Shown one piece after another: positions 1-64,000 of a DNA stretch of 64,000 bases; the first letter of the stretch is position 1, and every line of letters begins with the position of its first letter. The stretch comes from Niastella populi. Lineage in GTDB: Bacteria; Bacteroidota; Bacteroidia; Chitinophagales; Chitinophagaceae. The DNA lies in contig NZ_LWBP01000156.1 in the NCBI RefSeq assembly GCF_002078015.1, positions 62,001 to 126,000 of the forward strand, read 5' to 3'. The notes under the pieces were generated by a model. That model searched no databases and was not told the origin of the DNA. It saw only the letters and a list, made by a program, of their open reading frames with translations. A program made the translations under genes and the position numbers.

Positions 1-439
1 CGCGGCGTTTTTTCGAAATGCCGAATGCACCGCGGGTAGCATAATAAAAGGAATCACTGAACAGGCTTTTCAGGGCCGGAATATTATACGCAACCATTTT
101 TCCCTCCCTGATGATCACGTTCAGGTTTTGATTGGTTTGAAAAGAAAAATACCCGCCATTTATAACGATATACGGGTTACCTTCTCTGGAATAATATTCT
201 GATGGTGTATAACTGTTACCCCCGCCCGTTTGCGCGGTGAACTCGAGTTTCTTATCTTTTAATTTTATCTGGGCGCACCAGGCTTTGAAAGGGCGGCCGT
301 TCAGAGAATCGGAGGTTTTGAATATACGGATGGAAGCCGGAAGATCGTTGAATTCGCTGGTTGCTTTTACCCAGCGCAGCTGGCTAAAAACGATTGAAGG
401 TAATAAAAGGCAAAACAATATCGAAAGTCGAGTGTTCAA
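1..439 (-). CDS. Phosphodiester glycosidase (NAGPA/DUF2233-like) protein, incomplete at the window edge
   Basis: About 146 codons are visible; the C-terminal part runs off the left edge. The protein begins with a hydrophobic leader (SILFCLLLPSIVFSQ) typical of a Bacteroidota exported protein. It contains YIVINGGYF at about residue 90, the NGGYF motif of the phosphodiester glycosidase family (exopolysaccharide or N-acetylglucosamine-1-phosphodiester enzymes). No ATG fits the frame. A TTG at 439 gives a sensible leader, but the DNA there belongs to the 7-bp repeat that fills the gap to lipA, so the start is uncertain. It lies 72 bp downstream of lipA in the same direction. Family assignment rests on one motif and is moderate. 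Confidence 0.55.
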   Translation of the reverse strand, partial: MNTRLSILFCLLLPSIVFSQLRWVKATSEFNDLPASIRIFKTSDSLNGRPFKAWCAQIKLKDKKLEFTAQTGGGNSYTPSEYYSREGNPYIVINGGYFSFQTNQNLNVIIREGKMVAYNIPALKSLFSDSFYYATRGAFGISKKRR

Positions 440-489
440 TGTAAAATGTCGAAGTTGAAATACAGGCAATTTAGGACTTTATTGTATTT

Positions 490-530
490 CTACTTCGACA
501 TTCAAAATTCATTATTTGATATTCGACATT
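490..530 (-). repeat. 7-bp period repeat across the lipA stop codon
   Basis: Read on the minus strand, the units are AATGTCG, AATATCA, AATAATG, AATTTTG, AATGTCG. They encode the last lipA residues (MSNIK), include its TAA, and continue into the gap. Related degenerate units continue to about 450. Confidence 0.75.
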
Positions 531-1450
531 TCTTTTTGCTTCAACCATTGTTCTTTGCCGTAACCCGGTATTACATGGCGTTCGCTGTGGTAGGAAGAAC
601 GAACGAGCGGACCGCTTTCTACATAATCAAGCCCCATATTGTAGCCGGCTTCGCGGTATTCGGCAAATTCATCGGGATGTACAAACCGTACAACCGGTAA
701 ATGCTTTTTGGTGGGTTGCAGGTACTGGCCAATTGTAATAACGTCTACCCCGCTGTTGGCCAGGTCGCGGATCGTTTGCAGTACTTCTTCTTTTGTTTCA
801 CCCAAACCGAGCATGATACCGCTTTTGGTACGCATACCACCTTCTTTCAGCATCTTCAGCACTTCCATGCTGCGGCGGTATTTGGCCTGAATACGTACCT
901 GGCGGGTAAGGCGCTCAACGGTTTCTATATTGTGCGATACTACTTCAGGCGCTGCGTCGATAACACGTTGTACATCTTCGGCCCTGCCTTTGAAGTCGGG
1001 GATCAGCGTTTCGAGCGTAGTATCGGGATTTAATGCTTTTACGGCTTTGATGGTATTGTGCCAGATGATGCTGCCGCCGTCTTTCAGTTCGTCGCGGTCA
1101 ACAGAGGTGAGTACGGCGTGTTTCACCTTCATGAGGTGAATGGCTTCCGCCACGCGTTGCGGTTCGTCCCAATCAACGGCTTCGGGCCGGCCGGTGGCCA
1201 CCGCGCAGAAACCGCAGCTTCGGGTGCACACATTACCAAGGATCATAAATGTTGCCGTGCCTTCGCCCCAGCATTCGCCCATATTCGGACAATTGCCGCT
1301 TTCACAAATGGTGTGGAGTTTATGTTGGTCAACCAGGTTGCGTACGTGCCGGTAGTTTTCACCGGTGGGTAATTTTACGCGCAGCCAGTTGGGCTTCTTT
1401 ACTACGGAAGTTGATTCATTTACACTACTGATAACGGGTAATTCCTGCAT
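512..1450 (-). CDS. lipA: Lipoyl synthase
   Basis: Radical-SAM enzyme that inserts two sulfurs into octanoyl groups on lipoyl-dependent proteins. The auxiliary cluster cysteines are C49, C54 and C60 ([12 protein letters not shown]) and the radical-SAM cysteines are C75, C79 and C82 (CTRSCGFC). The C-terminal RSSYHSER near residue 284 carries the conserved serine ligand. At 312 residues it is a normal length. The last residues (MSNIK) are encoded by a 7-bp tandem repeat that runs through the stop codon, so the tail is probably not functional. A possible TATATTTG -7 box ends only about 5 bp before the ATG, but no -33 box is visible. Confidence 0.97.
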
Positions 1451-1627
1451 ATGTCAAATATATTCTGATTAAACCTTTGGGTGTTCCCTAACCAGGTATT
1501 ATAACATCCCAAAACCCAAAAGGTTGCTGACGCTGATATAACAAATTGATATTTAGTAACCTACTGGACTAGTGTTGACTATTAGCGTACAAAAATAAAG
1601 AAAAATGAGGGAATAAGGTAGATATAG

Positions 1628-1745
1628 GCAACGAGGCAACGAGGAATAGCGACAGGCTTCGGGTTACGCGTATACAGGTAAAAGTTGAAAGGCGAAAACA
1701 GCATACAGCTTAAAGCCGAAAGCCGGAAGGCGGGAGCGAAATACG
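1628..1745. repeat. Two short 7-8-bp period repeats in the lipA upstream gap
   Basis: The 471-bp gap 1451-1921 holds no gene. At 1628-1644 the 8-mer GAGGCAAC repeats. At about 1683-1740 there is a degenerate 7-mer series of the AAAGCCG/GAAGGCG type. Similar GGCAAC units recur at 1889-1917 and near 59155. Confidence 0.6.
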
Positions 1746-1844
1746 GAATTTAGCCTACAGGGAAAGCTAATATTGGCTGAAAGCTAATGCGGGGACTTTA
1801 TTGGCTTTAGGGGCTTTTGCCTTTCGGCCGGGGCCCCAAAATAA

Positions 1845-1878
1845 AAAGTGAGCCCCCTTTTAAAGAGAAGCTCACTTT
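1845..1878 (-). terminator. Rho-independent terminator after the gene ending at 1922
   Basis: AAAGTGAGC and GCTCACTTT form a 9-bp stem. On the minus strand it is followed by a T-rich tail, as expected for a transcript leaving the 1922-2725 gene. A repeat copy (GGCAACGAG) lies between the stop codon and the hairpin. Confidence 0.75.
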
Positions 1879-1921
1879 AGTATTTAAACTCGTTGCCTTT
1901 ATGCCTCGTTGCCTTTTTCTT

Positions 1922-2725
1922 CTAATTCTTTCGCCGCCCCAGCAGCAAAGATATATATGCGTTGAAGAAAAAGCTTTTTTCGGGGTTATAGGTCATCTGC
2001 GCCACTTTTCCGAAATAGTATTCGGCATTTAATCCCACCTCGATAGCCGAAACGGTTTCATTGAACCGGCCATAGTCGAACCGCAGCGCACCCTTGGCCG
2101 AAAGACCGAATTTCGGCTGCACCTTGTCCCACCCTACAGTAAAACCTGAAGCGCCCTGCTCGATATAGCCGCTATCGATAATCGTGGGATAGGTTTTGCG
2201 GTACCGTTGCTGGGCATTGTCTATAACGTCAACAAAATAGGGTTTTTGCAATCCAACAGCAAGCCCGCCGGTATACACGGCCATAACCGCTACCCCGTTC
2301 TTGTTGCCTTTACCGCCGATGATGCGTTGCTGGCCGGCGTTCAGCTTTACCTGGTAGAAGTTGTTCAGTTTACCGTAAATAACGCTGTTGAAATTAAACC
2401 CGTTCAGGAGTGAAGTGCGTTTTTCTTTCTTATGCTTTTTCTCATTGATCTCTATCTGAAAGATATTTGCCACCCGGGCGCTTTTGAACCGCCCGATCTC
2501 ATAAGAAAGCCCATAGCCGTCGGTATTTAATTTTATTCCGAAAGCGCTTTGTTTACTAAAAATGATCTCTCCTTCTTCCTCCTGCTTAAGCAGGTTATTG
2601 ATCCTTTCACGTTTCGCGGCCTGTCTGTCTTTTTTTGCTGTCGGTGATTTGGGAGTTGGATTATCCTGCGCCCGCAAATTGGATGCAAGCATACCAGCCA
2701 AAAGGAACAAAACTAATTTCTTCAC
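1922..2725 (-). CDS. Unknown exported protein, probably outer-membrane associated
   Basis: 267 residues. A signal peptide (MKKLVLFLLAGMLASNLRAQ) is followed by a Lys/Gln-rich charged stretch to about residue 55. After that come alternating aromatic and polar segments ending in a hydrophobic strand (FFFNAYISLLLGRRKN), which suggests a small beta-barrel or periplasm-facing outer-membrane protein. I do not recognise the family. Its start is only 49 bp from the divergent OsmC-like gene, so the two may share a control region. It has its own terminator. Confidence 0.8.
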   Translation of the reverse strand: MKKLVLFLLAGMLASNLRAQDNPTPKSPTAKKDRQAAKRERINNLLKQEEEGEIIFSKQSAFGIKLNTDGYGLSYEIGRFKSARVANIFQIEINEKKHKKEKRTSLLNGFNFNSVIYGKLNNFYQVKLNAGQQRIIGGKGNKNGVAVMAVYTGGLAVGLQKPYFVDVIDNAQQRYRKTYPTIIDSGYIEQGASGFTVGWDKVQPKFGLSAKGALRFDYGRFNETVSAIEVGLNAEYYFGKVAQMTYNPEKSFFFNAYISLLLGRRKN

Positions 2726-2774
2726 TGGCTATGATTTGATTATTAAACGTAAATTTAAGGTAAAAATATACATA

Positions 2775-3203
2775 ATGACCTCAACAGTAGTTTACGAAGG
2801 AAATCTGAGAACGGTTTGTACCCATTTAAAATCCGGATCCGTTATTGAAACCGATGCGCCGCTGGATAACCAGGGGCTGGCTGAGCGGTTTTCGCCCACC
2901 GATATGGTGGCAACTGCGCTAGGAACCTGTATGCTAACAATTATGGGTATCAAAGCCCGTGATATGAACCTCGATATAAAAGGCATTAAGATCGATGTGG
3001 AGAAGATCATGAAGGCCGATCCTCGCCGTATTGGTGGTATAAATTTAACATTTCATTTTCCCGATTCCCTGCGGGTCGACGAAAAACAAAAGACCATACT
3101 GGAACGTGCAGCCCAAACCTGCCCTGTTATGTACAGCATTCATCCCGATATTGAAGTGAACATAGTCTTCAATTGGCAACTGGCAGTAAGCAATGGACAA
3201 TAG
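2775..3203 (+). CDS. OsmC/Ohr-family redox protein
   Basis: 142 residues from the ATG at 2775; the frame is open further upstream but that part overlaps the divergent gene. OsmC-family proteins reduce organic hydroperoxides using two cysteines. The first is in ATALGTCMLTIMGI (about residue 55) and the second in AAQTCPVMYSIHPDIEV (about residue 117). The domain normally ends at the DIEVNIVF strand; the remaining NWQLAVSNGQ is encoded by a 7-bp tandem repeat and looks like a read-through extension. A strong terminator follows. Confidence 0.9.
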   Translation: MTSTVVYEGNLRTVCTHLKSGSVIETDAPLDNQGLAERFSPTDMVATALGTCMLTIMGIKARDMNLDIKGIKIDVEKIMKADPRRIGGINLTFHFPDSLRVDEKQKTILERAAQTCPVMYSIHPDIEVNIVFNWQLAVSNGQ

Positions 3204-3205
3204 GC
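3171..3205 (+). repeat. 7-bp repeat forming the 3' end of the OsmC-like gene
   Basis: The units are AATTGGC, AACTGGC, AGTAAGC, AATGGAC, AATAGGC. They encode the last ten residues, and the fifth unit contains the TAG stop. A related TTGCCTG/TTGTCTG series lies at about 3243-3260. Confidence 0.7.
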
Positions 3206-3274
3206 CGGTTGTAGTTCTATTCGAATTTAATATTATTTGCATATTGCCTGTTGTCTGTTGCAGTCAGGCAGAGG

Positions 3275-3302
3275 GCCGATAGGGATCTATCGGCTTTTTT
3301 TT
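3275..3302 (+). terminator. Rho-independent terminator of the OsmC-like gene
   Basis: A perfect 8-bp stem GCCGATAG/CTATCGGC with a 4-nt loop, followed by eight or more T. Confidence 0.9.
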
Positions 3303-3498
3303 ATACGTAACACAACCTTTTGTATTCTATTTGCTTCTATTTCCTTTTAAATTGCTATTGGTCTCAAACGTCCATGGCAAATTTTCTTTATGCCCCTCTG
3401 GGCAATGAAAATTTTGCCCTGGCTTGCCGGGGGTAAGTTGTCGTCCGAACGGGTCATCCGGGCGGACATCCGGCCAAAACCAAATAAATATTTTTCAG

Positions 3499-4890
3499 AT
3501 GAAAAAATGGTCATCGCTCCTTTTCTTCAGTTTATTTTTCATTGCCGCTCATGCTGCGATCCGTTTGCCCGCTGTTATCAGCAGTAACATGGTACTGCAA
3601 CAACAGTCAACCGTAAAATTATGGGGCTGGTGCAGTCCCTGGGAAAAGATCGCCATTACCACTTCCTGGAATAACAAAACCGATTCGTTAAAAGGTACCC
3701 GCGATGCCAACTGGGTGCATTCCATTCAAACGCCGGCTGCCGGCGGTCCGTTCACCATCACTATCTGGGGCAGCAATACAGCTGCGCCTGTTGTGCTGGA
3801 AAATGTACTGATAGGTGAAGTGTGGGTTTGTTCGGGACAAAGCAATATGGAATGGAATTATTATAACAAACTGCCCGATATTGCCGCCGAATTACCTACC
3901 TGCTACAATAAGAATATCCGTTTCTTTCATATTCCCAAAACAACGGCCGTAACGCCGCAGGACGATTGTGCCGCCAAATGGACCATCTGCGATTCAAATA
4001 CGCTCAAGTTCTTCAGCGCCGTTGGTTATTTCTTTGGAAAAAAGCTGAACCAGGACCTGAATGTGCCTGTTGGCCTGGTGAATTCAAGCTGGGGTGGAAC
4101 GCCCGCCGAGGTTTGGACTCCCGAAGCAAAGGTGAACAACGATGCGGAGCTGAAAGCCAGTGCCGCCAAACTAAAGCCTGATGCCCGCTGGCCACTTACA
4201 CCAGGGTATACCTACAATGCCATGATCGCTCCTATTATTAATTATGGCATTGCCGGCGCCATCTGGTACCAGGGCGAAAGCAATGTTGAAATGTATGATA
4301 CCTACACGAAGTTGTTTACAACCATGATCGATAGTTGGCGTAAGGCATGGAACAAAGAGTTTCCTTTTTACTATGTACAGATCGCACCTTACCGGTATGG
4401 TGTTCCGTTGACCGGCGCCCTGTTGCGCGAAGCGCAAACAAAGGCCATGAGCCACCCGAATACCGGCATGGTGGTTATTACCGACCTGGTGGCCGATACC
4501 GGTAATATTCACCCGACCAACAAACATGATGTGGGCGCCCGCCTCGCCAACTGGGCCCTGCACGATACCTATAAAAAAGAAGGAATTGTGTATAAAAGTC
4601 CCATGTATAAAAGCATGGAAGTAAAAAAAGGCAAAGCATATCTCAGTTTCGATAATGCGCCAGCCGGTTTAATGGCGAAGGGAAAAAAGGTAACCGAGGT
4701 ATATGTGGCCGGCAGCGATAAACAGTTTTATCCCGCAGAGGCGAAGATCGAGAACAACCAGCTGGTGGTTTTCAGTAAACAGGTGAAAGAGCCCGTTGCC
4801 GTCCGGTATGGATTTACCAATACCGCTGTAGGAAACTTGTTCGGAAAAGAAGGATTACCGGTAAACCCGTTCAGGACAGACAATTGGTAG
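3499..4890 (+). CDS. Sialate O-acetylesterase (SASA/SGNH-type)
   Basis: 463 residues from ATG 3499, chosen because it begins the signal peptide [19 protein letters not shown]. Enzymes of this type remove O-acetyl groups from sialic acids or plant polysaccharides in the periplasm or outside the cell. The nucleophile motif GQSNMEW lies at about residue 115, the WYQGESN block (oxyanion hole) at about 255, and a late HPTNKHDVG block supplies the likely catalytic His. An immunoglobulin-like C-terminal part follows. It is transcribed alone, with a very strong hairpin downstream. The exact substrate cannot be read from sequence. Confidence 0.9.
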
Positions 4891-4918
4891 ATACCGTTTG
4901 GGGTTTGGGTTTGTTGTT

Positions 4919-4959
4919 AATTGCCGGATTTATTAGAATACCTAATAAATCCGGCAATT
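4919..4959 (+). terminator. Long perfect hairpin after the acetylesterase
   Basis: AATTGCCGGATTTATTAG pairs perfectly over 18 bp with its copy at 4942-4959 across a 5-nt loop. The tail on the plus strand is A/T rich (TATAATTT). It may work in both directions. Confidence 0.75.
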
Positions 4960-5002
4960 ATAATTTCGGCAGGTGGCTGCAATTAATTCGAAACGTGAGA
5001 AT

Positions 5003-5088
5003 GCGAAGCAACCACAAACCATCAACTTTCGGGTGGATGCCTTTAATTAGCAACTTCGACTTGCGAAGCAACCACAAACCACAAACTA
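5003..5088 (-). repeat. ACCACAA-type repeats abutting the CBS gene stop
   Basis: On the minus strand the CBS gene stop TAG begins the series TAGTTTG, TGGTTTG, TGGTTGC (5066-5088). A second copy of GCGAAGCAACCACAAACC lies at about 5003-5020. The same ACCACAA units occur just upstream of the gene at 59271. Confidence 0.75.
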
Positions 5089-5544
5089 ATAAATCCTTCC
5101 TCTTCCCTCGGCGGTTTTGATCAATTCTTCGGCAAGGGTGTCATCAAACACTTCGGCCTTGTTGGCCAACACTTCCCTGAGAATATCGTGAATGGTGATA
5201 ATTCCCATAAACTTTTTGTCATCGATGGCTACCAGGTAGCGGGCTTTGCTCCTTATCATCAGGATCATACAATGCTCCACCGTTTCCTCGGGGCCTACCA
5301 CCGGTAAATCGGTGGTCATAACTTCGTGTACATGGGCTTCCCTGCTACTGCGGCCTTTTAAAACTACATTCCGGCTGTAATCCTTTTCCGAAAAAACGCC
5401 GCTGTACCTGTCACCGTCCATTACTATCAGGTAACTCAGGTTTACCTGTTCAAGCAGATGCAATGCATCGATCACCAGCGCTCCTGGCTGTATGATGTTC
5501 TCCGGACGTGGTTTGCTGGCAATAAGGTCGTCTACCGTTCTCAT
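5086..5544 (-). CDS. CBS-pair domain protein
   Basis: 152 residues made almost entirely of two CBS motifs (about residues 10-65 and 75-135), with the usual LIVMDGDRYSGVFSEKDY and YLVAIDDKKFMGIITIHDIL strands. CBS pairs bind adenine nucleotides and act as energy or ion sensors. With no attached enzyme domain, the target is unknown. The stop codon starts a 7-bp repeat. The 218-bp divergent region with the acyl-CoA-binding protein gene contains ATGATTAAAATCAT (5587-5600), an inverted repeat that could be an operator. Confidence 0.9.
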   Translation of the reverse strand: MRTVDDLIASKPRPENIIQPGALVIDALHLLEQVNLSYLIVMDGDRYSGVFSEKDYSRNVVLKGRSSREAHVHEVMTTDLPVVGPEETVEHCMILMIRSKARYLVAIDDKKFMGIITIHDILREVLANKAEVFDDTLAEELIKTAEGRGRIY

Positions 5545-5731
5545 GAAATGAACATTTGTTTAAAGTTCGTATTTTATTCTATTCGAATAATGATTAAAAT
5601 CATATGCCAGACGACATATGGGGGATAAATTTATCACATAATTATTGCGAGCTTTCATGAACTGTCCTGCTGCGGCAAAAAACGGCATGGGTGAAATATG
5701 GGTTCCGCTGGCCGGAGTGAACGGAAACGCC

Positions 5732-5739
5732 TATTTTCG
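5732..5739 (+). promoter_or_regulatory. Probable -7 box of the acyl-CoA-binding protein gene
   Basis: TATTTTCG fits the Bacteroidota -7 element TAnnTTTG at one mismatch and lies 23 bp before the ATG. No good -33 TTTG is visible. Confidence 0.4.
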
Positions 5740-5762
5740 CAGCAACCATAAACGTAGTATCT

Positions 5763-6017
5763 ATGAATATTCAGGAGCAATTTGACCAGGCTGTGGCCCG
5801 TAGTAAAACCCTCAGCGAAAAGCCGGGCAACGATGTGCTGCTGCAATTATACAGTTTGTACAAACAGGCCACCGAAGGCGATGTAAACATCGATCCTCCT
5901 TCCAATATGTTCGATTTTGTGGCAAAAGCCAAGTATAATGCCTGGGAGTCGTTAAAAGGAAAGACTAAAGAGAGTGCGATGATGGATTATGTGGAATTGG
6001 TTCAAAAACTGAAGTAA
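5763..6017 (+). CDS. Acyl-CoA-binding protein
   Basis: 84 residues, the standard size for this cytosolic four-helix carrier of long-chain acyl-CoA esters. The family signature is plain: LYSLYKQATEGDVN (about residue 28) and KAKYNAWESLKGKTKESAM (about 58). It has its own likely promoter. The TAA stop begins an 8-bp repeat (TAAGTTGC, TCAGTTAG, TGAGTTCG). Confidence 0.95.
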   Translation: MNIQEQFDQAVARSKTLSEKPGNDVLLQLYSLYKQATEGDVNIDPPSNMFDFVAKAKYNAWESLKGKTKESAMMDYVELVQKLK

Positions 6018-6096
6018 GTTGCTCAGTTAGTGAGTTCGAAATTAACTAAATATTCTATTTATTTTCAAACTGAACAACTGAACAACTGAACAACTA
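6015..6096 (+). repeat. Two 8-bp period repeats between the 5763 and 6099 genes
   Basis: One series starts with the TAA of the upstream gene (AGTTGCTC, AGTTAGTG, AGTTCG). The other, AACTGAAC repeated about three times at 6068-6094, ends 3 bp before the next ATG, replacing any Shine-Dalgarno sequence. It is the reverse complement of the unit in the 22601-22736 array. Confidence 0.75.
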
Positions 6097-6098
6097 AA

Positions 6099-6644
6099 AT
6101 GCTGAAGCAAACTTTCCTTTACCGGGTATGGCATCATAATAAGAAGTTGTTTTATATTATGACCACTTTCGCTGTGCTTACCATCGCCACCAACCTGGCC
6201 GGTGACCAGGTAACGCCTTTTTTTGTGTGGGGCATGTATTCGGCGAAGGAAGAACCGGTTCAGCAGTATAGCATATTGCAAACGGTCGTCAACGATAGCA
6301 TATTGGTGAACCCCTACGAACTACCGGTTTCCGATACGCGGTTCTATCTTACTTCTCCCCTTTCTTATTACAAAAAAATAAAGGATAATAATAATACAGA
6401 TCCTACTGTGTCTTTTCTGCAGTCAAAGCTGAACTGGCATGTTGAAAACAATAAAATGTTGAAAAACCTGTTTAACGCCGGGCCGCAGCGCGATTCCTTT
6501 TTTACCTGGTATGCCCGCTACCTTTCACAGGTTACGCATCTGCCAGTTCATTCCATACGAGTAGATGACATAAAAGCGCATTATTCCGGATCAAAATTAA
6601 TTGTAGACTCCACTCACCTGTTCGATCGATGGGAAAAGCCATAG
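6099..6644 (+). CDS. Unknown membrane-anchored protein
   Basis: 181 residues with one N-terminal membrane segment (about residues 20-42, LFYIMTTFAVLTIATNLAG) and a soluble, probably periplasmic C-terminal part rich in aromatic and polar residues. No motif is recognised. It overlaps the next gene by 16 bp and precedes it in the same direction, so the two products very likely act together. The start is fixed by the ATG directly after the AACTGAAC repeat. Confidence 0.75.
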   Translation: MLKQTFLYRVWHHNKKLFYIMTTFAVLTIATNLAGDQVTPFFVWGMYSAKEEPVQQYSILQTVVNDSILVNPYELPVSDTRFYLTSPLSYYKKIKDNNNTDPTVSFLQSKLNWHVENNKMLKNLFNAGPQRDSFFTWYARYLSQVTHLPVHSIRVDDIKAHYSGSKLIVDSTHLFDRWEKP

Positions 6645-7507
6645 CACATATAATTTTTTACACGCCCTGGGAAAGAAAACGCATTGCGCGGCTGGTATTT
6701 GCATTAACGCTGGCCTCGCTGGTATGGTCGTTCTTTTCAAACACCCTGCTGCACCAGTTGCAGCGGCCTGTTATCAAATATCCGTACGTAGATCTCTCTT
6801 ACTGGGTAATGCATTTTTTACACCTGCCCGAGATCATAACAGGCAGTTTCTGGCTGGCCTGTTTGTTCGATCTGGCGCTTTTTGCGTTTTGTATTTTGTG
6901 TTATGTGTATCCCGAAAAACGGTGGTGCATCTGGTCGTTTATCGCGCTGTACTTTGTATATTTTATTACGTTCAACACGTTTGGCGCTCATCATACCAAT
7001 CACAAGATCGGGTTCCTGCTTATCGCCATTCCATTTACGGTGTCGAATTACAAATCATTTAATTATCTGTGGCAGGGACTGCGGTATTTTCTGGTATTTG
7101 CTTATACCGATGCGTTTTTATGGAAGTTCTTTCGCCTCTCATGGCTGCATCCCAACCAGGGTATGCTGATTGTGAAAAAGAACCAGGCCGCCTATTTGTA
7201 CCTGGAACCCGATACCATGCTGGCGGGTTTGTACCGCTGGCTGTTACTGCAACCGGCCCTGGTGAATGGCGCTTATATTGCCGGGGTAATAATGGAGGGA
7301 TTGTTCATCATCGGGTTCTTTACCCGCAAATACGATAAGTTCTTACTGATACTGTCCATACTGATGCCTGTCGGTTTCTGGTTCACTGCCGATGCCTACT
7401 TTTTTGAGCTTCTCATTCTCAGTTTAACGCTGGTGAATTTTCACGCCATTTATGCCCCGCGCCGTTTTTCGAATAATCTGAAAAGAGGTGCGCTCACCCC
7501 TGTATAA
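6629..7507 (+). CDS. Unknown multi-pass membrane protein
   Basis: 292 residues with about seven hydrophobic segments, His/Tyr/Phe-rich loops (FGAHHTNHKIG) and a basic C-terminus. The pattern is reminiscent of HTTM/DoxX-like membrane proteins, but no defining motif can be confirmed. It is translationally coupled to the gene ending at 6644. Its 3' end overlaps the convergent flippase gene by 58 bp, which leaves no room for a terminator. Confidence 0.75.
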   Translation: MGKAIAHIIFYTPWERKRIARLVFALTLASLVWSFFSNTLLHQLQRPVIKYPYVDLSYWVMHFLHLPEIITGSFWLACLFDLALFAFCILCYVYPEKRWCIWSFIALYFVYFITFNTFGAHHTNHKIGFLLIAIPFTVSNYKSFNYLWQGLRYFLVFAYTDAFLWKFFRLSWLHPNQGMLIVKKNQAAYLYLEPDTMLAGLYRWLLLQPALVNGAYIAGVIMEGLFIIGFFTRKYDKFLLILSILMPVGFWFTADAYFFELLILSLTLVNFHAIYAPRRFSNNLKRGALTPV

Positions 7508-8805
7508 CGTTTGGCATAGATGGCCAGTAAAATATTGTAAACTGCATTGCTGAAAAGCATGGCCAGCGCTGCGCCGGTAATCCCCTGCATAGGTATTAAG
7601 ATACTGCTTAAAACAGTTAAAAGAATAACATATACCAACAGGGCAATAGCCGATACTTTTTCCCGGCCCTGCATCATGAGTATCGTATTGGCTGGCCCGA
7701 AGATCGCGAACAACGCGTTGGAGATGCTCATATACACAAGTGCGGTATAACCTTCAGTAAATGCTTCGCCAAAATAACCCAACAACCACGGACCGGCCGC
7801 CAGGTTCAATAATAATAGTGGTAATGAGGTGATCAGGATGATCCAGGTGCTTTCGGTATACAGTTTTTGATTGTATAACCGGTCTGCCTCGTGGTGCCTG
7901 GCAAACAACTGGGGCAGCACCGCATGTAATAAAAAGAACGGGTAAATGATGAGGTCTGAAAACCGCGCAGCAATATTGAAAACGCCGATATGTTTTTCTT
8001 CGGTAAAATACGGCATTATCAACATGCCGATCTTGGAAGTAAGCAGTTGCAGCAGGCTGATGGTTAAAAAATAAAAGGTTTGTTTCGATATGCCTTGTCC
8101 CCTGTACCGTTCCGTGCCTTTTCTGAAAAAGGGTTTTGTTTTTTTGAACACGATGTAACCCAACACCAGCGTACAAATGGCCAGGTTTACCACGGCTATC
8201 AGTATGAGCCGGCGGGCATCGATATTAAACGAAAGCATGCCTGCTGCGCAAATGAAAACGATAAACAAAAATGGTTTTAATAACCGTTCTATTACCTGGC
8301 TCAGCCTGATATGGTTCAGTGCCTGTAAAACCATTTGGTTAACGCTCAGGAATGCCGACAAATAAATTGCCAGTGACGCTATCAGGAATTCATAGCGGTA
8401 TTCGCTGAGTTTGTTGATGGGGAAAATATAAATAAGCAGTAGGAAGAATACGCTGATGGCAATACCACCAATGGCTGCCCGTACATTGGCATGTCGTATT
8501 ACCGCCCCGGTTTGCAACAGGTTGTTCTGCGCAATGTATTTCGGCACACGGCTTAATACTATATCTTCCTGTCCGTTTGCCGCCAGTATGGTTAAAATGC
8601 TGATCCAGTTGAACACGTGTACATACACACCATATTTTTGCGGGCCGAAGAATTTCACCAGTAAAAAATTGCCGGCAAACACCAGCACCATGGAAATACC
8701 CTGGATGACGAACGAGTGAATGATGCCTTTTACAAGCCGGTTGCGGTCTGCCTGTTGCAGATCGGTTTTCAGCATTTTCTCATAAATGGTCTGTATCAGG
8801 CTCAT
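7450..8805 (-). CDS. Polysaccharide flippase (MOP superfamily, Wzx-like)
   Basis: 451 residues with 12-14 predicted membrane segments and the N-terminal pattern of Wzx/MATE-type exporters (FVIQGISMVLVFAGNFLLV, then FFGPQKYGVYVHVFNW). Such proteins flip lipid-linked glycans across the inner membrane. It sits among glycosyltransferase genes, 15 bp after a methyltransferase remnant in the same direction. The substrate cannot be deduced. The C-terminus (LFRLFEKRRGA) is encoded in DNA that also encodes the end of the convergent membrane protein. Confidence 0.88.
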   Translation of the reverse strand: MSLIQTIYEKMLKTDLQQADRNRLVKGIIHSFVIQGISMVLVFAGNFLLVKFFGPQKYGVYVHVFNWISILTILAANGQEDIVLSRVPKYIAQNNLLQTGAVIRHANVRAAIGGIAISVFFLLLIYIFPINKLSEYRYEFLIASLAIYLSAFLSVNQMVLQALNHIRLSQVIERLLKPFLFIVFICAAGMLSFNIDARRLILIAVVNLAICTLVLGYIVFKKTKPFFRKGTERYRGQGISKQTFYFLTISLLQLLTSKIGMLIMPYFTEEKHIGVFNIAARFSDLIIYPFFLLHAVLPQLFARHHEADRLYNQKLYTESTWIILITSLPLLLLNLAAGPWLLGYFGEAFTEGYTALVYMSISNALFAIFGPANTILMMQGREKVSAIALLVYVILLTVLSSILIPMQGITGAALAMLFSNAVYNILLAIYAKRYTGVSAPLFRLFEKRRGA

Positions 8806-8820
8806 GCAGTATCGATGGCG

Positions 8821-9042
8821 TTATAAGGTGGCGTGAATATCAACCCAAAAGATCAGTTGCCTGGTTACATTCACCCCGGTCATTTTACCAGTAACTATGG
8901 CCAGGTTAAACTTTCTTTCCAGTTCTTTTGCCAGCTGCGGACTGGCTTCCACGGCTACTTCGCGATAGCCCGGTTGCAGATACCAGCCGGAATCATCACC
9001 CTTGTGCGCACCAAAATCATAGATCAGATCTGTGTGTGTCAT
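8821..9042 (-). pseudogene. Truncated FkbM-family methyltransferase
   Basis: About 73 codons from the ATG at 9042 (the frame is open to 9069). DLIYDFGAHKGDDSGWYL followed by VAVEASPQLAKELERKF is the SAM-binding start of FkbM-type methyltransferases (motif D-x-G-A-H-x-G-x-D-T, then acidic E-A-x-P). Similarity may continue to NVTRQLIFWVDI, then a stop follows, whereas family members are usually well over 200 residues. The missing part is not seen in other frames before the flippase start, 15 bp on. I read this as a deletion remnant; a functional short protein is less likely. Confidence 0.6.
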
Positions 9043-9169
9043 TAGCCGATTGGTATTTAAACCCCGCAAATATATTGTTTGCCTGCTGTAAATTCATCCT
9101 CAAAATACTGCGAAAGGTTCGTTTTATTAGGCATTTTTAGCCAAATTCGCGGTCTGTAAACAAGGCATT

Positions 9170-10300
9170 ATGAAAACAGGCATATTTGAAATGGAACATT
9201 TTGAAGGCGCTTACCCGGTGATTCAGCTGTTTGACATGCCTGGCAGCCAACTGGTGATCTTTACCGATGCCGATACGTATCAGCGCTTTGCCGATCTGTT
9301 CAAACAGCATATGGACCGCTTTCAATGGGAAGTGCTTGACAATACCCGCGGCAAATGGCGTTTCTTCAACCAGCTTTATAAAGCGGCCAAAAAACATAGA
9401 CTGGATATTTTCTATTTGAATACTATAAGCGATAATCATTTGTTCTATGCATGGGTTATAGGACTGCTGCGCATTGCCCGGGTAGTGATCACCGTACATG
9501 ATATAAACTGCATGTTCAAAAGCAGCTGGTCGTGGAGAATAAGACCGCTGTTCCATCACATGGGAAAAAAAGCCATTATAAAACGGGTGAAGGAATTCAA
9601 TGTGGTATCTGATACCATGGTTGATTATTTACGCGAAACCACCGGTAGACAAAAACTAGTGCATAATATCCCCGGCGCCGTGTTTGAAAGTGAACAGGTA
9701 TCGCTGACAATAGCAGACCATATTCACCTCGTGGTTCCCGGCTCGCTCGATAAAAAGCGGCGCGATTACCACCAGGTATTTGCCTTGCTGAAAGCGGCGG
9801 AGGCAAAACAACTGCCCTTGCATATTACGTTGCTGGGCGGTTATATGGACGAGTACGGCAAAGCGATCATTGAACAGGCAAGATCGCTTTCATTGAAATA
9901 TACGCGGGTTACGGTATACGATACCCGCCTTGTTCACCAGGATGAATTCGATAAACAGCTGAATGCGGCCCATTTTGTTTTCATTCCTTCCGTTATCGAT
10001 ACAGCTATTTGTTTTTCCATTCCCGAAGTATATGGCCTTACGAAATCTTCGGGGAATATGTTCGATGTAATAAAACATGCGCGCCCATTCATTACCCCGC
10101 AGGCATTGTGTATTTCGGCTACCCTCGGTAGTAGTTGTTACCGCTATACTTCCATCGATCAGTTGACAGAATTCCTGCAAGAGTTATTTCAAAAGAAAAA
10201 AGAATATGTTTCATGGCAGCAGCGGGCGCTGGCAAATTCAAAAGAATACACCATTGCCAAAGTGCGCAGCCGTAATCCTACGCTTTTTGCAGCGGGCTAA
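9170..10300 (+). CDS. Glycosyltransferase, GT4-like
   Basis: 376 residues with a two-Rossmann plan. The N-terminal half holds VITVHDINCMFKSS and EFNVVSDTMVDYLRE, and the C-terminal half starts at HLVVPGSLDKKRRDYHQVFA, which matches the linker and donor-domain entry of GT-B enzymes. Late residues FSIPEVYGLTKSSGNMFDVI occupy the place of the nucleotide-sugar E-x7-E region, in a diverged form. It probably adds a sugar to a surface glycan. Its 3' end overlaps the convergent GT9 gene by 23 bp. Confidence 0.75.
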   Translation: MKTGIFEMEHFEGAYPVIQLFDMPGSQLVIFTDADTYQRFADLFKQHMDRFQWEVLDNTRGKWRFFNQLYKAAKKHRLDIFYLNTISDNHLFYAWVIGLLRIARVVITVHDINCMFKSSWSWRIRPLFHHMGKKAIIKRVKEFNVVSDTMVDYLRETTGRQKLVHNIPGAVFESEQVSLTIADHIHLVVPGSLDKKRRDYHQVFALLKAAEAKQLPLHITLLGGYMDEYGKAIIEQARSLSLKYTRVTVYDTRLVHQDEFDKQLNAAHFVFIPSVIDTAICFSIPEVYGLTKSSGNMFDVIKHARPFITPQALCISATLGSSCYRYTSIDQLTEFLQELFQKKKEYVSWQQRALANSKEYTIAKVRSRNPTLFAAG

Positions 10301-11186
10301 TGCCACTATGCTGAAGGAATATGTTGAATACTTCATTGGGAGCAACAGAATCGATTACAGCCTGTGAAAAGCTGGTCTTGTAAAACGCCTGGTGTAACAA
10401 CGGGCTAACCACTTTTTTCAGTGTGCCGTAATCATGGATCTCGGCCGCACTGGTACAATTAAATATGGCGATGGATGGAATGTGGTAGGCTATGGCCACA
10501 TGCATGGCGAGGGTATCGCCCGAAATAAGAAAACTGCAGCTGGCGATATCATCGAGGTATTCGGTGATGCTGTCGCGTTGTTCAAGTAGTTTTATAGTGT
10601 AACCAAGGGCCTGCAGTTTTGTTATCAATGCCGGGTAACCGCTCCAGCCTTTATTGGGCCAGCGTGCTCCTACCCTTGTTTCAATACCAATAACCTTTGG
10701 TACAGGTCTTATATGATTATTCCGGTATATACAATATTGCTCACCGTTGAATGGCAAATTGAACATGCTTAGCACCAGTTGCTGAAAGGTGGCCGTGTTG
10801 CGTCTTTTGGCTTCGTTGGCGCAGGATGCGCCCAATGATGAAACCAGGCTCATGTCATACCATGGGGCTGAATCGGGAGTATAAGTGAGCTTTTTATTTT
10901 CCAGGCTGATGCCGGTTAATTTCTTAGTGGGAACTCTGCTCGCAAGCAAAGCGCACGCAGCATCTTCTTCAAGCGAAATCGTATGATCAAAAATTTCGTG
11001 CTGTAAAGTAGTCAAGGCATTATCCAGGGTAACAACGCGATGGAGATTAGGATGCCTGGCAGGCAAAATGCCCTGATACCTGCTGTCGATAACCCAGGTT
11101 ACGGAGCCCTGCAGCGCATTCAATAGTACGGTTGTACGAACAACGTCACCTGCTGCTCCGGTTTTTATAAGCAGAATTTTTGTCAT
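10278..11186 (-). CDS. Glycosyltransferase family 9 (heptosyltransferase-like)
   Basis: 302 residues. It starts with KILLIKTGAAGDVVRTTVLL, the G-x-GD block of ADP-heptose:LPS heptosyltransferases. The C-terminal half carries VIGIETRVGARWPNKGW and SCSFLISGDTLAMHVAIAY, equivalent to the S/TGD-G-P-H-A donor-binding block of GT9 enzymes. It is likely to act in the cytoplasm on a lipopolysaccharide core or other surface glycan. Donor specificity is not readable. Confidence 0.85.
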   Translation of the reverse strand: MTKILLIKTGAAGDVVRTTVLLNALQGSVTWVIDSRYQGILPARHPNLHRVVTLDNALTTLQHEIFDHTISLEEDAACALLASRVPTKKLTGISLENKKLTYTPDSAPWYDMSLVSSLGASCANEAKRRNTATFQQLVLSMFNLPFNGEQYCIYRNNHIRPVPKVIGIETRVGARWPNKGWSGYPALITKLQALGYTIKLLEQRDSITEYLDDIASCSFLISGDTLAMHVAIAYHIPSIAIFNCTSAAEIHDYGTLKKVVSPLLHQAFYKTSFSQAVIDSVAPNEVFNIFLQHSGISPLQKA

Positions 11187-11279
11187 CTCGGGCGTAAATG
11201 TACACTTCCAATTTTAATTGGCTAAACATATATGACAAAAAATAATGACAATCAATGCCGGGTCACATGATGACCTCTA

Positions 11280-11714
11280 TCATTTTGTTACCGCCGCCAT
11301 TGAAACATTAAGCTGGGAAAGTTCGTGTTGTGGAATGTCTTCTTCCATTTTTCTGAAGATGATCTCATCTTCAAAATGGCTGTGCTGGTCTACCAGTTTT
11401 ATGAATGCTTTGTAGAGGTAATAATCCTCATCGTTGCGACTGAGGCGTTCGGCCAGCAACCGGATGGTATCATGTTCGCGCTTCAAAACATTGATGTAAT
11501 TGTAGCTGAACTGATGCTTCTGCAAAAAAGGAAATAATATCGCCTCTTCTGCATCCACATGCTTTTGCAGCTCGTTTTTCCAAAATTGAACGATGCGCTG
11601 CCTGATGGTTGATTTATCGCGCTGCTGTTGGATGTCTCGTAAGAACTCACGGCATTTAAGCCTGTCTTCCTTATGTTGCCAGGATAGTACCTGTAAAGAC
11701 CTTGAATGTTCCAT
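11280..11714 (-). CDS. Hemerythrin HHE-domain protein
   Basis: 144 residues, mostly helical, with His and acidic residues spaced as in hemerythrin-like HHE proteins: QHK near the N-terminus, HVDAEEAILFPFL (about residue 51), LKREHDTI (about 78) and DQHSHFEDEIIFRKM (about 109). These bind a di-iron centre and are used for oxygen or nitric-oxide sensing, storage or repair. It stands alone with no partner domain, so its role is open. Confidence 0.88.
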   Translation of the reverse strand: MEHSRSLQVLSWQHKEDRLKCREFLRDIQQQRDKSTIRQRIVQFWKNELQKHVDAEEAILFPFLQKHQFSYNYINVLKREHDTIRLLAERLSRNDEDYYLYKAFIKLVDQHSHFEDEIIFRKMEEDIPQHELSQLNVSMAAVTK

Positions 11715-11817
11715 ATAGCAATTCCTCCCCTATCAGTTAAACAATAATCAAACCAGTAGTAAATAATGGGGAAAAGTCGGGGTTTGATTGAATGTTTAAC
11801 TTATGTTAAAATAGTGG

Positions 11818-11845
11818 GAATCGGCAATCGGCAATCGTAAATCGG
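11818..11845. repeat. GGCAATC 7-bp repeat
   Basis: AATCGGC, AATCGGC, AATCGTA, AATCGGC in the 284-bp gap between the hemerythrin gene and tpiA. The same family occurs at 24204-24230 and near 48536. Confidence 0.65.
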
Positions 11846-11956
11846 CTCGAATTCGGGCGGCGCAAGGTCGTAAATAAATCTCAAATTTCACGAGCCCTTT
11901 CACTGCCTGCCCCGATGAAGTGGGGGTTTCACGTTTGCCGATTCACTGCCATAAAA

Positions 11957-11986
11957 GCAAAAGCCCCGGATGTACCAGGGCTTTGC
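11957..11986 (-). terminator. Terminator of tpiA
   Basis: GCAAAGCCCTGG and CCGGGGCTTTTGC (minus strand) pair with one bulge around a short loop, followed by TTTT. It lies 13 bp after the tpiA stop. Confidence 0.75.
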
Positions 11987-11998
11987 TATATGATCAAA

Positions 11999-12760
11999 TT
12001 ACTTCAAACTATTAATTATAGTAATAAACTCTCCCGCATTAAGGGACGCTCCACCTACCAGCCCGCCGTCAACATCGGGTTGAGAGAACAGTTCTTTGGC
12101 ATTATTTGCTTTTACGCTTCCGCCGTACAGGATAGAAATTTCGGCGGCTACCGCTTCGCCGTATTGTTTGGCAAGAACGCTGCGCAGGTAAGCATGCATT
12201 TCCTGGGCCTGGTCAGACGTGGCCGTTTTACCGGTGCCAATGGCCCAAATGGGTTCATAGGCGATCACGATGCGTTTGATATCTTTTTCTGATAAATGGA
12301 ACAGCGATTCTTTCAATTGCGTTTCAACATAACTGTTTTGTGTGCCGGCCTCCCGAATGTTAAGCGGTTCGCCACAGCAAAAAATGGGCGTTATATCGTA
12401 TTGCAGGCAGAGGTCGGTTTTCTCAGCCAGCATTTTGTTCGATTCCTGAAAGTATTCGCGGCGCTCGCTATGACCCAGTACGCAAAAAGGTATGCCGATC
12501 GATTGCAGCATTTCAACAGAAACCTCACCGGTATAAGCGCCGGATTTTTTATTATAGCAGTTCTGGGCAGCAACAAAGTAGTTGTTCTCATTTTCAGTTT
12601 CGCTTTTTGCCATGATCAGGTACGGGAACGGAACAGCAAAAATGGTTTGCTGATGGTCTTTCAATGCAATGCTGGCTGAAAGGATCTCATCGAGTAACTG
12701 TTCACCCGCCTGATAGGTACAATTCATCTTCCAGTTAGCCGCAGCAATTTGTTTGCGCAT
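11999..12760 (-). CDS. tpiA: Triosephosphate isomerase
   Basis: Interconverts glyceraldehyde-3-phosphate and dihydroxyacetone phosphate in glycolysis. 253 residues. The catalytic residues are visible: N9 and K11 (AANWKMN), H97 (LGHSERR) and E169 (AYEPIWAIGTG), with the C-terminal GGSVKANN and GGLVGGASL phosphate loops. It lies 29 bp after the GlmU-like gene in the same direction, so they are probably co-transcribed. Confidence 0.98.
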   Translation of the reverse strand: MRKQIAAANWKMNCTYQAGEQLLDEILSASIALKDHQQTIFAVPFPYLIMAKSETENENNYFVAAQNCYNKKSGAYTGEVSVEMLQSIGIPFCVLGHSERREYFQESNKMLAEKTDLCLQYDITPIFCCGEPLNIREAGTQNSYVETQLKESLFHLSEKDIKRIVIAYEPIWAIGTGKTATSDQAQEMHAYLRSVLAKQYGEAVAAEISILYGGSVKANNAKELFSQPDVDGGLVGGASLNAGEFITIINSLK

Positions 12761-12789
12761 AAGAAATCGTCTTTTTTAGTGATGGTCGT

Positions 12790-13851
12790 TTATGATTGTC
12801 CAAAAATATGTTTCAATTGTTTTATTTCTTCTTCTGAAAGCATTTGATTTTTTAATTTTTTCCAGTTCCCGATATCTCTCAGCGCTTTTTCGAATTCGTA
12901 AAGGCTGAGCCCCTTGTTGCCCCAGGTAAAGCTGGGAATGAATTTGGGTGGAATGCCCTCGCCAAAAACGTTGGCGCAAATGCCTACCACGGTACCGGTA
13001 TTGAAAGAGGTATTGATGGCCGCCCGGGAGTAATCGCCCATTATTAGTCCGCATTTCAACCCTACCCGCATGTAGTCGCGGCTATGGAAATGCCACACGC
13101 TCACGTCACTGGCCGTGTTCTTTATATTTGAATTGGAGGTTCCGGCACCCAGGTTGCACCACTCGCCTATCACCGAATCGCCCAAATAACCATCGTGGGC
13201 TTTATTTGAATAGCCGAGCAGAACAGTGTTTTTGACCTCGCCCCCGATCATGCTGTACGGACCAACAGTAGTAGCCCCGTACACTTTGGCGCCCATTTTT
13301 ACCAGCGCGCCCTCGCCCATGGCAAAAGGCCCGCGGATAAGCGCTCCTTCCATGATCTCGGCATTCTTTCCAATATAAATAGGGCCGGTGGATGCATTCA
13401 GGACGCAATGATTCAGCATGGCCCCCGGTTCAATAAAGATATTGCCCGGGTTGGTGGTGAGAACCGTTTCCGGAATGGCAGCCGATTGCCGGTTTTTTGT
13501 AATCAATTGAAAATCTTCACGTAAGGCCCAATCATTCCATTGAAATATATGCCAGGGGTACTGCAGGATCTTTACCTGGCTGTAATCGGGCTCACCGGTA
13601 GGCTCGCCACTGGCATCGAAAATTGACTTAACAAAGCCGGCTGTTGGCAGAATATTGGCGGCAAAAACAATGGCGTCGGCAGGCGCCTGTTCGTTGCTTT
13701 TAAGTAAGGTTACAGGTCGCTGCAGCAATGCTTCCCATTTTTGCCTGATGGTGAGAATACCGATACGGATCTCGGCCGCATGGCGGGTTTGGGCAAAAGG
13801 AAAGAGGTGATCTGCCACTTCTTTATCGGAAAGGAATACCCGTTTGTTCAT
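12790..13851 (-). CDS. GlmU-like putative sugar nucleotidyltransferase
   Basis: 353 residues. The N-terminal part (LFPFAQTRHAAEIRIGILT) is the reduced nucleotidyltransferase domain seen in Bacteroidota GlmU-family proteins. From about residue 150 there is a left-handed beta-helix of hexapeptide repeats (IYIGKNAEIMEGALIRGP and after), as in acyltransferases acting on sugar nucleotides. The enzyme probably makes an activated sugar for the envelope; substrate unknown. The start codon lies inside a unit of a 7-bp tandem repeat (13846-13952), leaving no normal leader. Confidence 0.85.
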   Translation of the reverse strand: MNKRVFLSDKEVADHLFPFAQTRHAAEIRIGILTIRQKWEALLQRPVTLLKSNEQAPADAIVFAANILPTAGFVKSIFDASGEPTGEPDYSQVKILQYPWHIFQWNDWALREDFQLITKNRQSAAIPETVLTTNPGNIFIEPGAMLNHCVLNASTGPIYIGKNAEIMEGALIRGPFAMGEGALVKMGAKVYGATTVGPYSMIGGEVKNTVLLGYSNKAHDGYLGDSVIGEWCNLGAGTSNSNIKNTASDVSVWHFHSRDYMRVGLKCGLIMGDYSRAAINTSFNTGTVVGICANVFGEGIPPKFIPSFTWGNKGLSLYEFEKALRDIGNWKKLKNQMLSEEEIKQLKHIFGQS

Positions 13852-13952
13852 AGTTTTCTGTTTACAGTTCTCAGTTCATAGTTCACAGTTCATAGTTCAC
13901 AGTTCATAGTTCACAGTTCATAGTTCACAGTTCATAGTTCACAGTTCATAGT
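13846..13952 (-). repeat. GTTCATA/GTTCACA array that includes a start codon
   Basis: On the plus strand the phase runs GTTCATA (13846-13852, its CAT is the start codon of the minus-strand gene), GTTTTCT, GTTTACA, GTTCTCA, then regular alternating GTTCATA and GTTCACA for about 80 bp. It is the same unit as the 402-bp array at 52521. Confidence 0.85.
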
Positions 13953-14168
13953 TTCGGTGCCCGTTTCGCAGTTTCAACACATGGCTTTTAATGACTGGCC
14001 CTTTAAGGATGAGCGCCCAAACTTAATTCATTTTGCCCTTATCTACGTATGCACCCATATTTACACGACACCGCCGCATTTTTGGATGGTAGCGGCGGTC
14101 TGTTCTTGGTTGCACTGATAAATATCCTGTTTGCTCCGGTACGTTTTCTATTTGTTATGGTATGTTTT

Positions 14169-14421
14169 CTGTCAGCGCGAACACCACGCTGACAGATTTT
14201 GACCATTTTCTGTCAGCGCGAACACCACGCTGACAGATTTTGACCATTTTCTGTCAGCGCGAACATCGCGCTGACAGATTTCGGCCATTTTCTGTCAGCG
14301 CGAACACCGCGCTAACAGATTTCGACCTCGCGCTAACAGATTTGACCCAATTTCTGTCAGCGCAGACAATGCGCTAACACATTTCAGCTGTTTACTATCA
14401 GCACAAACACTGCGCTAACAG
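14169..14421 (-). repeat. 41-bp tandem array of 27-bp imperfect hairpins
   Basis: Units begin at 14169, 14210, 14251 and 14292 (exact 41-bp period), then there is a half unit at 14329-14339 and further units at 14354 and 14395. Each is CTGTCAGCGCG, a 5-nt loop, CGCGCTGACAG or a variant, separated by 14 bp close to ATTTTGACCATTTT. Only copy 3 is a perfect 11-bp palindrome. The remaining gene-free stretch to 15044 shows weak inverted repeats near 14685-14715 but nothing I can name. Confidence 0.85.
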
Positions 14422-14965
14422 GTTTGGACCCATTTCAATTGACACCGGTGCTGTAACAGTTCCAATGGCCAGCAAAGTTTCCATGAAAAGCCCGGCAAAA
14501 ACCAAAACTACCCGAAAAATGATGCCGGCAACAGGTAACGGTCCACGTTTCCGGTTTAAAAAAGATAAATCAACTAATCATGATAGCCTGCCGGAAGGCG
14601 AACAGTTGAAAGCAAACACCTGCAATGCAAAATGACCTGGCAATGGCCGGCAATACACAGGCAGCGTCATGAATTCGAAAAGCATCAACTGATAAGCAGC
14701 ACACAGTTTATCAATTAACAATGCGCATTAATTAAAGCGAGACTTTAAACCGGGTGAAGTAATTCGGGAATACTTTATCACATTTATGAAATGTATAAAT
14801 GACACAATTAGCCACGGGCATATTGTTCAGGAAAAAGCGCAATAAATACGAACAGGTGTAAGTATAATAAAACAATAGAAGCAGGAGTGCAGTGAGTTAA
14901 AGGAGTATTAACGAATGCCAGGCAATAAAACGAATTAATAGACGCGTTATTGAATTGTTGTAGAA

Positions 14966-14996
14966 CAAAAATCCCCTTCCTTAGACAAGGAAAGGG
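14966..14996 (-). terminator. Terminator of rpmE2
   Basis: On the minus strand CCCTTTCCTT-GTCT-AAGGAAGGGG (10 bp with one G-U) is followed by ATTTTTG. Confidence 0.85.
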
Positions 14997-15044
14997 AAAG
15001 TATAGCCATGAAAAACAAAAATGTTTGTATTGAAATTACGCTTT

Positions 15045-15296
15045 TTATTTTTTCTTTTCGTAACGTTTCTTGAATTTATCAATACGACCCGCTGTGTCTA
15101 CCAGTACGTTCTGTCCGGTAAAGAAGGGGTGAGATGTGTTAGAAATTTCTAATTTGATCAGAGGGTATTCGTTACCATCTTCCCATTTAATGGTTTCTTT
15201 TGAGGGAGAAGTGGAACGGCTGAGGAAACTGTACCCGTTACTCATATCTTTAAATACTACGAACCGATAATTTTCGGGATGAAGTCCCTTTTTCAT
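15045..15296 (-). CDS. rpmE2: 50S ribosomal protein L31, type B
   Basis: 83 residues, starting [19 protein letters not shown], with the [10 protein letters not shown] block characteristic of L31. It has no cysteine at all, so it is the zinc-independent type B form rather than the CxxC form. It is transcribed alone with a terminator downstream. The 582-bp gap upstream (15297-15878) holds no credible gene; it contains a CCCCGGCCCCTAAAGGGGAGG motif stretch near 15707 and a repeat zone. Confidence 0.95.
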
Positions 15297-15744
15297 AACT
15301 CTTTGATTTTAATTGTGCACCGATTTTGCGGTACTACCTGTTTAAATGTATTTGTTATACTGGTTTTATCAGCAAAGCCGCAAAATTAGCTCTCCCTCAT
15401 AACTCCGCCAAATTAAATTTTATTCCTGACTTTTTTAAATATTTATTAAAGATAATTGGAAAATTGATTAACTGGGGGGCAAAAATAATTTATTCAGGCA
15501 AGAAATTAAAAAAGAAAGCACCGGATCCATTTTATACCTGCTACGAGCACGTATAACCTGTATAACCCAATGCTTTCCGCTAGCCGCATTGAACCATTTT
15601 ACCAGTCTACTGCGACTTTCTATACCTAAGATACTTATTATATTGTTTCTATTCCAAAAAAAAGGCCGTTATGTTTTGCACCTGTTCTGCACCATTTTAT
15701 CCACACCCCCGGCCCCTAAAGGGGAGGAAGAGGATCAGGAACGC

Positions 15745-15873
15745 CTTCGGCTTTTACCTGTATTTGCTTTCAACTTGAGTTTTGCGGCTTACAGCTGTAT
15801 TCGCTTTCCGCTTTTGCCTTTGGGCTTTAGCCTGTTTTTGCTTGCAGCTTGAGGCTCGCAGCTTGCAGCCTGT
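15745..15873 (-). repeat. GCTTGCA-type degenerate 7-bp repeat
   Basis: At 15841-15870 the plus strand reads CTTGCAG, CTTGAGG, CTCGCAG, CTTGCAG in register. More degenerate units (AAAGC/GGCTT types) extend back to about 15745, matching the zone at 1683-1740. The block ends about 9 bp from the yajQ stop codon, separated by GGAATACAG (minus strand). Confidence 0.65.
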
Positions 15874-15878
15874 ATTCC

Positions 15879-16370
15879 CTAACTCCTCATGTTCTCGTAC
15901 TGCAACGGAATTCCCAGGGATGCTTCGCGGCAAAGTTTGATCACATCCTGCAGGTCGTCGATCTTTTTGCCGGTAACCCGTACAATATCGTCATTGATCG
16001 ATGCCTGCACTTTCAGGCCCGAGTCCTTGATCAGTTTTACGATCTTTTTGGCGTCTTCCTGTTTCAATCCATTGCGTACAGCAACCTCCTGCTTGGTATA
16101 CTTACCGCTCTGGTAAGCTTCTTTGCTAAGGTCAAACGCTTCGGGCGAAATGTTCTGTTTGTGCGCCCGGTTGATGAGTACATCGATCAACTGGCCCATC
16201 TTCATTGCATCTTCCGTTTCAATGTTGATCTTGAATTCTTTTTTATCGAGATTGATCACCACGTGCGAACCTTTAAAATCGAACCGGTTGGTGATCTCCT
16301 TGGTGGTAACATTCACTGCATTGTCCAGTGCCTGTCCATCCACTTTACTTACAATGTCAAACGAAGGCAT
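15879..16370 (-). CDS. yajQ: YajQ-family (UPF0234) nucleotide-binding protein
   Basis: 163 residues, full length for the family. It starts MPSFDIVSKVD and has the conserved EITNRFDFKGS block near residue 25 and the C-terminal VTGKKIDDLQDVI. YajQ proteins bind nucleotides (cyclic-di-GMP in some species) and affect gene regulation or RNA handling; the exact role here is not known. It is monocistronic by spacing. Confidence 0.95.
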   Translation of the reverse strand: MPSFDIVSKVDGQALDNAVNVTTKEITNRFDFKGSHVVINLDKKEFKINIETEDAMKMGQLIDVLINRAHKQNISPEAFDLSKEAYQSGKYTKQEVAVRNGLKQEDAKKIVKLIKDSGLKVQASINDDIVRVTGKKIDDLQDVIKLCREASLGIPLQYENMRS

Positions 16371-16421
16371 AGCGATAGTTTAATGTGCTTAAAAGTATAC
16401 GAAGCACGAAAATAAGCAATG

Positions 16422-16627
16422 TTAATGTGATAATTCGATAATGTGATAATGTGATAATGAAATTGGGTGGGTGCTTCGTAACAGCTTTGGTGATATTAAA
16501 GTTAATGTGATAGTTCGATAATCCAGCAGGGCGTTACAGGTTGTGCTAATGAATACAGTTTTGTGGATGCTTTTGCGCGAGCCTGTATTCCATTGGCTAA
16601 TTATCACATTAGCTAATTATCGAATTA
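16422..16627 (-). repeat. TAATGTGA/TAATTCGA 8-bp repeats after the 16625 receptor gene
   Basis: From the receptor stop codon outward (minus strand) the units are TAATTCGA, TAATTAGC, TAATGTGA, TAATTAGC, CAATGGAA, with the first TAA being the stop itself. Three more units of the same family lie at 16422-16458 and about two at 16502-16522. GGAATACAG joins the blocks. Confidence 0.8.
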
Positions 16628-19117
16628 ATTTTGCCCCCCTCCTGCCCGGTTCTGTTCTTCAGTAGCCCCGGTATTTCTTTTTCTTGCCTGCGCTACCGAC
16701 GATTTTCCAAACCGGTAACTGAACGTGGCTGTAATATTTCTATTATCCCACCGGTTGAAAATGCTTACATCTATATCGCTGTATAAAGTGCGCCCCCTGA
16801 ACTGCTGCCAGTGGAACGGGTCGCGTACATTCAGGCGCAGCGTGCCCTTACCCTTTATGATCGCTTTCTGAACCCCGAGGTTCATAAAGTACATAGGGTC
16901 GGCAATGGTCAGCTGTTCGATGGTTTTGCCCCGGTAAAAACCGCTCACTTCCCCACTCCATCCTTTTTTAAAGCTAAAAGTGTTGCTTATGTTCACCAGG
17001 GCCGAAGTATAGCTGATGTCTATAGGATCGTTGTTACCAGTGAATGAATTAAAATAAACGCCTTCATAACGGTTGTTGAATACGTTTACAAAGAGGTTCA
17101 CATTCCAGTTCTTTACCACGGTGAACGGCGCATTTATAGCCAGCCCTATATTCTTGAACCGCGCTACGTTATCGGTTGTAAGAAAAGTGATCCTTTTTTC
17201 GGTATTCTGTTTTAATAACTGTGAAATTACATCGTCTGTGATCGTATAATTGATGGTTGTGGTAAACCGCCCTTTTAGGGTATGCCGCAGTTCAATATTA
17301 TTAGCGTATTGCGGCAACAGGTATGGGTTGCCCTGGCGGTATTGTAACGAATCGAGGAACCAGATGAACGGGTTCAGGTCCTGGTAATTGGGCCGCTCTA
17401 TACGCCGGCCGTATGATAACGTGAACGAATGATTTTTGCTGGCTTCATAGTTCACATACATGGTTGGGAACAAACTGGTGTAATTCCGGGTAAAGTTGCT
17501 GTCATTGGTTACCTGATTTCCCCTGGCTATCGTATTTTCTGCACGCAGGCCCACCTGCCCGCTCCATTTCTTCCATTTTTTATTAAGGCTTACATAGCCT
17601 GCATTTATGTTCTCGCGGTATATGAAGTGGTTCGAACGGTCATCGGGTTGAATGGTGCCGTTATCGCTGCGTTCATAAATTACTTCATTGTCGTTTTTTA
17701 CATAGCTTACCTTAAACCCCGCATCAAAACGCAGGTTGTTTTTAAGCGGATGCACATAGTCGGCCTTCGCTGAATAAATATTGATGAGGCCGGGGATATC
17801 GCCAAACAGGGCGAGGTTACCAAGCGTATTGCCGCCATAGCCATCATAAATGGTTGTAAGCAGCGTGGTTTTTGCGTTATTGCTGTATCCTATATAATCC
17901 AGGTCGGCAGTAAGTTCACGGCCTGTTGAATCGAAAGTGTGTTTGTAATTGAAGTTGGCTGAATAATTAAAGAAATTATTCCTGTTGGTGGTATTGGATT
18001 CCAGCACCTGTTCAATAGTGCCGTCGGGCCGGCTGATGGCCTGTACGCTGTACGGGGCGGGACGGCCAAAAAATCCAAAGCCATTCAACACCACGCCGAA
18101 GATGTTCTTTTTATCGGCATAATAATCGAAGCCAGCTTTTAATGTCTGGTTATTATTGCGAAAATTAAAATCGGTTCGTGAAGAGGATGTGGAGTTCAAT
18201 GAACCGTCCTTCTCGAAGAAGCGGCGGGTAAGTTCAAGACTTCCTTTTCCATCGCGATAGTTGTAGTTATAGTTGGCGAACAGGTTCCATTTGCCTTTAC
18301 GGTAATTGAGGTTGACACTGGTGGTGGAACGTAAAGGCGCGTACCAGGTATCGCGACGTTTGAATATACCTACCGTTCCGCCCAGGGTTATACTGCCATT
18401 CAACCCTTCGGTAAGGCTTTTCTTTGTTTTTATATTGATGATGCCCGAATTGCCACTGGCATCGTACCGGGCGGGCGGATTGGTCATGATCTCTATTTGA
18501 TCGAGCGCCGATGCCGGCAGGTTCTTCAGTACATTGGCGAGGTCGGCCGGTGACAAATAAGTGGGTTTGCCATCGAGCATGATACGCACCCCCTGTTTGC
18601 CTTTTAAACTTATTTCGCCTTCATTACTAACGGTAACGCCGGGCGATTTCTCCAATACTTCAAGCGCCGATGCGCCGGCATTGGTAGGCGCCGCTTCTAC
18701 ATTCACTACCATTCGATCGATCTTGTTTTCAATAAGCGGCCTTTTACCGGTTACTGTAACAGCGCCCAACGTTTTGGCCGCAGATCTTTGTAATTGAAAG
18801 GAAGGTAATTTAAAAAGTGATGTACCTGAAACCGTAAAACGTTTGCTGTTTGTTTTGTTAAAGCCAACCGCGGTAACGATCACAAAATATTCGCCTTCGG
18901 TAAGGTTGTCAAATTCGAAAAGTCCGTATTTGTCGCTCACAGCCACTTTTACCAGCGATGAATCTTTTGCCCGCTGCAATGAGGCCGTTGCCGATTCAAC
19001 GGCTTGTGCATCGGTATCGGTTACTACGCCGCTGATTTTGCCCGACTTATTTTGTGCTGAAACTACAGTTGAAAGAAAACATAATAAACCCATTAACCAT
19101 GTAGATCTGTTTTTCAT
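16625..19117 (-). CDS. Outer-membrane beta-barrel receptor with carboxypeptidase-like domain
   Basis: 830 residues. A signal peptide (to about residue 22) is followed by a carboxypeptidase regulatory-like fold (GKISGVVTDTDAQAVESATA), a plug-like domain (VLEKSPGVTVSNEGEISLKG, then DQIEIMTNPPARYDASGNSG) and a long barrel ending in TATFSYRFGKSS. It belongs to the outer-membrane beta-barrel family related to TonB-dependent receptors but without SusC features or a SusD neighbour. The ligand is unknown. It is a paralog of the gene at 19926-22391. Confidence 0.9.
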   Translation of the reverse strand: MKNRSTWLMGLLCFLSTVVSAQNKSGKISGVVTDTDAQAVESATASLQRAKDSSLVKVAVSDKYGLFEFDNLTEGEYFVIVTAVGFNKTNSKRFTVSGTSLFKLPSFQLQRSAAKTLGAVTVTGKRPLIENKIDRMVVNVEAAPTNAGASALEVLEKSPGVTVSNEGEISLKGKQGVRIMLDGKPTYLSPADLANVLKNLPASALDQIEIMTNPPARYDASGNSGIINIKTKKSLTEGLNGSITLGGTVGIFKRRDTWYAPLRSTTSVNLNYRKGKWNLFANYNYNYRDGKGSLELTRRFFEKDGSLNSTSSSRTDFNFRNNNQTLKAGFDYYADKKNIFGVVLNGFGFFGRPAPYSVQAISRPDGTIEQVLESNTTNRNNFFNYSANFNYKHTFDSTGRELTADLDYIGYSNNAKTTLLTTIYDGYGGNTLGNLALFGDIPGLINIYSAKADYVHPLKNNLRFDAGFKVSYVKNDNEVIYERSDNGTIQPDDRSNHFIYRENINAGYVSLNKKWKKWSGQVGLRAENTIARGNQVTNDSNFTRNYTSLFPTMYVNYEASKNHSFTLSYGRRIERPNYQDLNPFIWFLDSLQYRQGNPYLLPQYANNIELRHTLKGRFTTTINYTITDDVISQLLKQNTEKRITFLTTDNVARFKNIGLAINAPFTVVKNWNVNLFVNVFNNRYEGVYFNSFTGNNDPIDISYTSALVNISNTFSFKKGWSGEVSGFYRGKTIEQLTIADPMYFMNLGVQKAIIKGKGTLRLNVRDPFHWQQFRGRTLYSDIDVSIFNRWDNRNITATFSYRFGKSSVAQARKRNTGATEEQNRAGGGQN

Positions 19118-19363
19118 GTGCTATTATTGAAGGGTGCTAACGGTGGAATCTCTGGTGCAAATTGCGATGTAACGAGGGAATTAAAAAACGATTAATGATA
19201 ATCAGTTTGAATTGCCTACAGGGGGGCTATATTCAGTACCAATACACCAACGGAAAATAATCGGGAAGAAAGGTAGGGTATTGAAAGGTTGATCGGGGGG
19301 TAACATTTTTTGGGGTTATTGATCTACACTCTGTTCAACAGCTATAGTTTATAGCAAAAGTAA

Positions 19364-19385
19364 AGGCCCCATGGAAATGGGGCCT
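19364..19385 (-). terminator. Hairpin terminator downstream of the 22-residue ORF
   Basis: A perfect 9-bp stem AGGCCCCAT/ATGGGGCCT with a GGAA loop. The minus-strand tail is TTACTTTTG. It marks the end of a minus-strand transcript inside the 808-bp gap 19118-19925. Confidence 0.7.
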
Positions 19386-19468
19386 CGTTAACCAAAACTA
19401 ACTGCTTATGAGAAAAACTGTATGACTGCTATTTATGAAAAAAGATTATTTACTTAATTACTTGTTCG

Positions 19469-19537
19469 TTACATATAAGAAATTCCACATCCTACCAGGT
19501 ACATCAGTGCTATTGCTATTAGTATTATCTTTCTCAT
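19469..19537 (-). CDS. Possible 22-residue membrane or lipoprotein peptide
   Basis: ATG at 19537 and TAA at 19469-19471 encode MRKIILIAIALMYLVGCGIS plus YM. It has a basic start, a hydrophobic core and LVGCG, which looks like a lipobox. About 80 bp further on is a strong hairpin terminator, so the segment resembles a small transcript of its own, downstream of the large receptor gene. It is too short to judge by coding statistics, and no close promoter is clear. It could be chance. Confidence 0.35.
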   Translation of the reverse strand: MRKIILIAIALMYLVGCGISYM

Positions 19538-19925
19538 TGTCCATTCTGTTTTAATTATTGCCGCTTTATTATAAGACGCTTAAAAGGAAAAAAGGTTTCA
19601 TCGTTTACTGTTAAAAAAAACTAAAATGCTTTTATTACTTTATCTTTCTTTTCAAACAGCTATCAGTACCTATTCAGAAATTGTGCCACGGTAACGTAAG
19701 GGTTTCTTAAAATGTTTTTAATATCCTGTTACCTTCCGTGCTGTCCTCTTTCCTATTTATGACTTGTTGATCGCCTGTTGGTTTAACCAATTTACCAAAG
19801 ATGTTTGTTAACTATCTGTTATTGGGCTGAAGGCTGAATGCTGAACGCTTAACGCCAGTTTCCGAAAAATCATCTTCCCGTATAATTTCAAACAGCTATG
19901 AAGTTCGGGAATTAGCCTTCCGCGT

Positions 19926-22391
19926 TTAATTTCCCATATTCACGCGGTTTTGCTCATCGCTGGCGCCGCCTTTTTTACGCTGGCCATTGGTGCTTTTAAT
20001 AGGTTTGCCAAAGCGATAGGTGAATGTCAGGTTGGCAACCCGGGTATCGCGTGTATTGCGGAAACGCGCTTCGGTCTTTTTGAAATTGATATCTCCATTG
20101 GGTACCTGGGTATAGAGGATGTCACGCACATTCAGCTTCACGGTGCCTTTACCCTTCAATACCTGCTTTGAAACACCTGCCGCCAGCTGGCCCATTGGTT
20201 CCATTAATATTTGTCCGTCAACGCCCCTGCTTCTGTACCAACCGCTTACTTCAGCGCCCCAGCCTTTTTTGAAGCTCAACTGGTTATTTATATTCATTTG
20301 TAATGTACCGGCCGATACATCCAGGTCTTCGCCATATAAGTTACCCGAGTAACGGGTATAACTATAGTTGGTATACACCATGGTGGTAAGCCATTGGGCA
20401 AAACGGATCTGTGCATTCACGGCCATACCATAATTCTCCCGGCGGCCGATATTGCCTCTTCTTACGATGGTGGCTTTATCGAGCTGATCGAAGGTTTCGT
20501 TGAAAAGATCTTCCGTTAAACTATAATTGAGCGTGGTGGTCAATTTGCCTTTATAGATATGGGTTAGTTCGAAATTGTTCGAGAACTGTGGCCGCAGGTA
20601 CGGGTTCCCCTGTTCGTAAGTGAAAGGGTCAATATAGAACAAGAACGGGTTCAGGCTTTGATAACCGGGCCGGTCGATACGGCGGCCATACGATAACCCG
20701 AACTGATTATTCTTATCGGCGCCATAACTGAGATACACAGTCGGGAACCAGCTGTTATAGGTACGTTTAAAAGAAGAGTCGCTTTTTGTCGGGTTGCCAT
20801 GCTGGTGCCCTTTATAGTTCGTATTCTCAAAACGCAGACCGGTTTGTAAACCCCATTTTTTTGTGAACTGTTTGTTGAGGCTGATATACGCAGCATTGAT
20901 GTTTTCTTTGTAATCGAAAAAGTTTGTTTTTCCGTAATCGGTCACCCACTCGTCGCCGTTGTAGCTGTACAAATAGTAGTTGGCCTTGTTTTCAGTTTGC
21001 ACATAGCTGGTTTTCCAGCCGGCTTCAATTTTTGCATCGCCTTTCAACGGATGGGTATAGTCCATCTTGGCAGCGTAAATGTTCACGGAAACCGGCAGTA
21101 CACCCTGTATTTGTTCTTCTCTTTTCTTTATCCAGTTTGGTTCGAAAGTGGTATTTACAAAATGCTGGTTGTTCGAGTTATCGTAAACGATATAATCGAG
21201 GTCGGCGGTGAGCTCGCGGCCGGTTGAATCGAACTGGTGACGCATATTCAGGTTAACGCTGGCATTTTTCCAGGTGCCTTTAATATTTGAGCCGGCGGTT
21301 ACGATAGAGTCAACCACATAAGCGGCATCTTTCAAATAACTGGTATTGTGGTTGACACTGCTTTCCGGATTATAAGCGCCGCTCAATACAATACCAAAGG
21401 TGGTTTTATTGGTTACATAGTAATCCATACCCAGCTTCAGGTTATTGCTCATATTTCGTCTTTTCATAAAAGCTACCTGTTCAAAAATGGCGTCGGTTGA
21501 TCCGTCATCATTTTTATAGCGGCGGAAGATCTCCAGTTCCTGGAAGTTGTTATTGCGGTTGAAACTGTATGAACTGAACAGGTTCACCTTACCGTTGCGG
21601 TAGTTAAGGCTGAGGCTTTCATTGGTTTTGAAATATACGCCCTGTCCTGCCCCGGCGCTCAGGTTGCCGTTAAAGCCTTTTATTTTATTCTTTTTGGTTT
21701 TGATATTGATGATACCGGCGTTACCGGCGGCATCGAATTTTGCGGGCGGGTTGGTCATGATCTCGATCTGTTCCAGTTGTGACGCCTGCATACCTTTTAA
21801 CATATTGGCCAGTTCGGCGCCACTTATGTAGGATGGGCGGCCATCGATAAGCACGATCACATTCTGTTTGCCCTTCAGGCTGATATTGCCGTCTTTATCA
21901 ACCTGTACACCGGGCGATTTTTCAAGCGCTTCGAGGGCATTGGCGCCGGTATTGCTTATAAAGGCGTCAACATTCACCACCATACGGTCGATCTTTTGTT
22001 CAACCAAAGGCTTTTTGGCGCTTATGGTCACCGCTTTCAGGTCCTTGGTTTTCGGGCTGAGCACGAATGCGGCCAGTTCGGTAACTGCCCTGTCGGGCGA
22101 GATGGTAAAAGGCGCCGAATATTGTTTTTCATAACCTACGGCTGATACCGATACCAGGTACCTGCCCTGCGGCGGGTTATCGAACGAATACCGGCCGTCC
22201 TGGTCGGTTACCGACATCTTCACCACACTTGAATCCTTAGCCTTTAAAAGGGTTATGGTGGCCGCTGATAAGGCTGTTTGGTTGGTTGCGCTTACTTTTC
22301 CGCTAAGCTTTACTTCAGTTCTAGTTTGCGCCCTGCTTATAAAGGACACTGTTAACAGTAAGATTATAAACAGGTTGTAATGCTTTCTCAT
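19926..22391 (-). CDS. Outer-membrane beta-barrel receptor, paralog of the 16625 gene
   Basis: 821 residues when started at ATG 22391, which begins the signal peptide MRKHYNLFIILLLTVSFISR; the frame is open 16 codons further. Domain order is the same as in its neighbour: carboxypeptidase-like domain (KLSGKVSATNQTALSAA), plug-like domain (EKSPGVQVDKDGNISLKG, EIMTNPPAKFDAAGNAG) and barrel ending NLTFTYRFGKP. The two genes are tandem in the same direction, 0.8 kb apart, and probably arose by duplication. The ligand is unknown. Confidence 0.9.
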   Translation of the reverse strand: MRKHYNLFIILLLTVSFISRAQTRTEVKLSGKVSATNQTALSAATITLLKAKDSSVVKMSVTDQDGRYSFDNPPQGRYLVSVSAVGYEKQYSAPFTISPDRAVTELAAFVLSPKTKDLKAVTISAKKPLVEQKIDRMVVNVDAFISNTGANALEALEKSPGVQVDKDGNISLKGKQNVIVLIDGRPSYISGAELANMLKGMQASQLEQIEIMTNPPAKFDAAGNAGIINIKTKKNKIKGFNGNLSAGAGQGVYFKTNESLSLNYRNGKVNLFSSYSFNRNNNFQELEIFRRYKNDDGSTDAIFEQVAFMKRRNMSNNLKLGMDYYVTNKTTFGIVLSGAYNPESSVNHNTSYLKDAAYVVDSIVTAGSNIKGTWKNASVNLNMRHQFDSTGRELTADLDYIVYDNSNNQHFVNTTFEPNWIKKREEQIQGVLPVSVNIYAAKMDYTHPLKGDAKIEAGWKTSYVQTENKANYYLYSYNGDEWVTDYGKTNFFDYKENINAAYISLNKQFTKKWGLQTGLRFENTNYKGHQHGNPTKSDSSFKRTYNSWFPTVYLSYGADKNNQFGLSYGRRIDRPGYQSLNPFLFYIDPFTYEQGNPYLRPQFSNNFELTHIYKGKLTTTLNYSLTEDLFNETFDQLDKATIVRRGNIGRRENYGMAVNAQIRFAQWLTTMVYTNYSYTRYSGNLYGEDLDVSAGTLQMNINNQLSFKKGWGAEVSGWYRSRGVDGQILMEPMGQLAAGVSKQVLKGKGTVKLNVRDILYTQVPNGDINFKKTEARFRNTRDTRVANLTFTYRFGKPIKSTNGQRKKGGASDEQNRVNMGN

Positions 22392-22600
22392 GGTTCTTTT
22401 ATTGGTTGTGAATACTTTGCTTAATAGATTACAGTTCAAAAGTAGGTACTATGCAATCTAAAGTACCTGATTTTGTGTCTGCCGGTTGTTTTTACTGATA
22501 TCCGGAAATAACAGGTATGCAGGTAGGACGTATTGCCGGTCCCGGAGTTACAGTAACATGGTGGTTTGGGATGAATGGCGGGAAAGCCGGTTAGCCGGCT

Positions 22601-22736
22601 GTTCAGTTGTTCAGTTGTTCAGTTGTTCAGTTGTTCAGTTGTTCAGTTGTTCAGTTATTCAGTTGTTCAGTTATTCAGTTATTCAGTTATTCAGTTATTC
22701 AGTTATTCAGTTATTCAGTTATTCAGTTATTCGGTT
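22601..22736. repeat. 8-bp array with two unit types
   Basis: Seventeen units of [G/A]TTCAGTT in exact register: seven G-type, one A, one G, then eight A-type with the last one mutated (ATTCGGTT). It lies in the 440-bp gap between the receptor start and the lgt terminator. The rest of that gap shows no gene. Confidence 0.9.
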
Positions 22737-22781
22737 CCGGGTTTGGGGTGCAGGCAGGCAGCGGTGCGGCACTGATATCAT

Positions 22782-22809
22782 AAAAAAAGCCCCTGCTATT
22801 TGCAGAGGC
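22782..22809 (-). terminator. Terminator of lgt
   Basis: On the minus strand GCCTCTGC-AAATA-GCAGGGGC (one mismatch) is followed by seven T. It lies 23 bp after the lgt stop. Confidence 0.85.
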
Positions 22810-22832
22810 CAGTTATTTGATGCGGGTTCATG

Positions 22833-24143
22833 TTAAACTTTCGCGGTGTCGCTTTTGGACATGTGTTTTTTCTTCATAAAATAATATATAGCAGCGCCCG
22901 TGATGATCAATGCCACCGCAATGATCTCGGCCTGTGTGGGATGGAACCCAAAAATATCATACTTGGTATTCACGCGGATCTTTTCCACAAAAAAGCGTTC
23001 TATTCCATTTACGATAAGATAAACGCCGAACAGGGTGCCTGGTACCTTCATCTTTTTCCTGAGCGACCATAAGAACAGGAACAATAACAAGCTGACCACC
23101 GTTTCATAGAACGGGGTGGGAAAAACCGGTATGGGCAACTGGTTACAGAACTGCTCTTCGGTACAACCCGGAATGGGCGCACCTTCATTTACCACGTTAT
23201 GCGGGTAAGAATAAGCAAATAGCCAGTTGGGCAACCAGCCTGGCGCTTTTACCGAAGCATGTGGTATTTCTGAAACATTATTTACCTGGAAAGTTCTTAA
23301 ATATAAACTGCTATGCGCCTGTAATGTATTTTGAAACCGGGTGCTGTCTACAAGTTCAACTTTCGACTTATTGCCGGGCACCGTTACATAGGCGCTGTTC
23401 AGAATGCCCCAGTCGCCATCGCCGGCCACCTGGCAGCCGATACGGCCCAAAGCATAAGCCAGGATAAGCGCCGGCGCCATGGAGTCGCACAAATGACGGA
23501 AGGAGATCTTGTGTTTACGGGTATAGAACCAGATGGCAACGGCGGCAGTGATCAAACCACCGTAAAAGGTTAAGCCGCTGAAGGATAACAATGCCTCCAC
23601 CGGGTTCTCTTTGAAGTCATTCCAGTTCTCGAGGTTATGAAATATTTTGGCGCCCAGAAAGCCGAACAGGGCGGCATAGATCACCAGGTCTCCTACCCTG
23701 TCGTGCGGCCAGATGCGAATGGTGCGCTCTTCGGGCTTATCGAGTTTTTGTTTTTGCTTTTCCCACCATTTCAAACCGGCAAACAATACGCCGAGGGCAA
23801 TACCCACCGGCCAGTTGCCTTCTGAAGAAAATATAAATTGCTGCGGATCTGCGGTTGCCTTGCTGTCTGACAGAAATAAACCAATGATCTTGTATCCCAG
23901 TAAAAAGCCCAGCAGGAAGTTCAGCAACAATTCGCTCATACTGGCCTGCTTCCCCACCACCATTTTCACTTCCTGAAAAGAAAGCAAACCCATCCTTTCC
24001 TTGCGTTTTAATTCCAGAGTTAAAACATACGCAGCTGCTAAAAAAGACAGTGCAACAAAAAAACCGAAGGAATTAATAAAACGAAGTCCGTTCCAGTTAA
24101 CACCAAAAAGATCCTTAAAAGCGTAATATAGGTTGGGATACAT
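22833..24143 (-). CDS. lgt: Prolipoprotein diacylglyceryl transferase
   Basis: Inner-membrane enzyme that adds diacylglycerol to lipobox cysteines. The family signature appears as GRIGCQVAGDGDWG near residue 235, with several membrane segments on both sides and FYETVVSLLLFLFLW followed by GIERFFVEKIR near the C-terminus. At 436 residues it is much longer than the 260-290 of well-studied Lgt. The extra length is in the N-terminal region (about residues 40-150) and in a periplasmic insertion after the signature, as is usual in this phylum. Confidence 0.92.
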   Translation of the reverse strand: MYPNLYYAFKDLFGVNWNGLRFINSFGFFVALSFLAAAYVLTLELKRKERMGLLSFQEVKMVVGKQASMSELLLNFLLGFLLGYKIIGLFLSDSKATADPQQFIFSSEGNWPVGIALGVLFAGLKWWEKQKQKLDKPEERTIRIWPHDRVGDLVIYAALFGFLGAKIFHNLENWNDFKENPVEALLSFSGLTFYGGLITAAVAIWFYTRKHKISFRHLCDSMAPALILAYALGRIGCQVAGDGDWGILNSAYVTVPGNKSKVELVDSTRFQNTLQAHSSLYLRTFQVNNVSEIPHASVKAPGWLPNWLFAYSYPHNVVNEGAPIPGCTEEQFCNQLPIPVFPTPFYETVVSLLLFLFLWSLRKKMKVPGTLFGVYLIVNGIERFFVEKIRVNTKYDIFGFHPTQAEIIAVALIITGAAIYYFMKKKHMSKSDTAKV

Positions 24144-24203
24144 GTATCAGGAATAGATTTTATCTATCAATTATTTAAATAAAGGTGCAATGATAAGAAA
24201 ACC

Positions 24204-24230
24204 AATCGGCAATTGGCAATTTGCAATTGC
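24204..24230. repeat. AATCGGC/AATTGGC 7-bp repeat
   Basis: Units AATCGGC, AATTGGC, AATTTGC, AATTGC in the gap between lgt and the bacilliredoxin gene. A weaker series of the same family (CCAATTGGCATTTGCC) follows near 24277. Confidence 0.65.
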
Positions 24231-24303
24231 TTAAAATATGCGAAACGCCCGATTGTTGGCGGTTATTGTCTGTTACCAATTGGCATTTGCCTGGTAAAGC
24301 AAA

Positions 24304-24327
24304 AACCCTCTCAGGAATGAGAGGGTT
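24304..24327 (-). terminator. Terminator of the bacilliredoxin gene
   Basis: AACCCTCTCA/TGAGAGGGTT forms a perfect 10-bp stem with a 4-nt loop. On the minus strand TTTTTGC follows. Confidence 0.88.
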
Positions 24328-24366
24328 CATCACTATGAACAAAGCTGAATTAATCAGCTAAGAAAT

Positions 24367-24780
24367 TTAACAATATTCTTCAAATGCCGCTATCAGGTTG
24401 TGAGCGATCAGCTGGGCCGGACGGCCTTCGATCATATGCCTTTCGATAAAGTGAACCAGCTGGCCATCTTTGAAGAGGGCTATGGCCGGTGAAGATGGCG
24501 GATAAGGCATCAAATGCTCGCGCAACTTCTTTACAGCATCAACATCATATCCTGCAAAGCTGGTTGTTAAATGATCAGGCTTTTTTGCGCTGTTGTTTAC
24601 AGCCATCAATACGCCGGGACGGGCAGAACCTGCCGAGCAACCACATACCGAATTGATCATTACCAGGGTTGTTCCTTTTAAACTTATTTGATTATCAACA
24701 TCTTCGGGGGTTAACAGCTCCTGAAAGCCGTTGTCTGTCAACTCCTCTTTCATTGGAAGTACTATTTCTGTTGGATACAT
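24367..24780 (-). CDS. Bacilliredoxin (BrxA/BrxB family)
   Basis: 137 residues with a thioredoxin-like fold and the CGC active site at C46-G47-C48 (MINSVCGCSAGSARPG). In Bacillus these proteins remove bacillithiol from mixed disulfides; in Bacteroidota they occur widely, and the thiol partner here is an inference. The full family length is present. Monocistronic, with its own terminator. Confidence 0.93.
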   Translation of the reverse strand: MYPTEIVLPMKEELTDNGFQELLTPEDVDNQISLKGTTLVMINSVCGCSAGSARPGVLMAVNNSAKKPDHLTTSFAGYDVDAVKKLREHLMPYPPSSPAIALFKDGQLVHFIERHMIEGRPAQLIAHNLIAAFEEYC

Positions 24781-25002
24781 TCTACTATTTTTTAATTGAA
24801 ACGCAAAACTACGTAAAAAGTTTATTTATACCCCAGATCGGAATTTATGTCAGCTAAAAATGAGCCTGGCTGCAATAATGTCTTGTTGCCTGGTTCGTTT
24901 TCTGTCAAATCGTTCGCGAAACCGGGGCTTTTATGCAATGGTACGCCGTTTGGGAATAGGTAGTCGTACTTCAAAATTTAAAAAACAATAAAAATTATAA
25001 TT

Positions 25003-25434
25003 ATGACAGTCAGACTGCACCATCCCGCCCGCAAATCATTCGATACTGTAGTGGATGATTTCTTTAATTCAATTCCCGGTTTATGGAATGACGGCTACAG
25101 CGGCATTAACCTGGCACCAGTGAACATCTCCGAATCGGCCAGTGGTTTCAACCTCGATGTGAGCGTGCCCGGTATCAATAAAGAAGATATTAAGGTGAAT
25201 ATCGAAAAGGGTTTACTCACCATCAGCTACGAGAAAAAGGAAGAACAAAAGGCCGAAGATGTAAAAAACATTCGCCGCGAGTTCAGCCATCGCAGCTTCA
25301 AGCGTAGTTTTACCATAGCCGATCAGATCGATGCTGAAGCTATTCAGGCTAAATACGAAAATGGCATCCTGAAGCTGTTCCTGCCTAAAAAAGAGCAGGT
25401 CAAAGACACCCCTAAGCAGGTTGTGGTTCAATAA
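25003..25434 (+). CDS. Small heat-shock protein, Hsp20/alpha-crystallin family
   Basis: 143 residues. The alpha-crystallin domain runs from about residue 38 to 135 (VNISESASGFNLDVSVPGINKEDIKV cut into its strands) with the terminal A-x-x-x-NGIL motif (AKYENGILKLFLPKK). It acts as an ATP-independent holdase chaperone in the cytoplasm. It stands alone between its own leader and a strong terminator. Confidence 0.96.
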   Translation: MTVRLHHPARKSFDTVVDDFFNSIPGLWNDGYSGINLAPVNISESASGFNLDVSVPGINKEDIKVNIEKGLLTISYEKKEEQKAEDVKNIRREFSHRSFKRSFTIADQIDAEAIQAKYENGILKLFLPKKEQVKDTPKQVVVQ

Positions 25435-25492
25435 TAAAGTAAAAGAAATATTAAATTTTAAGTTTCATAAGCAGTTGGTTTTGGTTTAGATG

Positions 25493-25523
25493 ACCATCCG
25501 CCGTTTGGTGGATGGTTTTTTTT
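25493..25523 (+). terminator. Terminator of hsp20
   Basis: ACCATCCGCC/GGTGGATGGT with a 4-nt loop, followed by eight T. Its T-run overlaps the earliest possible start of the next gene, which supports the later ATG at 25549. Confidence 0.9.
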
Positions 25524-25548
25524 GCGTTTTATCCTAACTTCGGCCCCC

Positions 25549-26859
25549 ATGAGAGAACTCACCTCCTGTATCCGAAAGACGTTGGGATTGATCGTACTGT
25601 GTATCTTCTCCGGTTTATGGTCCTTTGCTCAGGACCGGCAGCCGGGCGATACCGCATTCCAGGGCCATAAGCATATCGACACTATTCCGTTTATTGTCGA
25701 CTCTGCCGAGGTGGCCCTGCGTATAAAGAATCTCAATCCTTACTTTACCCTGCACGTTGATTCCACGCTGGCATACAAACTGGAGATCAATAAAGATCAA
25801 TCGAAATATTACTGGTTCCTGCGCAACCCGCCGGTGGGCCTTCGTATAAATAAGGACAATGGCTTACTCTCCTTTAAAGTTGAAAAGTCATTTTTCCTTT
25901 CAGGTAAGCTGAAATATGATTATCAATACAAGGTGAATGTAGGGGTGCAGAACCTCGAAGTGCCCAACGATCACGTAGATACTTCCTTCTATATCACCTT
26001 TTATAATACCGATATCATTCAATCGAGAGTTAAACCTACTATCGGTTCAACCGTAGTGATCGATGAGGGCGATACGGTAGCATTTAAAATACTTTGCGAG
26101 AACGGCAACTTCCCAATCGAAAACATCACTTTTTTTTCAAATTTGCCGGTAAAAGGCGCCACCCTGGTAAAAAAGTGTGATGATGATTTTATATGGTCGC
26201 CATCATTTGATTTTGTAAAGGAAAGCGACCCCGGCAAGGAACGCACGGTAGTTTTAAGTTTTGTTGGGGCCAATAAATTTATGGTGCGCGATACCGCCCA
26301 GGTTAAAATTGTGGTAAAGGATGCGCTGAACTATCCATTGACCTTAGAGGATTATAAACTCACCGTAAATGTGATCAATAGCTATGTGCTTCGTTTGAAA
26401 TATACCTTCCTGATGCTTGACAAAGGGGTAAAGAACACTAAATCGACCCGCACCACTTTTGATATTACCGGTTCTACCACCGCTTTAACCGGAAGCATTT
26501 TGTCTTCATCCAAGGGCGCCAATGAACAGAGTATCGGAAAGGTACTTCCGAGTGTGGGCGTTTCGCTGGTTCCGGTAAAAGAGGCCGTTGCGCCGCAGAA
26601 GGTTACCGAAATGAACCAGGCCTCACAGGTGAGAACGGCGATCAAAAGGCTGGAATATATGGTGAGCGACAATGCCCTGGTGGGTGAACGCGATCCCGAT
26701 ATTGCCCGCAAAACAGCCAAACTGAAAGAAGAATTAAAACAGATGCAGGTTCAGCTGGTTGATATACCCATTGAAATAACCAGCGAAATGAGCGAGAAGG
26801 AACTGAACCAGTATTTTAACAGTCCGAAGGTTTTGAAAAAGTACCGGGTAAAGAGATAA
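25549..26859 (+). CDS. Unknown exported protein with a cadherin-like middle region
   Basis: 436 residues from ATG 25549. The ATG at 25522 would lie in the hsp20 terminator tail. The signal peptide ends near FAQ. The middle part (NPPVGLRINKDNGLLSFKVE, then PTIGSTVVIDEGDTVAFKI) resembles Ig/cadherin-like repeats. The C-terminal 120 residues are charged, with a predicted helical KTAKLKEELKQMQVQL segment. No enzyme motif is visible. A TAACTTCG sequence 7 bp before the ATG resembles a -7 box, so the mRNA may have almost no leader. The TAA stop begins an 8-bp repeat. Confidence 0.82.
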   Translation: MRELTSCIRKTLGLIVLCIFSGLWSFAQDRQPGDTAFQGHKHIDTIPFIVDSAEVALRIKNLNPYFTLHVDSTLAYKLEINKDQSKYYWFLRNPPVGLRINKDNGLLSFKVEKSFFLSGKLKYDYQYKVNVGVQNLEVPNDHVDTSFYITFYNTDIIQSRVKPTIGSTVVIDEGDTVAFKILCENGNFPIENITFFSNLPVKGATLVKKCDDDFIWSPSFDFVKESDPGKERTVVLSFVGANKFMVRDTAQVKIVVKDALNYPLTLEDYKLTVNVINSYVLRLKYTFLMLDKGVKNTKSTRTTFDITGSTTALTGSILSSSKGANEQSIGKVLPSVGVSLVPVKEAVAPQKVTEMNQASQVRTAIKRLEYMVSDNALVGERDPDIARKTAKLKEELKQMQVQLVDIPIEITSEMSEKELNQYFNSPKVLKKYRVKR

Positions 26860-26945
26860 TTAGCTAATGTACTAATGGAATACAGGTAATGTGGGTGCTG
26901 CGCATGTGCAATTGATTAATGTGCTAATTTGATAATTCGATAGTC
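26857..26945 (+). repeat. TAAT-type 8-bp repeat starting at a stop codon
   Basis: TAATTAGC, TAATGTAC, TAATGGAA with the first TAA being the stop of the 25549 gene, then GGAATACAG and further units TAATGTGC, TAATTTGA, TAATTCGA at about 26918-26941. Confidence 0.8.
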
Positions 26946-26952
26946 AAATAAT

Positions 26953-26988
26953 AAAAAATCCCCCGGACAAGAGTCGGGGGATTTTTTT
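26953..26988. terminator. Bidirectional terminator between convergent genes
   Basis: AAATCCCCCG and CGGGGGATTT pair around the loop, with A-run and T-run on opposite sides, so it serves both the 25549-26859 and the 27025-27516 genes. Confidence 0.88.
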
Positions 26989-26999
26989 ATAGTATTGTA

Positions 27000-27027
27000 A
27001 TTATCACATTATCGAATTATCACATTA
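27000..27027 (-). repeat. TAATGTGA/TAATTCGA repeat at the 27025 stop codon
   Basis: Minus strand: TAATGTGA, TAATTCGA, TAATGTGA, TAATTACA. The first TAA is the stop codon of the NTF2-like gene, and TAA then recurs every 8 bp in all three frames. Confidence 0.85.
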
Positions 27028-27516
27028 TTTTTCACAAACCTTCCGCCGTGTATCAATCAGGAAATGGATCTTCCAGCCGTCTTCGAGCCTTACCAGGTGA
27101 AAAGAATTGACGCCGCAATGGCGGAACTTGCCTTTGTAATAGAACTCGTAGGGCGTCCATACCACAGCAAGCGGGCCATCGATAAGAATAGTGCCGAACT
27201 GAATGCGTTCATCGGCCTCCCCTGATTTCTGCTGACCGGTAATTTTTACAAAGTCGGCGAACTTTTCGCTTCGTACATACACCTTCTTCTTCTTATTGGT
27301 AGCAACGGTGTTCAGGATGGGCTCGGCGGTAAATGCAGATTTCAGCACCGTGGTATCGGCGTTCTTCATGCCTTCAAACAACCGGTTAATGGTGGCTTTC
27401 ACCGAATCTTCCGTTGTTGGGGAATCTTCGGTTGTTGGGGCCTTCGCCTCTTCCTGCGCCCGCACTGCGCCTGTTATGGCCGTAAGTATCGTAAATAATA
27501 TTGCAAATCGTTTCAT
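27025..27516 (-). CDS. Exported NTF2-like (SnoaL/lumazine-binding-like) protein
   Basis: 163 residues with a signal peptide ending VRAQ and a short duplicated linker (TTEDSPTTEDS). The rest has the cone-shaped NTF2-like pattern: a helical start (INRLFEGMKNADTTVLKSAF) and strands such as GPLAVVWTPYEFYYKG and VNSFHLVRLEDGWKIHFLID. Family members are often annotated as putative lumazine-binding. No catalytic residues can be assigned. It follows the arginine decarboxylase gene by 25 bp in the same direction. Confidence 0.82.
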   Translation of the reverse strand: MKRFAILFTILTAITGAVRAQEEAKAPTTEDSPTTEDSVKATINRLFEGMKNADTTVLKSAFTAEPILNTVATNKKKKVYVRSEKFADFVKITGQQKSGEADERIQFGTILIDGPLAVVWTPYEFYYKGKFRHCGVNSFHLVRLEDGWKIHFLIDTRRKVCEK

Positions 27517-27541
27517 GTAATAACTTAACGAGATCGGTGAA

Positions 27542-28936
27542 CTAATATCCTAAAATCTTCAACATGCTTTGAGCGGTTTGCTCTTTCGCATACACCCAGT
27601 CCACCAATTTACCGTTTTTATCGTGACCGACAATAACGTGTTTGGGCGACGGAATAAGGCAGTGTTTAATACCGCCGTAACCGCTGATCTGGTCCTGGTA
27701 AGCGCCGGTATGGAAAAACCCTACGTACAGGGGCTCGCCATTATTAAGCTTTGGCAGGAACACCTCGTTGATATGTTCCTCCGAGTCGTAATAGTCGTGG
27801 CTGTCGCAGGTGATACCGCCCAGCACCACACGCTGGTATTCCTGGTCCCATTTATTAACGGGCAGCATCAGGAACTTTTCTCCAATACCCCAGGTATCGG
27901 GTAATGTGGTGATGAACGATGAATCGATCATATACCAGATCTCACGATCGTTCTGGGTTTTTTGTCCGATTACGCTGTAAATATGCGCCATGCTCTCCCC
28001 TACGGTATAGCTGCCGAATTCGGTGAAGATGTGCGGCATCTGTACATTGTTCTTTTTGCAGGCTTTTTTGATGTTGCCTACAATTTCATTGATCATGAAC
28101 TGGTAGTCGTATTCAAAACCAAGCGAGTGTTTGATGGGGAAACCGCCGCCGATATTGATAGAATCGAGTTCAGGGCATATTTTCTTAAGCTGGCAATACA
28201 GGTTGATCACCTTGTTGAGCTCACTCCAGTAATAGATATCATCCTTGATACCTTTGTTGAGGAAGATGTGAAGCATCTTCAACTGGAAACGGTCTTCATT
28301 GCCTTCAATTTTATCAACGTAGAACTCCAGCACGTCCCTGGCACGGAAACCGAGGCGGGAAGTATAGAACGGGAATGTCGGTTCTTCTTCCGCCGCTACC
28401 CTGATGCCGAGTTTGAAAGGAACTTTTACCGATTTTTTATATTGCTGCAGTTCTTCTCTGTTATCGAGGATGGGCACCACATTCTTGAAGCCGGTGTTCA
28501 GCAGGTTGGCTATGCGGCTGGTGTAGGTCTTTTGTTTATACCCGTTGCAAATGATGAATGTGTCCTTGGTGATCTTTTTTCGGGCGTACAGCTTTTTGAT
28601 TATCTCGATATCGTAAGCGTAAGATGTTTCGAGATGAATATCGTGTTTCAGCGCCTCTTCAACCACAAACGAAAAGTGGGAGCTTTTGGTGCAATAGCAA
28701 TAGTTGTATTCACCTTCGTACCTGTGCTTTTTGATAGCGTTGGCAAACATCTTTTTTGCCTTTTTGATCTGCATACCGATCTTGGGAAGATAGGTAAGTT
28801 TCATGGGCGTGCCATATTTGGCTATAAGCGATTTGAGCTCGAGCCCGTTGAAATGCAGATAGCTGTCTTTTACATCGAACCCTTCCTGGGGAAAGTTAAA
28901 GGTCTGGTGCACCAGGTCGGTGTACGAGTTATTCAT
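27542..28936 (-). CDS. speA: Arginine decarboxylase (PLP-dependent)
   Basis: 464 residues of the fold-III decarboxylase type found in Bacteroidota. It converts arginine to agmatine, the first step of polyamine synthesis by that route. The PLP-binding lysine is in YCYCTKSSHFSF (about residue 84), the phosphate loop is INIGGGFPIKHS and the C-terminal active-site strand is GGITCDSHDYYDSE. It has a good promoter at 29014-29043, about 75 bp upstream, and probably reads on into the NTF2-like gene. Confidence 0.9.
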   Translation of the reverse strand: MNNSYTDLVHQTFNFPQEGFDVKDSYLHFNGLELKSLIAKYGTPMKLTYLPKIGMQIKKAKKMFANAIKKHRYEGEYNYCYCTKSSHFSFVVEEALKHDIHLETSYAYDIEIIKKLYARKKITKDTFIICNGYKQKTYTSRIANLLNTGFKNVVPILDNREELQQYKKSVKVPFKLGIRVAAEEEPTFPFYTSRLGFRARDVLEFYVDKIEGNEDRFQLKMLHIFLNKGIKDDIYYWSELNKVINLYCQLKKICPELDSINIGGGFPIKHSLGFEYDYQFMINEIVGNIKKACKKNNVQMPHIFTEFGSYTVGESMAHIYSVIGQKTQNDREIWYMIDSSFITTLPDTWGIGEKFLMLPVNKWDQEYQRVVLGGITCDSHDYYDSEEHINEVFLPKLNNGEPLYVGFFHTGAYQDQISGYGGIKHCLIPSPKHVIVGHDKNGKLVDWVYAKEQTAQSMLKILGY

Positions 28937-29013
28937 GTACTGGTTCAGGTTGCTGATGGCTGTGAATTTTAATGGTCAGAAAAAGTTGTACCCAAACTGA
29001 AAAAAAATTATTG

Positions 29014-29043
29014 CAAAAGTAATCGTTTGAACAATTTTTCAAA
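29014..29043 (-). promoter_or_regulatory. Promoter of the arginine decarboxylase gene
   Basis: Minus strand: TTTG (29040-29043), 18 bp, TACTTTTG (29014-29021). Both boxes fit the Bacteroidota sigma consensus TTTG-N19-TAnnTTTG. Confidence 0.75.
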
Positions 29044-29084
29044 TAAAAAAACATGCCGGGACAAAAATTGTCAATATGTTGTTA

Positions 29085-29119
29085 GTTGCCGGATTCCGGT
29101 TACCGGTTGCCGGGTACCG
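29085..29119. repeat. GTTGCCG/GTTACCG 7-bp repeat
   Basis: Units GTTGCCG, GATTCCG, GTTACCG, GTTGCCG, GGTACCG in exact 7-bp register between the arginine decarboxylase promoter and the rplT terminator. The family recurs near 30077-30150 and inside the coding sequence at 63480. Confidence 0.75.
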
Positions 29120-29230
29120 GGGGTAAATTCCTGAACCGCTATAGGTGGGAACAGGTCTTTGTTGATGTGGCCATTTTCTTCCCGGCCATCCCGGTCCTGA
29201 ACCCTGCAGCGTTGTTAAGTAAATGTTACT

Positions 29231-29265
29231 TAAAAAAAAACGGGTGCCTTTTAAAAGACACCCGT
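29231..29265 (-). terminator. Terminator of the rpmI-rplT unit
   Basis: ACGGGTG and CACCCGT flank TTTTAAAA to give a 12-bp hairpin. On the minus strand nine T follow. Confidence 0.9.
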
Positions 29266-29289
29266 GATATATTGTTTGCTTTTGCAAGC

Positions 29290-29634
29290 TTATTTTACAG
29301 AAGCGATCAGGTTCTTGAAAGTCTCAGGCTCATTCATAGCCAGGTCGGCCAGGATCTTACGATCGAGGGTGATACCTTTCACGTTCAATTTGTGAATGAA
29401 CTCAGAGTATGTTAAACCTTCGGCGCGTACAGCGGCATTGATACGTGCGATCCACAGTGCGCGGTATTCTCTTTTCTTTAATTTACGGCCTACATATTTA
29501 TATTGCAGACCTTTCTCCATTACGTTTTTCGCAACGGTATATACATTTTTACGTTTGCCGTAGTAACCTTTGGCGGCTTTCAGAATCCTCTTGCGGCGTG
29601 CCCGTGATGCTACAGCATTTACTGAACGTGGCAT
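29290..29634 (-). CDS. rplT: 50S ribosomal protein L20
   Basis: 114 residues, highly basic, starting [19 protein letters not shown] with the conserved [17 protein letters not shown] helix and a C-terminal globular part. It binds 23S rRNA early in assembly and in other bacteria represses its own operon. It follows rpmI by 44 bp. Confidence 0.98.
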
Positions 29635-29678
29635 ATCTTAATAATTTGAAAATTTAAAATTGGTTAAAGGGGACGGGT

Positions 29679-29876
29679 TTACTTCAGTCTCAGCAAACGC
29701 TTAACGAAGTCAACATTGGATTTGTGTACAACACCATCTTTGTTGAGTTTGCGTTTACGGCGATTAGACTTTTTGGTAAGAATGTGACGCTTGAAGGATT
29801 TCTGATGCGTGATCTTTCCGGTGCCGGTTACTTTAAATCTTTTTTTGGCACTCGAGTTTGTTTTAACCTTTGGCAT
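29679..29876 (-). CDS. rpmI: 50S ribosomal protein L35
   Basis: 65 residues, basic, starting [20 protein letters not shown] with the usual [14 protein letters not shown] block. It is the first gene of a two-gene unit with its own promoter at 29996-30027, separated from infC by a terminator. Confidence 0.98.
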
Positions 29877-29995
29877 AAGTTAAATACCTTTTCTTGTGAT
29901 ACCCTGCTGGCGCTCCCGAACTGACGGGAAACTTTTTGGGCCTTGTGGGCAATGTTGTTTTATAGGTTATAGCCGATAAAACGTAAAATGGAGCG

Positions 29996-30027
29996 CAAAG
30001 GTAGGTTTATTTATAACAACCGCCAAA
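29996..30027 (-). promoter_or_regulatory. Internal promoter for rpmI-rplT
   Basis: Minus strand: TTTG (30024-30027), 20 bp, TACCTTTG (29996-30003), an excellent Bacteroidota match. The leader to the rpmI ATG would be about 110 nt, long enough to hold a control structure, though I could not identify an L20-type leader by eye. The 340-bp gap 29877-30216 otherwise holds degenerate GTTATCG/GTTGCCA repeats (30077-30150). Confidence 0.75.
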
Positions 30028-30160
30028 AGAATAGCTGCGAATGACGAAGTTAATTGTTGATTGATTATTAAGAAGTTATCGGTTGCCAGTTTCCAGGTAC
30101 GGGGGCTTAGGCTTCGAGCATCGCTTTAACGCGGTTATCGGCACCCGGCACCGGTAAACT

Positions 30161-30193
30161 AAAAAAAGCACCCCTCCTTGCGGAAGAATGCTT
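30161..30193 (-). terminator. Probable terminator of infC
   Basis: AAAGCA and TGCTTT with an internal imperfect pairing (CCTCC/GGAAG) and a T-run on the minus strand. Weaker than the other terminators in this window. Confidence 0.55.
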
Positions 30194-30216
30194 TAAAGCT
30201 CGATCTATAGCTGAAT

Positions 30217-30801
30217 TTAGCCTTCTTTTTTCTTCTGCTTGCCTTTGGGCGAAATGATCATCAGCATGCGTTTACCTTCCAGTTTCGGCAAGCCTTCGGG
30301 CTGACCAACTTCTGCCAGGCGCTCTGCAAATTTCAACAGCACCAGCTCACCCCGTTCCTTGAACATGATGGCGCGGCCTTTAAACTGCACATATGCCTTT
30401 ACTTTATTGCCTTCTTTTAAAAAGCTTTCAGCATGGCGTGCTTTAAAATCAAAGTCGTGATCATCTGTACCAGGCGTAAAACGGATCTCCTTTACCTCGG
30501 CCGTTTTACTCTTCGACTTCATCTCCTTTTCCTTCTTCTTCTTCTCGTACAGAAATTTATTATAGTCAATGATCTTACAAACGGGTGGGTCAGCCTGCGG
30601 CGAAATCTCTACCAGGTCAAGCTGTTGTTCCTGAGCCATTTTCATGGCTTCCTGAATAGAATATACTCCTACTTCTACATTATCGCCAACCAAACGTACC
30701 TGCGGTACGCGTATCATGTTGTTGGTGCGATGTTCCTGCTGTTGTTCTTTCTTAAATCGGGGATTGAAATTACCTCTCGGTTGTCTCGGTGGAAATGCCA
30801 T
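30217..30801 (-). CDS. infC: Translation initiation factor IF-3
   Basis: 194 residues. The N-terminal domain contains IRVPQVRLVGDNVEVGVYS, then a helix DLVEISPQADPPVCKIIDY and the Lys-rich linker. The C-terminal domain includes EIRFTPGTDDHDF and ends in a Lys tail. It has a 30-residue basic extension before the usual IF-3 start, which is common in the phylum. IF-3 often uses an unusual start codon, but here an ATG in frame is used. It lies 156 bp after thrS. Confidence 0.97.
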   Translation of the reverse strand: MAFPPRQPRGNFNPRFKKEQQQEHRTNNMIRVPQVRLVGDNVEVGVYSIQEAMKMAQEQQLDLVEISPQADPPVCKIIDYNKFLYEKKKKEKEMKSKSKTAEVKEIRFTPGTDDHDFDFKARHAESFLKEGNKVKAYVQFKGRAIMFKERGELVLLKFAERLAEVGQPEGLPKLEGKRMLMIISPKGKQKKKEG

Positions 30802-30957
30802 TTAAATCTTTTAATTAAACAATTTTTTAGTGTGGCGCCCAGGCTACTTCTGAAGCACCGGTTTTGAATGTTGATTTTGTTTTCGAATGTATGTTACGGA
30901 CCAAAATGCGTTCTTCGTCCTAAGTTATGAAATCTATACGAACCTGCAACTACAAAC

Positions 30958-32904
30958 TTATTCTCCCCGGCGTTCTTTGATCTCGGCCCTGGCCTCATTG
31001 ATGAACTCATCCAGGCCTTTGGTGATATTACCCGCATCGCCCCTGCCCTGGCGGCGTACAGCCACCTGGTTCTCATTCGCCTCTTTTTCACCTACAACCA
31101 GCATGTAAGGCACTTTCATCAGCTCGGTATCGCGGATCTTTTTGCCTATTTTTTCGTTGCGGTCGTCCACTTCGGCACGAATATCTGCATTTTTCAGTGA
31201 TTCCAAAACACTATTTGCGTATGGCAGGAACTTGTCACTGATAGGCAGGATCTTTACCTGAACCGGCGCCAGCCACAACGGGAATTTACCGGCATAATGC
31301 TCGAGCAGGAAGCCAATGAACCGCTCATGGGTGCCCAGGGGCGCCCGGTGAATGATCAATGGGGCTTCTGCGGAATTTTCCTTATTGGTGTACTCCAGTT
31401 TGAAACGGCGGCCCTGCGCAAAATCAACCTGGTTGGTGGCCAGGGTAAACTCACGGCCTATTACGCTCCAGATCTGCACATCAATTTTTGGACCATAGAA
31501 TGCGCCCTCATCGGGGATCTCTACATAAGGGATATTCGATTCTATCAATACCTGCCGAACCATATCCTCGGTTTCCTTCCACAGTTCCGGTTCGTTAATG
31601 TATTTCTGACCCAGCTTTGAAGGTTCATGTAACGATAAACGCATTACGTATTTGTCGATGCCGAAGATCCTGAAATACTTAAGGTACATTTCGTTCACGG
31701 CCCTGAACTCGTTGGCAAATTGTTCGCGGGTGCAATAGATATGCGCATCGTTCATATGTAAACAACGCACACGCATCAGTCCAAACAGCTCCCCGCTTTG
31801 CTCGTAACGGTAACAGGTACCGTACTCGGCCAGTCGCAACGGAAGGTCTTTGTAACTTCTGGGCTCTGCGCTGAAGATCTTATGGTGGTGCGGACAGTTC
31901 ATTGCCTTCAGGTAGTACTTCTGCCCGTCCAGTTCCATGGGCGGGAACATACTATCCTGGTAATACGGCAGGTGACCGCTGGTAATGTACATACTTTCCT
32001 TGGCAATGTGCGGGGTTACCACTCTTTTGTAACCGCCGGCCTGCTCGGTTTCCTTGGCCAGTTTTTCCAGCTCTTCAATAATGATGGTGCCGTTGGGCAT
32101 CCATAAAGGCAAACCAGGGCCTACATCATCATCCATGGTGAAAATTCCCAATTCCTTACCCAACTTGCGGTGATCGCGTTTTTTAGCTTCTTCCAATAAG
32201 GTCAGGTATTCATCGAGTTCTTTCTGTGAAGGGAAAGTAACACCATAAACACGGGTCAACTGCTTATTGTTCGAATCGCCTTTCCAGTAAGCACCGGCAA
32301 TGCTGGTAAGCTTAATGGCTTTTATGGGCGCGGTTGACGGAATATGCGGTCCGCGGCACAGGTCGGTAAAACCGCCCTGTGTATAGAATGTGATCGATCC
32401 GTCGGTAAGGTTGCCCAGCAGATCGAGTTTATATTCGTCGCCTTTATCGGTAAAATATTTAATGGCTTCGGCCTTTGCCATTTCTTTACGAACGTAACTG
32501 TTGTTCTGTTTAGCCAGCTCGTTCATTTTCTTTTCCAGTTTTGCCAGGTCTTCTTCGGTGAGCTTGCGGTCGCCGAGGTCCATGTCGTAGTAAAATCCGG
32601 CCTGGCTTTCCAGTGCAGGGCCAACCCAGAACTTCACACCGGGGAACAGGCTTTCAACGGCTTCAGCCATCAGGTGAGCCGAAGAGTGCCAGAAGGTTAA
32701 TTTACCGTCCTTATCGTCCCACGTGAGTAAGTTTAGGGTAGCGTCTGTGGTAATGGGACGCGTGGCATCCCACACTTCGCCATTAACTTTTGCGGCCAAT
32801 ACTTTTCGAGCCAATCCTTCGCTGATCGACTTCGCTATTTCCAAACCAGTGGTTCCTTCATTGTACTCCCGTACATTTCCATCCGGGAAAGTAATTTTAA
32901 TCAT
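30958..32904 (-). CDS. thrS: Threonyl-tRNA synthetase
   Basis: 648 residues with TGS domain (ITFPDGNVREYNEGTTGLEI), editing domain (WHSSAHLMAEAVESLFPG with its HxxxH), class II core (KAMNCPHHHKIF, LRLAEYGTCYRYEQSGE) and C-terminal anticodon-binding domain (PVQVKILPISDKFLPYA). Full length. The gene order thrS-infC-rpmI-rplT is the classic translation cluster. The 5' region carries a 22-bp imperfect inverted repeat 30 bp before the start. Confidence 0.98.
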   Translation of the reverse strand: MIKITFPDGNVREYNEGTTGLEIAKSISEGLARKVLAAKVNGEVWDATRPITTDATLNLLTWDDKDGKLTFWHSSAHLMAEAVESLFPGVKFWVGPALESQAGFYYDMDLGDRKLTEEDLAKLEKKMNELAKQNNSYVRKEMAKAEAIKYFTDKGDEYKLDLLGNLTDGSITFYTQGGFTDLCRGPHIPSTAPIKAIKLTSIAGAYWKGDSNNKQLTRVYGVTFPSQKELDEYLTLLEEAKKRDHRKLGKELGIFTMDDDVGPGLPLWMPNGTIIIEELEKLAKETEQAGGYKRVVTPHIAKESMYITSGHLPYYQDSMFPPMELDGQKYYLKAMNCPHHHKIFSAEPRSYKDLPLRLAEYGTCYRYEQSGELFGLMRVRCLHMNDAHIYCTREQFANEFRAVNEMYLKYFRIFGIDKYVMRLSLHEPSKLGQKYINEPELWKETEDMVRQVLIESNIPYVEIPDEGAFYGPKIDVQIWSVIGREFTLATNQVDFAQGRRFKLEYTNKENSAEAPLIIHRAPLGTHERFIGFLLEHYAGKFPLWLAPVQVKILPISDKFLPYANSVLESLKNADIRAEVDDRNEKIGKKIRDTELMKVPYMLVVGEKEANENQVAVRRQGRGDAGNITKGLDEFINEARAEIKERRGE

Positions 32905-32933
32905 TTTATCACTACCTTTTTTTGTGACCGGTC

Positions 32934-32997
32934 ATACTTATAGGTGTGCCAAGCTTCAGATAACAGCGCAATGGTAAGCGTGGCACATCTATAGTAT
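32934..32997 (-). repeat. Inverted repeat in the thrS leader
   Basis: Arms at 32934-32956 and 32976-32997 pair over about 20 of 22 positions with one bulge; each contains the core AGRTGTGCCA. The loop is about 19 nt. It shares the AGATGTGCC core with the nested palindrome at 46402-46476. It could be a leader-RNA control structure or a mobile palindromic element. Confidence 0.65.
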
Positions 32998-33012
32998 AAG
33001 CCGGAAGAACGG

Positions 33013-33020
33013 CAAATTTA
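33013..33020 (-). promoter_or_regulatory. Possible -7 box of thrS
   Basis: TAAATTTG on the minus strand, about 110 bp before the start. The expected -33 position holds AATG rather than TTTG, so support is partial. If used, the inverted repeat lies wholly in the transcript leader. Confidence 0.4.
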
Positions 33021-33151
33021 ACGAACAATTTGCAGACCACCATTTACGATATGTGTCGTAAAAAACTAATTATTAAGTAATTTGCCGGTTAATGCCCGGG
33101 GTTTCCCGGTAATGCTTGGTTTAGTACCCAGATATAAAATCAGCGAATAAG

Positions 33152-34291
33152 ATGAAATCAGTTTTACTTTTTGTGCTTTTAGGCCTGGGTTTTTGTGTAC
33201 AGGCGCAGGATCTTACTGGCATTTGGCGTGGAAATTTCAAAAGAACGCCGGTGGGGGCTAATGGCCGCATGATGGAACTGCTGGGCGGCGATGAACGTTA
33301 TAAGTTTGAAGTTCAGGTAGATCAGAATAGTAAAAATTTCAGCGGTGTTACCTACTCTTACCTTACCACCGTGTTTTACGGAAAGGCAACCTGCAAGGGC
33401 ACGGTGAACCCTGCCACCAAACTGGTTCGGATCGAAGAGCTGAAAATAGTGGAAGTGCGTATGGCCGGCGGCAGCGATGCCTGTGTAATGACCCTGAATT
33501 TGAGATATTCAAAAGAAAACGATGAGGAATTCCTGGAAGGCACCTATACCAGCTTCAACACCCGCGATTCGGGCAACTGTGGCAAAGGGACGGTTTTTTT
33601 ACGCAAAGTGACCACTTCCGATTTTTATGAGGAACCCTTCCTGGTAAAAAAGCGAAAGGAAGAGAAAGGGTTAATAGCTAAAGTACCTCCGCCAAAAACC
33701 ACCACTTCAAAAGCCCCTGCGGTTAAGACAACCCCGAAAACAACACCTAAAACCACTCCGAAAACACCACCGGCCAGCACAGCCAAAAAAACGGTTACAA
33801 CAAATACTACCCAAAAACCCAATAATAAAACCATTGCCAAAACGCCGGAAACAAGACCCAATGTGAAAATAGTTCCGGTTGATTCGGCGAAAAAAACTGA
33901 GGTAAAAATGCCGCCGCTTGTCAACATTCCAACGCCAAAGGTGCTGGCCAGCCGCGAGAATGAACTGGTAAAGACCATTACTACCAGCGCCACCGAAATT
34001 GAGATCAATATTTACGACAATGGTACCGTCGACAATGATACTATTTCTGTTTACATTGATAAAAAGCTCGTGCTGGCAAGGAAGCGGTTAACTGAAAAGG
34101 CGATTACCCTCAAGGTAAACCTCGATGAAACTGACAGCTATCATGAACTGGTGATGGTGGCAGAGAACCTTGGTGAAATTCCACCCAATACTTCGCTGAT
34201 GGTGGTAAAGGCCGGCAAACAGCAATACGAGGTGCGGATCACCTCTACCGAACAGAAGAATGCGGTTGTGGTGTTTAAATATCAACCATAG
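33152..34291 (+). CDS. Unknown secreted two-domain protein with a Thr/Lys/Pro linker
   Basis: 379 residues. A signal peptide ends at about residue 19 (VQAQ). An N-terminal lipocalin-like domain starts LTGIWRGNF and holds paired cysteines. A low-complexity linker (about residues 180-235, repeats of KTTPKTT) follows. The C-terminal domain contains IEINIYDNGTVDNDTISVYI, then AENLGEIPPNTSLMVV and ends VVVFKYQP. The gene at 34486 encodes the same two domains without the linker, so they are paralogs. No known function; the TAG stop is followed by TAATTCGA repeats. Confidence 0.82.
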   Translation: MKSVLLFVLLGLGFCVQAQDLTGIWRGNFKRTPVGANGRMMELLGGDERYKFEVQVDQNSKNFSGVTYSYLTTVFYGKATCKGTVNPATKLVRIEELKIVEVRMAGGSDACVMTLNLRYSKENDEEFLEGTYTSFNTRDSGNCGKGTVFLRKVTTSDFYEEPFLVKKRKEEKGLIAKVPPPKTTTSKAPAVKTTPKTTPKTTPKTPPASTAKKTVTTNTTQKPNNKTIAKTPETRPNVKIVPVDSAKKTEVKMPPLVNIPTPKVLASRENELVKTITTSATEIEINIYDNGTVDNDTISVYIDKKLVLARKRLTEKAITLKVNLDETDSYHELVMVAENLGEIPPNTSLMVVKAGKQQYEVRITSTEQKNAVVVFKYQP

Positions 34292-34415
34292 TAATTCGAT
34301 AATTCGATAATGGAATACAAATTTTGAGCATGGAATACAGATTCCACGCGCAAGCACTCACAGCTGCTGTATTTCCATTAGCACATTAGCACATTAGCTA
34401 ATTATCACATTAGCA
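34289..34415 (+). repeat. TAATTCGA and ACATTAGC 8-bp repeats
   Basis: After TAG come TAATTCGA, TAATTCGA, TAATGGAA and two GGAATACA linkers. At 34376-34413 the ACATTAGC unit repeats about four times with TAATTATC. It occupies most of the gap between the two paralogous genes. Confidence 0.8.
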
Positions 34416-34485
34416 TTTTCTACCGTTTACATAAAATTATCTGTACATCTGCCTGGTACGTGGTAAATTCCAATAAAAATAGAGA

Positions 34486-35343
34486 ATGCGTTTTTTGCTG
34501 TTTCCCATGCTGCTTGGGTTAACCCTGTTTTCCAATGCTCAACTGCTTACGGGCGTTTGGGGCGGTATCAGAACTCAAAATGCGGGCGGTTGTTTTCCGG
34601 CATATTCAACGGAGCTGCATATCATTCATATGCAAAACAACTCATTTATGGGTAACGTATACAGCTATGATAACGAGCGCTACACCAAAATCAACTTCAC
34701 CGGCAAATTCAATCCCCTCACAAAGCGCATAGTAATTATTGAAAGCGCCGTATTACAATATAACATCCCCGATAGCTGCGTTCCCTGTATAAAAACCTAC
34801 GAGCTTACCTTTTCAAAAAATGGTGTAGCCGATTTATTGCAGGGCGAATGGCGTGGCCATGAAATGGGTAATAATCACCATTGCCAACCCGGTAAAATAT
34901 CGTTGTCGCGGCTCACCAAAGCCGCCTTTCCCATTGACGTATACCAGAACGATACGCTTGCCGGTGTGCAGAAGAATTTAAAGCTGCAGAACAGGCAAAA
35001 AGACCTGGTACAAACGATCGCTGTCGATACCTCGTTCATTAAAATTGAACTGTACGATAATGCAGAAATAGATGATGATACCGTATCTGTTTTCCTGAAC
35101 AACACCCTGCTTCTATATAAAAAACGGCTCACGGGCAAACCGCTGGTGCTCGATGTCAATGTGTTTGCCAATACCGAATACGAATTGATGATGTATGCCG
35201 AAAACCTGGGCCGTATTCCGCCCAATACTTCCCTGATGGTGATCACCGCCGGTAGAAAACGTTATCAGCTGCACCTGTCGTCGAGCGAGCAGAAAAGCGC
35301 CATTGTAAAATTTAAGTATGAACCGTTTGCAACCGGGCAATGA
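34486..35343 (+). CDS. Unknown secreted protein, linkerless paralog of the 33152 gene
   Basis: 285 residues: a signal peptide, an N-terminal domain starting LLTGVWGGIRTQNAGGC, then directly the C-terminal domain (IKIELYDNAEIDDDTVSVFL, AENLGRIPPNTSLMVITAG, SAIVKFKYEP). The last domain is clearly homologous to that of the gene at 33152, while the first domain has diverged. The pair probably arose by tandem duplication. It converges on the M28 peptidase gene with only 25 bp between stops. Confidence 0.82.
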   Translation: MRFLLFPMLLGLTLFSNAQLLTGVWGGIRTQNAGGCFPAYSTELHIIHMQNNSFMGNVYSYDNERYTKINFTGKFNPLTKRIVIIESAVLQYNIPDSCVPCIKTYELTFSKNGVADLLQGEWRGHEMGNNHHCQPGKISLSRLTKAAFPIDVYQNDTLAGVQKNLKLQNRQKDLVQTIAVDTSFIKIELYDNAEIDDDTVSVFLNNTLLLYKKRLTGKPLVLDVNVFANTEYELMMYAENLGRIPPNTSLMVITAGRKRYQLHLSSSEQKSAIVKFKYEPFATGQ

Positions 35344-35368
35344 GATCACCTACTTGAACAACTCGGAA

Positions 35369-36937
35369 CTATTTTCTCGGGATTTTTTCATTTCGTTGTG
35401 CCGCATGATACACAAACGACGCAATAATAACCGCAGCCTGTTTCAGATCGCCGGGTTGTAAATGATCGTATGAATCCATATTGCTGTGGTGTGTGCGCGA
35501 GTCATATTCTATGTCATCCTGTATGAACTGAAAACCGGGCAGTCCAATGGCATCGAACGACAAATGATCGGTGCCGCCCGTACGTTGTAACGTAATGGTT
35601 GAAGCGCCGAGGTCGGTAAAGGGTTGCAGCCATTTGGCAAAAACGGGTTGCACGGCTGCATTTTCCTGCAGGTAAATACCTCTTATTTTACCGGTTCCAT
35701 TATCAAGATTGAAATACACCGAAACCTTGTCGCCTGCTGCATTGTACCGTTGCGTGGCCGTATCGGTGAAGTGCTGCCGCACATAGTTCTTCGAACCAAG
35801 CAGCCCCTGTTCTTCCCCACCCCACAATGCTATGCGAATGGTTCGCCGGGGTTGTACATTCAACGTTTTCAGAATGCGCATCGCTTCCAGCATTACCGCA
35901 CAACCGGCGGCGTTATCCGTAGCGCCTACCGATGCATGCCACGAGTCGAGATGCGCCCCGATGATCACCAACTCCTGTTTTAGTTTGGGGTCGGCGCCTT
36001 TTATTTCGGCAATTACATTATAACCCTGCAGGTCATCGGTATGGAACTGCGTTTTTACATCTATTTCGAGTGTAACCGGAATGCGGCGTTGCGCCATTCG
36101 TTGCAGCATCATATAATCTTCATACGCCAGCACCAGGTCGGGAAAATTTTCAGCAGCACTGCCTGCCCAGGCCCCGCCGCCCTGTACAAACACGGTGCCG
36201 TCGCGGCCGCGGGGATTCGTACTTAAAATGGCAAGGGCGCCTTCCTCCCGGGCAAACTGTTTCAGTTGGGTATAAGAAAGCCCGCCCGGCCGTTTTGGTT
36301 TTTCATTGTGATCATGCGCTGAAGTATATCCTTTCCCCTGTAACCCGGTGTTTGCCGTTTTGTTCAATTCACCGGCTTCAACATTTTTCCATTTGGCCAT
36401 TTCTTTCAGCTCTTCATTGCTGTAGCGCCTGGCGTCGGCTTCGTATGCAGGTTCCAGTGAATCTATCCGCCGCAATAAGATCACCTTGCCGTTCAGTTTG
36501 CCTTTATATGCCTCCAGGTCGCTCGCATCGCCTATCGATAACAACACCACCCCGGCGGTTTGCAAACCATTGGTGCCGGCCGTCCAGCTTTTGGGAAATG
36601 CAATAACAGGTTTATAATAAGGGGCGCTCATGGCCACATAACAACGTTTCAATTCCCAGCCCTTCCCCCATTCGCCAAAAGGTTCTAGCCGGGCGTTACT
36701 AAGGCCCCATTCACTGAGTTTGTTTTTTGTAAAATCCGCCGCCCGGCGAAAACCGGGAGAATTGTTCAGGCGCGGCCCGCTTGCTTCGGTGAGAAAAAAT
36801 GCAAGATCCATTACCTGCGAGTGGTTGAACCCTTCCTGCCTGATCTTTTTGATCATGTTCAGGTCTGGCTCATCATGTTGAGCCTGCAGGTGCCCCGGTG
36901 GTATACAAATCAGTAACCCAAGGATAAATGTTTTCAT
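35369..36937 (-). CDS. M28-family zinc aminopeptidase, exported
   Basis: 522 residues with a signal peptide (to about residue 20), a PA-like insert (residues 130-270) and an M28 catalytic domain. Metal ligands are visible at H329 (IIGAHLDSWH), D341 (GATDNAAG) and E375/E376 (WGGEEQGLLGS), with a late HH pair in RTHHSNMDSYDHL. It probably trims peptides in the periplasm or outside the cell. Residues around the site match aminopeptidase/carboxypeptidase Q types; exact specificity is open. Confidence 0.93.
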   Translation of the reverse strand: MKTFILGLLICIPPGHLQAQHDEPDLNMIKKIRQEGFNHSQVMDLAFFLTEASGPRLNNSPGFRRAADFTKNKLSEWGLSNARLEPFGEWGKGWELKRCYVAMSAPYYKPVIAFPKSWTAGTNGLQTAGVVLLSIGDASDLEAYKGKLNGKVILLRRIDSLEPAYEADARRYSNEELKEMAKWKNVEAGELNKTANTGLQGKGYTSAHDHNEKPKRPGGLSYTQLKQFAREEGALAILSTNPRGRDGTVFVQGGGAWAGSAAENFPDLVLAYEDYMMLQRMAQRRIPVTLEIDVKTQFHTDDLQGYNVIAEIKGADPKLKQELVIIGAHLDSWHASVGATDNAAGCAVMLEAMRILKTLNVQPRRTIRIALWGGEEQGLLGSKNYVRQHFTDTATQRYNAAGDKVSVYFNLDNGTGKIRGIYLQENAAVQPVFAKWLQPFTDLGASTITLQRTGGTDHLSFDAIGLPGFQFIQDDIEYDSRTHHSNMDSYDHLQPGDLKQAAVIIASFVYHAAQRNEKIPRK

Positions 36938-37069
36938 GAGTGTATCATTTCATGGAGTCGGCGGTGAGGTAATACCATTTTCGTGCCGGTAAGCAGTACA
37001 GCGTTCCTATGCGCATTTGTTTGCATTCAAATCGCCTTGAATTGAAACGGGTTAGCCTGTATGAACTGT

Positions 37070-39421
37070 TTAAAACTTGAAATTCCAGGTAACGGCGGGA
37101 ATGATCGGGAACAGCGAAACCTGCTGTGTTTTCATGGTTAAACTGCCGTTGTAAGGGTTTCCGTCCTGGCTGAAGTAAATAAAGTATGGGTTCAACCTGC
37201 TGTATACATTATAAATACTGAACACCCAGCTTTGCTGCCATTTCTGTTTGGGTTTTGTACCGGGAGTAAGCGTTGCAGAAAGATCCATACGGTGATATGG
37301 CGCCAGCCGGTATTGATTGATCTTGCTGTATTCCTGGGTGAAAACGCCGCCAATCACATAAAAGCGTTCGGGCAACGACACTGCATTCCCACTGCCATAA
37401 ACGAACACAGCAGAGAACTTCCATTTCTTGTTGAGCTGGTACGTGCCTACTACCGACAGATCGTGCCGCCGGTCGTATTTCGACGGAAACCTGATGCCGC
37501 CATTGAGCGTATCGAACTGGCGCCAGGTCCAGGAAAGCGTATAACCGATCCAGCCGGTGAGTTTTCCCCGGGTTTTATTGATGAACAGTTCCGTACCATA
37601 GCTCCACCCTTTTCCAAAAACAAAATCTTCTTCCGGGTCTTTTAAAGATGGCGTGTATCCCTCCCTGTATTCGATCTGGTTATCCATTCGTTTGTAATAC
37701 AATTCCACCGAAGTCTCCAGCATATTATTGCTGAAGTTTTTAAAGAGCCCGGCCGCATATTGCCAGCTGATCTGTGGTTTTACACGGTATGTGCTGGGCA
37801 CCCACAGGTCGGTTGGTAAGGTTGAACCGGAATTGCTTACCAGGTGTATGTATTGCAGGTTTCTGGTTACGGCTGCTTTTAGCGAGGTTTCGTTATCGAT
37901 GGCATACCGAATGGTGAACCGGGGTTCAAAGCCGTAATATGTTTTTACCGGTTTGTTGGTGCCGTAGCTGATGCTGTCGTTCTTGTTGCCATTGATATCG
38001 TTGCTGAATATTTTATATGGGCCCAGTTGAACAAAACGGCTGTATCTGAGGCCGGCATTTACTTTTATCCTTTTGCTAACCTCCCAGTCGTTCTGCAGGT
38101 AAATACCCGTTTCACCGGCGTATTTTCTCATTTCATTATCGGGGAAGAACTGGTTATCGCCCTGGTTACCACTCAGGATATTCGGGGTGAATGTATGATG
38201 GGTGAAGGCCGCGCCGAAACGAAGTTTATGCTGTGGGGAAGCATACAGGTCGAAGTCGGTTTTGGCGCTCCAGTCGTGAATGCCCGATGACAGTTTGATG
38301 TTGAAATCGTTTTGGGCAGCGCCAAAGGAAAAAGCATAATCATTATAAACCACGGTGGTATTGGCAAATAATTTCCGGTTGAACACATGGTTCCAGCGCA
38401 GGGTGGCCGTTGTATTGCCCCAGGGAATATCGGCCCTGAAAGCCCGGCGGGCATTGCGGTAAGTAAATACATCCCTGCCAAAATAACCGCTCAGGTACAG
38501 CCGGTCTTTTTCTGAAAAAATATAGTTCACTTTTGCGTTGAGATCATAGAAGTAATACCCCGATCCGTAGAAATCGCTTTTTTCAGAAATAAAGGGTTTC
38601 ATCAACAGGTCGATATACGTGCGGCGGCCCGAAACAATAAAGGAAGATCTATTTTTTTTAACAGGCCCCTGTACCGATAACCGCGAGGCAATGGCCCCTA
38701 TTCCGCCCTCCACCTCGAATTTGTTCAGGTTGCCTTCTTTCATGGCCACATCGAGCACGGAAGATAAGCGTCCGCCATACTGGGCCTGCATCCCGCCTTT
38801 TACCAGCGAGATGTTCTTTATTGCATCGGAATTGAAGATGGAAAAAAAGCCAAAGAGGTGGCCGGTATTATATACGATGGCGTCATCGAGCAGGATCAGG
38901 TTCTGGTCGGGCCCGCCGCCGCGTACATACATACCGGTATTGCCTTCACCGGCATTGCGTACGCCCGGCAGTAACTGCAGGGTTTTTAAAAGATCGGTTT
39001 CGCCCAGCAGTACCGGCACCGATTTAACCTGGTTTATTGAAAGATCTATTTTACCCATTTGGGCGCTGGTAACGTTGCCATCGCGCCGGCGCGCGGAAAC
39101 GATCACTTCCTGTAAAACAGGTTTTGCCGGCAGATAGAAGTTTTGTTCTATGTTCCTGTCGAGTGAAATGGTCAGCGGCTGCATTTCATAACCGGCAAAC
39201 GTAGCAACAACCATGTAGGTGCCGCGGGGCAGTGTTATAGAATAAAAACCGAACTGGTTACTGGCAATGTTTTTTCCATTGCCGTTAACGGAAACCGTTG
39301 CACCGATAAGCGTTTCGCCCGATAATGAGTCGCGCACATAACCGCTGAGTGTAAATTTCTCCTGTGCGGTGGCGTACAGCGCACAACATACCCCCCATAA
39401 TATCGCAACGAACCTCAACAT
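37070..39421 (-). CDS. TonB-dependent outer-membrane receptor
   Basis: 783 residues. Signal peptide ending ATAQ, then a carboxypeptidase-like domain (LSGYVRDSLSGETLIGATVS), plug (VPVLLGETDLLKTLQLLPG, then GMYVRGGGPDQNLILLDD) and a 22-strand-type barrel ending in an aromatic residue (VTWNFKF), as needed for insertion by the BAM complex. There is no SusD partner, so the cargo is unknown. It lies just after the DUF3347-like gene in the same direction (54 bp). Confidence 0.93.
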   Translation of the reverse strand: MLRFVAILWGVCCALYATAQEKFTLSGYVRDSLSGETLIGATVSVNGNGKNIASNQFGFYSITLPRGTYMVVATFAGYEMQPLTISLDRNIEQNFYLPAKPVLQEVIVSARRRDGNVTSAQMGKIDLSINQVKSVPVLLGETDLLKTLQLLPGVRNAGEGNTGMYVRGGGPDQNLILLDDAIVYNTGHLFGFFSIFNSDAIKNISLVKGGMQAQYGGRLSSVLDVAMKEGNLNKFEVEGGIGAIASRLSVQGPVKKNRSSFIVSGRRTYIDLLMKPFISEKSDFYGSGYYFYDLNAKVNYIFSEKDRLYLSGYFGRDVFTYRNARRAFRADIPWGNTTATLRWNHVFNRKLFANTTVVYNDYAFSFGAAQNDFNIKLSSGIHDWSAKTDFDLYASPQHKLRFGAAFTHHTFTPNILSGNQGDNQFFPDNEMRKYAGETGIYLQNDWEVSKRIKVNAGLRYSRFVQLGPYKIFSNDINGNKNDSISYGTNKPVKTYYGFEPRFTIRYAIDNETSLKAAVTRNLQYIHLVSNSGSTLPTDLWVPSTYRVKPQISWQYAAGLFKNFSNNMLETSVELYYKRMDNQIEYREGYTPSLKDPEEDFVFGKGWSYGTELFINKTRGKLTGWIGYTLSWTWRQFDTLNGGIRFPSKYDRRHDLSVVGTYQLNKKWKFSAVFVYGSGNAVSLPERFYVIGGVFTQEYSKINQYRLAPYHRMDLSATLTPGTKPKQKWQQSWVFSIYNVYSRLNPYFIYFSQDGNPYNGSLTMKTQQVSLFPIIPAVTWNFKF

Positions 39422-39475
39422 GTGCAGTAATTTCCGTTAACGTTAACCGGTTTGCCGGTGAACGGGAAACTACTT

Positions 39476-40072
39476 CTAATAGCTCAGTGAATCCTCGACC
39501 GTGCCGCAATTCAGCATTTTACTACCGAAGTAGGGATTTTTTATCTCCCGTTCGTAGCTGATCCAGTAAGCGCCTTTATTGTCAAAAGCCATAGGGCAGT
39601 ATTGCCAGTATAACTTTTGTCCGCTATAACGAACCGTGCGGGTAAGGCTCCAGATGTTATCAGCTATGGTTACAAATTCTTTTCTTTTATTATTCAGGTC
39701 TTTTGCTGCTGCCAATGCCTGTGCCGAACCTGAAATGGTGGATGAAAAACTGGCCGCAGTTTCTTTTATCACTCCTGTGCTGTCACCTTTTATCTCATTT
39801 ACCTTCAAACTGTCGGCTGCTGTGTGCAATGCCAGCGCAGCGGCAGACGCCTTTGCCGTATCACTGGCCACCAGCGCGTTTTTAAGGGTATTGTAAGCAT
39901 CGAGAAGTTGGGTGTACGATTGTTTAAAGGCATCTGTATTGTCAGAGATCGATAAAGGCTGCTGTTTTTCTGGTTCCTTGTCGCTCTGCTTGTCTTCGGT
40001 ATTGCAAAAAAAGGGCCGGGCGATCAAAACTATTACAACCAGTAAAATAACTACGATTAGCGTTTTTTTCAT
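39476..40072 (-). CDS. DUF3347-like exported or membrane-anchored protein
   Basis: 198 residues with one N-terminal membrane segment (TLIVVILLVVIVLIARPF), a helical middle region, and a C-terminal block YWQYCPMAFDNKGAYWIS followed by NPYFGSKMLNCGTVEDS. That block matches the DUF3347 pattern (CPMA-N-G-A-W, NPYFG-KML-CG), seen in Bacteroidota copper and heavy-metal efflux loci. The two cysteines and the methionines could bind metal. No efflux genes are adjacent except a TonB receptor, which might be its partner. Confidence 0.75.
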   Translation of the reverse strand: MKKTLIVVILLVVIVLIARPFFCNTEDKQSDKEPEKQQPLSISDNTDAFKQSYTQLLDAYNTLKNALVASDTAKASAAALALHTAADSLKVNEIKGDSTGVIKETAASFSSTISGSAQALAAAKDLNNKRKEFVTIADNIWSLTRTVRYSGQKLYWQYCPMAFDNKGAYWISYEREIKNPYFGSKMLNCGTVEDSLSY

Positions 40073-40297
40073 CCTTTTAAGTTTAGTGTGCGGTTTGGTT
40101 AAAGTGCGGAAGGAACTTCACAGAAATAATCCTGCCGGTTTTCCCCGTGCCGGTCGTTCCGGGTTTATGATAATCCAAAGATAAAGAATAACCTTACATT
40201 ACTGCTTCATATACAGGGTATTTCGCATGAACCGGGGCTTTATAATTTTCTCATCATCAAGTTTCACCATTAACTTCCTTAACGGCCTTATTTGTTA

Positions 40298-40305
40298 TAT
40301 TTTTG
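40298..40305 (+). promoter_or_regulatory. Probable -7 box of the ABC-F gene
   Basis: TATTTTTG matches TAnnTTTG exactly, 23 bp before the ATG. The -33 position is only TTCC, so support is partial. Confidence 0.5.
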
Positions 40306-40328
40306 CAGATCATTTGATGTAAAAAATT

Positions 40329-42347
40329 ATGCTGGCAGGATTAACGAACGTTACTTTTGAATTTGGAGCCCGGGCAATTGTAGAAGATGCAACCTGGCAT
40401 ATTCAACCCAATGAACGCATTGGTCTTATTGGATATAATGGAACCGGAAAATCAACGCTTTTAAAACTTCTGGTGGGTCAGTACCAGCCCTCGGAGGGTA
40501 CGGTAGAGCGCAGCCGCGGTACATCTATCGGCTATTTGCACCAGGACCTCCTGAGTTTTGATACCTCCGATTCCATTTTACAGGTGGCTCTGGGCGCCTT
40601 TGAACGGGTAATGCAACTCGAAAAAGAGATCGAAGAACTGGGCAAACAACTGGAAAATTCCCCAACCAGCGGCCTCAGTGCCGAAGAAACCGATGCCCTG
40701 TTGCACAAATATTCCGACCGCTTACACGAAATGGACACCCTCGACGGGTATAATATTCATCATAAAACCGAAGAAGTATTACAGGGGTTGGGTTTTTCGA
40801 ATGCCGACCTGCAGCGGCCCTACCGCGAGTTCAGCGGGGGCTGGCGTATGCGGGTATTGCTGGCCAAAATGATCCTGCAACAACCCGACCTGCTGCTGCT
40901 CGATGAGCCTACCAACCACCTTGACCTGCCATCTATCGAATGGCTCGAAAAATACCTGGTGCATTACCAGGGCTCGGTGGTGATCGTGAGCCACGATAAA
41001 TATTTTCTCGACCGCATGGTTACCAAGATCGTGGAGGTTTACCAGCGGCAACTGCATATTTACAATGGTAATTATTCCTATTACGAAACGGAGAAAGTAC
41101 AGCGGGTAGAACTGCAGCAACGGGCGTTTGAGAACCAGCAGGATTACATTCGCCAGCAGGAACGTTTTATTGAACGCTTCAAGGCCAAGGCATCAAAAGC
41201 CGCAGCTGCCCAAAGCGCCATGAAACGGCTTGAAAAACTCGACCGTATTGAGGATGTGGCCATTGAACGGCCCAATATCCGCATCAACTTTCAGGTTGAT
41301 AAAGTACCGGGTAAAGTGTTGTGCGAGCTGAAACACATCACCAAAAAGTTTGGCGATAACACCATTGTCGAGGATACCCATGCCGAGATCAACCGGGGTA
41401 ACAAGATCGCCCTTATCGGCGCCAACGGTAAAGGTAAATCAACCCTGCTGCGGATCATCGCCGGGGCCGAGTCGTTTACCGGTGAACGCAAGTGGGGACA
41501 TAATGTAGATGAAAGCTTCTATGCCCAGCATCAGCTGGAGGCACTGGATGTGAACAATACCCTCATAGAGGAAATGAAAGCAGCCGGCAGCCAGAAAACG
41601 GAACAGGAGCTACGTAACCTGCTCGGTTGTTTCCTTTTCGGCGGTGACGATATCGATAAAAAGATCAAAGTATTGAGCGGTGGTGAAAAAGCCCGTGTGG
41701 CGCTGGCAAAAACCATCATCAGTAAAGCCAATTTCCTGATGCTCGACGAGCCTACCAACCACCTCGATCTGCATTCGGTTGAACTGTTGATAGATGCATT
41801 GAATAAATATGAAGGCAGCCTGATCTTTGTTAGCCACGACCGGTATTTTGTATCGAAAGTGGCCAATACCATTTGGGAGATCGATAACCATAAGATAAAG
41901 ACATTCGACGGCGGCTACGAAGAATGGAACGAATGGAAAGAACGCCAGAAGCAACGCGCCGAGGCGGCCGGTGGTCAAAAGGCAGAGGGTGGTAATAAAA
42001 AGGCGGAGCCAAAAGCTGAACCGGCGCCTAAAAAAGCGGAACCGGTACAGGAAGCGAAAGCGCCTGTTGCCGAGGTAAAACCGCAGGGCCCCATCAATAA
42101 AGAACTGAAAAAAGAATTACAGAAACAGCAAAAGGTGTTTCAGCAACTGGAGGAAAAGATCGGGCAGCTGAACCAGCAGAAAACAACGCTGGAAGCACAA
42201 CTGACGGCGCCCGACACGTATTCAGACCGCAACAGGTTCGTGCAAACGGAAACCGACTATAAAAAGGTGAGCGAAGAATTGCAGCGGCTGAATAAACAAT
42301 ATGAGGAAGTGTTTGAAAAGATAATGGAACTGGAAGCGCAGGCTTAA
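40329..42347 (+). CDS. ABC-F family ATPase
   Basis: 672 residues with two ABC ATPase domains and no membrane segment, the ABC-F arrangement. Walker A motifs are GYNGTGKST (residues 35-43) and GANGKGKST (about 364), the signature motifs are FSGGWRMRV (about 168) and LSGGEKARV (about 449), and both DEPTNHLDL boxes are present. A linker between domains and a C-terminal coiled coil (Lys/Glu/Ala-rich, residues 550-670) resemble Uup/EttA-type factors, which act on ribosomes or in DNA-related processes. The exact subfamily cannot be fixed by eye. Confidence 0.95.
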   Translation: MLAGLTNVTFEFGARAIVEDATWHIQPNERIGLIGYNGTGKSTLLKLLVGQYQPSEGTVERSRGTSIGYLHQDLLSFDTSDSILQVALGAFERVMQLEKEIEELGKQLENSPTSGLSAEETDALLHKYSDRLHEMDTLDGYNIHHKTEEVLQGLGFSNADLQRPYREFSGGWRMRVLLAKMILQQPDLLLLDEPTNHLDLPSIEWLEKYLVHYQGSVVIVSHDKYFLDRMVTKIVEVYQRQLHIYNGNYSYYETEKVQRVELQQRAFENQQDYIRQQERFIERFKAKASKAAAAQSAMKRLEKLDRIEDVAIERPNIRINFQVDKVPGKVLCELKHITKKFGDNTIVEDTHAEINRGNKIALIGANGKGKSTLLRIIAGAESFTGERKWGHNVDESFYAQHQLEALDVNNTLIEEMKAAGSQKTEQELRNLLGCFLFGGDDIDKKIKVLSGGEKARVALAKTIISKANFLMLDEPTNHLDLHSVELLIDALNKYEGSLIFVSHDRYFVSKVANTIWEIDNHKIKTFDGGYEEWNEWKERQKQRAEAAGGQKAEGGNKKAEPKAEPAPKKAEPVQEAKAPVAEVKPQGPINKELKKELQKQQKVFQQLEEKIGQLNQQKTTLEAQLTAPDTYSDRNRFVQTETDYKKVSEELQRLNKQYEEVFEKIMELEAQA

Positions 42348-42355
42348 TTCCTTTG

Positions 42356-42395
42356 GCCGTGCCCGGTAATGCAGGCAAACCCGGGCACGGCAGTT
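42356..42395 (+). terminator. Terminator of the ABC-F gene
   Basis: GCCGTGCCCGG and CCGGGCACGGC form a perfect 11-bp stem with a 14-nt loop, followed by AGTTTT. Confidence 0.82.
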
Positions 42396-42417
42396 TTCCC
42401 CCTTAAAAAACCATCCC

Positions 42418-42864
42418 ATGAATATTACCATCCGCAAAGGAACAGAAGCCGATTACCCGGCGATCATCGATCTGATCCATCAGTTTGCTTTGTACCAGAA
42501 AACACCGGAAAGGGTAACAAATACGGTAGAACAGATGAGATCAGACAACAATTTGTTCCAATGTTTTGTTGCTGTAGATGAAAATCAAAAGATCGTTGGT
42601 TATGCGGCCTGGTTCTTCGCTTATTTCTCCTGGACGGGTAAGGCGCTTTATCTCGACGATTTATACGTGGTTGAATCGGCCCGCGGGCAAGCCATCGGAA
42701 CACGGCTGTTGCAAACGGTTATCGACTATGCCAGGCTTACAAACTGTGTAAAAGTACGTTGGCAGGTTTCGAACTGGAACAAACCGGCTATTGCCTTTTA
42801 CAGGAAAATGGGCGCCCTGATAGATGATGTTGAAATGAACTGCCATTTTGAGTTGATGCATTGA
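42418..42864 (+). CDS. GNAT acetyltransferase (spermidine/thialysine N-acetyltransferase-like)
   Basis: 148 residues. Contains the GNAT core YLDDLYVVESARGQAIGTRL (acetyl-CoA-binding R/Q-x-x-G-x-G/A motif) and the WQVSNWNKPAIAFYRKMGA block, the combination seen in SSAT-like enzymes that acetylate polyamines or thialysine. Arginine decarboxylase is in the same window but 14 kb away, so a link is only suggestive. Start ATG 42418 lies right after the ABC-F terminator. Confidence 0.88.
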   Translation: MNITIRKGTEADYPAIIDLIHQFALYQKTPERVTNTVEQMRSDNNLFQCFVAVDENQKIVGYAAWFFAYFSWTGKALYLDDLYVVESARGQAIGTRLLQTVIDYARLTNCVKVRWQVSNWNKPAIAFYRKMGALIDDVEMNCHFELMH

Positions 42865-43002
42865 TAACAATTCGTGAATGTGATTTTGGGTAGATTTTAT
42901 GATTTGGCAATTAGATTTCAGGGGCGAAACCACTATTTTGAAAAGGATATTATCGAAACGAAATAAATCGCATATTCCCGAAATCAATTGTGGGGGTAAC
43001 AG

Positions 43003-45258
43003 ATGGTCACATTCAAAAGATACAAACCCATACTGGTTTGTTTGTTTTTACTGGTTCAAACGGCTACGGCCCAGCCTCCGGCTCCCCAACGCCCCCGGAT
43101 AGGCGTAACCCTGAGCGGCGGCGGCGCCAAAGGGCTAGCGCATATCGGTATTCTGAAAGCTATCGACAGCGCCGGTCTGAACGTCGATTATATAACCGGC
43201 ACCAGTATGGGCAGCATCATCGGCAGCCTGTATGCCATTGGTTATACCGCCGACAGTATTGAAAAGATCACCCGCACTATCGATTGGGACCTGCTGCTCA
43301 GTAACCAGTCTTCCCTCCGCAGCATTTTCATGGAAGAAAAAGACGAGTATTCAAAATATGTGATAGAACTTCCCTGGCAAAACCACAATTTCCGCCTTCC
43401 CAGCGGTCTGCTGCAGGGCCAGGAATTATGGCTGAAATTCTCAGAGCTCTATTTTCCCGTTCACCAGCAAAAAGACTTTTCGCGGTTCAGTATTCCGTTC
43501 CGCTGCATTGGTACCGATGTGGGCAATGGCGAGGCCGTTGTTATGAAGGAAGGTGAAATTATTTCCGCTATCCGTTCAAGCATGGCCATCCCATCGGTAT
43601 TTACCGCCGTTGATTTCAATGGCCGCCGCATGGTCGATGGCGGTGTAGTACGCAATTTTCCCGTGCGTGACGTAAAAGAAATGGGCGCCGATATTGTCAT
43701 AGGCAGTAATGTGGCCAGTGGACTGTTACCATCTGAAAAAGTGCGCAACGCATTACAGATCTTACTACAGATCGCATTTTTCAGGGAGGCGGAAGACGCC
43801 AAAACCGAAGTGCCGCAATGTGATATTTATATTCCATTCAAAATGGAAAAGTATAACATGGGCAGCTTCAACGACGGCGGCGCCATACTTGACCTTGGTA
43901 TTGAAGAAGGCCGCAAATTATACCCGCGGTTCAAACGGCTGGCCGATTCGCTGAATGCGATCTATGGGCCCGCCCCGCTAAAAAAGAACCGCCTGCCGCA
44001 CGTAAACTCGGTGGTTATTTCATCATTTGAAGTACATGGGGTGGAGAAAACTTCTACCGAGTTCTTTGTACATACCATGGACCTGCAACTGGGTAAAACC
44101 TACAATGCGCACAGGCTCTCGAACATGGTGCGCCAGGCATATGGCACCCGCTATTACAGCCGTATTATTTACTCGCTGGTACCAAAACCCGATGGCACCT
44201 GTAAGATCATTTTTGATGTAACGGAAAACCCGTTCACCTTTGCCAAACTGGGTATCCATTACAACCGGTTTACGGGTGTTGGTATTATCGGCAACCTCAC
44301 AGCCCGCAATTTTTTCATAACCAATTCACGCAGCCTGGTTACCATCAATATCGGGGAAAGTTTTCGCATCCGCGGCGAGCACCTGCAATACATTGGCCGG
44401 TTAAAGAATTTTGCGCTGGTGGCCGAAACCCAGTTCGACCGTTTTGAAGTGAATACGTATGACCAGTACAAACAGGATGGACTATACAAACAAACCTTTT
44501 TCAAAGTAGGCGAAAAGCTGCAGTTCTCCCCTACCCGTAATTTTTCCATTGGCGCCGGCCACCGGTTCGAATGGGTGCATTATACGCCCAAGATCTCAAA
44601 AGGCGTAGAGTTCAGGGGAAGCAATAATTATAATACCTTGTTTGGGTTTATATCCCATAACTCGCTCGATAAGGCTATTTTTCCGCGGCGGGGAGTGAAG
44701 GTGTATGGTGAGGCCGGACGGGTTTTTGAGCAGCACCCGAACCTTGATTTCCTTTCCGACGGGGTGCCTATCAATCCCGATTCAGACACAACACGCATCA
44801 ACACGTATCCTTACCTGCGCACTACGCTCGATGTGGAAAGTTATATTCCCATTGGCCGCCGGACCACTTTTCTTTTGAGCGGACAGGGTGGTATAAACTT
44901 CAACTATACGCGGAATGTGTTGAATGAATTTGCGATCGGCGGTCTTACCAAGGTTTTCCGTAACCAGATAACGTTTGCCGGTTTACAGGAAGGCACGTTG
45001 TATACGCCTTCCGTGGCCATGTTACAGGGCGGTGTTCGGGTAAATGTGTTTGCCAATTCATACCTTACCGGTAAGGCCAATGTATTGTTCACCAATTTTG
45101 TAAGCAAAAGCGCCTTCTTCAATAACCCCGATTTTCTTTCAGGCTATTCATTGACCTTCTCGTATAACTTTGCACTGGGCCCCCTTGAAATAAGCACCAT
45201 GTACTGCGATCAAACGAATAAACTGCAATGGTATATTAATTTAGGAATTCCCTTTTAA
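43003..45258 (+). CDS. Patatin-like phospholipase fused to POTRA and beta-barrel (type Vd-like)
   Basis: 751 residues. Signal peptide to about residue 24 (TATA), then patatin domain with the oxyanion hole GGGAKGLAHIG (residues 39-49), nucleophile S68 (GTSMG) and catalytic Asp in MVDGGVVRNFPV (about 212). After about residue 340 comes a POTRA-like domain (FEVHGVEKTSTEFFVHTM), then an Omp85-type barrel ending in a terminal Phe (INLGIPF). This is the architecture of PlpD-like type V secretion proteins. The stop begins a 7-bp repeat. Confidence 0.92.
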   Translation: MVTFKRYKPILVCLFLLVQTATAQPPAPQRPRIGVTLSGGGAKGLAHIGILKAIDSAGLNVDYITGTSMGSIIGSLYAIGYTADSIEKITRTIDWDLLLSNQSSLRSIFMEEKDEYSKYVIELPWQNHNFRLPSGLLQGQELWLKFSELYFPVHQQKDFSRFSIPFRCIGTDVGNGEAVVMKEGEIISAIRSSMAIPSVFTAVDFNGRRMVDGGVVRNFPVRDVKEMGADIVIGSNVASGLLPSEKVRNALQILLQIAFFREAEDAKTEVPQCDIYIPFKMEKYNMGSFNDGGAILDLGIEEGRKLYPRFKRLADSLNAIYGPAPLKKNRLPHVNSVVISSFEVHGVEKTSTEFFVHTMDLQLGKTYNAHRLSNMVRQAYGTRYYSRIIYSLVPKPDGTCKIIFDVTENPFTFAKLGIHYNRFTGVGIIGNLTARNFFITNSRSLVTINIGESFRIRGEHLQYIGRLKNFALVAETQFDRFEVNTYDQYKQDGLYKQTFFKVGEKLQFSPTRNFSIGAGHRFEWVHYTPKISKGVEFRGSNNYNTLFGFISHNSLDKAIFPRRGVKVYGEAGRVFEQHPNLDFLSDGVPINPDSDTTRINTYPYLRTTLDVESYIPIGRRTTFLLSGQGGINFNYTRNVLNEFAIGGLTKVFRNQITFAGLQEGTLYTPSVAMLQGGVRVNVFANSYLTGKANVLFTNFVSKSAFFNNPDFLSGYSLTFSYNFALGPLEISTMYCDQTNKLQWYINLGIPF

Positions 45259-45277
45259 CGCCGAACGCTGAACGCGG
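45256..45277 (+). repeat. TAACGCC/GAACGCT repeat from the stop codon
   Basis: TAACGCC, GAACGCT, GAACGCG with the first TAA being the stop codon. A related series (GCTGAAT, GCTGAAC, GCTTAAC) lies near 19832-19858. Confidence 0.7.
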
Positions 45278-45317
45278 GATGTAAATACAGCCTCTAAATT
45301 TATTTTGTCAGATCTTC

Positions 45318-46376
45318 TTATTCGCCATGCTCTTCGTGCGCCTTTATAAAATCACTTACCAGGTAACTGATCAGTTTACCGGTGGTATCGTTACTGCGGC
45401 CATCACTCAACCTTGTGGCGCCCTCGCATATATGTAAATAGGCAACCTGGCTTTCACGGGCGGCCAGCGTTACATACTGGCGGGCGTGTACGGGTGAAAT
45501 ACCCGATGGCGTCATGGCGCTCGACAATGTGTTTTCAATACAATCGAGGTCAAGCTCTATGCCGGTAAAATTCTCTTCGGTAAAATTGGTAGCGTGGGCT
45601 ATGGCCTGAATGAAATTTCTTTTTTCGAGGATGAAGATATCCTCATAGGTGATGAAATCGAGGAAGGGATTGTTTACGATATCGAGCCAGACGTTTTGTG
45701 GCAGGTAATTTTCATGCAGCCCTATAACACAGTACTTCTGTAAATAGCCATCTTCTTCGGCATAGCGAAAACCATTGCCGCTGTGCCTGCCTTCCGAAGG
45801 GCGAAAATCGGCATGCGCATCGAGATTGATGCAATTTATCTGCGCCAGCGGCAAAACACCCGCTTTGTGTAATCCCTTGGCCGTGCCTTTTATCAGCGGA
45901 TAGGAATTGTTATGACCGCCCCCGATGGCGATGGGGATCCTGTTATGTGATGTAATGATCTTAGCCAGTTCTTCAACCGCATCGTCTATTGTAATAACGG
46001 CGTGGCGGTAGGCATCTATTTTTTCTTCATAACCATATGCGTTCTGTTCTATCAGTTCGCTGGCATCGGTGAAGTTGAATTGACCAAGTAACAACACTTC
46101 TTCCCCGTTTAAAAAATCATTGCTTTGCAGGTTTAAAAAAGCCGAGAGGAAGGGTAACCAGGCTGAGTCGGCCCCACCGGTACCATGGTTGGCGCGAATG
46201 CCGATATCTTCCGGTATTCCAAATACTACATACTTTGCCGGCGATTGCTGCAGGGCGGTTTCCCAGGCGGTTTTTTCGGGCAGTACATGTACACTTTCTC
46301 CCAATTTGGTTTCAAACCGGCGGATCCTTGTAAGATTCAGTACATCGTGTTTGCTGTAGAATTTGAAATGTTTCAT
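45318..46376 (-). CDS. hutG: Formimidoylglutamase (arginase/ureohydrolase fold)
   Basis: 352 residues when started at the ATG at 46376 (MKHFKFYSKHDVL); an ATG 12 codons upstream exists but lies next to a palindromic element. It hydrolyses N-formimidoyl-glutamate to glutamate and formamide, the last step of histidine use. Ureohydrolase metal motifs are IGGGHNNSYP, NLDAHADFRP and the ELDLDCIENT strand (place of DxD). The other hut genes lie further along the same strand, supporting this over arginase. Confidence 0.88.
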   Translation of the reverse strand: MKHFKFYSKHDVLNLTRIRRFETKLGESVHVLPEKTAWETALQQSPAKYVVFGIPEDIGIRANHGTGGADSAWLPFLSAFLNLQSNDFLNGEEVLLLGQFNFTDASELIEQNAYGYEEKIDAYRHAVITIDDAVEELAKIITSHNRIPIAIGGGHNNSYPLIKGTAKGLHKAGVLPLAQINCINLDAHADFRPSEGRHSGNGFRYAEEDGYLQKYCVIGLHENYLPQNVWLDIVNNPFLDFITYEDIFILEKRNFIQAIAHATNFTEENFTGIELDLDCIENTLSSAMTPSGISPVHARQYVTLAARESQVAYLHICEGATRLSDGRSNDTTGKLISYLVSDFIKAHEEHGE

Positions 46377-46401
46377 CTGGAAGTATTTATGGTGATATTT
46401 C

Positions 46402-46476
46402 AGATGTGCCACCCTTCAGATGTGCCATACTTTCAAAGTATGGCACATCTCTGTTACCTCAAAGTGCGGCACATCT
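46402..46476. repeat. Nested palindrome with four AGATGTGCC half-sites
   Basis: Two direct copies (46402, 46418) are followed by two inverted ones (46435-46450, 46461-46476). The inner pair AGATGTGCCATACTTT/AAAGTATGGCACATCT is a perfect 16-bp stem with a single base between arms. The outer pair matches imperfectly. It fills the gap between hutG and the membrane protein gene ending at 46480. Confidence 0.82.
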
Positions 46477-46479
46477 CTT

Positions 46480-48504
46480 TTATAGTTCTGTGCGTTTAAG
46501 CCGGTTTCGCGGTCTCACGAAATCGAGCGGATATTTGTAAAAATATTTCCATAAGATGCGTACAAAACCGGGATAATCTTTTAACCGTATACCGCGTGAA
46601 CGTACTGCTACAAAAAAGGCAAGTGAAAAGCTCACCAGGAAGTTCAGGAACCCGATACCCAAAACGCCCATAAATACATTGGCAAGGTACCGGTAGTTAA
46701 TATGATCCCACCCTACTCCATAGGCCCCCAGTGAAATATTGGCTGCTGAAATGGTAATGTGCCTGATATCGAAAGGTATACCAAATATTTTACCCGCGAT
46801 GCCGGCAAAGCCAAGAAAAAATCCCAATGAGATATTGCCGGCAAGGCTGCCGCCGTTCCGGTTTACATAATCGGATATCCGCTGCAGCCTGTTTTGCGAA
46901 AGCGATAAACGCAGGATGGGATGCTCGGTAAGGCGTTTGCCAATACGGCCATAGTTTATTTTATTCTGTACATAACCGGCGATGATACCGCTCAGGAAAA
47001 GAAAAAAACCGGTATTGCAGGCGTATAAAAGAGAAAGGCTTTGCCAGGGATGCTGGTCCTGCAACAACTGAACAGCCTCTTCGCCCTGTACCAGTGAATG
47101 CCCGAATACCCAATCATACAACCACGCCAGCAGCCAGGTACCCGGGAACACAATGATCAGGTTCCCGATAAAGGACGCGATCTGGCTGCGGCTCACTTTC
47201 GAAACCGTAACCGCCAGGTTGTACAGGTTAGGCGGTTCATCGCTTTTGCGGGCGTCTAACGAACTGGCTACAGCGCTGGCCGTAAATGCCGGCTGTTTGG
47301 TGGCCAGGGTCGATTTGGTTTCTTCAATGGCTACAAACCCCAGGCTGTAATTGACGCTGTAAACAAAACCGCTCCAGAATGGCGCCAGGTGCAGCAGTGT
47401 CAACAGGTTTTTAAAAACGGCCACAAAACAAACGATCAAACCGCCCCACATGGCGCTCCAGATCATTTGAAAGTATTCAAACGGTGAAGCCGTAATATAT
47501 TTATTGCCTTTTTTGCCTTTGTGTTCGGCGATCTGGTAAGCGAGGTAATTGGTGGTTTGCGACAAAAATTCCCTGATACTGTTCTTCCGGTTCTCATTAC
47601 GTACTACCGTAATGAACAGGTTGGCGAAACGGCTCAGGTTGATCTTTTCATCGGCATCGGCAATATCGAGAAGCAGGTACATGCGGTTCAGCTTCTGCTC
47701 TATCTGAAACAAAATAAAGGTTTGCGATAAACTGGTTCCTTTATCGGCTGTTTCATTGCGAATTTGCTGAACCAGCCCGGCGCACTGCTCCAGTACAGCC
47801 ATTAATTCTTTTACCAGCTCGCGTACCGCTTCGGGATGTTTATTGTGCCGCAACACCATTTCTTTTATCTGGTATACCAGGTGTTGTTGTACTGCAAACG
47901 GATAATTGGGCGGTTGCCATTGCTGCGGTATATGTTGGCTGATCTCATTTTCCCAACCCAAATGCGTTACCCGCGCGCTTAATATTTGTAATGACAGCAC
48001 CGATTGTTTTATGATCGCCGGCTCGTTCCCTGAAAATGAAAGTCCGATCTGTTCAAAGAAGTGCACCCATTTCCCGCGGCCTATCTGTTCTACCCATTCA
48101 TAATCGTTATGCTTAAAAAAAATGCGGTTCAACAGGTATAAAAAGTCGTTCGGGTCCTGCGCTGCCGGTAAGAACTTATGTTTAAGGCGTGCATACAGCT
48201 CCCGGCCCGCACCCCGCGAAACCGTGATCCCGCTTTCGGTAAGCATGGGTACCAGGTTGCTGTTGATCAACTGCGCCATAATGGCCACACGCAGGTTGTT
48301 CAATACCGAGGGATGCTGGTGCATAAACCGGATGGCTTCTGCAAATTTTTTATTGGCCTTTTCCAACTCAGGCAGGTTGGGGCGGATCATAGCAATAAAC
48401 GCCACCAGGTAATTCAATGCTTCTTCCCGGTCCTTTATTGATACGGAACGCCCTTTTTCAAGGAAGTCTTTTACGAGATTAATTTTTTTCTTTCTTCGTA
48501 TCAT
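46480..48504 (-). CDS. Gcr-type multi-pass membrane protein (often labelled site-specific recombinase)
   Basis: 674 residues. The first 330 are helical and soluble (LNYLVAFIAMIRPNLPELEK, NNLRVAIMAQLINSN). From about residue 350 there are six or so membrane segments, and GYVQNKINYGRIGKRLTEHP precedes the last group. This layout matches the family named after gonococcal Gcr site-specific recombinase, although nothing in it looks like a recombinase active site; a membrane role is more plausible. It sits between hutG and hutI on the same strand without obvious link to histidine use. Confidence 0.78.
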   Translation of the reverse strand: MIRRKKKINLVKDFLEKGRSVSIKDREEALNYLVAFIAMIRPNLPELEKANKKFAEAIRFMHQHPSVLNNLRVAIMAQLINSNLVPMLTESGITVSRGAGRELYARLKHKFLPAAQDPNDFLYLLNRIFFKHNDYEWVEQIGRGKWVHFFEQIGLSFSGNEPAIIKQSVLSLQILSARVTHLGWENEISQHIPQQWQPPNYPFAVQQHLVYQIKEMVLRHNKHPEAVRELVKELMAVLEQCAGLVQQIRNETADKGTSLSQTFILFQIEQKLNRMYLLLDIADADEKINLSRFANLFITVVRNENRKNSIREFLSQTTNYLAYQIAEHKGKKGNKYITASPFEYFQMIWSAMWGGLIVCFVAVFKNLLTLLHLAPFWSGFVYSVNYSLGFVAIEETKSTLATKQPAFTASAVASSLDARKSDEPPNLYNLAVTVSKVSRSQIASFIGNLIIVFPGTWLLAWLYDWVFGHSLVQGEEAVQLLQDQHPWQSLSLLYACNTGFFLFLSGIIAGYVQNKINYGRIGKRLTEHPILRLSLSQNRLQRISDYVNRNGGSLAGNISLGFFLGFAGIAGKIFGIPFDIRHITISAANISLGAYGVGWDHINYRYLANVFMGVLGIGFLNFLVSFSLAFFVAVRSRGIRLKDYPGFVRILWKYFYKYPLDFVRPRNRLKRTEL

Positions 48505-48528
48505 TTGTCATTTGCGTGATATAGGCAA

Positions 48529-48710
48529 TGCGGTCGTGAATCGGCAATCGGCAATCGTGAAACGGCAACCCCCGACTTCATCGGGGCCGGCTGTGAAAGG
48601 GTTGTCGAATTTCGGGACTTACTCCATTTCAACATTCGACATTGGATATTCAACATTCAATATTTTTGTATTCCCTTTTTTCATTTCTCTGTTCTTCATT
48701 TTTCATTTCA
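48529..48710 (-). repeat. Composite of three 7-bp period families
   Basis: AATCGGC units at 48539-48555, ATTCGAC/ATTGGAT/ATTCAAC/ATTCAAT units at 48634-48664, and TGAAAAA-type units that begin at the hutI TGA stop (48675-48710, minus strand). They occupy nearly the whole 203-bp gap. Confidence 0.75.
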
Positions 48711-49955
48711 CTGCACCCATTCTCCTTTTATCATTACTTTGTCGATCAAATTCGACCCAAACGCGTACGGCAAATATGCCAGCGACGGCACGGGTTGGGT
48801 TAGAATAATACTGGCTTTTTTGCCAATGGAAATACTACCCAGTTCATCGGCGCATTCCATGGCCCAGGCCCCGTTGAGCGTAGCGGCATTGATGGCCTCT
48901 TCAGGTAACATTTTCATTTGAATACAGCTCATATTCACTACCAGGTTCATATTGCCGCTGGGCGATGAACCGGGATTGTAATCAGATGCCAGCGCAATGG
49001 CGCAGCCCGCATCTATAAGAGCGCGTGCCGGTTGAAAGGGCATGCGTAAAAAAAAGGCCGCCGTTGGCAGCAACGTGCCAATGGTTGACGAACCAGCCAG
49101 TGTGCTTATTGCATCTTCATCCATCGTTTCAAGATGGTCAACGCTGATTGCGCCTGCAGCAACGCCGGCCTGCACCCCGCCCGATAAATTAAGCTGGTTG
49201 GCATGGATCTTTGGTTTTAAGCCATGCTGTATGCCGGCCCTGCAGATGGTTTCCGTTTCCGCTGCGGAAAAGAAACCCGTTTCGCAAAAAACGTCGATAT
49301 AATCGGCCAGTTTTTCCCGCGCAATAACGGGTAACATTTCCTGTATAATAAGATCGATATACGCCTGGTGATTGTCTTTATACTCCACCGGATAGGTATG
49401 CGCGCCAAGGAACGTAGCCCTGATGGTAAGCGGCGATCTTTCACGCAGTTTCTTTATCACCCGCAGCATTTTCAGCTCTCCGGCTACGGTCAATCCATAA
49501 CCGCTCTTGATCTCTATTGCGCCGGTTCCCAGCCTGCTCAATGCGGTGAGCCGTTCCCAGGCCATGTTGAACAGTTCATCTTCCGTTGCATCGTTCAATT
49601 TGCGGGCAGAATTAAGGATGCCGCCGCCCTTGGCGGCGATCTCGGCATAACTAAGGCCCTTTAATTTATCGATGAATTCATTTTCCCTGCTGGCGGCAAA
49701 TACAATGTGGGTGTGACTGTCGCACCAGGCGGGTAATACCAGTTTACCGGTGGCGTCGATTGTATCGGCCGGGAGTGAACGGTTGATCGACGGAAGCTGT
49801 TCCATAGGTCCATAGGCGGCTATGGTGTCGTCTTCAATAAGTAAAAATGCGTTATCTATACATGGAAGGAGGGCAAGTTCTTTTCCTCGCAGTACAGGCC
49901 ATTGTTCCCGTACGTTAACGAGTTGTTTTACATTGGTGAGCAGTAATCGGGCCAT
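48708..49955 (-). CDS. hutI: Imidazolonepropionase
   Basis: 415 residues of the amidohydrolase superfamily; hydrolyses imidazolone-5-propionate to N-formimidoyl-glutamate, third step of histidine degradation. The metal pair H81/H83 (WCDSHTHIVFAASRENEF) is visible, followed by the GGGILNSARK substrate loop, the HANQLNLSGGVQAG and VDHLETM metal motifs and the LASDYNPGSSP block. The TGA stop is part of a repeat of TGAAAAA type. Confidence 0.97.
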   Translation of the reverse strand: MARLLLTNVKQLVNVREQWPVLRGKELALLPCIDNAFLLIEDDTIAAYGPMEQLPSINRSLPADTIDATGKLVLPAWCDSHTHIVFAASRENEFIDKLKGLSYAEIAAKGGGILNSARKLNDATEDELFNMAWERLTALSRLGTGAIEIKSGYGLTVAGELKMLRVIKKLRERSPLTIRATFLGAHTYPVEYKDNHQAYIDLIIQEMLPVIAREKLADYIDVFCETGFFSAAETETICRAGIQHGLKPKIHANQLNLSGGVQAGVAAGAISVDHLETMDEDAISTLAGSSTIGTLLPTAAFFLRMPFQPARALIDAGCAIALASDYNPGSSPSGNMNLVVNMSCIQMKMLPEEAINAATLNGAWAMECADELGSISIGKKASIILTQPVPSLAYLPYAFGSNLIDKVMIKGEWVQ

Positions 49956-50037
49956 TGAGTGAAGATACTGAATTTGAAAACCCGGGTATTAATAATAACG
50001 AACGATTACCCTGATTTTTCAAATTGCCGGTAAAAAT

Positions 50038-50081
50038 AAGTCCGGAAGAAAGGGCACCTGCTATGCGCTTCTTCCGGACTT
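50038..50081 (-). terminator. Terminator of otsAB
   Basis: AAGTCCGGAAGAA/TTCTTCCGGACTT forms a perfect 13-bp stem. On the minus strand it is followed by ATTTTTACC. Confidence 0.88.
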
Positions 50082-50106
50082 TCTCCGTCGGACATTTTAT
50101 CTTTAA

Positions 50107-52341
50107 TTACGTTCCAGCGTACTGTTGTTTATTGACCAACGGTAACATCAGCTTTCTTAATAATTGTAATACTTTTTGCTGTGAGAAAACGGTGTATTGG
50201 GCAGAGGTTGAGCCATTGCTTACTTTTATGCTATAGGCGCGTTCGCCCAGTGCTTTGAACATATCCTCATCGGTTGTATCATCGCCCATACACAACACAA
50301 AATCAGGTTGCAGGTCGTTCACGATCTTGAGGGCCATAATGCCTTTATCAAAACCCGACATGCGCACTTCCACCACTTTGTTTCCATCTACCACCTGCAG
50401 CATGGTATTTTGCAACAGCTGCGAAAGGTTGTTGATCAGTTCCCTCGACCGGGTAAAACCGAGATCAGGGTGTGTGTTGCGGTAGTGCCAGGCCAGCGTA
50501 TTCGTTTTTTCTTCTATAAATGAGCCTACGCAATGGGTAACGAACAACTGCATAATGGGCCGGATCTCGTTCTTCCATTGATCGGGGATCGAAACGGCTT
50601 GTTGCCATTGTTCATTTTTGGGTTTGAAGCTGGCGCCATGTTCCGCTACCAGCATCAATGGCAGATCGCCCAGCCATTTCTCGAGGGTTTCCGCCTCGCG
50701 GCCGCTGATAATAACCACATTGTTTCCGGGGTCGGCCGTTAAACTGGCCAACAATGCCCGCAGCTCATCATCGGGTGTTGCATCCTTGGGTAATTTCGCA
50801 TACGGAACCAGGGTGCCATCATAGTCGAGCAGCAGGCAGCGGCTTTTGGCCATCTGGTAATGCAAATGAATTTGTGATCCCGTTCTTTCATCGAGCACTT
50901 TCACCTGTTGTTTTTCCTGTTCTACTTTTACATTCGATAACTGGTCGAGAAAATCACTTACCCATTTGATCACATCATAATCTGACAACCGTTGTTGCAT
51001 CAGCGCCATCCGGTGCTGCTGTTCTTCCTGCGGCATGGTCAATGCCTTGTTTATGGCATTGGAAACTTCAACAATATCGGTCGGGTTCACCAGCAGCGCC
51101 TCATTGAGCTCATTGGCTGCGCCGGCAAGTTCACTCAGGATCAAAACGCCTATCCGTGCTGAACAACTGGCTACATATTCTTTGGCAACCAGGTTCATTC
51201 CATCGCGTAACGGAGTGATCAATGCCACATCGGCTGCTTTGTATAAAGCGGCCAGCTCATTGAACGGAAGATGGGTGTACCTGTAAATAATGGGTTGCCA
51301 GGTAATGGTAGAAATTTTACCGTTGATGGTGCCTATTTTTTGCTCTATCTGTTGTTTACGGTCGTTGTATGCCTGTATATCGTCGCGCGAAGGCACAATG
51401 TTCAGGATGAACACCACTTTTTCGCGCCATTCGGGATACTGCTCCAGGAAATATTCAAATGCATTCAGCCGGTCCATCAGCCCTTTTGTATAATCGAGCC
51501 TGTCGACCGAGAAGATGATCTTTTTGCCTTCGAAATTATTCCTGATGTCTTTATAGTGTTGTTTCGTTTCAGGATCGTCGCAGGCAGTATTGAACTTTTT
51601 ATAATCGATACTGATCGGGAACAGGTCGGCTTTCACCAGCCTGTCCTGGTATTGCATGTTATGAAAATTACTGTCAACGCCAAGGATCATTTTAACCGAT
51701 TGCAAAAAGTGCTGTGCATAATCGTGCGTATGGAAGCCCACAAGGTCACTGCCAAGCACGCCTTTCAGTAAGGATGATTTCCATTCCGCCGGTAACATTC
51801 TGAACAATTCGTATGAAGGGAATGGGATATGTAAAAAGAAACCAACGGTGATATCGGGATTATCGGTGCGCAGCATTTCGGGTAACATCATCAGTTGATA
51901 ATCGTGTACCCATACAGTATCGTCGGGCTGAAGTAACGGTTTCAGTTTATCGGCAAAGGCCCTGTTCACTTTTACATAGGCATCGTAATAGTGGGCCTGG
52001 TATTCGACGAGACTGGGAAAATAATGGAATAAAGGCCATAAAAGCGAATTTGAAAAACCGTTATAATAGTCCTTGTATAACAGTTTGTTCAGGAATAAAG
52101 GAATAACCTCGAAATCTCTGCCTTCGAGTTTTTCAGCTACTACTGTCCATTCATTTTGGGGAAAATCTGCCACACCAAGCCACAATTTTTCGGTAAAGCC
52201 CCTGTTTTTTGAACTCTCACTTTCAAAGTAACTTTTTATTGCAGATACCAACCCGCCGGAGCTTTGCCTAAGTGTAAGTTGATCTCCTTCACGGTCAATG
52301 GAAAATGGTAGCCTGTTAGATATAATGATCAATCGTCCCAT
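50107..52341 (-). CDS. Bifunctional trehalose-6-phosphate synthase/phosphatase
   Basis: 744 residues combining an OtsA-type GT20 domain (start RLIIISNRLPFSIDREGDQL, then SGGLVSAIK, VWVHDYQLMMLPEML and RDGMNLVAKEY) with an OtsB-type HAD phosphatase domain (LLLDYDGTLVPYAKLP at about residue 500, ISGREAETLEKWL, CMGDDTTDEDMF). Together they make trehalose from UDP-glucose and glucose-6-phosphate for osmotic or desiccation tolerance. It is inserted among hut genes with its own terminator. A 402-bp repeat array lies upstream. Confidence 0.96.
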   Translation of the reverse strand: MGRLIIISNRLPFSIDREGDQLTLRQSSGGLVSAIKSYFESESSKNRGFTEKLWLGVADFPQNEWTVVAEKLEGRDFEVIPLFLNKLLYKDYYNGFSNSLLWPLFHYFPSLVEYQAHYYDAYVKVNRAFADKLKPLLQPDDTVWVHDYQLMMLPEMLRTDNPDITVGFFLHIPFPSYELFRMLPAEWKSSLLKGVLGSDLVGFHTHDYAQHFLQSVKMILGVDSNFHNMQYQDRLVKADLFPISIDYKKFNTACDDPETKQHYKDIRNNFEGKKIIFSVDRLDYTKGLMDRLNAFEYFLEQYPEWREKVVFILNIVPSRDDIQAYNDRKQQIEQKIGTINGKISTITWQPIIYRYTHLPFNELAALYKAADVALITPLRDGMNLVAKEYVASCSARIGVLILSELAGAANELNEALLVNPTDIVEVSNAINKALTMPQEEQQHRMALMQQRLSDYDVIKWVSDFLDQLSNVKVEQEKQQVKVLDERTGSQIHLHYQMAKSRCLLLDYDGTLVPYAKLPKDATPDDELRALLASLTADPGNNVVIISGREAETLEKWLGDLPLMLVAEHGASFKPKNEQWQQAVSIPDQWKNEIRPIMQLFVTHCVGSFIEEKTNTLAWHYRNTHPDLGFTRSRELINNLSQLLQNTMLQVVDGNKVVEVRMSGFDKGIMALKIVNDLQPDFVLCMGDDTTDEDMFKALGERAYSIKVSNGSTSAQYTVFSQQKVLQLLRKLMLPLVNKQQYAGT

Positions 52342-52520
52342 AAAAATTACAGTAAACCAGTTAATAAAGAGTCTGTTTTGGCACGCCGGCCTAATCAGTC
52401 ATTTGTCGCTGGGCTGTTATTAAAGAAATTATAATGCCAATAAGGGAGAATTGTTGAAGGGGCTGGCGTATTTAAAGAGATTGTAATGTGGATTTAATGT
52501 GAGATTAAGGAGGGGTTAAT

Positions 52521-52943
52521 GTTCACAGTTCATAGTTCACAGTTCATAGTTCACAGTTCATAGTTCACAGTTCATAGTTCACAGTTCATAGTTCACAGTT
52601 CATAGTTCACAGTTCATAGTTCACAGTTCATAGTTCACAGTTCATAGTTCACAGTTCATAGTTCACAGTTCATAGTTCACAGTTCATAGTTCACAGTTCA
52701 TAGTTCACAGTTCATAGTTCACAGTTCATAGTTCACAGTTCATAGTTCACAGTTCATAGTTCACAGTTCATAGTTCACAGTTCATAGTTCACAGTTCATA
52801 GTTCACAGTTCATAGTTCACAGTTCATAGTTCACAGTTCATAGTTCACAGTTCATAGTTCACAGTTCATAGTTCACAGTTCATAGTTCACAGTTCATAGT
52901 TCACAGTTCATAGTTCACAGTTCGTAGCTTATAGTTTAGGGGT
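52521..52943. repeat. 402-bp perfect 14-bp (7+7) tandem array
   Basis: GTTCACA and GTTCATA alternate without visible error from 52521 to about 52922 (about 29 copies of the 14-mer), then decay into GTTCGTA, GCTTATA, GTTTAGG. The 677-bp gap 52342-53018 holds nothing else that I recognise. The array is the same family as at 13846, which is about 38.7 kb away. Confidence 0.95.
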
Positions 52944-53018
52944 TGGGCTGGGTTTAAAAAGAAAAGGAGACAAAGCGTTTCCACTTCATCTCCCTTTAAT
53001 GTTGTATGTTCTTAGTGC

Positions 53019-53597
53019 CTATTTAAAATTCAATTTCATCCGTTGGCGATAAAGCTCTCGTACTACTCCCCGTTGGTTATAAGGGTTTGTAACCAGGAAA
53101 AACAAATACAATGGTTCAGTAACTTCTGACATCTTCAATGTTTTTTCCTTAACAGGGAAGTATACCTGTTCAATAGTTCTTGTAGCGGTAACAGTATTTG
53201 CATCTACTGTTTTGATATCTCTGTCGAACCGGTATTCGTTGTTGGCTTTATTATAAAGCCAGAACGCCCAGTTGTCAGAGTTAATGGCAATTTGCTTGTT
53301 GGTGTTAAAGTTCTCTTCCTTTAAAATTTTGTAGGGAATGTCTTGCAGGTCGGGTAAAGAGGTTTTGTCACCGACTTTATAAATAGCGTCGGTAAAATCG
53401 GCGTTTACGAAAACACCATCATAGGCATTAACATCAAAAGTAAATTCAACAGCGAAGGGGGCTTTCTTTAAATCATATTCTCCGTTCACCGGAGTTACGG
53501 CGGCACCGTTTTGAATAATTTTCAGGCTTACTTTAGCTTGGGAAAAAGCGGTGCTGGCTACTAAGGCAAAAAAGAACAAGGAAATGGTTGTTTTCAT
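53019..53597 (-). CDS. Unknown exported protein
   Basis: 192 residues with signal peptide (MKTTISLFFFALVASTAFSQ) and a beta-rich mature part (VSLKIIQNGAAVTPVNGEYD, VYFPVKEKTLKMSEV, LYLFFLVTNPYNQRG). No family recognised; the DNA is more A/T rich than its neighbours, which may suggest recent gain. It lies between otsAB and hutU, in the same direction but with large gaps, so no operon link. Confidence 0.8.
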   Translation of the reverse strand: MKTTISLFFFALVASTAFSQAKVSLKIIQNGAAVTPVNGEYDLKKAPFAVEFTFDVNAYDGVFVNADFTDAIYKVGDKTSLPDLQDIPYKILKEENFNTNKQIAINSDNWAFWLYNKANNEYRFDRDIKTVDANTVTATRTIEQVYFPVKEKTLKMSEVTEPLYLFFLVTNPYNQRGVVRELYRQRMKLNFK

Positions 53598-53732
53598 AAT
53601 TCGGATTTTTCATACATGTTTATCTTCATACCTGCTACAACGTACAGATCAAAAAGATATTTTGTCATCGTATAAATACCATTTTTTTTCCGGCGGGGTC
53701 GGTGGTATCCGCAACAAAATAGAAAAATATTT

Positions 53733-55415
53733 TTATCTGTGAAACCGTTTTTTTAAATCAAGGTCAAATTTATTTGAAGTTTCTTTGGCAACGTCATATC
53801 CCGCATCGGCATGTCGTATAACTCCCATCCCGGGGTCGTTCCTTAAAACCCGCGCCAGTCGCGCAGCAGCATCTTCTGTTCCATCTGCTACGATCACCAT
53901 GCCCGCATGAATGCTATACCCCATTCCTACTCCGCCGCCATGATGTAAACTTACCCAGCTGGCGCCGCCGGCGGTATTAACGAGGGCATTTAAGATAGGC
54001 CAGTCGGCCACTGCATCGCTGCCATCCATCATTGATTCCGTTTCGCGGTTGGGTGATGCAACCGATCCGGTATCGAGGTGGTCGCGGCCGATTACGATCG
54101 GCGCTTTAACTTTTCCTGTTCGTACCAGTTCATTGAATGCAAGCCCGGCTTTTTCTCTTTCGCCCTGCCCCAGCCAGCAAATGCGTGCGGGCAGTCCCTG
54201 GAAGGCGATCTTTTCTTTAGCCAGTTTAAGCCAGCGCTGCAATGATGTATTTTCAGGGAACATATTGCCAATGACTTCGTCGGTTATCGCAATGTCGTGC
54301 GGATCGCCGCTCAATGCCGCCCAGCGGAACGGGCCTTTTCCTTCGCAGAACAATGGCCTGATATACGCCGGAACAAAACCCGGGAAATCAAAAGCATTTT
54401 GCAATCCTTTTTCCTGCGCCCTTGCGCGAATGTTATTTCCGTAATCAAATGTAATGGCGCCTTTTTGCTGTAACGCAAGCATCAATTGTACATGACGGTA
54501 CATGCTGTTGTAGGCATAGGCAATGTATTGATCGGGATCCTGCCCGCGCAATACTTTTGCCTGTTCGTAAGAGATCTCATGCGGCCAGTAACCGATCAGC
54601 GGATCGTGTGCCGAGGTTTGATCGGTCAACGTGTCGGGAACAATATTTCTTTCAATGAGGCGTTCCAGCAGCGTTACCGCATTGCACAACACGCCTATCG
54701 ATAGTATTTCCCCGTTTTCTTTTGCCCTGATCGAACGATCAATTGCCGCATCGATATCTGTTATTTTTACGTCGAGGTATTTTGTTTCTATGCGTTTATC
54801 TATCCGCCATTCTTCTACCTCTGCAATAAGGGCAACGCCTTCATTCATGGTAATGGCCAGGGGCTGTGCGCCACCCATACCGCCTAAACCGGCGGTTACA
54901 TTCAAGGTGCCTTTCAGTGAACCGCCAAAATGTTTGGCTGCCGCTGCTGCATAGGTTTCATACGTGCCCTGCACAATTCCCTGGCTGCCGATATAGATCC
55001 ATGAACCGGCAGTCATTTGCCCGTACATCATCAGCCCTTTTCTTTCCAGTTCATCGAAGTGTTGCCAGGTAGCCCATTTGGGAACGAGTTGTGAATTGGA
55101 GATGAGCACGCGCGGTGCATTCACATGCGTTTGCAATATGCCAACGGGTTTACCGCTTTGGATCAGCAGGGTTTCATTATCGTTTAGGTCTTTCAGCGAT
55201 TTGATAATGAGGTCAAGCGCTTCGAAATTGCGGGCTACTTTTCCGCGGCCGCCATATACGATAAGTTCATCGGGCCTTTCTGCCACAGCCGGGTCGAGAT
55301 TGTTCAGCAGCATGCGTAATGCGGCTTCCTGGATCCAGCCTTTGCAGTTGAGTTGTGAACCGGTTGGTGTTTTGTATTTGGCGGCGTCGTATTGTGAAAT
55401 GGTTGTATTACTCAT
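53733..55415 (-). CDS. hutU: Urocanate hydratase
   Basis: 560 residues, full length. NAD-dependent hydration of urocanate to imidazolone-propionate, second step of histidine degradation. The glycine-rich NAD motif [14 protein letters not shown] lies near residue 174, after [18 protein letters not shown]. The strongly conserved late block [19 protein letters not shown] is present. It starts 134 bp after hutH in the same direction; no terminator is visible between them. Confidence 0.98.
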
Positions 55416-55549
55416 ATCTGTTTCGATGTGGGCTTTGTTTCAATTCAAATATCTCAGGAAATGATATCGTGTTAACTCCTCAGGGTCTCTTTTTTTATCC
55501 TTGTTTTCCATATACAGGTGTTTTACTAAAGTTACCAAAAACTTTATAG

Positions 55550-57112
55550 CTATATCCCAAACACCTCAAATCCTTCATTTAAATTGATCTTTTTCAACTT
55601 CGACAATTCATTACAATGTTCCACAAACGAAAAATCACTGATGATCCTTTTTATTTTATCAATGTCATCAGCAAATATTCTGTCCTCTTCTGCAAAACTT
55701 ACAAACTCCCGCACATAATCATGGGCCGACTCGAGAATTTCACTGCTCCTGAATGGTCTTCTGAACTCGATGGCCTGGCAGGCGCTCAATAACTCGATGG
55801 CTAAAATATATTCCAGGTTGTCTATCACCTGGTTCAGTTTTCGCCCGCTGATGCTGCCCATACTTACGTGATCTTCCTGCCCCAGTGAAGTGGGAATACT
55901 ATCGGCGCTTGCCGGAAAACAAAGGGTCTTGTTCTCCGTTACCAATGCTGCCGTTGTATATTGCGGTATCATAAAACCGCTGTTCAATCCCACATCTTTC
56001 ATCAGCAACATGGGCAGTCCCCATTTGCCTTCCAGTAACAGGTAACAACGCCGGTCGGAGATATTACCTGCTTCTGCCGCTGCAATACAGGCGTAGTCTA
56101 ACGGCAATGCCAATGGCTGCCCGTGAAAATTGCCGCCGCTGATGGTATCGTCGGCACTAAGAATGATGGGATTGTCGGTTACCGAATTCAGTTCGGTTTC
56201 GGTGAGTTGTTTCAAATGCAACCAGGCATTGCGGCTGGCGCCATGCACCTGCGGCATACAGCGTAAACTATAGGGGTCCTGCACGCGGCCGCAATCGATA
56301 TGGCTTTGCATTATTTCACTCTCATGTAAGATCAGCCGCAGCCGTTGCGCTACCAGTTCATTGCCTGCGAATGGCCGTAACCGGTGCAGGCGTTCATCAA
56401 AGGGCGCTTTGGTGCCGGTCAATGCTTCCAGGCTCATGGCCCCAATGATATCGGCCGCTTCGAGACAGTAATGCAACCGTTGCACCGCTTTTACCGCAAA
56501 GGCCAGGATGAACTGGGTGCCGTTTATCAATGCCAGCCCCTCTTTGGGGCCCAGTTGAATGGGCGACAAATTGAACCGTTGTAATATTTCCTGCGATCGG
56601 TATCGTCCGCCTTTGTAAAACACTTCGCCCAATCCTATCAGGGGCAGGAACAAGTGCGCCAGCGGCGCCAGATCGCCGGAAGCGCCCACACTCCCCTTTT
56701 CAGGTACAACGGGAATAACATCTTCTTCAATATGCCACAATATGCGTTGAAGCGTGGTGAGCTGTGCGCCCGAATAACCGCGTGCCAGGGCATGCACTTT
56801 GGTAATAAGCATGAGTTTCGCAATTTCAGTGCCTATGGGTTCGCCCACCCCTACGCTGTGGCTTTGCAGGATCTTATGTTGTAAAATGCGGGTATCTTCT
56901 TCCGACACGGGTTTGTTGGCCAGCACCCCAAAACCGGTATTCACCCCATACACCGTTCTGTTGTTCACAACAATTTCCTGTACATGCTGCTGGCTTTTCT
57001 GAATATTGGCAACGGCTTCTTTATTCAACACGCCTTTTTGTTTACCGGCGGCTATGGCCAGGGCGGTTCCAATAGTTAAATGGCCGATGCCGTAATTGAA
57101 TTCCTGTTGCAT
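55550..57112 (-). CDS. hutH: Histidine ammonia-lyase
   Basis: 520 residues. Deaminates histidine to urocanate using the self-made MIO group from A144-S145-G146 (GSVGASGDLAPL). Other family residues include GVNTGFG and the SRNAWLHLKQLTE region. It lies 6 bp after the MarR-type regulator in the same direction, so both are expressed from the promoter at 57629-57658. Confidence 0.98.
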   Translation of the reverse strand: MQQEFNYGIGHLTIGTALAIAAGKQKGVLNKEAVANIQKSQQHVQEIVVNNRTVYGVNTGFGVLANKPVSEEDTRILQHKILQSHSVGVGEPIGTEIAKLMLITKVHALARGYSGAQLTTLQRILWHIEEDVIPVVPEKGSVGASGDLAPLAHLFLPLIGLGEVFYKGGRYRSQEILQRFNLSPIQLGPKEGLALINGTQFILAFAVKAVQRLHYCLEAADIIGAMSLEALTGTKAPFDERLHRLRPFAGNELVAQRLRLILHESEIMQSHIDCGRVQDPYSLRCMPQVHGASRNAWLHLKQLTETELNSVTDNPIILSADDTISGGNFHGQPLALPLDYACIAAAEAGNISDRRCYLLLEGKWGLPMLLMKDVGLNSGFMIPQYTTAALVTENKTLCFPASADSIPTSLGQEDHVSMGSISGRKLNQVIDNLEYILAIELLSACQAIEFRRPFRSSEILESAHDYVREFVSFAEEDRIFADDIDKIKRIISDFSFVEHCNELSKLKKINLNEGFEVFGI

Positions 57113-57118
57113 ACTATT

Positions 57119-57607
57119 TTATTGTTGATGCAAAACATGTTGCACCCGGTTAAAGACTGATTCGTTTTGTAAACCCTGTTCAATTTCACCAATGGCGGTT
57201 AAAATGTTCCTGCTGTGTTTTCCTTCCTGCACCAATTCTTCCATGGCCTGTTGCAGGGCATCCCATACCGGCTGCACCTGTTGTTGCAGTTTTTTTCCCT
57301 TTGCGGTGAACGCAACTACCTTTTTGCGGGCGTCGTCGCTGGCGGTGCTGGTTTTTGTAAGGCCTTTTTGCTGCAGGCTGCTCAACAGCTGGCTAACGGC
57401 CGAGTGCGAAATGCCCAATTCACCGGAGATGTCTTTGATGGAAACCGTTTCCTGCCGCGATAAAATATAAAACACCGGGAACCAGGCCGCGTCGAACGAA
57501 AGCTCATGCGATGCATAGATCTTGTTCACATCGGCAAGAAATGCTTCGCTCAGCCGCCGTAAACGGCTTCCGAAAACCAGGAAACCGAGAGATTCGTAAA
57601 AGCTCAT
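57119..57607 (-). CDS. MarR-family regulator, probably of the hut genes
   Basis: 162 residues from the ATG at 57607. The frame is open to 57649, but that start would lie upstream of the transcription start set by the promoter at 57629-57658. The winged helix runs from about residue 45 to 110 (RQETVSIKDISGELGISHSA and SQLLSSLQQKGLTKTSTASD). MarR proteins bind palindromes and are released by small ligands; a histidine or urocanate effector is an inference from co-transcription with hutH. Confidence 0.88.
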   Translation of the reverse strand: MSFYESLGFLVFGSRLRRLSEAFLADVNKIYASHELSFDAAWFPVFYILSRQETVSIKDISGELGISHSAVSQLLSSLQQKGLTKTSTASDDARKKVVAFTAKGKKLQQQVQPVWDALQQAMEELVQEGKHSRNILTAIGEIEQGLQNESVFNRVQHVLHQQ

Positions 57608-57614
57608 AAAAATA

Positions 57615-57628
57615 TATAAGTACTTATA
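57615..57628. promoter_or_regulatory. Palindromic operator overlapping the regulator transcription start
   Basis: TATAAGTACTTATA is a perfect 14-bp palindrome directly downstream of the -7 box, where RNA synthesis should start. It is the likely site of autoregulation by the MarR protein. Confidence 0.65.
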
Positions 57629-57658
57629 CAAATGTACAAATCCTCTCAATAAATCAAA
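57629..57658 (-). promoter_or_regulatory. Promoter of the marR-hutH unit
   Basis: Minus strand: TTTG (57655-57658), 18 bp, TACATTTG (57629-57636). Both boxes are perfect to consensus. The predicted leader is about 15 nt. Confidence 0.8.
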
Positions 57659-57886
57659 ATATAAATCAGAATGCGTTTGAGTAAACGGGCTAAACCATTT
57701 TTGTTGTAATTTTCAAGCTTCGTCATATTACGGGTATTTAGTAATCTTTAATGTGATCGGAATAACCGGAAACAATATCTTTAAAGCGAAAACCAAACTT
57801 CGTCCGCAGAGCCCTGCTACCGGCGCCGATGTTAAGGCTGCCGAAGAGCGAGTGCGGACAGTTCTTTTTAAAAATTTAACCTGAAT

Positions 57887-59140
57887 ATGAAAGCTGCATT
57901 GCGCGCCCAACTTTCTGTAATGATGTTCCTCGAGTTTTTCATCTGGGGTTCGTGGTATACGACCATTGGTGTTTTTATGAAGAATCACGATATGGCCGAC
58001 CTCACCCACTGGCCTTATACGGTGAACCCTATTGCAGCTATTGTTGCCCCGTTTTTTGTGGGGCTGATAGCCGACCGCTATTTCGCCACACAAAAAGTGT
58101 TGGGCACCCTGCATATTTTAGGCGCCGTATTTATGTTCCTTACGCCTTCTGCAACGGGTAACTCAACCCTGTTTATTCTGTTACTGCTGGCCTATAACCT
58201 ATGTTATATGCCAACCATGAGTCTCGCCAACACCATTTGTTTTCATAAAATGACCGACCAGGAAAAAGAGTTCCCGTTGATCCGTGTTTTTGGCACCGTG
58301 GGTTGGATCGTGGCCGGTTTGATCATCAGTTTTGTGTTGAGCAAATTTGTTACGGACGACTTAAAACCCGAACAAACTTCGATGCCGTTGTATATGACCG
58401 CCGGCGCCAGCCTGTTGCTGGGACTTTTCAGTTTTACATTACCCAATACGCCGCCGCCTGCTGCCGGCAGAAAAGTTTCGGCCGCCAGTATCATCGGGGT
58501 AGATGCGTTCAAACAACTGATGAGCCCTTCATTTATGATCTTCCTCATCAGCTCATTCCTGATCTGTATTCCGCTGGCCGCTTATTATAATTACACCCAG
58601 TTATACATGGAGGGTTTGCAGTTTAAGAATATTGCCGCCACACAAACGGTTGGACAGGTTTCCGAAACCCTGTTCATGGTGCTGATACCTTTCTTTTTTG
58701 TACGGCTTGGTGTTAAAAAAATGCTGGCGGTAGGTATGCTGGCCTGGGTAATACGGTATGCGCTGTTTGCGCTGGCTGCACCCGACCAGGTTACGTTTAT
58801 GGTGCTGTTAGGAATAGCCCTGCATGGCATCTGTTACGATTTCTTCTTCGTAACCGGGCAGATCTACGTTGACAAAAAAGCCAATCCGCTCATCAGGGCG
58901 CAGGCGCAGGGGCTCATTGTGTTTGTGACCTATGGTGTGGGTATGCTGGTGGGCGCCCAGATAGCCGGTAAAGTATACAACTCATTTTTAGATGGCTCAG
59001 AAGCGCTTTCCTTACAACAATGGCAAAATTTCTGGTGGCTGCCCGCCGGTTTTGCTGCTTTTGTATTGTTGTTCTTTATGGTAACGTTTAAAGAAAAGAA
59101 AGAAAGTTCCAGGCAATTAGATAAGGAATTTGTTAGTTAG
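57887..59140 (+). CDS. MFS transporter, nucleoside:H+ symporter (NupG)-like
   Basis: 417 residues with about twelve membrane segments and the N-terminal pattern of the nucleoside symporter group (LSVMMFLEFFIWGSWYTTIG, then PFFVGLIADRYFATQKVLG and IRVFGTVGWIVAG). In Bacteroidota such transporters often sit with Gfo/Idh/MocA oxidoreductases of sugar breakdown, as here, so the natural cargo may be a sugar rather than a nucleoside. The stop is 130 bp before the oxidoreductase start, with a repeat zone between. Confidence 0.88.
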   Translation: MKAALRAQLSVMMFLEFFIWGSWYTTIGVFMKNHDMADLTHWPYTVNPIAAIVAPFFVGLIADRYFATQKVLGTLHILGAVFMFLTPSATGNSTLFILLLLAYNLCYMPTMSLANTICFHKMTDQEKEFPLIRVFGTVGWIVAGLIISFVLSKFVTDDLKPEQTSMPLYMTAGASLLLGLFSFTLPNTPPPAAGRKVSAASIIGVDAFKQLMSPSFMIFLISSFLICIPLAAYYNYTQLYMEGLQFKNIAATQTVGQVSETLFMVLIPFFFVRLGVKKMLAVGMLAWVIRYALFALAAPDQVTFMVLLGIALHGICYDFFFVTGQIYVDKKANPLIRAQAQGLIVFVTYGVGMLVGAQIAGKVYNSFLDGSEALSLQQWQNFWWLPAGFAAFVLLFFMVTFKEKKESSRQLDKEFVS

Positions 59141-59151
59141 AATTAATACGC

Positions 59152-59270
59152 AAGGCAAAGGCAACAAGGCATAGAGGCAACGGGCGCCCGATAGCGGGAG
59201 GCTGCATTTTCTTATGAGTGTAGGGTGGAGACAACAACAAACCACAAACAACAAACCACAAACTAATAAT
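59152..59270 (+). repeat. AAGGCAAC and ACCACAAAC repeats before the oxidoreductase gene
   Basis: At 59152-59180 AAGGCAA-type units; at 59230-59267 AACAACAAACCACAA-type units run to 4 bp before the ATG at 59271. The second family is the same as at 5062-5088. Confidence 0.7.
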
Positions 59271-60464
59271 ATGGCAAAGATCGCAATGTTAGGTTCAGGC
59301 TTTATTGGCCGGTTTTATGCCGACTCTCTTCAGGGCTACAGAAGCCGCGATAAGATCGTAAGTATTTATTCGCGCCGTACTGAAAGCGCAAAGAAGTTTG
59401 CCGAAGATTACAACGTACCGCATTTTACTACCAATATGGAGGAAGCCATTGCGCATCCTGATGTAGACATCGTTTGTATTTCGCTGCCCAATAACCTGCA
59501 CGAAGCGGCGGTAATGCTTTGCTGTATTCACCGCAAGGCGGTAATGACCACCAAACCGCTTGGCCGTAATGCCGAAGAAGCAAAACGTATGTTGCAGGCC
59601 GTTGAACAGGCCGGTATTTTCAATGGCTATCTCGAAGACCTCGTGTATACGCCCAAATTCATAAAGGCCCTGGAAAGCGTAAAGGCCGGGGCGCTCGGCC
59701 GCATTTTATGGGCCAAGTCAAGGGAAACACACCCCGGCCCTCACAGCGACTGGTTCTGGGATATGGAACAGGCCGGCGGCGGTTGTATTCTCGACCTCGG
59801 CTGCCATTGCGTTGAAATAACCCGCAGCTATATAGGAAAAGACATAAAACCGGTAGAAGTGATGTGCTGGGCCGATACCCAGGTAAAACCCATCGATGCC
59901 GAAGACCATGCCATCGGGCTGGTAAAATATGAGAACGGCGCTATCGGCCAGTTTGAAGTAAGCTGGACCTTCCGCGGCGGCCTCGACCTGCGCGATGAGG
60001 TTATGGGCTCCGAAGGCACCATCTGGATCAACAGTTTTTTACGTACCGGTTTCGAAATGTTCACCAGCGGCAAAGGGGCCGATTATGTGGCCGAAAAAGC
60101 CGAAAGCAACACCGGTTGGCTGTTCCCGGTAGGCGACGAGCTCAATGAACTGGGGTACAACCACATGTTCATGGACATGTTCAATGCCCTGGATGCCGGC
60201 CGCGAGCCCAAAGAAACCTTTTACGATGGGTATGTGGTGAATTGTATCCTCGATGCCGCTTACCGTTCGGCCAAAAGCAAACTGTGGGAACCGGTGCAGC
60301 TCGATATCTGGCGCGGTAAAACGGGTGTTACAAAAGATAGCCATCTTACCGAATACGATGCCGACCATTATCTCGTTAAAGAAGAGGTGATCCATTACGG
60401 CGCCAAAAAAGTGATCATAAAACACAAAAAAACCGGCAAGATCACCGAAAAGGTACTGGAATAG
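59271..60464 (+). CDS. Gfo/Idh/MocA-family NAD(P)-dependent oxidoreductase
   Basis: 397 residues from the ATG at 59271; the frame is open 19 codons upstream, but those codons are repeat DNA. The Rossmann motif KIAMLGSGFIGRFYADSL is at the N-terminus, and the TTKPLGRNAEE block (the family E/T-K-P) at about residue 98. C-terminal substrate domain has GGGCILDLGCHCVEI with the catalytic His. It likely oxidises a sugar or inositol derivative brought in by the transporter upstream. Confidence 0.93.
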   Translation: MAKIAMLGSGFIGRFYADSLQGYRSRDKIVSIYSRRTESAKKFAEDYNVPHFTTNMEEAIAHPDVDIVCISLPNNLHEAAVMLCCIHRKAVMTTKPLGRNAEEAKRMLQAVEQAGIFNGYLEDLVYTPKFIKALESVKAGALGRILWAKSRETHPGPHSDWFWDMEQAGGGCILDLGCHCVEITRSYIGKDIKPVEVMCWADTQVKPIDAEDHAIGLVKYENGAIGQFEVSWTFRGGLDLRDEVMGSEGTIWINSFLRTGFEMFTSGKGADYVAEKAESNTGWLFPVGDELNELGYNHMFMDMFNALDAGREPKETFYDGYVVNCILDAAYRSAKSKLWEPVQLDIWRGKTGVTKDSHLTEYDADHYLVKEEVIHYGAKKVIIKHKKTGKITEKVLE

Positions 60465-60516
60465 TTGTGACGAAATAAACCCCGCGGATTTTTTCCCGGA
60501 AAGCAGCGAATTCCGC

Positions 60517-60524
60517 TATTTTTG
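60517..60524 (+). promoter_or_regulatory. Probable -7 box of the Skp/OmpH gene
   Basis: TATTTTTG matches TAnnTTTG exactly, 25 bp before the ATG; the -33 region is only TTTTCC. Confidence 0.5.
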
Positions 60525-60549
60525 CGGTCCAATAATTAAACCCACGAAC

Positions 60550-61113
60550 ATGAAAAGGCAATTTGTAGCAATAGTTGTAATATTTACCATAGGTCTGCTG
60601 GCAAACGCACTCCAGGCAGATGCACAAAACAAGATCGGTTACATAAGCTTGCAGGAGCTGGTTAGCGCCATGCCCGAATACAAAAAAGCCCAGCTCGATA
60701 TGCAGGAATACCAGAAAGCGCTGGTTCAGCAGGGAAATGATTACCAACAGGCGTTTATGGCAGATCAGAAAAAGTTTGTAGAAGACTCTATAAAAATGAC
60801 GCAGGCGGTAAAAGAAGTAAAGCGCAAAGCATTGAATGAACTATATTTAAAATGGACCAACTTCGTTAACCAGGAAGCGCAGCAAATGATGAACCAGCAC
60901 GAACAGGAACTGCTGGCTCCTATTCAGGAAAAAGCGGTTAACACTTCACAGGCTGTAGCCAAAGAGAACGGGTACGCGTATATTCTGCCTAAAGAGCAAT
61001 TGATCGCTTTCCCCGCCGCCGACGATATTTTACCGCTGGTTTTCAAAAAACTGAACATTTCACCAGCTAAAGATGCACCGGCAACAGCTGCACCGAAGGC
61101 CGGTGGTAAATAG
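60550..61113 (+). CDS. OmpH/Skp-family periplasmic chaperone
   Basis: 187 residues with signal peptide (ends ADAQ), NKIGYISLQELVSAMPEYKK at the mature start, and two long helices (about residues 50-130) that form the tentacles of Skp. It holds outer-membrane proteins in the periplasm. An Ala/Pro/Lys tail follows the domain. Transcribed alone, with a strong terminator 60 bp on. Confidence 0.93.
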   Translation: MKRQFVAIVVIFTIGLLANALQADAQNKIGYISLQELVSAMPEYKKAQLDMQEYQKALVQQGNDYQQAFMADQKKFVEDSIKMTQAVKEVKRKALNELYLKWTNFVNQEAQQMMNQHEQELLAPIQEKAVNTSQAVAKENGYAYILPKEQLIAFPAADDILPLVFKKLNISPAKDAPATAAPKAGGK

Positions 61114-61173
61114 TAATATGACTGCTCCTGTTTTAAAGACAGGCAAACTCAATATAAGTTACTGAGGTAAGAG

Positions 61174-61226
61174 GCAGGAAGTAAGAAGTACGGGGGATTC
61201 CCGTATTTCTTATTTCCTGCTTTTTT
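61174..61226 (+). terminator. Long hairpin terminator of the Skp/OmpH gene
   Basis: Arms of 21 nt (61174-61194 and 61200-61220) pair with few G-U steps around a 5-nt loop, and six T follow. The stem itself is built from AAGTAAG/AAGTACG repeat-like units. Confidence 0.88.
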
Positions 61227-61373
61227 ATTTTGTACCCCGCCATTTAGCACGCGTTTCAAATATCAGGACCTTCTTGTCTGGTGCAGGGTGCCGGGCGATT
61301 TCTTCCTCTATCAACTGTATCACCTCAATCAACCTTTCAACTATTGATCAGATTGTTGAACAGAGGCAAACCT

Positions 61374-61407
61374 TGTCAACCCGTCAACAAGTCAACCCGT
61401 CAACTTA
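61374..61407 (-). repeat. GTTGACGG/GTTGACTT repeat at the phosphomutase stop
   Basis: Minus strand: TAAGTTGA, CGGGTTGA, CTTGTTGA, CGGGTTGA. The first TAA is the stop codon; a stop triplet (TGA) recurs every 8 bp, so all three frames close. Confidence 0.8.
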
Positions 61408-63147
61408 CTTCAACCCCATGTCGGCTATAATGCCCTGTATCCGCTTATCCAGCTCCCCATGCACCTGAATGCCATCAAATTCGGCAGAATTTTTAATGGT
61501 GGTATTTACGCTGAAATAGAACTTGATCTTTGGCTCGGTACCGCTTGGGCGGGCTGAGATCTTGCTGCCATCGGCGAGGATGAACTGCAGTACGTTCGAT
61601 ACGGGCAGTTTGATCTCCCATTCTTCGCCCGTTTGCAGGTTCTTACCTTTACGGAACTCATAATCGAGCAACTGTACAACCGGCGAGCCGTTAACGGTCA
61701 CTGGCGGATTGTTGCGGTAACCATCCATCATGTCGGCGATTTCCTTCTGGCCGTTCATGCCTTTTTTAGTGATGGAGATCAGGTGCTCTTTATAATAGCC
61801 GTACTGAACGTACAGATCGATCAGCTTTTCAAACAGCGTTCTGCCTTTGTCTTTTTCGTAGGCTGCCATTTCGCAAAGCAGGGCAACGGCGGAAACCGCG
61901 TCTTTGTCGCGCAGTTTGCTACCTATCATCAGCCCATAACTTTCTTCACCGCCCACGATATAATTTTCGCCGGCTTCTTTTTCCTTGATCAGTTCTGCGA
62001 TCCATTTGAAACCGGTAAGCACATTGTAACATTTTACGTTGTTGTCGGCGGCAATGCGGTCGATCATATCCGTTGTTACTATGGTCTTGCACACAAAATC
62101 GTTCTTTTGGGCAATGCCTTTGGCTTTGCGGGCCTCGATGATATAGTTGAAGGCCAGTACGGCGGTTTGGTTACCATTCATTAACACCCAGTTGCCCTGT
62201 TTGTCCTTGATGGCAATACCAACGCGGTCGGCATCGGGATCGGTACCCAGTAAAATATCGGCATCCAGTTCTTTGGCTTTCTTCAGGCCAATGCTCATGG
62301 CTTCGCTTTCCTCGGGGTTGGGATAAACAACCGTAGGGAAATTTCCATCGGGTTTTGCCTGTTCTTCCACTATGTGCACATTGGCAAAACCAAATCGTTG
62401 CAATACCTGTGGCACCAGCATAATACCGGTACCGTGTATGGGCGTATATACAATTTTCAGATCGCGCTGGCGGGTAATCACTTCGGGATACACGCTCAGG
62501 TCCTTTACCATTTCAATATAGGCTTCATCGAGTTCCTTACCGATGATAGCGATATTGGCTTCGCCCCCGCTCCATTTCACTTCATCTACCGAGGCGATCT
62601 TTTCCACTTCTTTAATGACATTTTTGTCGTGCGGCGGCACCAGTTGTCCGCCATCGTTCCAATATGCTTTATATCCGTTATATTCTTTGGGATTATGTGA
62701 TGCCGTACATACAACACCACCCTGGCAACCCAGGTGCCTGATGGCAAAACTGAGCTCGGGAGTTGGGCGCAATGCTTCAAATAAAAATACTTTGATGCCG
62801 TTGGCGGCCATTACATTGGCAGTGATCTCGGCAAACTGACGGCTGTTGTTACGGCTGTCGTGCGCAATGGCAACCCGTACAATGCCTCCGGGATAGGTTT
62901 GATTGAGATAGTTGGCAAAACCCTGGGTGGCCATACCTACCGTATATTTGTTTATGCGGTTGGTGCCAATGCCCATAATACCACGTAAACCACCGGTGCC
63001 AAATTCCAGGTTGCGGTAAAACGCATCGGCCAGTTCGGTGGGATTCTCTTTTTCAAGCCTGGCTATTTCCTGTTTGGCGGCTTCTTCGTAATTTCCGTTT
63101 ACCCAAACTTGTACGCGCTGCTTAATTGCATCATCCATAGTGCTCAA
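61405..63147 (-). CDS. Phosphohexomutase (phosphoglucomutase/phosphomannomutase)
   Basis: 580 residues. The phosphoserine loop is CTASHNPKEYNGYK with S150; the metal-binding loop is LLGTDPDADRVGIA (about residue 306), the sugar loop GGEESYGL (about 405) and the phosphate loop RPSGTEPKIKFY near the C-terminus. It interconverts hexose-1- and -6-phosphates, supplying precursors for glycan and trehalose synthesis. Length and loops match the large PgcA-type branch. Confidence 0.95.
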   Translation of the reverse strand: MSTMDDAIKQRVQVWVNGNYEEAAKQEIARLEKENPTELADAFYRNLEFGTGGLRGIMGIGTNRINKYTVGMATQGFANYLNQTYPGGIVRVAIAHDSRNNSRQFAEITANVMAANGIKVFLFEALRPTPELSFAIRHLGCQGGVVCTASHNPKEYNGYKAYWNDGGQLVPPHDKNVIKEVEKIASVDEVKWSGGEANIAIIGKELDEAYIEMVKDLSVYPEVITRQRDLKIVYTPIHGTGIMLVPQVLQRFGFANVHIVEEQAKPDGNFPTVVYPNPEESEAMSIGLKKAKELDADILLGTDPDADRVGIAIKDKQGNWVLMNGNQTAVLAFNYIIEARKAKGIAQKNDFVCKTIVTTDMIDRIAADNNVKCYNVLTGFKWIAELIKEKEAGENYIVGGEESYGLMIGSKLRDKDAVSAVALLCEMAAYEKDKGRTLFEKLIDLYVQYGYYKEHLISITKKGMNGQKEIADMMDGYRNNPPVTVNGSPVVQLLDYEFRKGKNLQTGEEWEIKLPVSNVLQFILADGSKISARPSGTEPKIKFYFSVNTTIKNSAEFDGIQVHGELDKRIQGIIADMGLK

Positions 63148-63288
63148 TTTGATGTTAGTATTGAAGGTTTGAAGTTATATAATTTTATGATTGAACAATT
63201 GGTTTATTGGCTAAACGTTAGTGTGTGGATTCGGATGAAACGGGGTATTTTTAATAAAAACCGGTTCATTGGATCGCTTTAACACAAA

Positions 63289-64000
63289 TTGCTACTGGTG
63301 TCTGATAACTATCAAAAAATATACCCTCCCATTGTAAAGGCAGTTCTCACGATTCTGCTGGCCATTTGTTTTCATCATAATATGAAAGCGCAGGAGGCAA
63401 TCGTGGGTCGTGAAACGGCAAACGGCAAACGTGAAACGGCACCCGGTATTCCAGGTTGTCGCCTGAATGCAGCTCGGGTGGGTTACCGGTTGCCGGTTAC
63501 CGGTTACCAGGGCCAAAATGCAGGCATGCCGTATAGCAATAAGACTTTCATTGATTCGGGCGCCGGTAACCTGCCACCAAATAAGCGCGTGTGGCTCATT
63601 GCAGGGGCACATGTAACGGCCTGGACGGCTTCCTATATCGCGCTGAATAAAGCCTGGTACGATGGTTTCGCGAAAAGTGATTTCCATTTTTTTAATGACA
63701 ACCACGAATGGAACCAGATGGATAAAGCCGGACATATCTGGACGGCCTACCGGGTGAGCAGGTTGTCGGCCGGGTTATGGAAATGGGCCGGACTGAACGG
63801 GCGTAAAAGTGCCGTGCTTGGCGGTATAAGCGGACTGGCATACCAAAGCATTATTGAAATTCAGGATGGTTTCAGCAGCGAGTGGGGATTTAGCTGGGGC
63901 GATATGGCTGCCAATTTCCTTGGCGCCGCCACCTTTGTTTCGCAGGAACTGGGCTGGCGCGAACAGCGGTTCCAGTTTAAACTAAGCTACTGGGCCTATG
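63289..64000 (+). CDS. DUF2279-like exported protein, incomplete at the window edge
   Basis: About 237 codons are visible and the frame runs off the right edge. No ATG fits before the signal peptide; TTG 63289 or GTG 63298 gives KAVLTILLAICFHHNMKAQ. A DUF2279-type region follows: WYDGFAKSDFHFFNDN, EWNQMDKAGHIWTAY, GFSSEWGFSWGDMAANFLGA and FVSQELGWREQRFQFK, a largely membrane-associated family of unknown function. Residues 39-75 are encoded by two 7-bp repeat families that interrupt the sequence after the signal peptide without breaking the frame. Confidence 0.75.
   Translation, partial: MLLVSDNYQKIYPPIVKAVLTILLAICFHHNMKAQEAIVGRETANGKRETAPGIPGCRLNAARVGYRLPVTGYQGQNAGMPYSNKTFIDSGAGNLPPNKRVWLIAGAHVTAWTASYIALNKAWYDGFAKSDFHFFNDNHEWNQMDKAGHIWTAYRVSRLSAGLWKWAGLNGRKSAVLGGISGLAYQSIIEIQDGFSSEWGFSWGDMAANFLGAATFVSQELGWREQRFQFKLSYWAY
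63403..63511 (+). repeat. Two 7-bp repeats inside the DUF2279 coding region
   Basis: AACGGCA, AACGGCA, AACGTGA, AACGGCA at 63415-63442, and GGTTACC, GGTTGCC, GGTTACC, GGTTACC at 63481-63508. Both families also occur in intergenic gaps of this window, but here they are translated (GRETANGKRETAPG and GYRLPVTGYQGQ). Confidence 0.8.

What the first reader, a model, noticed from the sequence alone, without database searches (positions are those of the whole stretch)
490..61407. Repeat units start in register with gene stop codons
At eleven gene ends the repeat contains or overlaps the stop codon: 512, 3203, 5086, 6017, 16625, 26859, 27025, 34291, 45258, 48708 and 61405. Examples: TAATGTGA-TAATTCGA-TAATGTGA at 27025, TAACGCC-GAACGCT at 45258 and TAGTTTG-TGGTTTG at 5086, where the first TAA or TAG is the stop. 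Four further genes have a repeat within 15 bp. The stop seems to seed the unit. Because 7 and 8 are not multiples of 3, a unit that contains a stop triplet places it in all three frames; this occurs within 24 nt at 16625, 26859, 27025, 34291 and 61405, which could guard against read-through or frameshift.
Basis: partly seen in the sequence, partly recalled or inferred. Interest (0 to 1): 0.78.

Follow-up and report, generated by a model that had tools for sequence, protein, structure and literature searches.

The report
Paired repeat arrays abutting stop codons
In this soil bacterium and its relatives, short 7- or 8-letter DNA repeats pile up where genes end and often come as mirror-image pairs; the stop codon is mostly the border of the repeat, not its seed, and what the repeats do is still unknown.

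Summary
The window is from a Niastella-like member of the Chitinophagaceae. The stop triplet is in register in 12 of 90 stop-proximal arrays, the stop usually predates the array, and the excess of stop triplets vanishes when each unit family counts once. Two other Chitinophagaceae genomes show the same layout; sampled E. coli has no array. It closely resembles published GGGAATC repeats of Xanthomonas, but with many families and no G3-quadruplex pattern. Function is inferred only.

The parts
4896..4912 (+). period-7 GTTTGGG array 5 nt after the stop of gene 3499-4890(+); probable left arm of a pair with 5070-5086
   Evidence: (partner score 10 for the region)
5070..5086 (-). GTTTGTG array overlapping the stop (TAG) of gene 5086-5544(-); right arm of that pair
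   Evidence: (score 10)
13853..13953 (+). 14.4-copy period-7 array (GTTCACA/GTTCATA) just upstream of gene 12790-13851(-)
16420..16459 (+). TAATGTGA/TAATTCGA period-8 array, left arm
16600..16627 (-). inverted partner arm of the same family; overlaps the stop (TAA) of gene 16625-19093(-)
   Evidence: (score 7.5)
22600..22736 (+). 17-copy TTCAGTTA-type period-8 array
26917..26942 (+). TAATGTGC/TAATTTGA array 57 nt after the stop of gene 25549-26859(+); left arm, with a terminator-like hairpin in the spacer (read by eye)
27000..27028 (-). TAATGTGA/TAATTCGA array overlapping the stop (TAA) of gene 27025-27516(-); right arm
   Evidence: score 11
34292..34311 (+). TAATTCGA array directly after the stop (TAG) of gene 33152-34291(+); left arm
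   Evidence: (score 12)
34333..34340 (+). GAATACAG: Niastella motif RAATACAG, facing CTGTATTT at 34367-34374
34376..34415 (-). inverted partner arm of the TAAT family
45257..45275 (+). AACGCCG/AACGCTG array whose first two bases are the last two of the stop TAA of gene 43003-45258(+)
   Evidence: (score 9.5)
52521..52923 (+). 57.6-copy period-7 array (GTTCACA/GTTCATA)
61375..61404 (-). GTTGACGG/GTTGACTT array directly after the stop (TAA) of gene 61405-63138(-)
   Evidence: (score 12)
63413..63508 (.). weak case, inverted by the shared 6-mer rule only: AAACGGC array, 42-nt spacer, GGTTACC array

Best explanation
These are array-armed inverted-repeat elements of gene 3' ends. DNA made of 7- or 8-nt tandem units has been added between genes, with a strong tendency to start right after an open reading frame, and often a second array of the same unit family lies inverted downstream, so the region reads arm - spacer - inverted arm. 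Shown: the period, the abutment to stops, the sense G>C bias, the inverted pairing, the greater length of array-bearing regions, and persistence of the site with replacement of the family. Inferred: arms grow and turn over by strand slippage and template switching at a unit length of 7-8 nt. Growth is tolerated only outside coding sequence, and a duplication whose first copy contains the stop leaves the protein unchanged, so the stop is the inner border and sometimes becomes the first bases of the unit. Inferred and least certain: the pair is kept because the transcript (or single-stranded DNA) can fold across the intergenic region and act as a 3'-end structure that helps end or protect the mRNA.
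For: Periods 7 and 8 dominate: 182 and 101 arrays in 139 kb of intergenic DNA; periods 4-6, 9-13 and 15 give 0-16. Pile-up at stops. Inverted pairing: 56 of 107 outermost pairs against 15 expected, 7 direct; 52 of 87 stop-proximal arrays have an inverted match in the rest of the region against 4.0 (any gene end) or 7.0 (array-bearing ends) expected, 18 direct. Divergent regions, which have no 3' end, carry arrays less often: 22 of 93 against 165 of 379, p = 4e-4. Array-bearing orthologous regions are longer in 23 of 26 comparisons, median +67 bp with 46.5 bp of array. Site persists: between-region variance of presence above all 2000 permutations in both datasets. Family differs in 87 of 123 and 50 of 62 orthologous array pairs, and still in 69 of 123 at the loosest threshold tried. 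Different partnered families at one site: 8 of 33 regions, 7 of 33 with stricter grouping at three thresholds, and 2 of 47. Canonical terminators are less frequent at array ends: 17 of 87 against 128 of 377 (p = 0.01 pooled, 0.05 convergent and 0.08 tandem alone). Replicated in G010 and G011, no array in 80 E. coli regions.
Against: The order of unit variants is not matched between arms (66 pairs, mean percentile 0.505), and own partners are no better than same-family partners of other loci (18.2 against 19.0, 40 pairs): base-by-base pairing is not tightly kept. RNA folding of the 3' region is clearly unusual only for convergent genes (median z -2.28 against -1.16; tandem -0.91 against -0.88; at most 45 sequences per class). 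In the second chromosomal region only 9 of 51 arrays have a partner, though the null is 3.4%. 44 of 107 outermost pairs are unrelated, and 105 of 472 regions have one array only. Some families counted as different share a short core such as AGTT, so drift rather than replacement is possible there. Some spacers hold a terminator of their own, so arms need not be the terminator. Longer regions have more room for arrays, which may explain part. Slippage alone does not explain why the same families recur at many loci.
Confidence: 0.5

Rival explanations
1. The elements are non-autonomous mobile inverted repeats (MITE- or REPIN-like) that insert next to stop codons; arrays are their variable arms and RAATACAG their fixed inner sequence.
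For: Added DNA at orthologous sites; inverted pairs; the same families at many loci; RAATACAG at 10.2 per 10 kb intergenic against 1.2 in Markov sequence and 1.15 in coding DNA; counted loosely, 26 convergent against 1 divergent motif pairs within 150 nt.
Against: The same count gave 285 direct motif pairs, so the motif is not mainly an inverted-end signal. Masked intergenic regions share little: 49 of 472 fall in BLAST clusters, 25 of them with arrays. RAATACAG is not enriched in the sampled intergenic DNA of the other two genomes with arrays (0.0 and 0.76 per 10 kb). Two Y1 transposase matches in the genome. No target-site duplications were looked for.
Confidence: 0.2
2. The arrays are binding sites for a protein that reads 7-8 nt of single-stranded RNA or DNA, such as a cold-shock/OB-fold protein, one protein per unit.
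For: Matching of arms by family but not by unit order fits recognition of a unit better than exact pairing; MacGregor 2015 notes that CspB can bind heptamer repeats with weak specificity (PMC4679880, passage read).
Against: Sixteen sense families among 85 stop-proximal arrays and family differences between species would need many specificities or almost none.
Confidence: 0.15
3. Purely neutral slippage and fold-back products that accumulate wherever nothing forbids them, with no function.
For: Rare in coding DNA; long near-perfect arrays at 22600-22736 and 52521-52923 look recent; patchy across relatives.
Against: Fivefold concentration at stops over non-coding DNA further away, sense G>C bias (104 of 122), persistence of sites across species.
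Confidence: 0.2
4. One reading: the stop codon seeds the unit, and repeats guard against read-through and frameshift.
For: Stop triplet in phase in 12 of 90 and 8 of 49, above other phases; three-frame stops in 24 of 90 against 20 of 414; second in-frame stop in 48 of 90 against 157 of 414. Over all 85 arrays stop triplets exceed column-shuffled units (0.0934 against 0.0765, none of 500 shuffles as high).
Against: Minority of cases; stop mostly older than array; no clear excess of stop triplets with one array per family; 22 of 90 arrays hold no stop triplet.
Confidence: 0.05
5. G-quadruplex elements as proposed for Xanthomonas and Nostoc.
For: Same placement, strand bias and convergent pairing as GGGAATC repeats of Xanthomonas (PMC4692102, passages read); 28 of 312 arrays fit a weaker G2 pattern.
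Against: 0 of 312 sampled arrays contain a four-tract G3 pattern on either strand.
Confidence: 0.02

Closest known systems
GGGAATC heptamer repeats of Xanthomonas (Rehm et al. 2015, PMC4692102; abstract and passages read)
   Same: Intergenic; sense strand within 50 bp of the stop, including repeats that overlap the stop; antisense upstream of starts; few between divergent genes; convergent inverted pairs (70 and 75 cases); location mostly kept between two species (83%) while length varies.
   Different: One G-rich unit of 7 nt there; here many families, units of 7 and 8 nt, no G3 quadruplex pattern in the sample, and the family itself often differs at orthologous sites.
TAACTGA direct repeats of marine Beggiatoaceae, Cyanobacteria and some Bacteroidetes (MacGregor 2015, PMC4679880; abstract and passages read)
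   Same: Short intergenic tandem units; in 13 sets the repeat overlaps an upstream stop codon; stops in all three frames were noted there already; the genome here has the one-base-longer unit TAACTGAA.
   Different: Mostly upstream of starts there; the TAACTGA doublet has 0 hits in this genome, the TAACTGAA doublet 43.
Long simple sequence repeats (Mrazek 2007, seen only as described in PMC4679880) and cyanobacterial STRR heptamers (recalled)
   Same: Heptamers are the favoured unit; slippage proposed.
   Different: Stop anchoring, inverted pairing and family replacement are not in the passages I read.
Surveys of prokaryotic tandem repeats (PMC12699852 and PMC6749651; passages read)
   Same: The first reports high repeat density in Bacteroidota and a preference downstream of transcription end sites in bacteria; the second notes abundant heptamer-derived satellites in bacteria.
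   Different: The passages read do not treat inverted pairing, strand bias or stop-codon abutment.
Inverted repeats downstream of E. coli stop codons (PMC6060812, abstract and passages read)
   Same: Inverted repeats concentrate just after stops; in E. coli mostly parts of intrinsic terminators.
   Different: No tandem arrays in the arms: 0 of 80 sampled E. coli regions had an array.

Membership tests
Intergenic heptameric simple sequence repeats (LSSR/STRR) | Tandem units of 5-11 nt, mostly 7, concentrated between genes | tested here: met
   182 period-7 and 101 period-8 arrays in 517 intergenic regions; 9 and 9 in coding DNA five times as long
Xanthomonas GGGAATC repeat class | Sense-strand G-rich arrays at stops, antisense before starts | tested here: met
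   104 of 122 G>C at stops; 27 of 36 sense C>G at starts
Xanthomonas GGGAATC repeat class | Convergent inverted pairs | tested here: met
   56 of 107 outermost pairs inverted, 15 expected
Xanthomonas GGGAATC repeat class | GGGAATC unit able to form a G-quadruplex | tested here: not met
   0 of 312 arrays with a G3 pattern
TAACTGA repeats | TAACTGA as a direct heptamer repeat | tested here: not met
   0 doublets in G000
Intrinsic (Rho-independent) terminators | G+C-rich hairpin followed by a T run | tested here: inconclusive
   Found at 17 of 87 array ends against 128 of 377 others; the arms themselves were not tested as terminators
REPIN/RAYT elements | Conserved palindromic motif pair with a matching Y1 transposase (recalled) | tested here: inconclusive
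   Two PF01797 matches in the genome; RAATACAG enriched in Niastella but not in the two other genomes sampled; no link shown
Integron attC sites | Inverted 7-nt core sites at the end of a gene cassette (recalled) | not tested
   Considered only

The most novel reading that the evidence does not exclude
A dedicated, possibly enzyme-driven process writes paired inverted 7-8-nt arrays onto the ends of open reading frames in Chitinophagaceae (and perhaps Xanthomonas), and rewrites both arms together with a new unit family: gene 3' ends are marked by the architecture while the sequence itself is free to change.
Probability: 0.15. Interest if true: 0.85.

Novelty: new variant of a known kind. Interest (0 to 1): 0.55.

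Why it matters
It suggests that heptamer repeats described case by case (GGGAATC, TAACTGA) may share one architecture that does not depend on the unit: anchored on the stop codon, stranded, and paired in inverted orientation. If so, explanations tied to one sequence, such as quadruplexes or one binding protein, cannot be general, and the question becomes what acts at the end of the reading frame. Sites that persist while both arms differ in family offer a natural experiment on whether structure or sequence is under selection.

Tried and rejected
Stop supplied by the array (an open reading frame running into a stop-rich repeat): rejected as the main cause, since C-termini are the same in 118 of 166 pairs, though in 55 of 88 when the array overlaps the stop. 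G3 quadruplex: rejected for the sample. Membership with TAACTGA: rejected. Arms as exact local copies of each other: no unit-order match. RAATACAG as the universal fixed part: enriched in Niastella but not in the stretches of the two other genomes, although the longer GGAATACAGG exceeds its backward control in all 9 genomes searched. TAATGTGA as a widespread signal: its doublet is in 3 of 197 genomes of the class, G000 included. The Rfam scan at gathering thresholds and the tRNA scan of the window gave nothing. The protein query hit a large paralogous family and was not used. Integron attC was considered, not tested.

Limits: genes were called by my own codon-score script; starts are less certain than stops. 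Arrays were scored by a simple match/mismatch rule with thresholds between 4 and 9 in different calls; one search used the lowest, with its own nulls. Shuffles and Markov nulls are first- or second-order. One-per-family tests have only 16 families. The partner threshold (score 10) and family threshold (score 11) are arbitrary; one search varied the latter (8, 9, 11) for the window set only. Terminator and folding tests are small. Rows dropped: intergenic regions under 60 bp (30 bp, 40 bp), orthologous regions seen in fewer than 3 genomes, low-complexity units.
Full report
What the window is. ThrS from the window is 94% and 93% identical to that of Niastella sp. OAS944 and Niastella vici, and nine other genomes are held in its genus. 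I sampled 800 kb of the rest of the 8.6 Mb genome, called 658 genes with my own script (the same method recovered 36 of 39 annotated stops in an E. coli stretch), and treated the finding as a genome-wide statistical question.

Is it there? At the eleven named ends, nine have an array beyond the 99th percentile of 170 E. coli gene ends, and eight beyond that of 452 mid-gene points of the same genome; 3203 and 6017 fail both. In six the array overlaps the stop; at 34291 and 61405 it begins on the next base and at 26859 four bases on. Three-frame stops after the stop codon hold at four of the five named places.

Is it more than chance? Yes. Autocorrelation at 7 nt stands out in every class of intergenic DNA and at 8 nt in tandem and convergent regions (hardly in divergent ones), and neither in coding DNA. 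Of 517 intergenic regions, 173 carry a strong period-7 or -8 array, against 10 of 1,551 shuffled sequences. Aligned on 464 stops with at least 60 bp of following intergenic DNA, array starts number 12-13 per 1000 positions from -5 to +4, and 2.2-3.4 from 40 to 199 nt; on 480 start codons the same places give 1.3-2.5, with a smaller rise to 5.0 at 10-14 nt upstream.

Does the stop seed the unit? Mostly not. Using only sequence after the stop, 90 of 504 ends have an array starting within 8 nt. The own stop triplet recurs exactly one unit on in 12 of 90, against 0-6% at other phases; five relatives give 49 of 204 and 8 of 49. Counting any stop triplet, phase 0 (17%) is no better than phase 5 (16%). 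So there is a true but minority register. Orthologues show the stop in place without the array: equal C-termini in 118 of 166 pairs with one array and 368 of 482 with none, though only 55 of 88 when the array overlaps the stop (pairs among six genomes are not independent). A simple account, inferred, is that a tandem duplication whose first copy includes the stop does not alter the protein, so the stop is the innermost place where a unit may start.

Does it guard against read-through? Three-frame stops are more frequent with arrays (24 of 90 against 20 of 414; 8 of 90 on the antisense strand), as are second in-frame stops within 8 codons (48 of 90 against 157 of 414), and over all 85 stop-proximal arrays stop triplets exceed column-shuffled units (0.0934 against 0.0765). 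With one array per family this falls to 0.0874 against 0.0807, reached by 27% of shuffles. The bias goes with a sense strand poor in C (0.11 against 0.19 in array-free post-stop DNA) and with a few large families (23, 12 and 9 of 85 arrays).

What is really there. Arrays often come in inverted pairs. Among 107 regions with two or more arrays, the outermost two are inverted copies of one family in 56, direct in 7, unrelated in 44; shuffling partners gives 15 inverted; 105 further regions have one array and 260 of 472 none. From the stop side, 52 of 87 arrays have an inverted match in the remaining region and 18 a direct match, with 4.0 or 7.0 inverted expected from two nulls. On the sense strand arrays at stops have more G than C in 104 of 122 cases; at starts the sense strand has more C in 27 of 36. 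Arrays are less often found between divergent genes (22 of 93 against 165 of 379). A typical paired region reads stop - arm - spacer - inverted arm - next gene (listing; 46 of 62 regions printed). In Niastella RAATACAG is common beside arms: 140 copies in 137 kb intergenic, eight times the Markov expectation; an array ends within 10 nt on its 5' side (overlaps included) in 55 of 140 and lies that close on its 3' side in 23; motif pairs within 150 nt are 26 convergent, 1 divergent and 285 direct.

Evolution. In 33 orthologous regions around the window and 47 around a second locus, presence of an array clusters by site beyond permutation (0 of 2000 in both). Yet the family differs in 87 of 123 and 50 of 62 orthologous array pairs (random pairs share a family in 4% and 6%); with a looser threshold it still differs in 69 of 123. 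In eight regions of the first set (seven with stricter grouping, at all three thresholds) and two of the second, at least two species carry different families, each with its own inverted partner. Some of these share a short core such as AGTT, so drift cannot be excluded for them. The clearest is window 4891-5085: four partnered families among the five genomes that have a partnered pair, and, by eye, a plain hairpin in the sixth. Pairing is weaker in the second region (9 of 51, null 3.4%) than in the first (43 of 83). Regions with arrays are longer than their array-free orthologues in 23 of 26 cases; longer regions also have more room for arrays.

How wide is it? In 80 ThrS loci of named relatives, labelled mostly Chitinophagaceae, Sphingobacteriales or Bacteroidota, 41 have at least one array; pooled counts are 85 at period 7 and 32 at period 8 against 2-18 at periods 5, 6, 9-13 and 15; 39 of 46 stop-proximal arrays are sense G>C; outermost pairs are 31 inverted, 2 direct, 14 unrelated. 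Two further genomes sampled at 200 kb each repeat the picture (20 of 99 and 23 of 121 regions with an array; pairs 11 inverted and 4 unrelated, 6 and 5), and 200 kb of E. coli has none in 80 regions. Units look lineage-specific: the TAATGTGA doublet occurs in 3 of 197 genomes of the class, and the TAACTGAA doublet in 5 of 10 genomes of the genus.

Mechanism. Shown: added DNA, 7-8-nt units, stop border, strand bias, inverted pairing, site persistence with family turnover. Inferred: slippage and template switching as the writer; a folded 3' end as the reason for keeping it. Against a tightly paired hairpin: unit order is not matched between arms (66 pairs, mean percentile 0.505), own partners are no better than same-family partners elsewhere, and folding is unusual only for convergent pairs. 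In favour of a 3'-end role: fewer canonical terminators at array ends, 17 of 87 against 128 of 377 (p = 0.01 pooled, 0.05 and 0.08 by class), and depletion between divergent genes. A protein that reads the unit, or a mobile element, is not excluded.

Known relatives. Rehm et al. 2015 (PMC4692102; abstract and passages) report nearly the same geometry for one heptamer in Xanthomonas, including overlap with stops and convergent pairs. MacGregor 2015 (PMC4679880; abstract and passages) reports TAACTGA sets overlapping stops and notes stops in three frames. A 2025 survey (PMC12699852, passages) already finds bacterial tandem repeats preferentially downstream of transcription ends and a high density in Bacteroidota. 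Neither the G3 quadruplex (0 of 312 arrays) nor the TAACTGA unit applies here. The listings of my searches (most of them capped) showed no paper whose title or abstract describes such arrays in Niastella or Chitinophaga; three papers holding both 'Niastella' and 'tandem repeat' were not opened, and subscription papers are mostly not held. I therefore call it a new variant of a known kind.

Noticed in passing
window 14165-14430: Tandem 41-bp and 103-bp repeats built on CTGTCAGCGCGAACACCACGCTGACAG-like hairpins; a similar intergenic block lies at L039 7468-8399 (79% over 160 bp).
   Followed up: no
window 52521-52923 and 22600-22736: Very long, nearly perfect arrays (57.6 copies of a 7-mer, 17 of an 8-mer) that look like recent expansions.
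   Followed up: no
genome-wide, e.g. window 34333-34340: RAATACAG is strongly enriched in Niastella intergenic DNA beside arms; GGAATACAGG is 61 against 2 backward controls in the genome. Meaning unknown.
   Followed up: partly
intergenic sample, 864 kb: Period 11 is also mildly raised: 16 arrays in 139 kb against 4 in three shuffled sets.
   Followed up: no
gene 3' ends, 30-39 nt after the stop: Array starts dip to 0.43 per 1000 positions and rise to 3.2 at 40-59 nt, roughly one arm length after the first arm.
   Followed up: no
upstream of start codons, 10-14 nt: A smaller rise of array edges (5.0 per 1000 positions, 12 arrays), as if arms stop short of the ribosome-binding stretch.
   Followed up: no
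contig C187 stretches L009-L018 and L040-L044 against the window: Array presence and pairing in orthologous regions differ between chromosomal regions (24% against 48%; partner 9 of 51 against 43 of 83).
   Followed up: no
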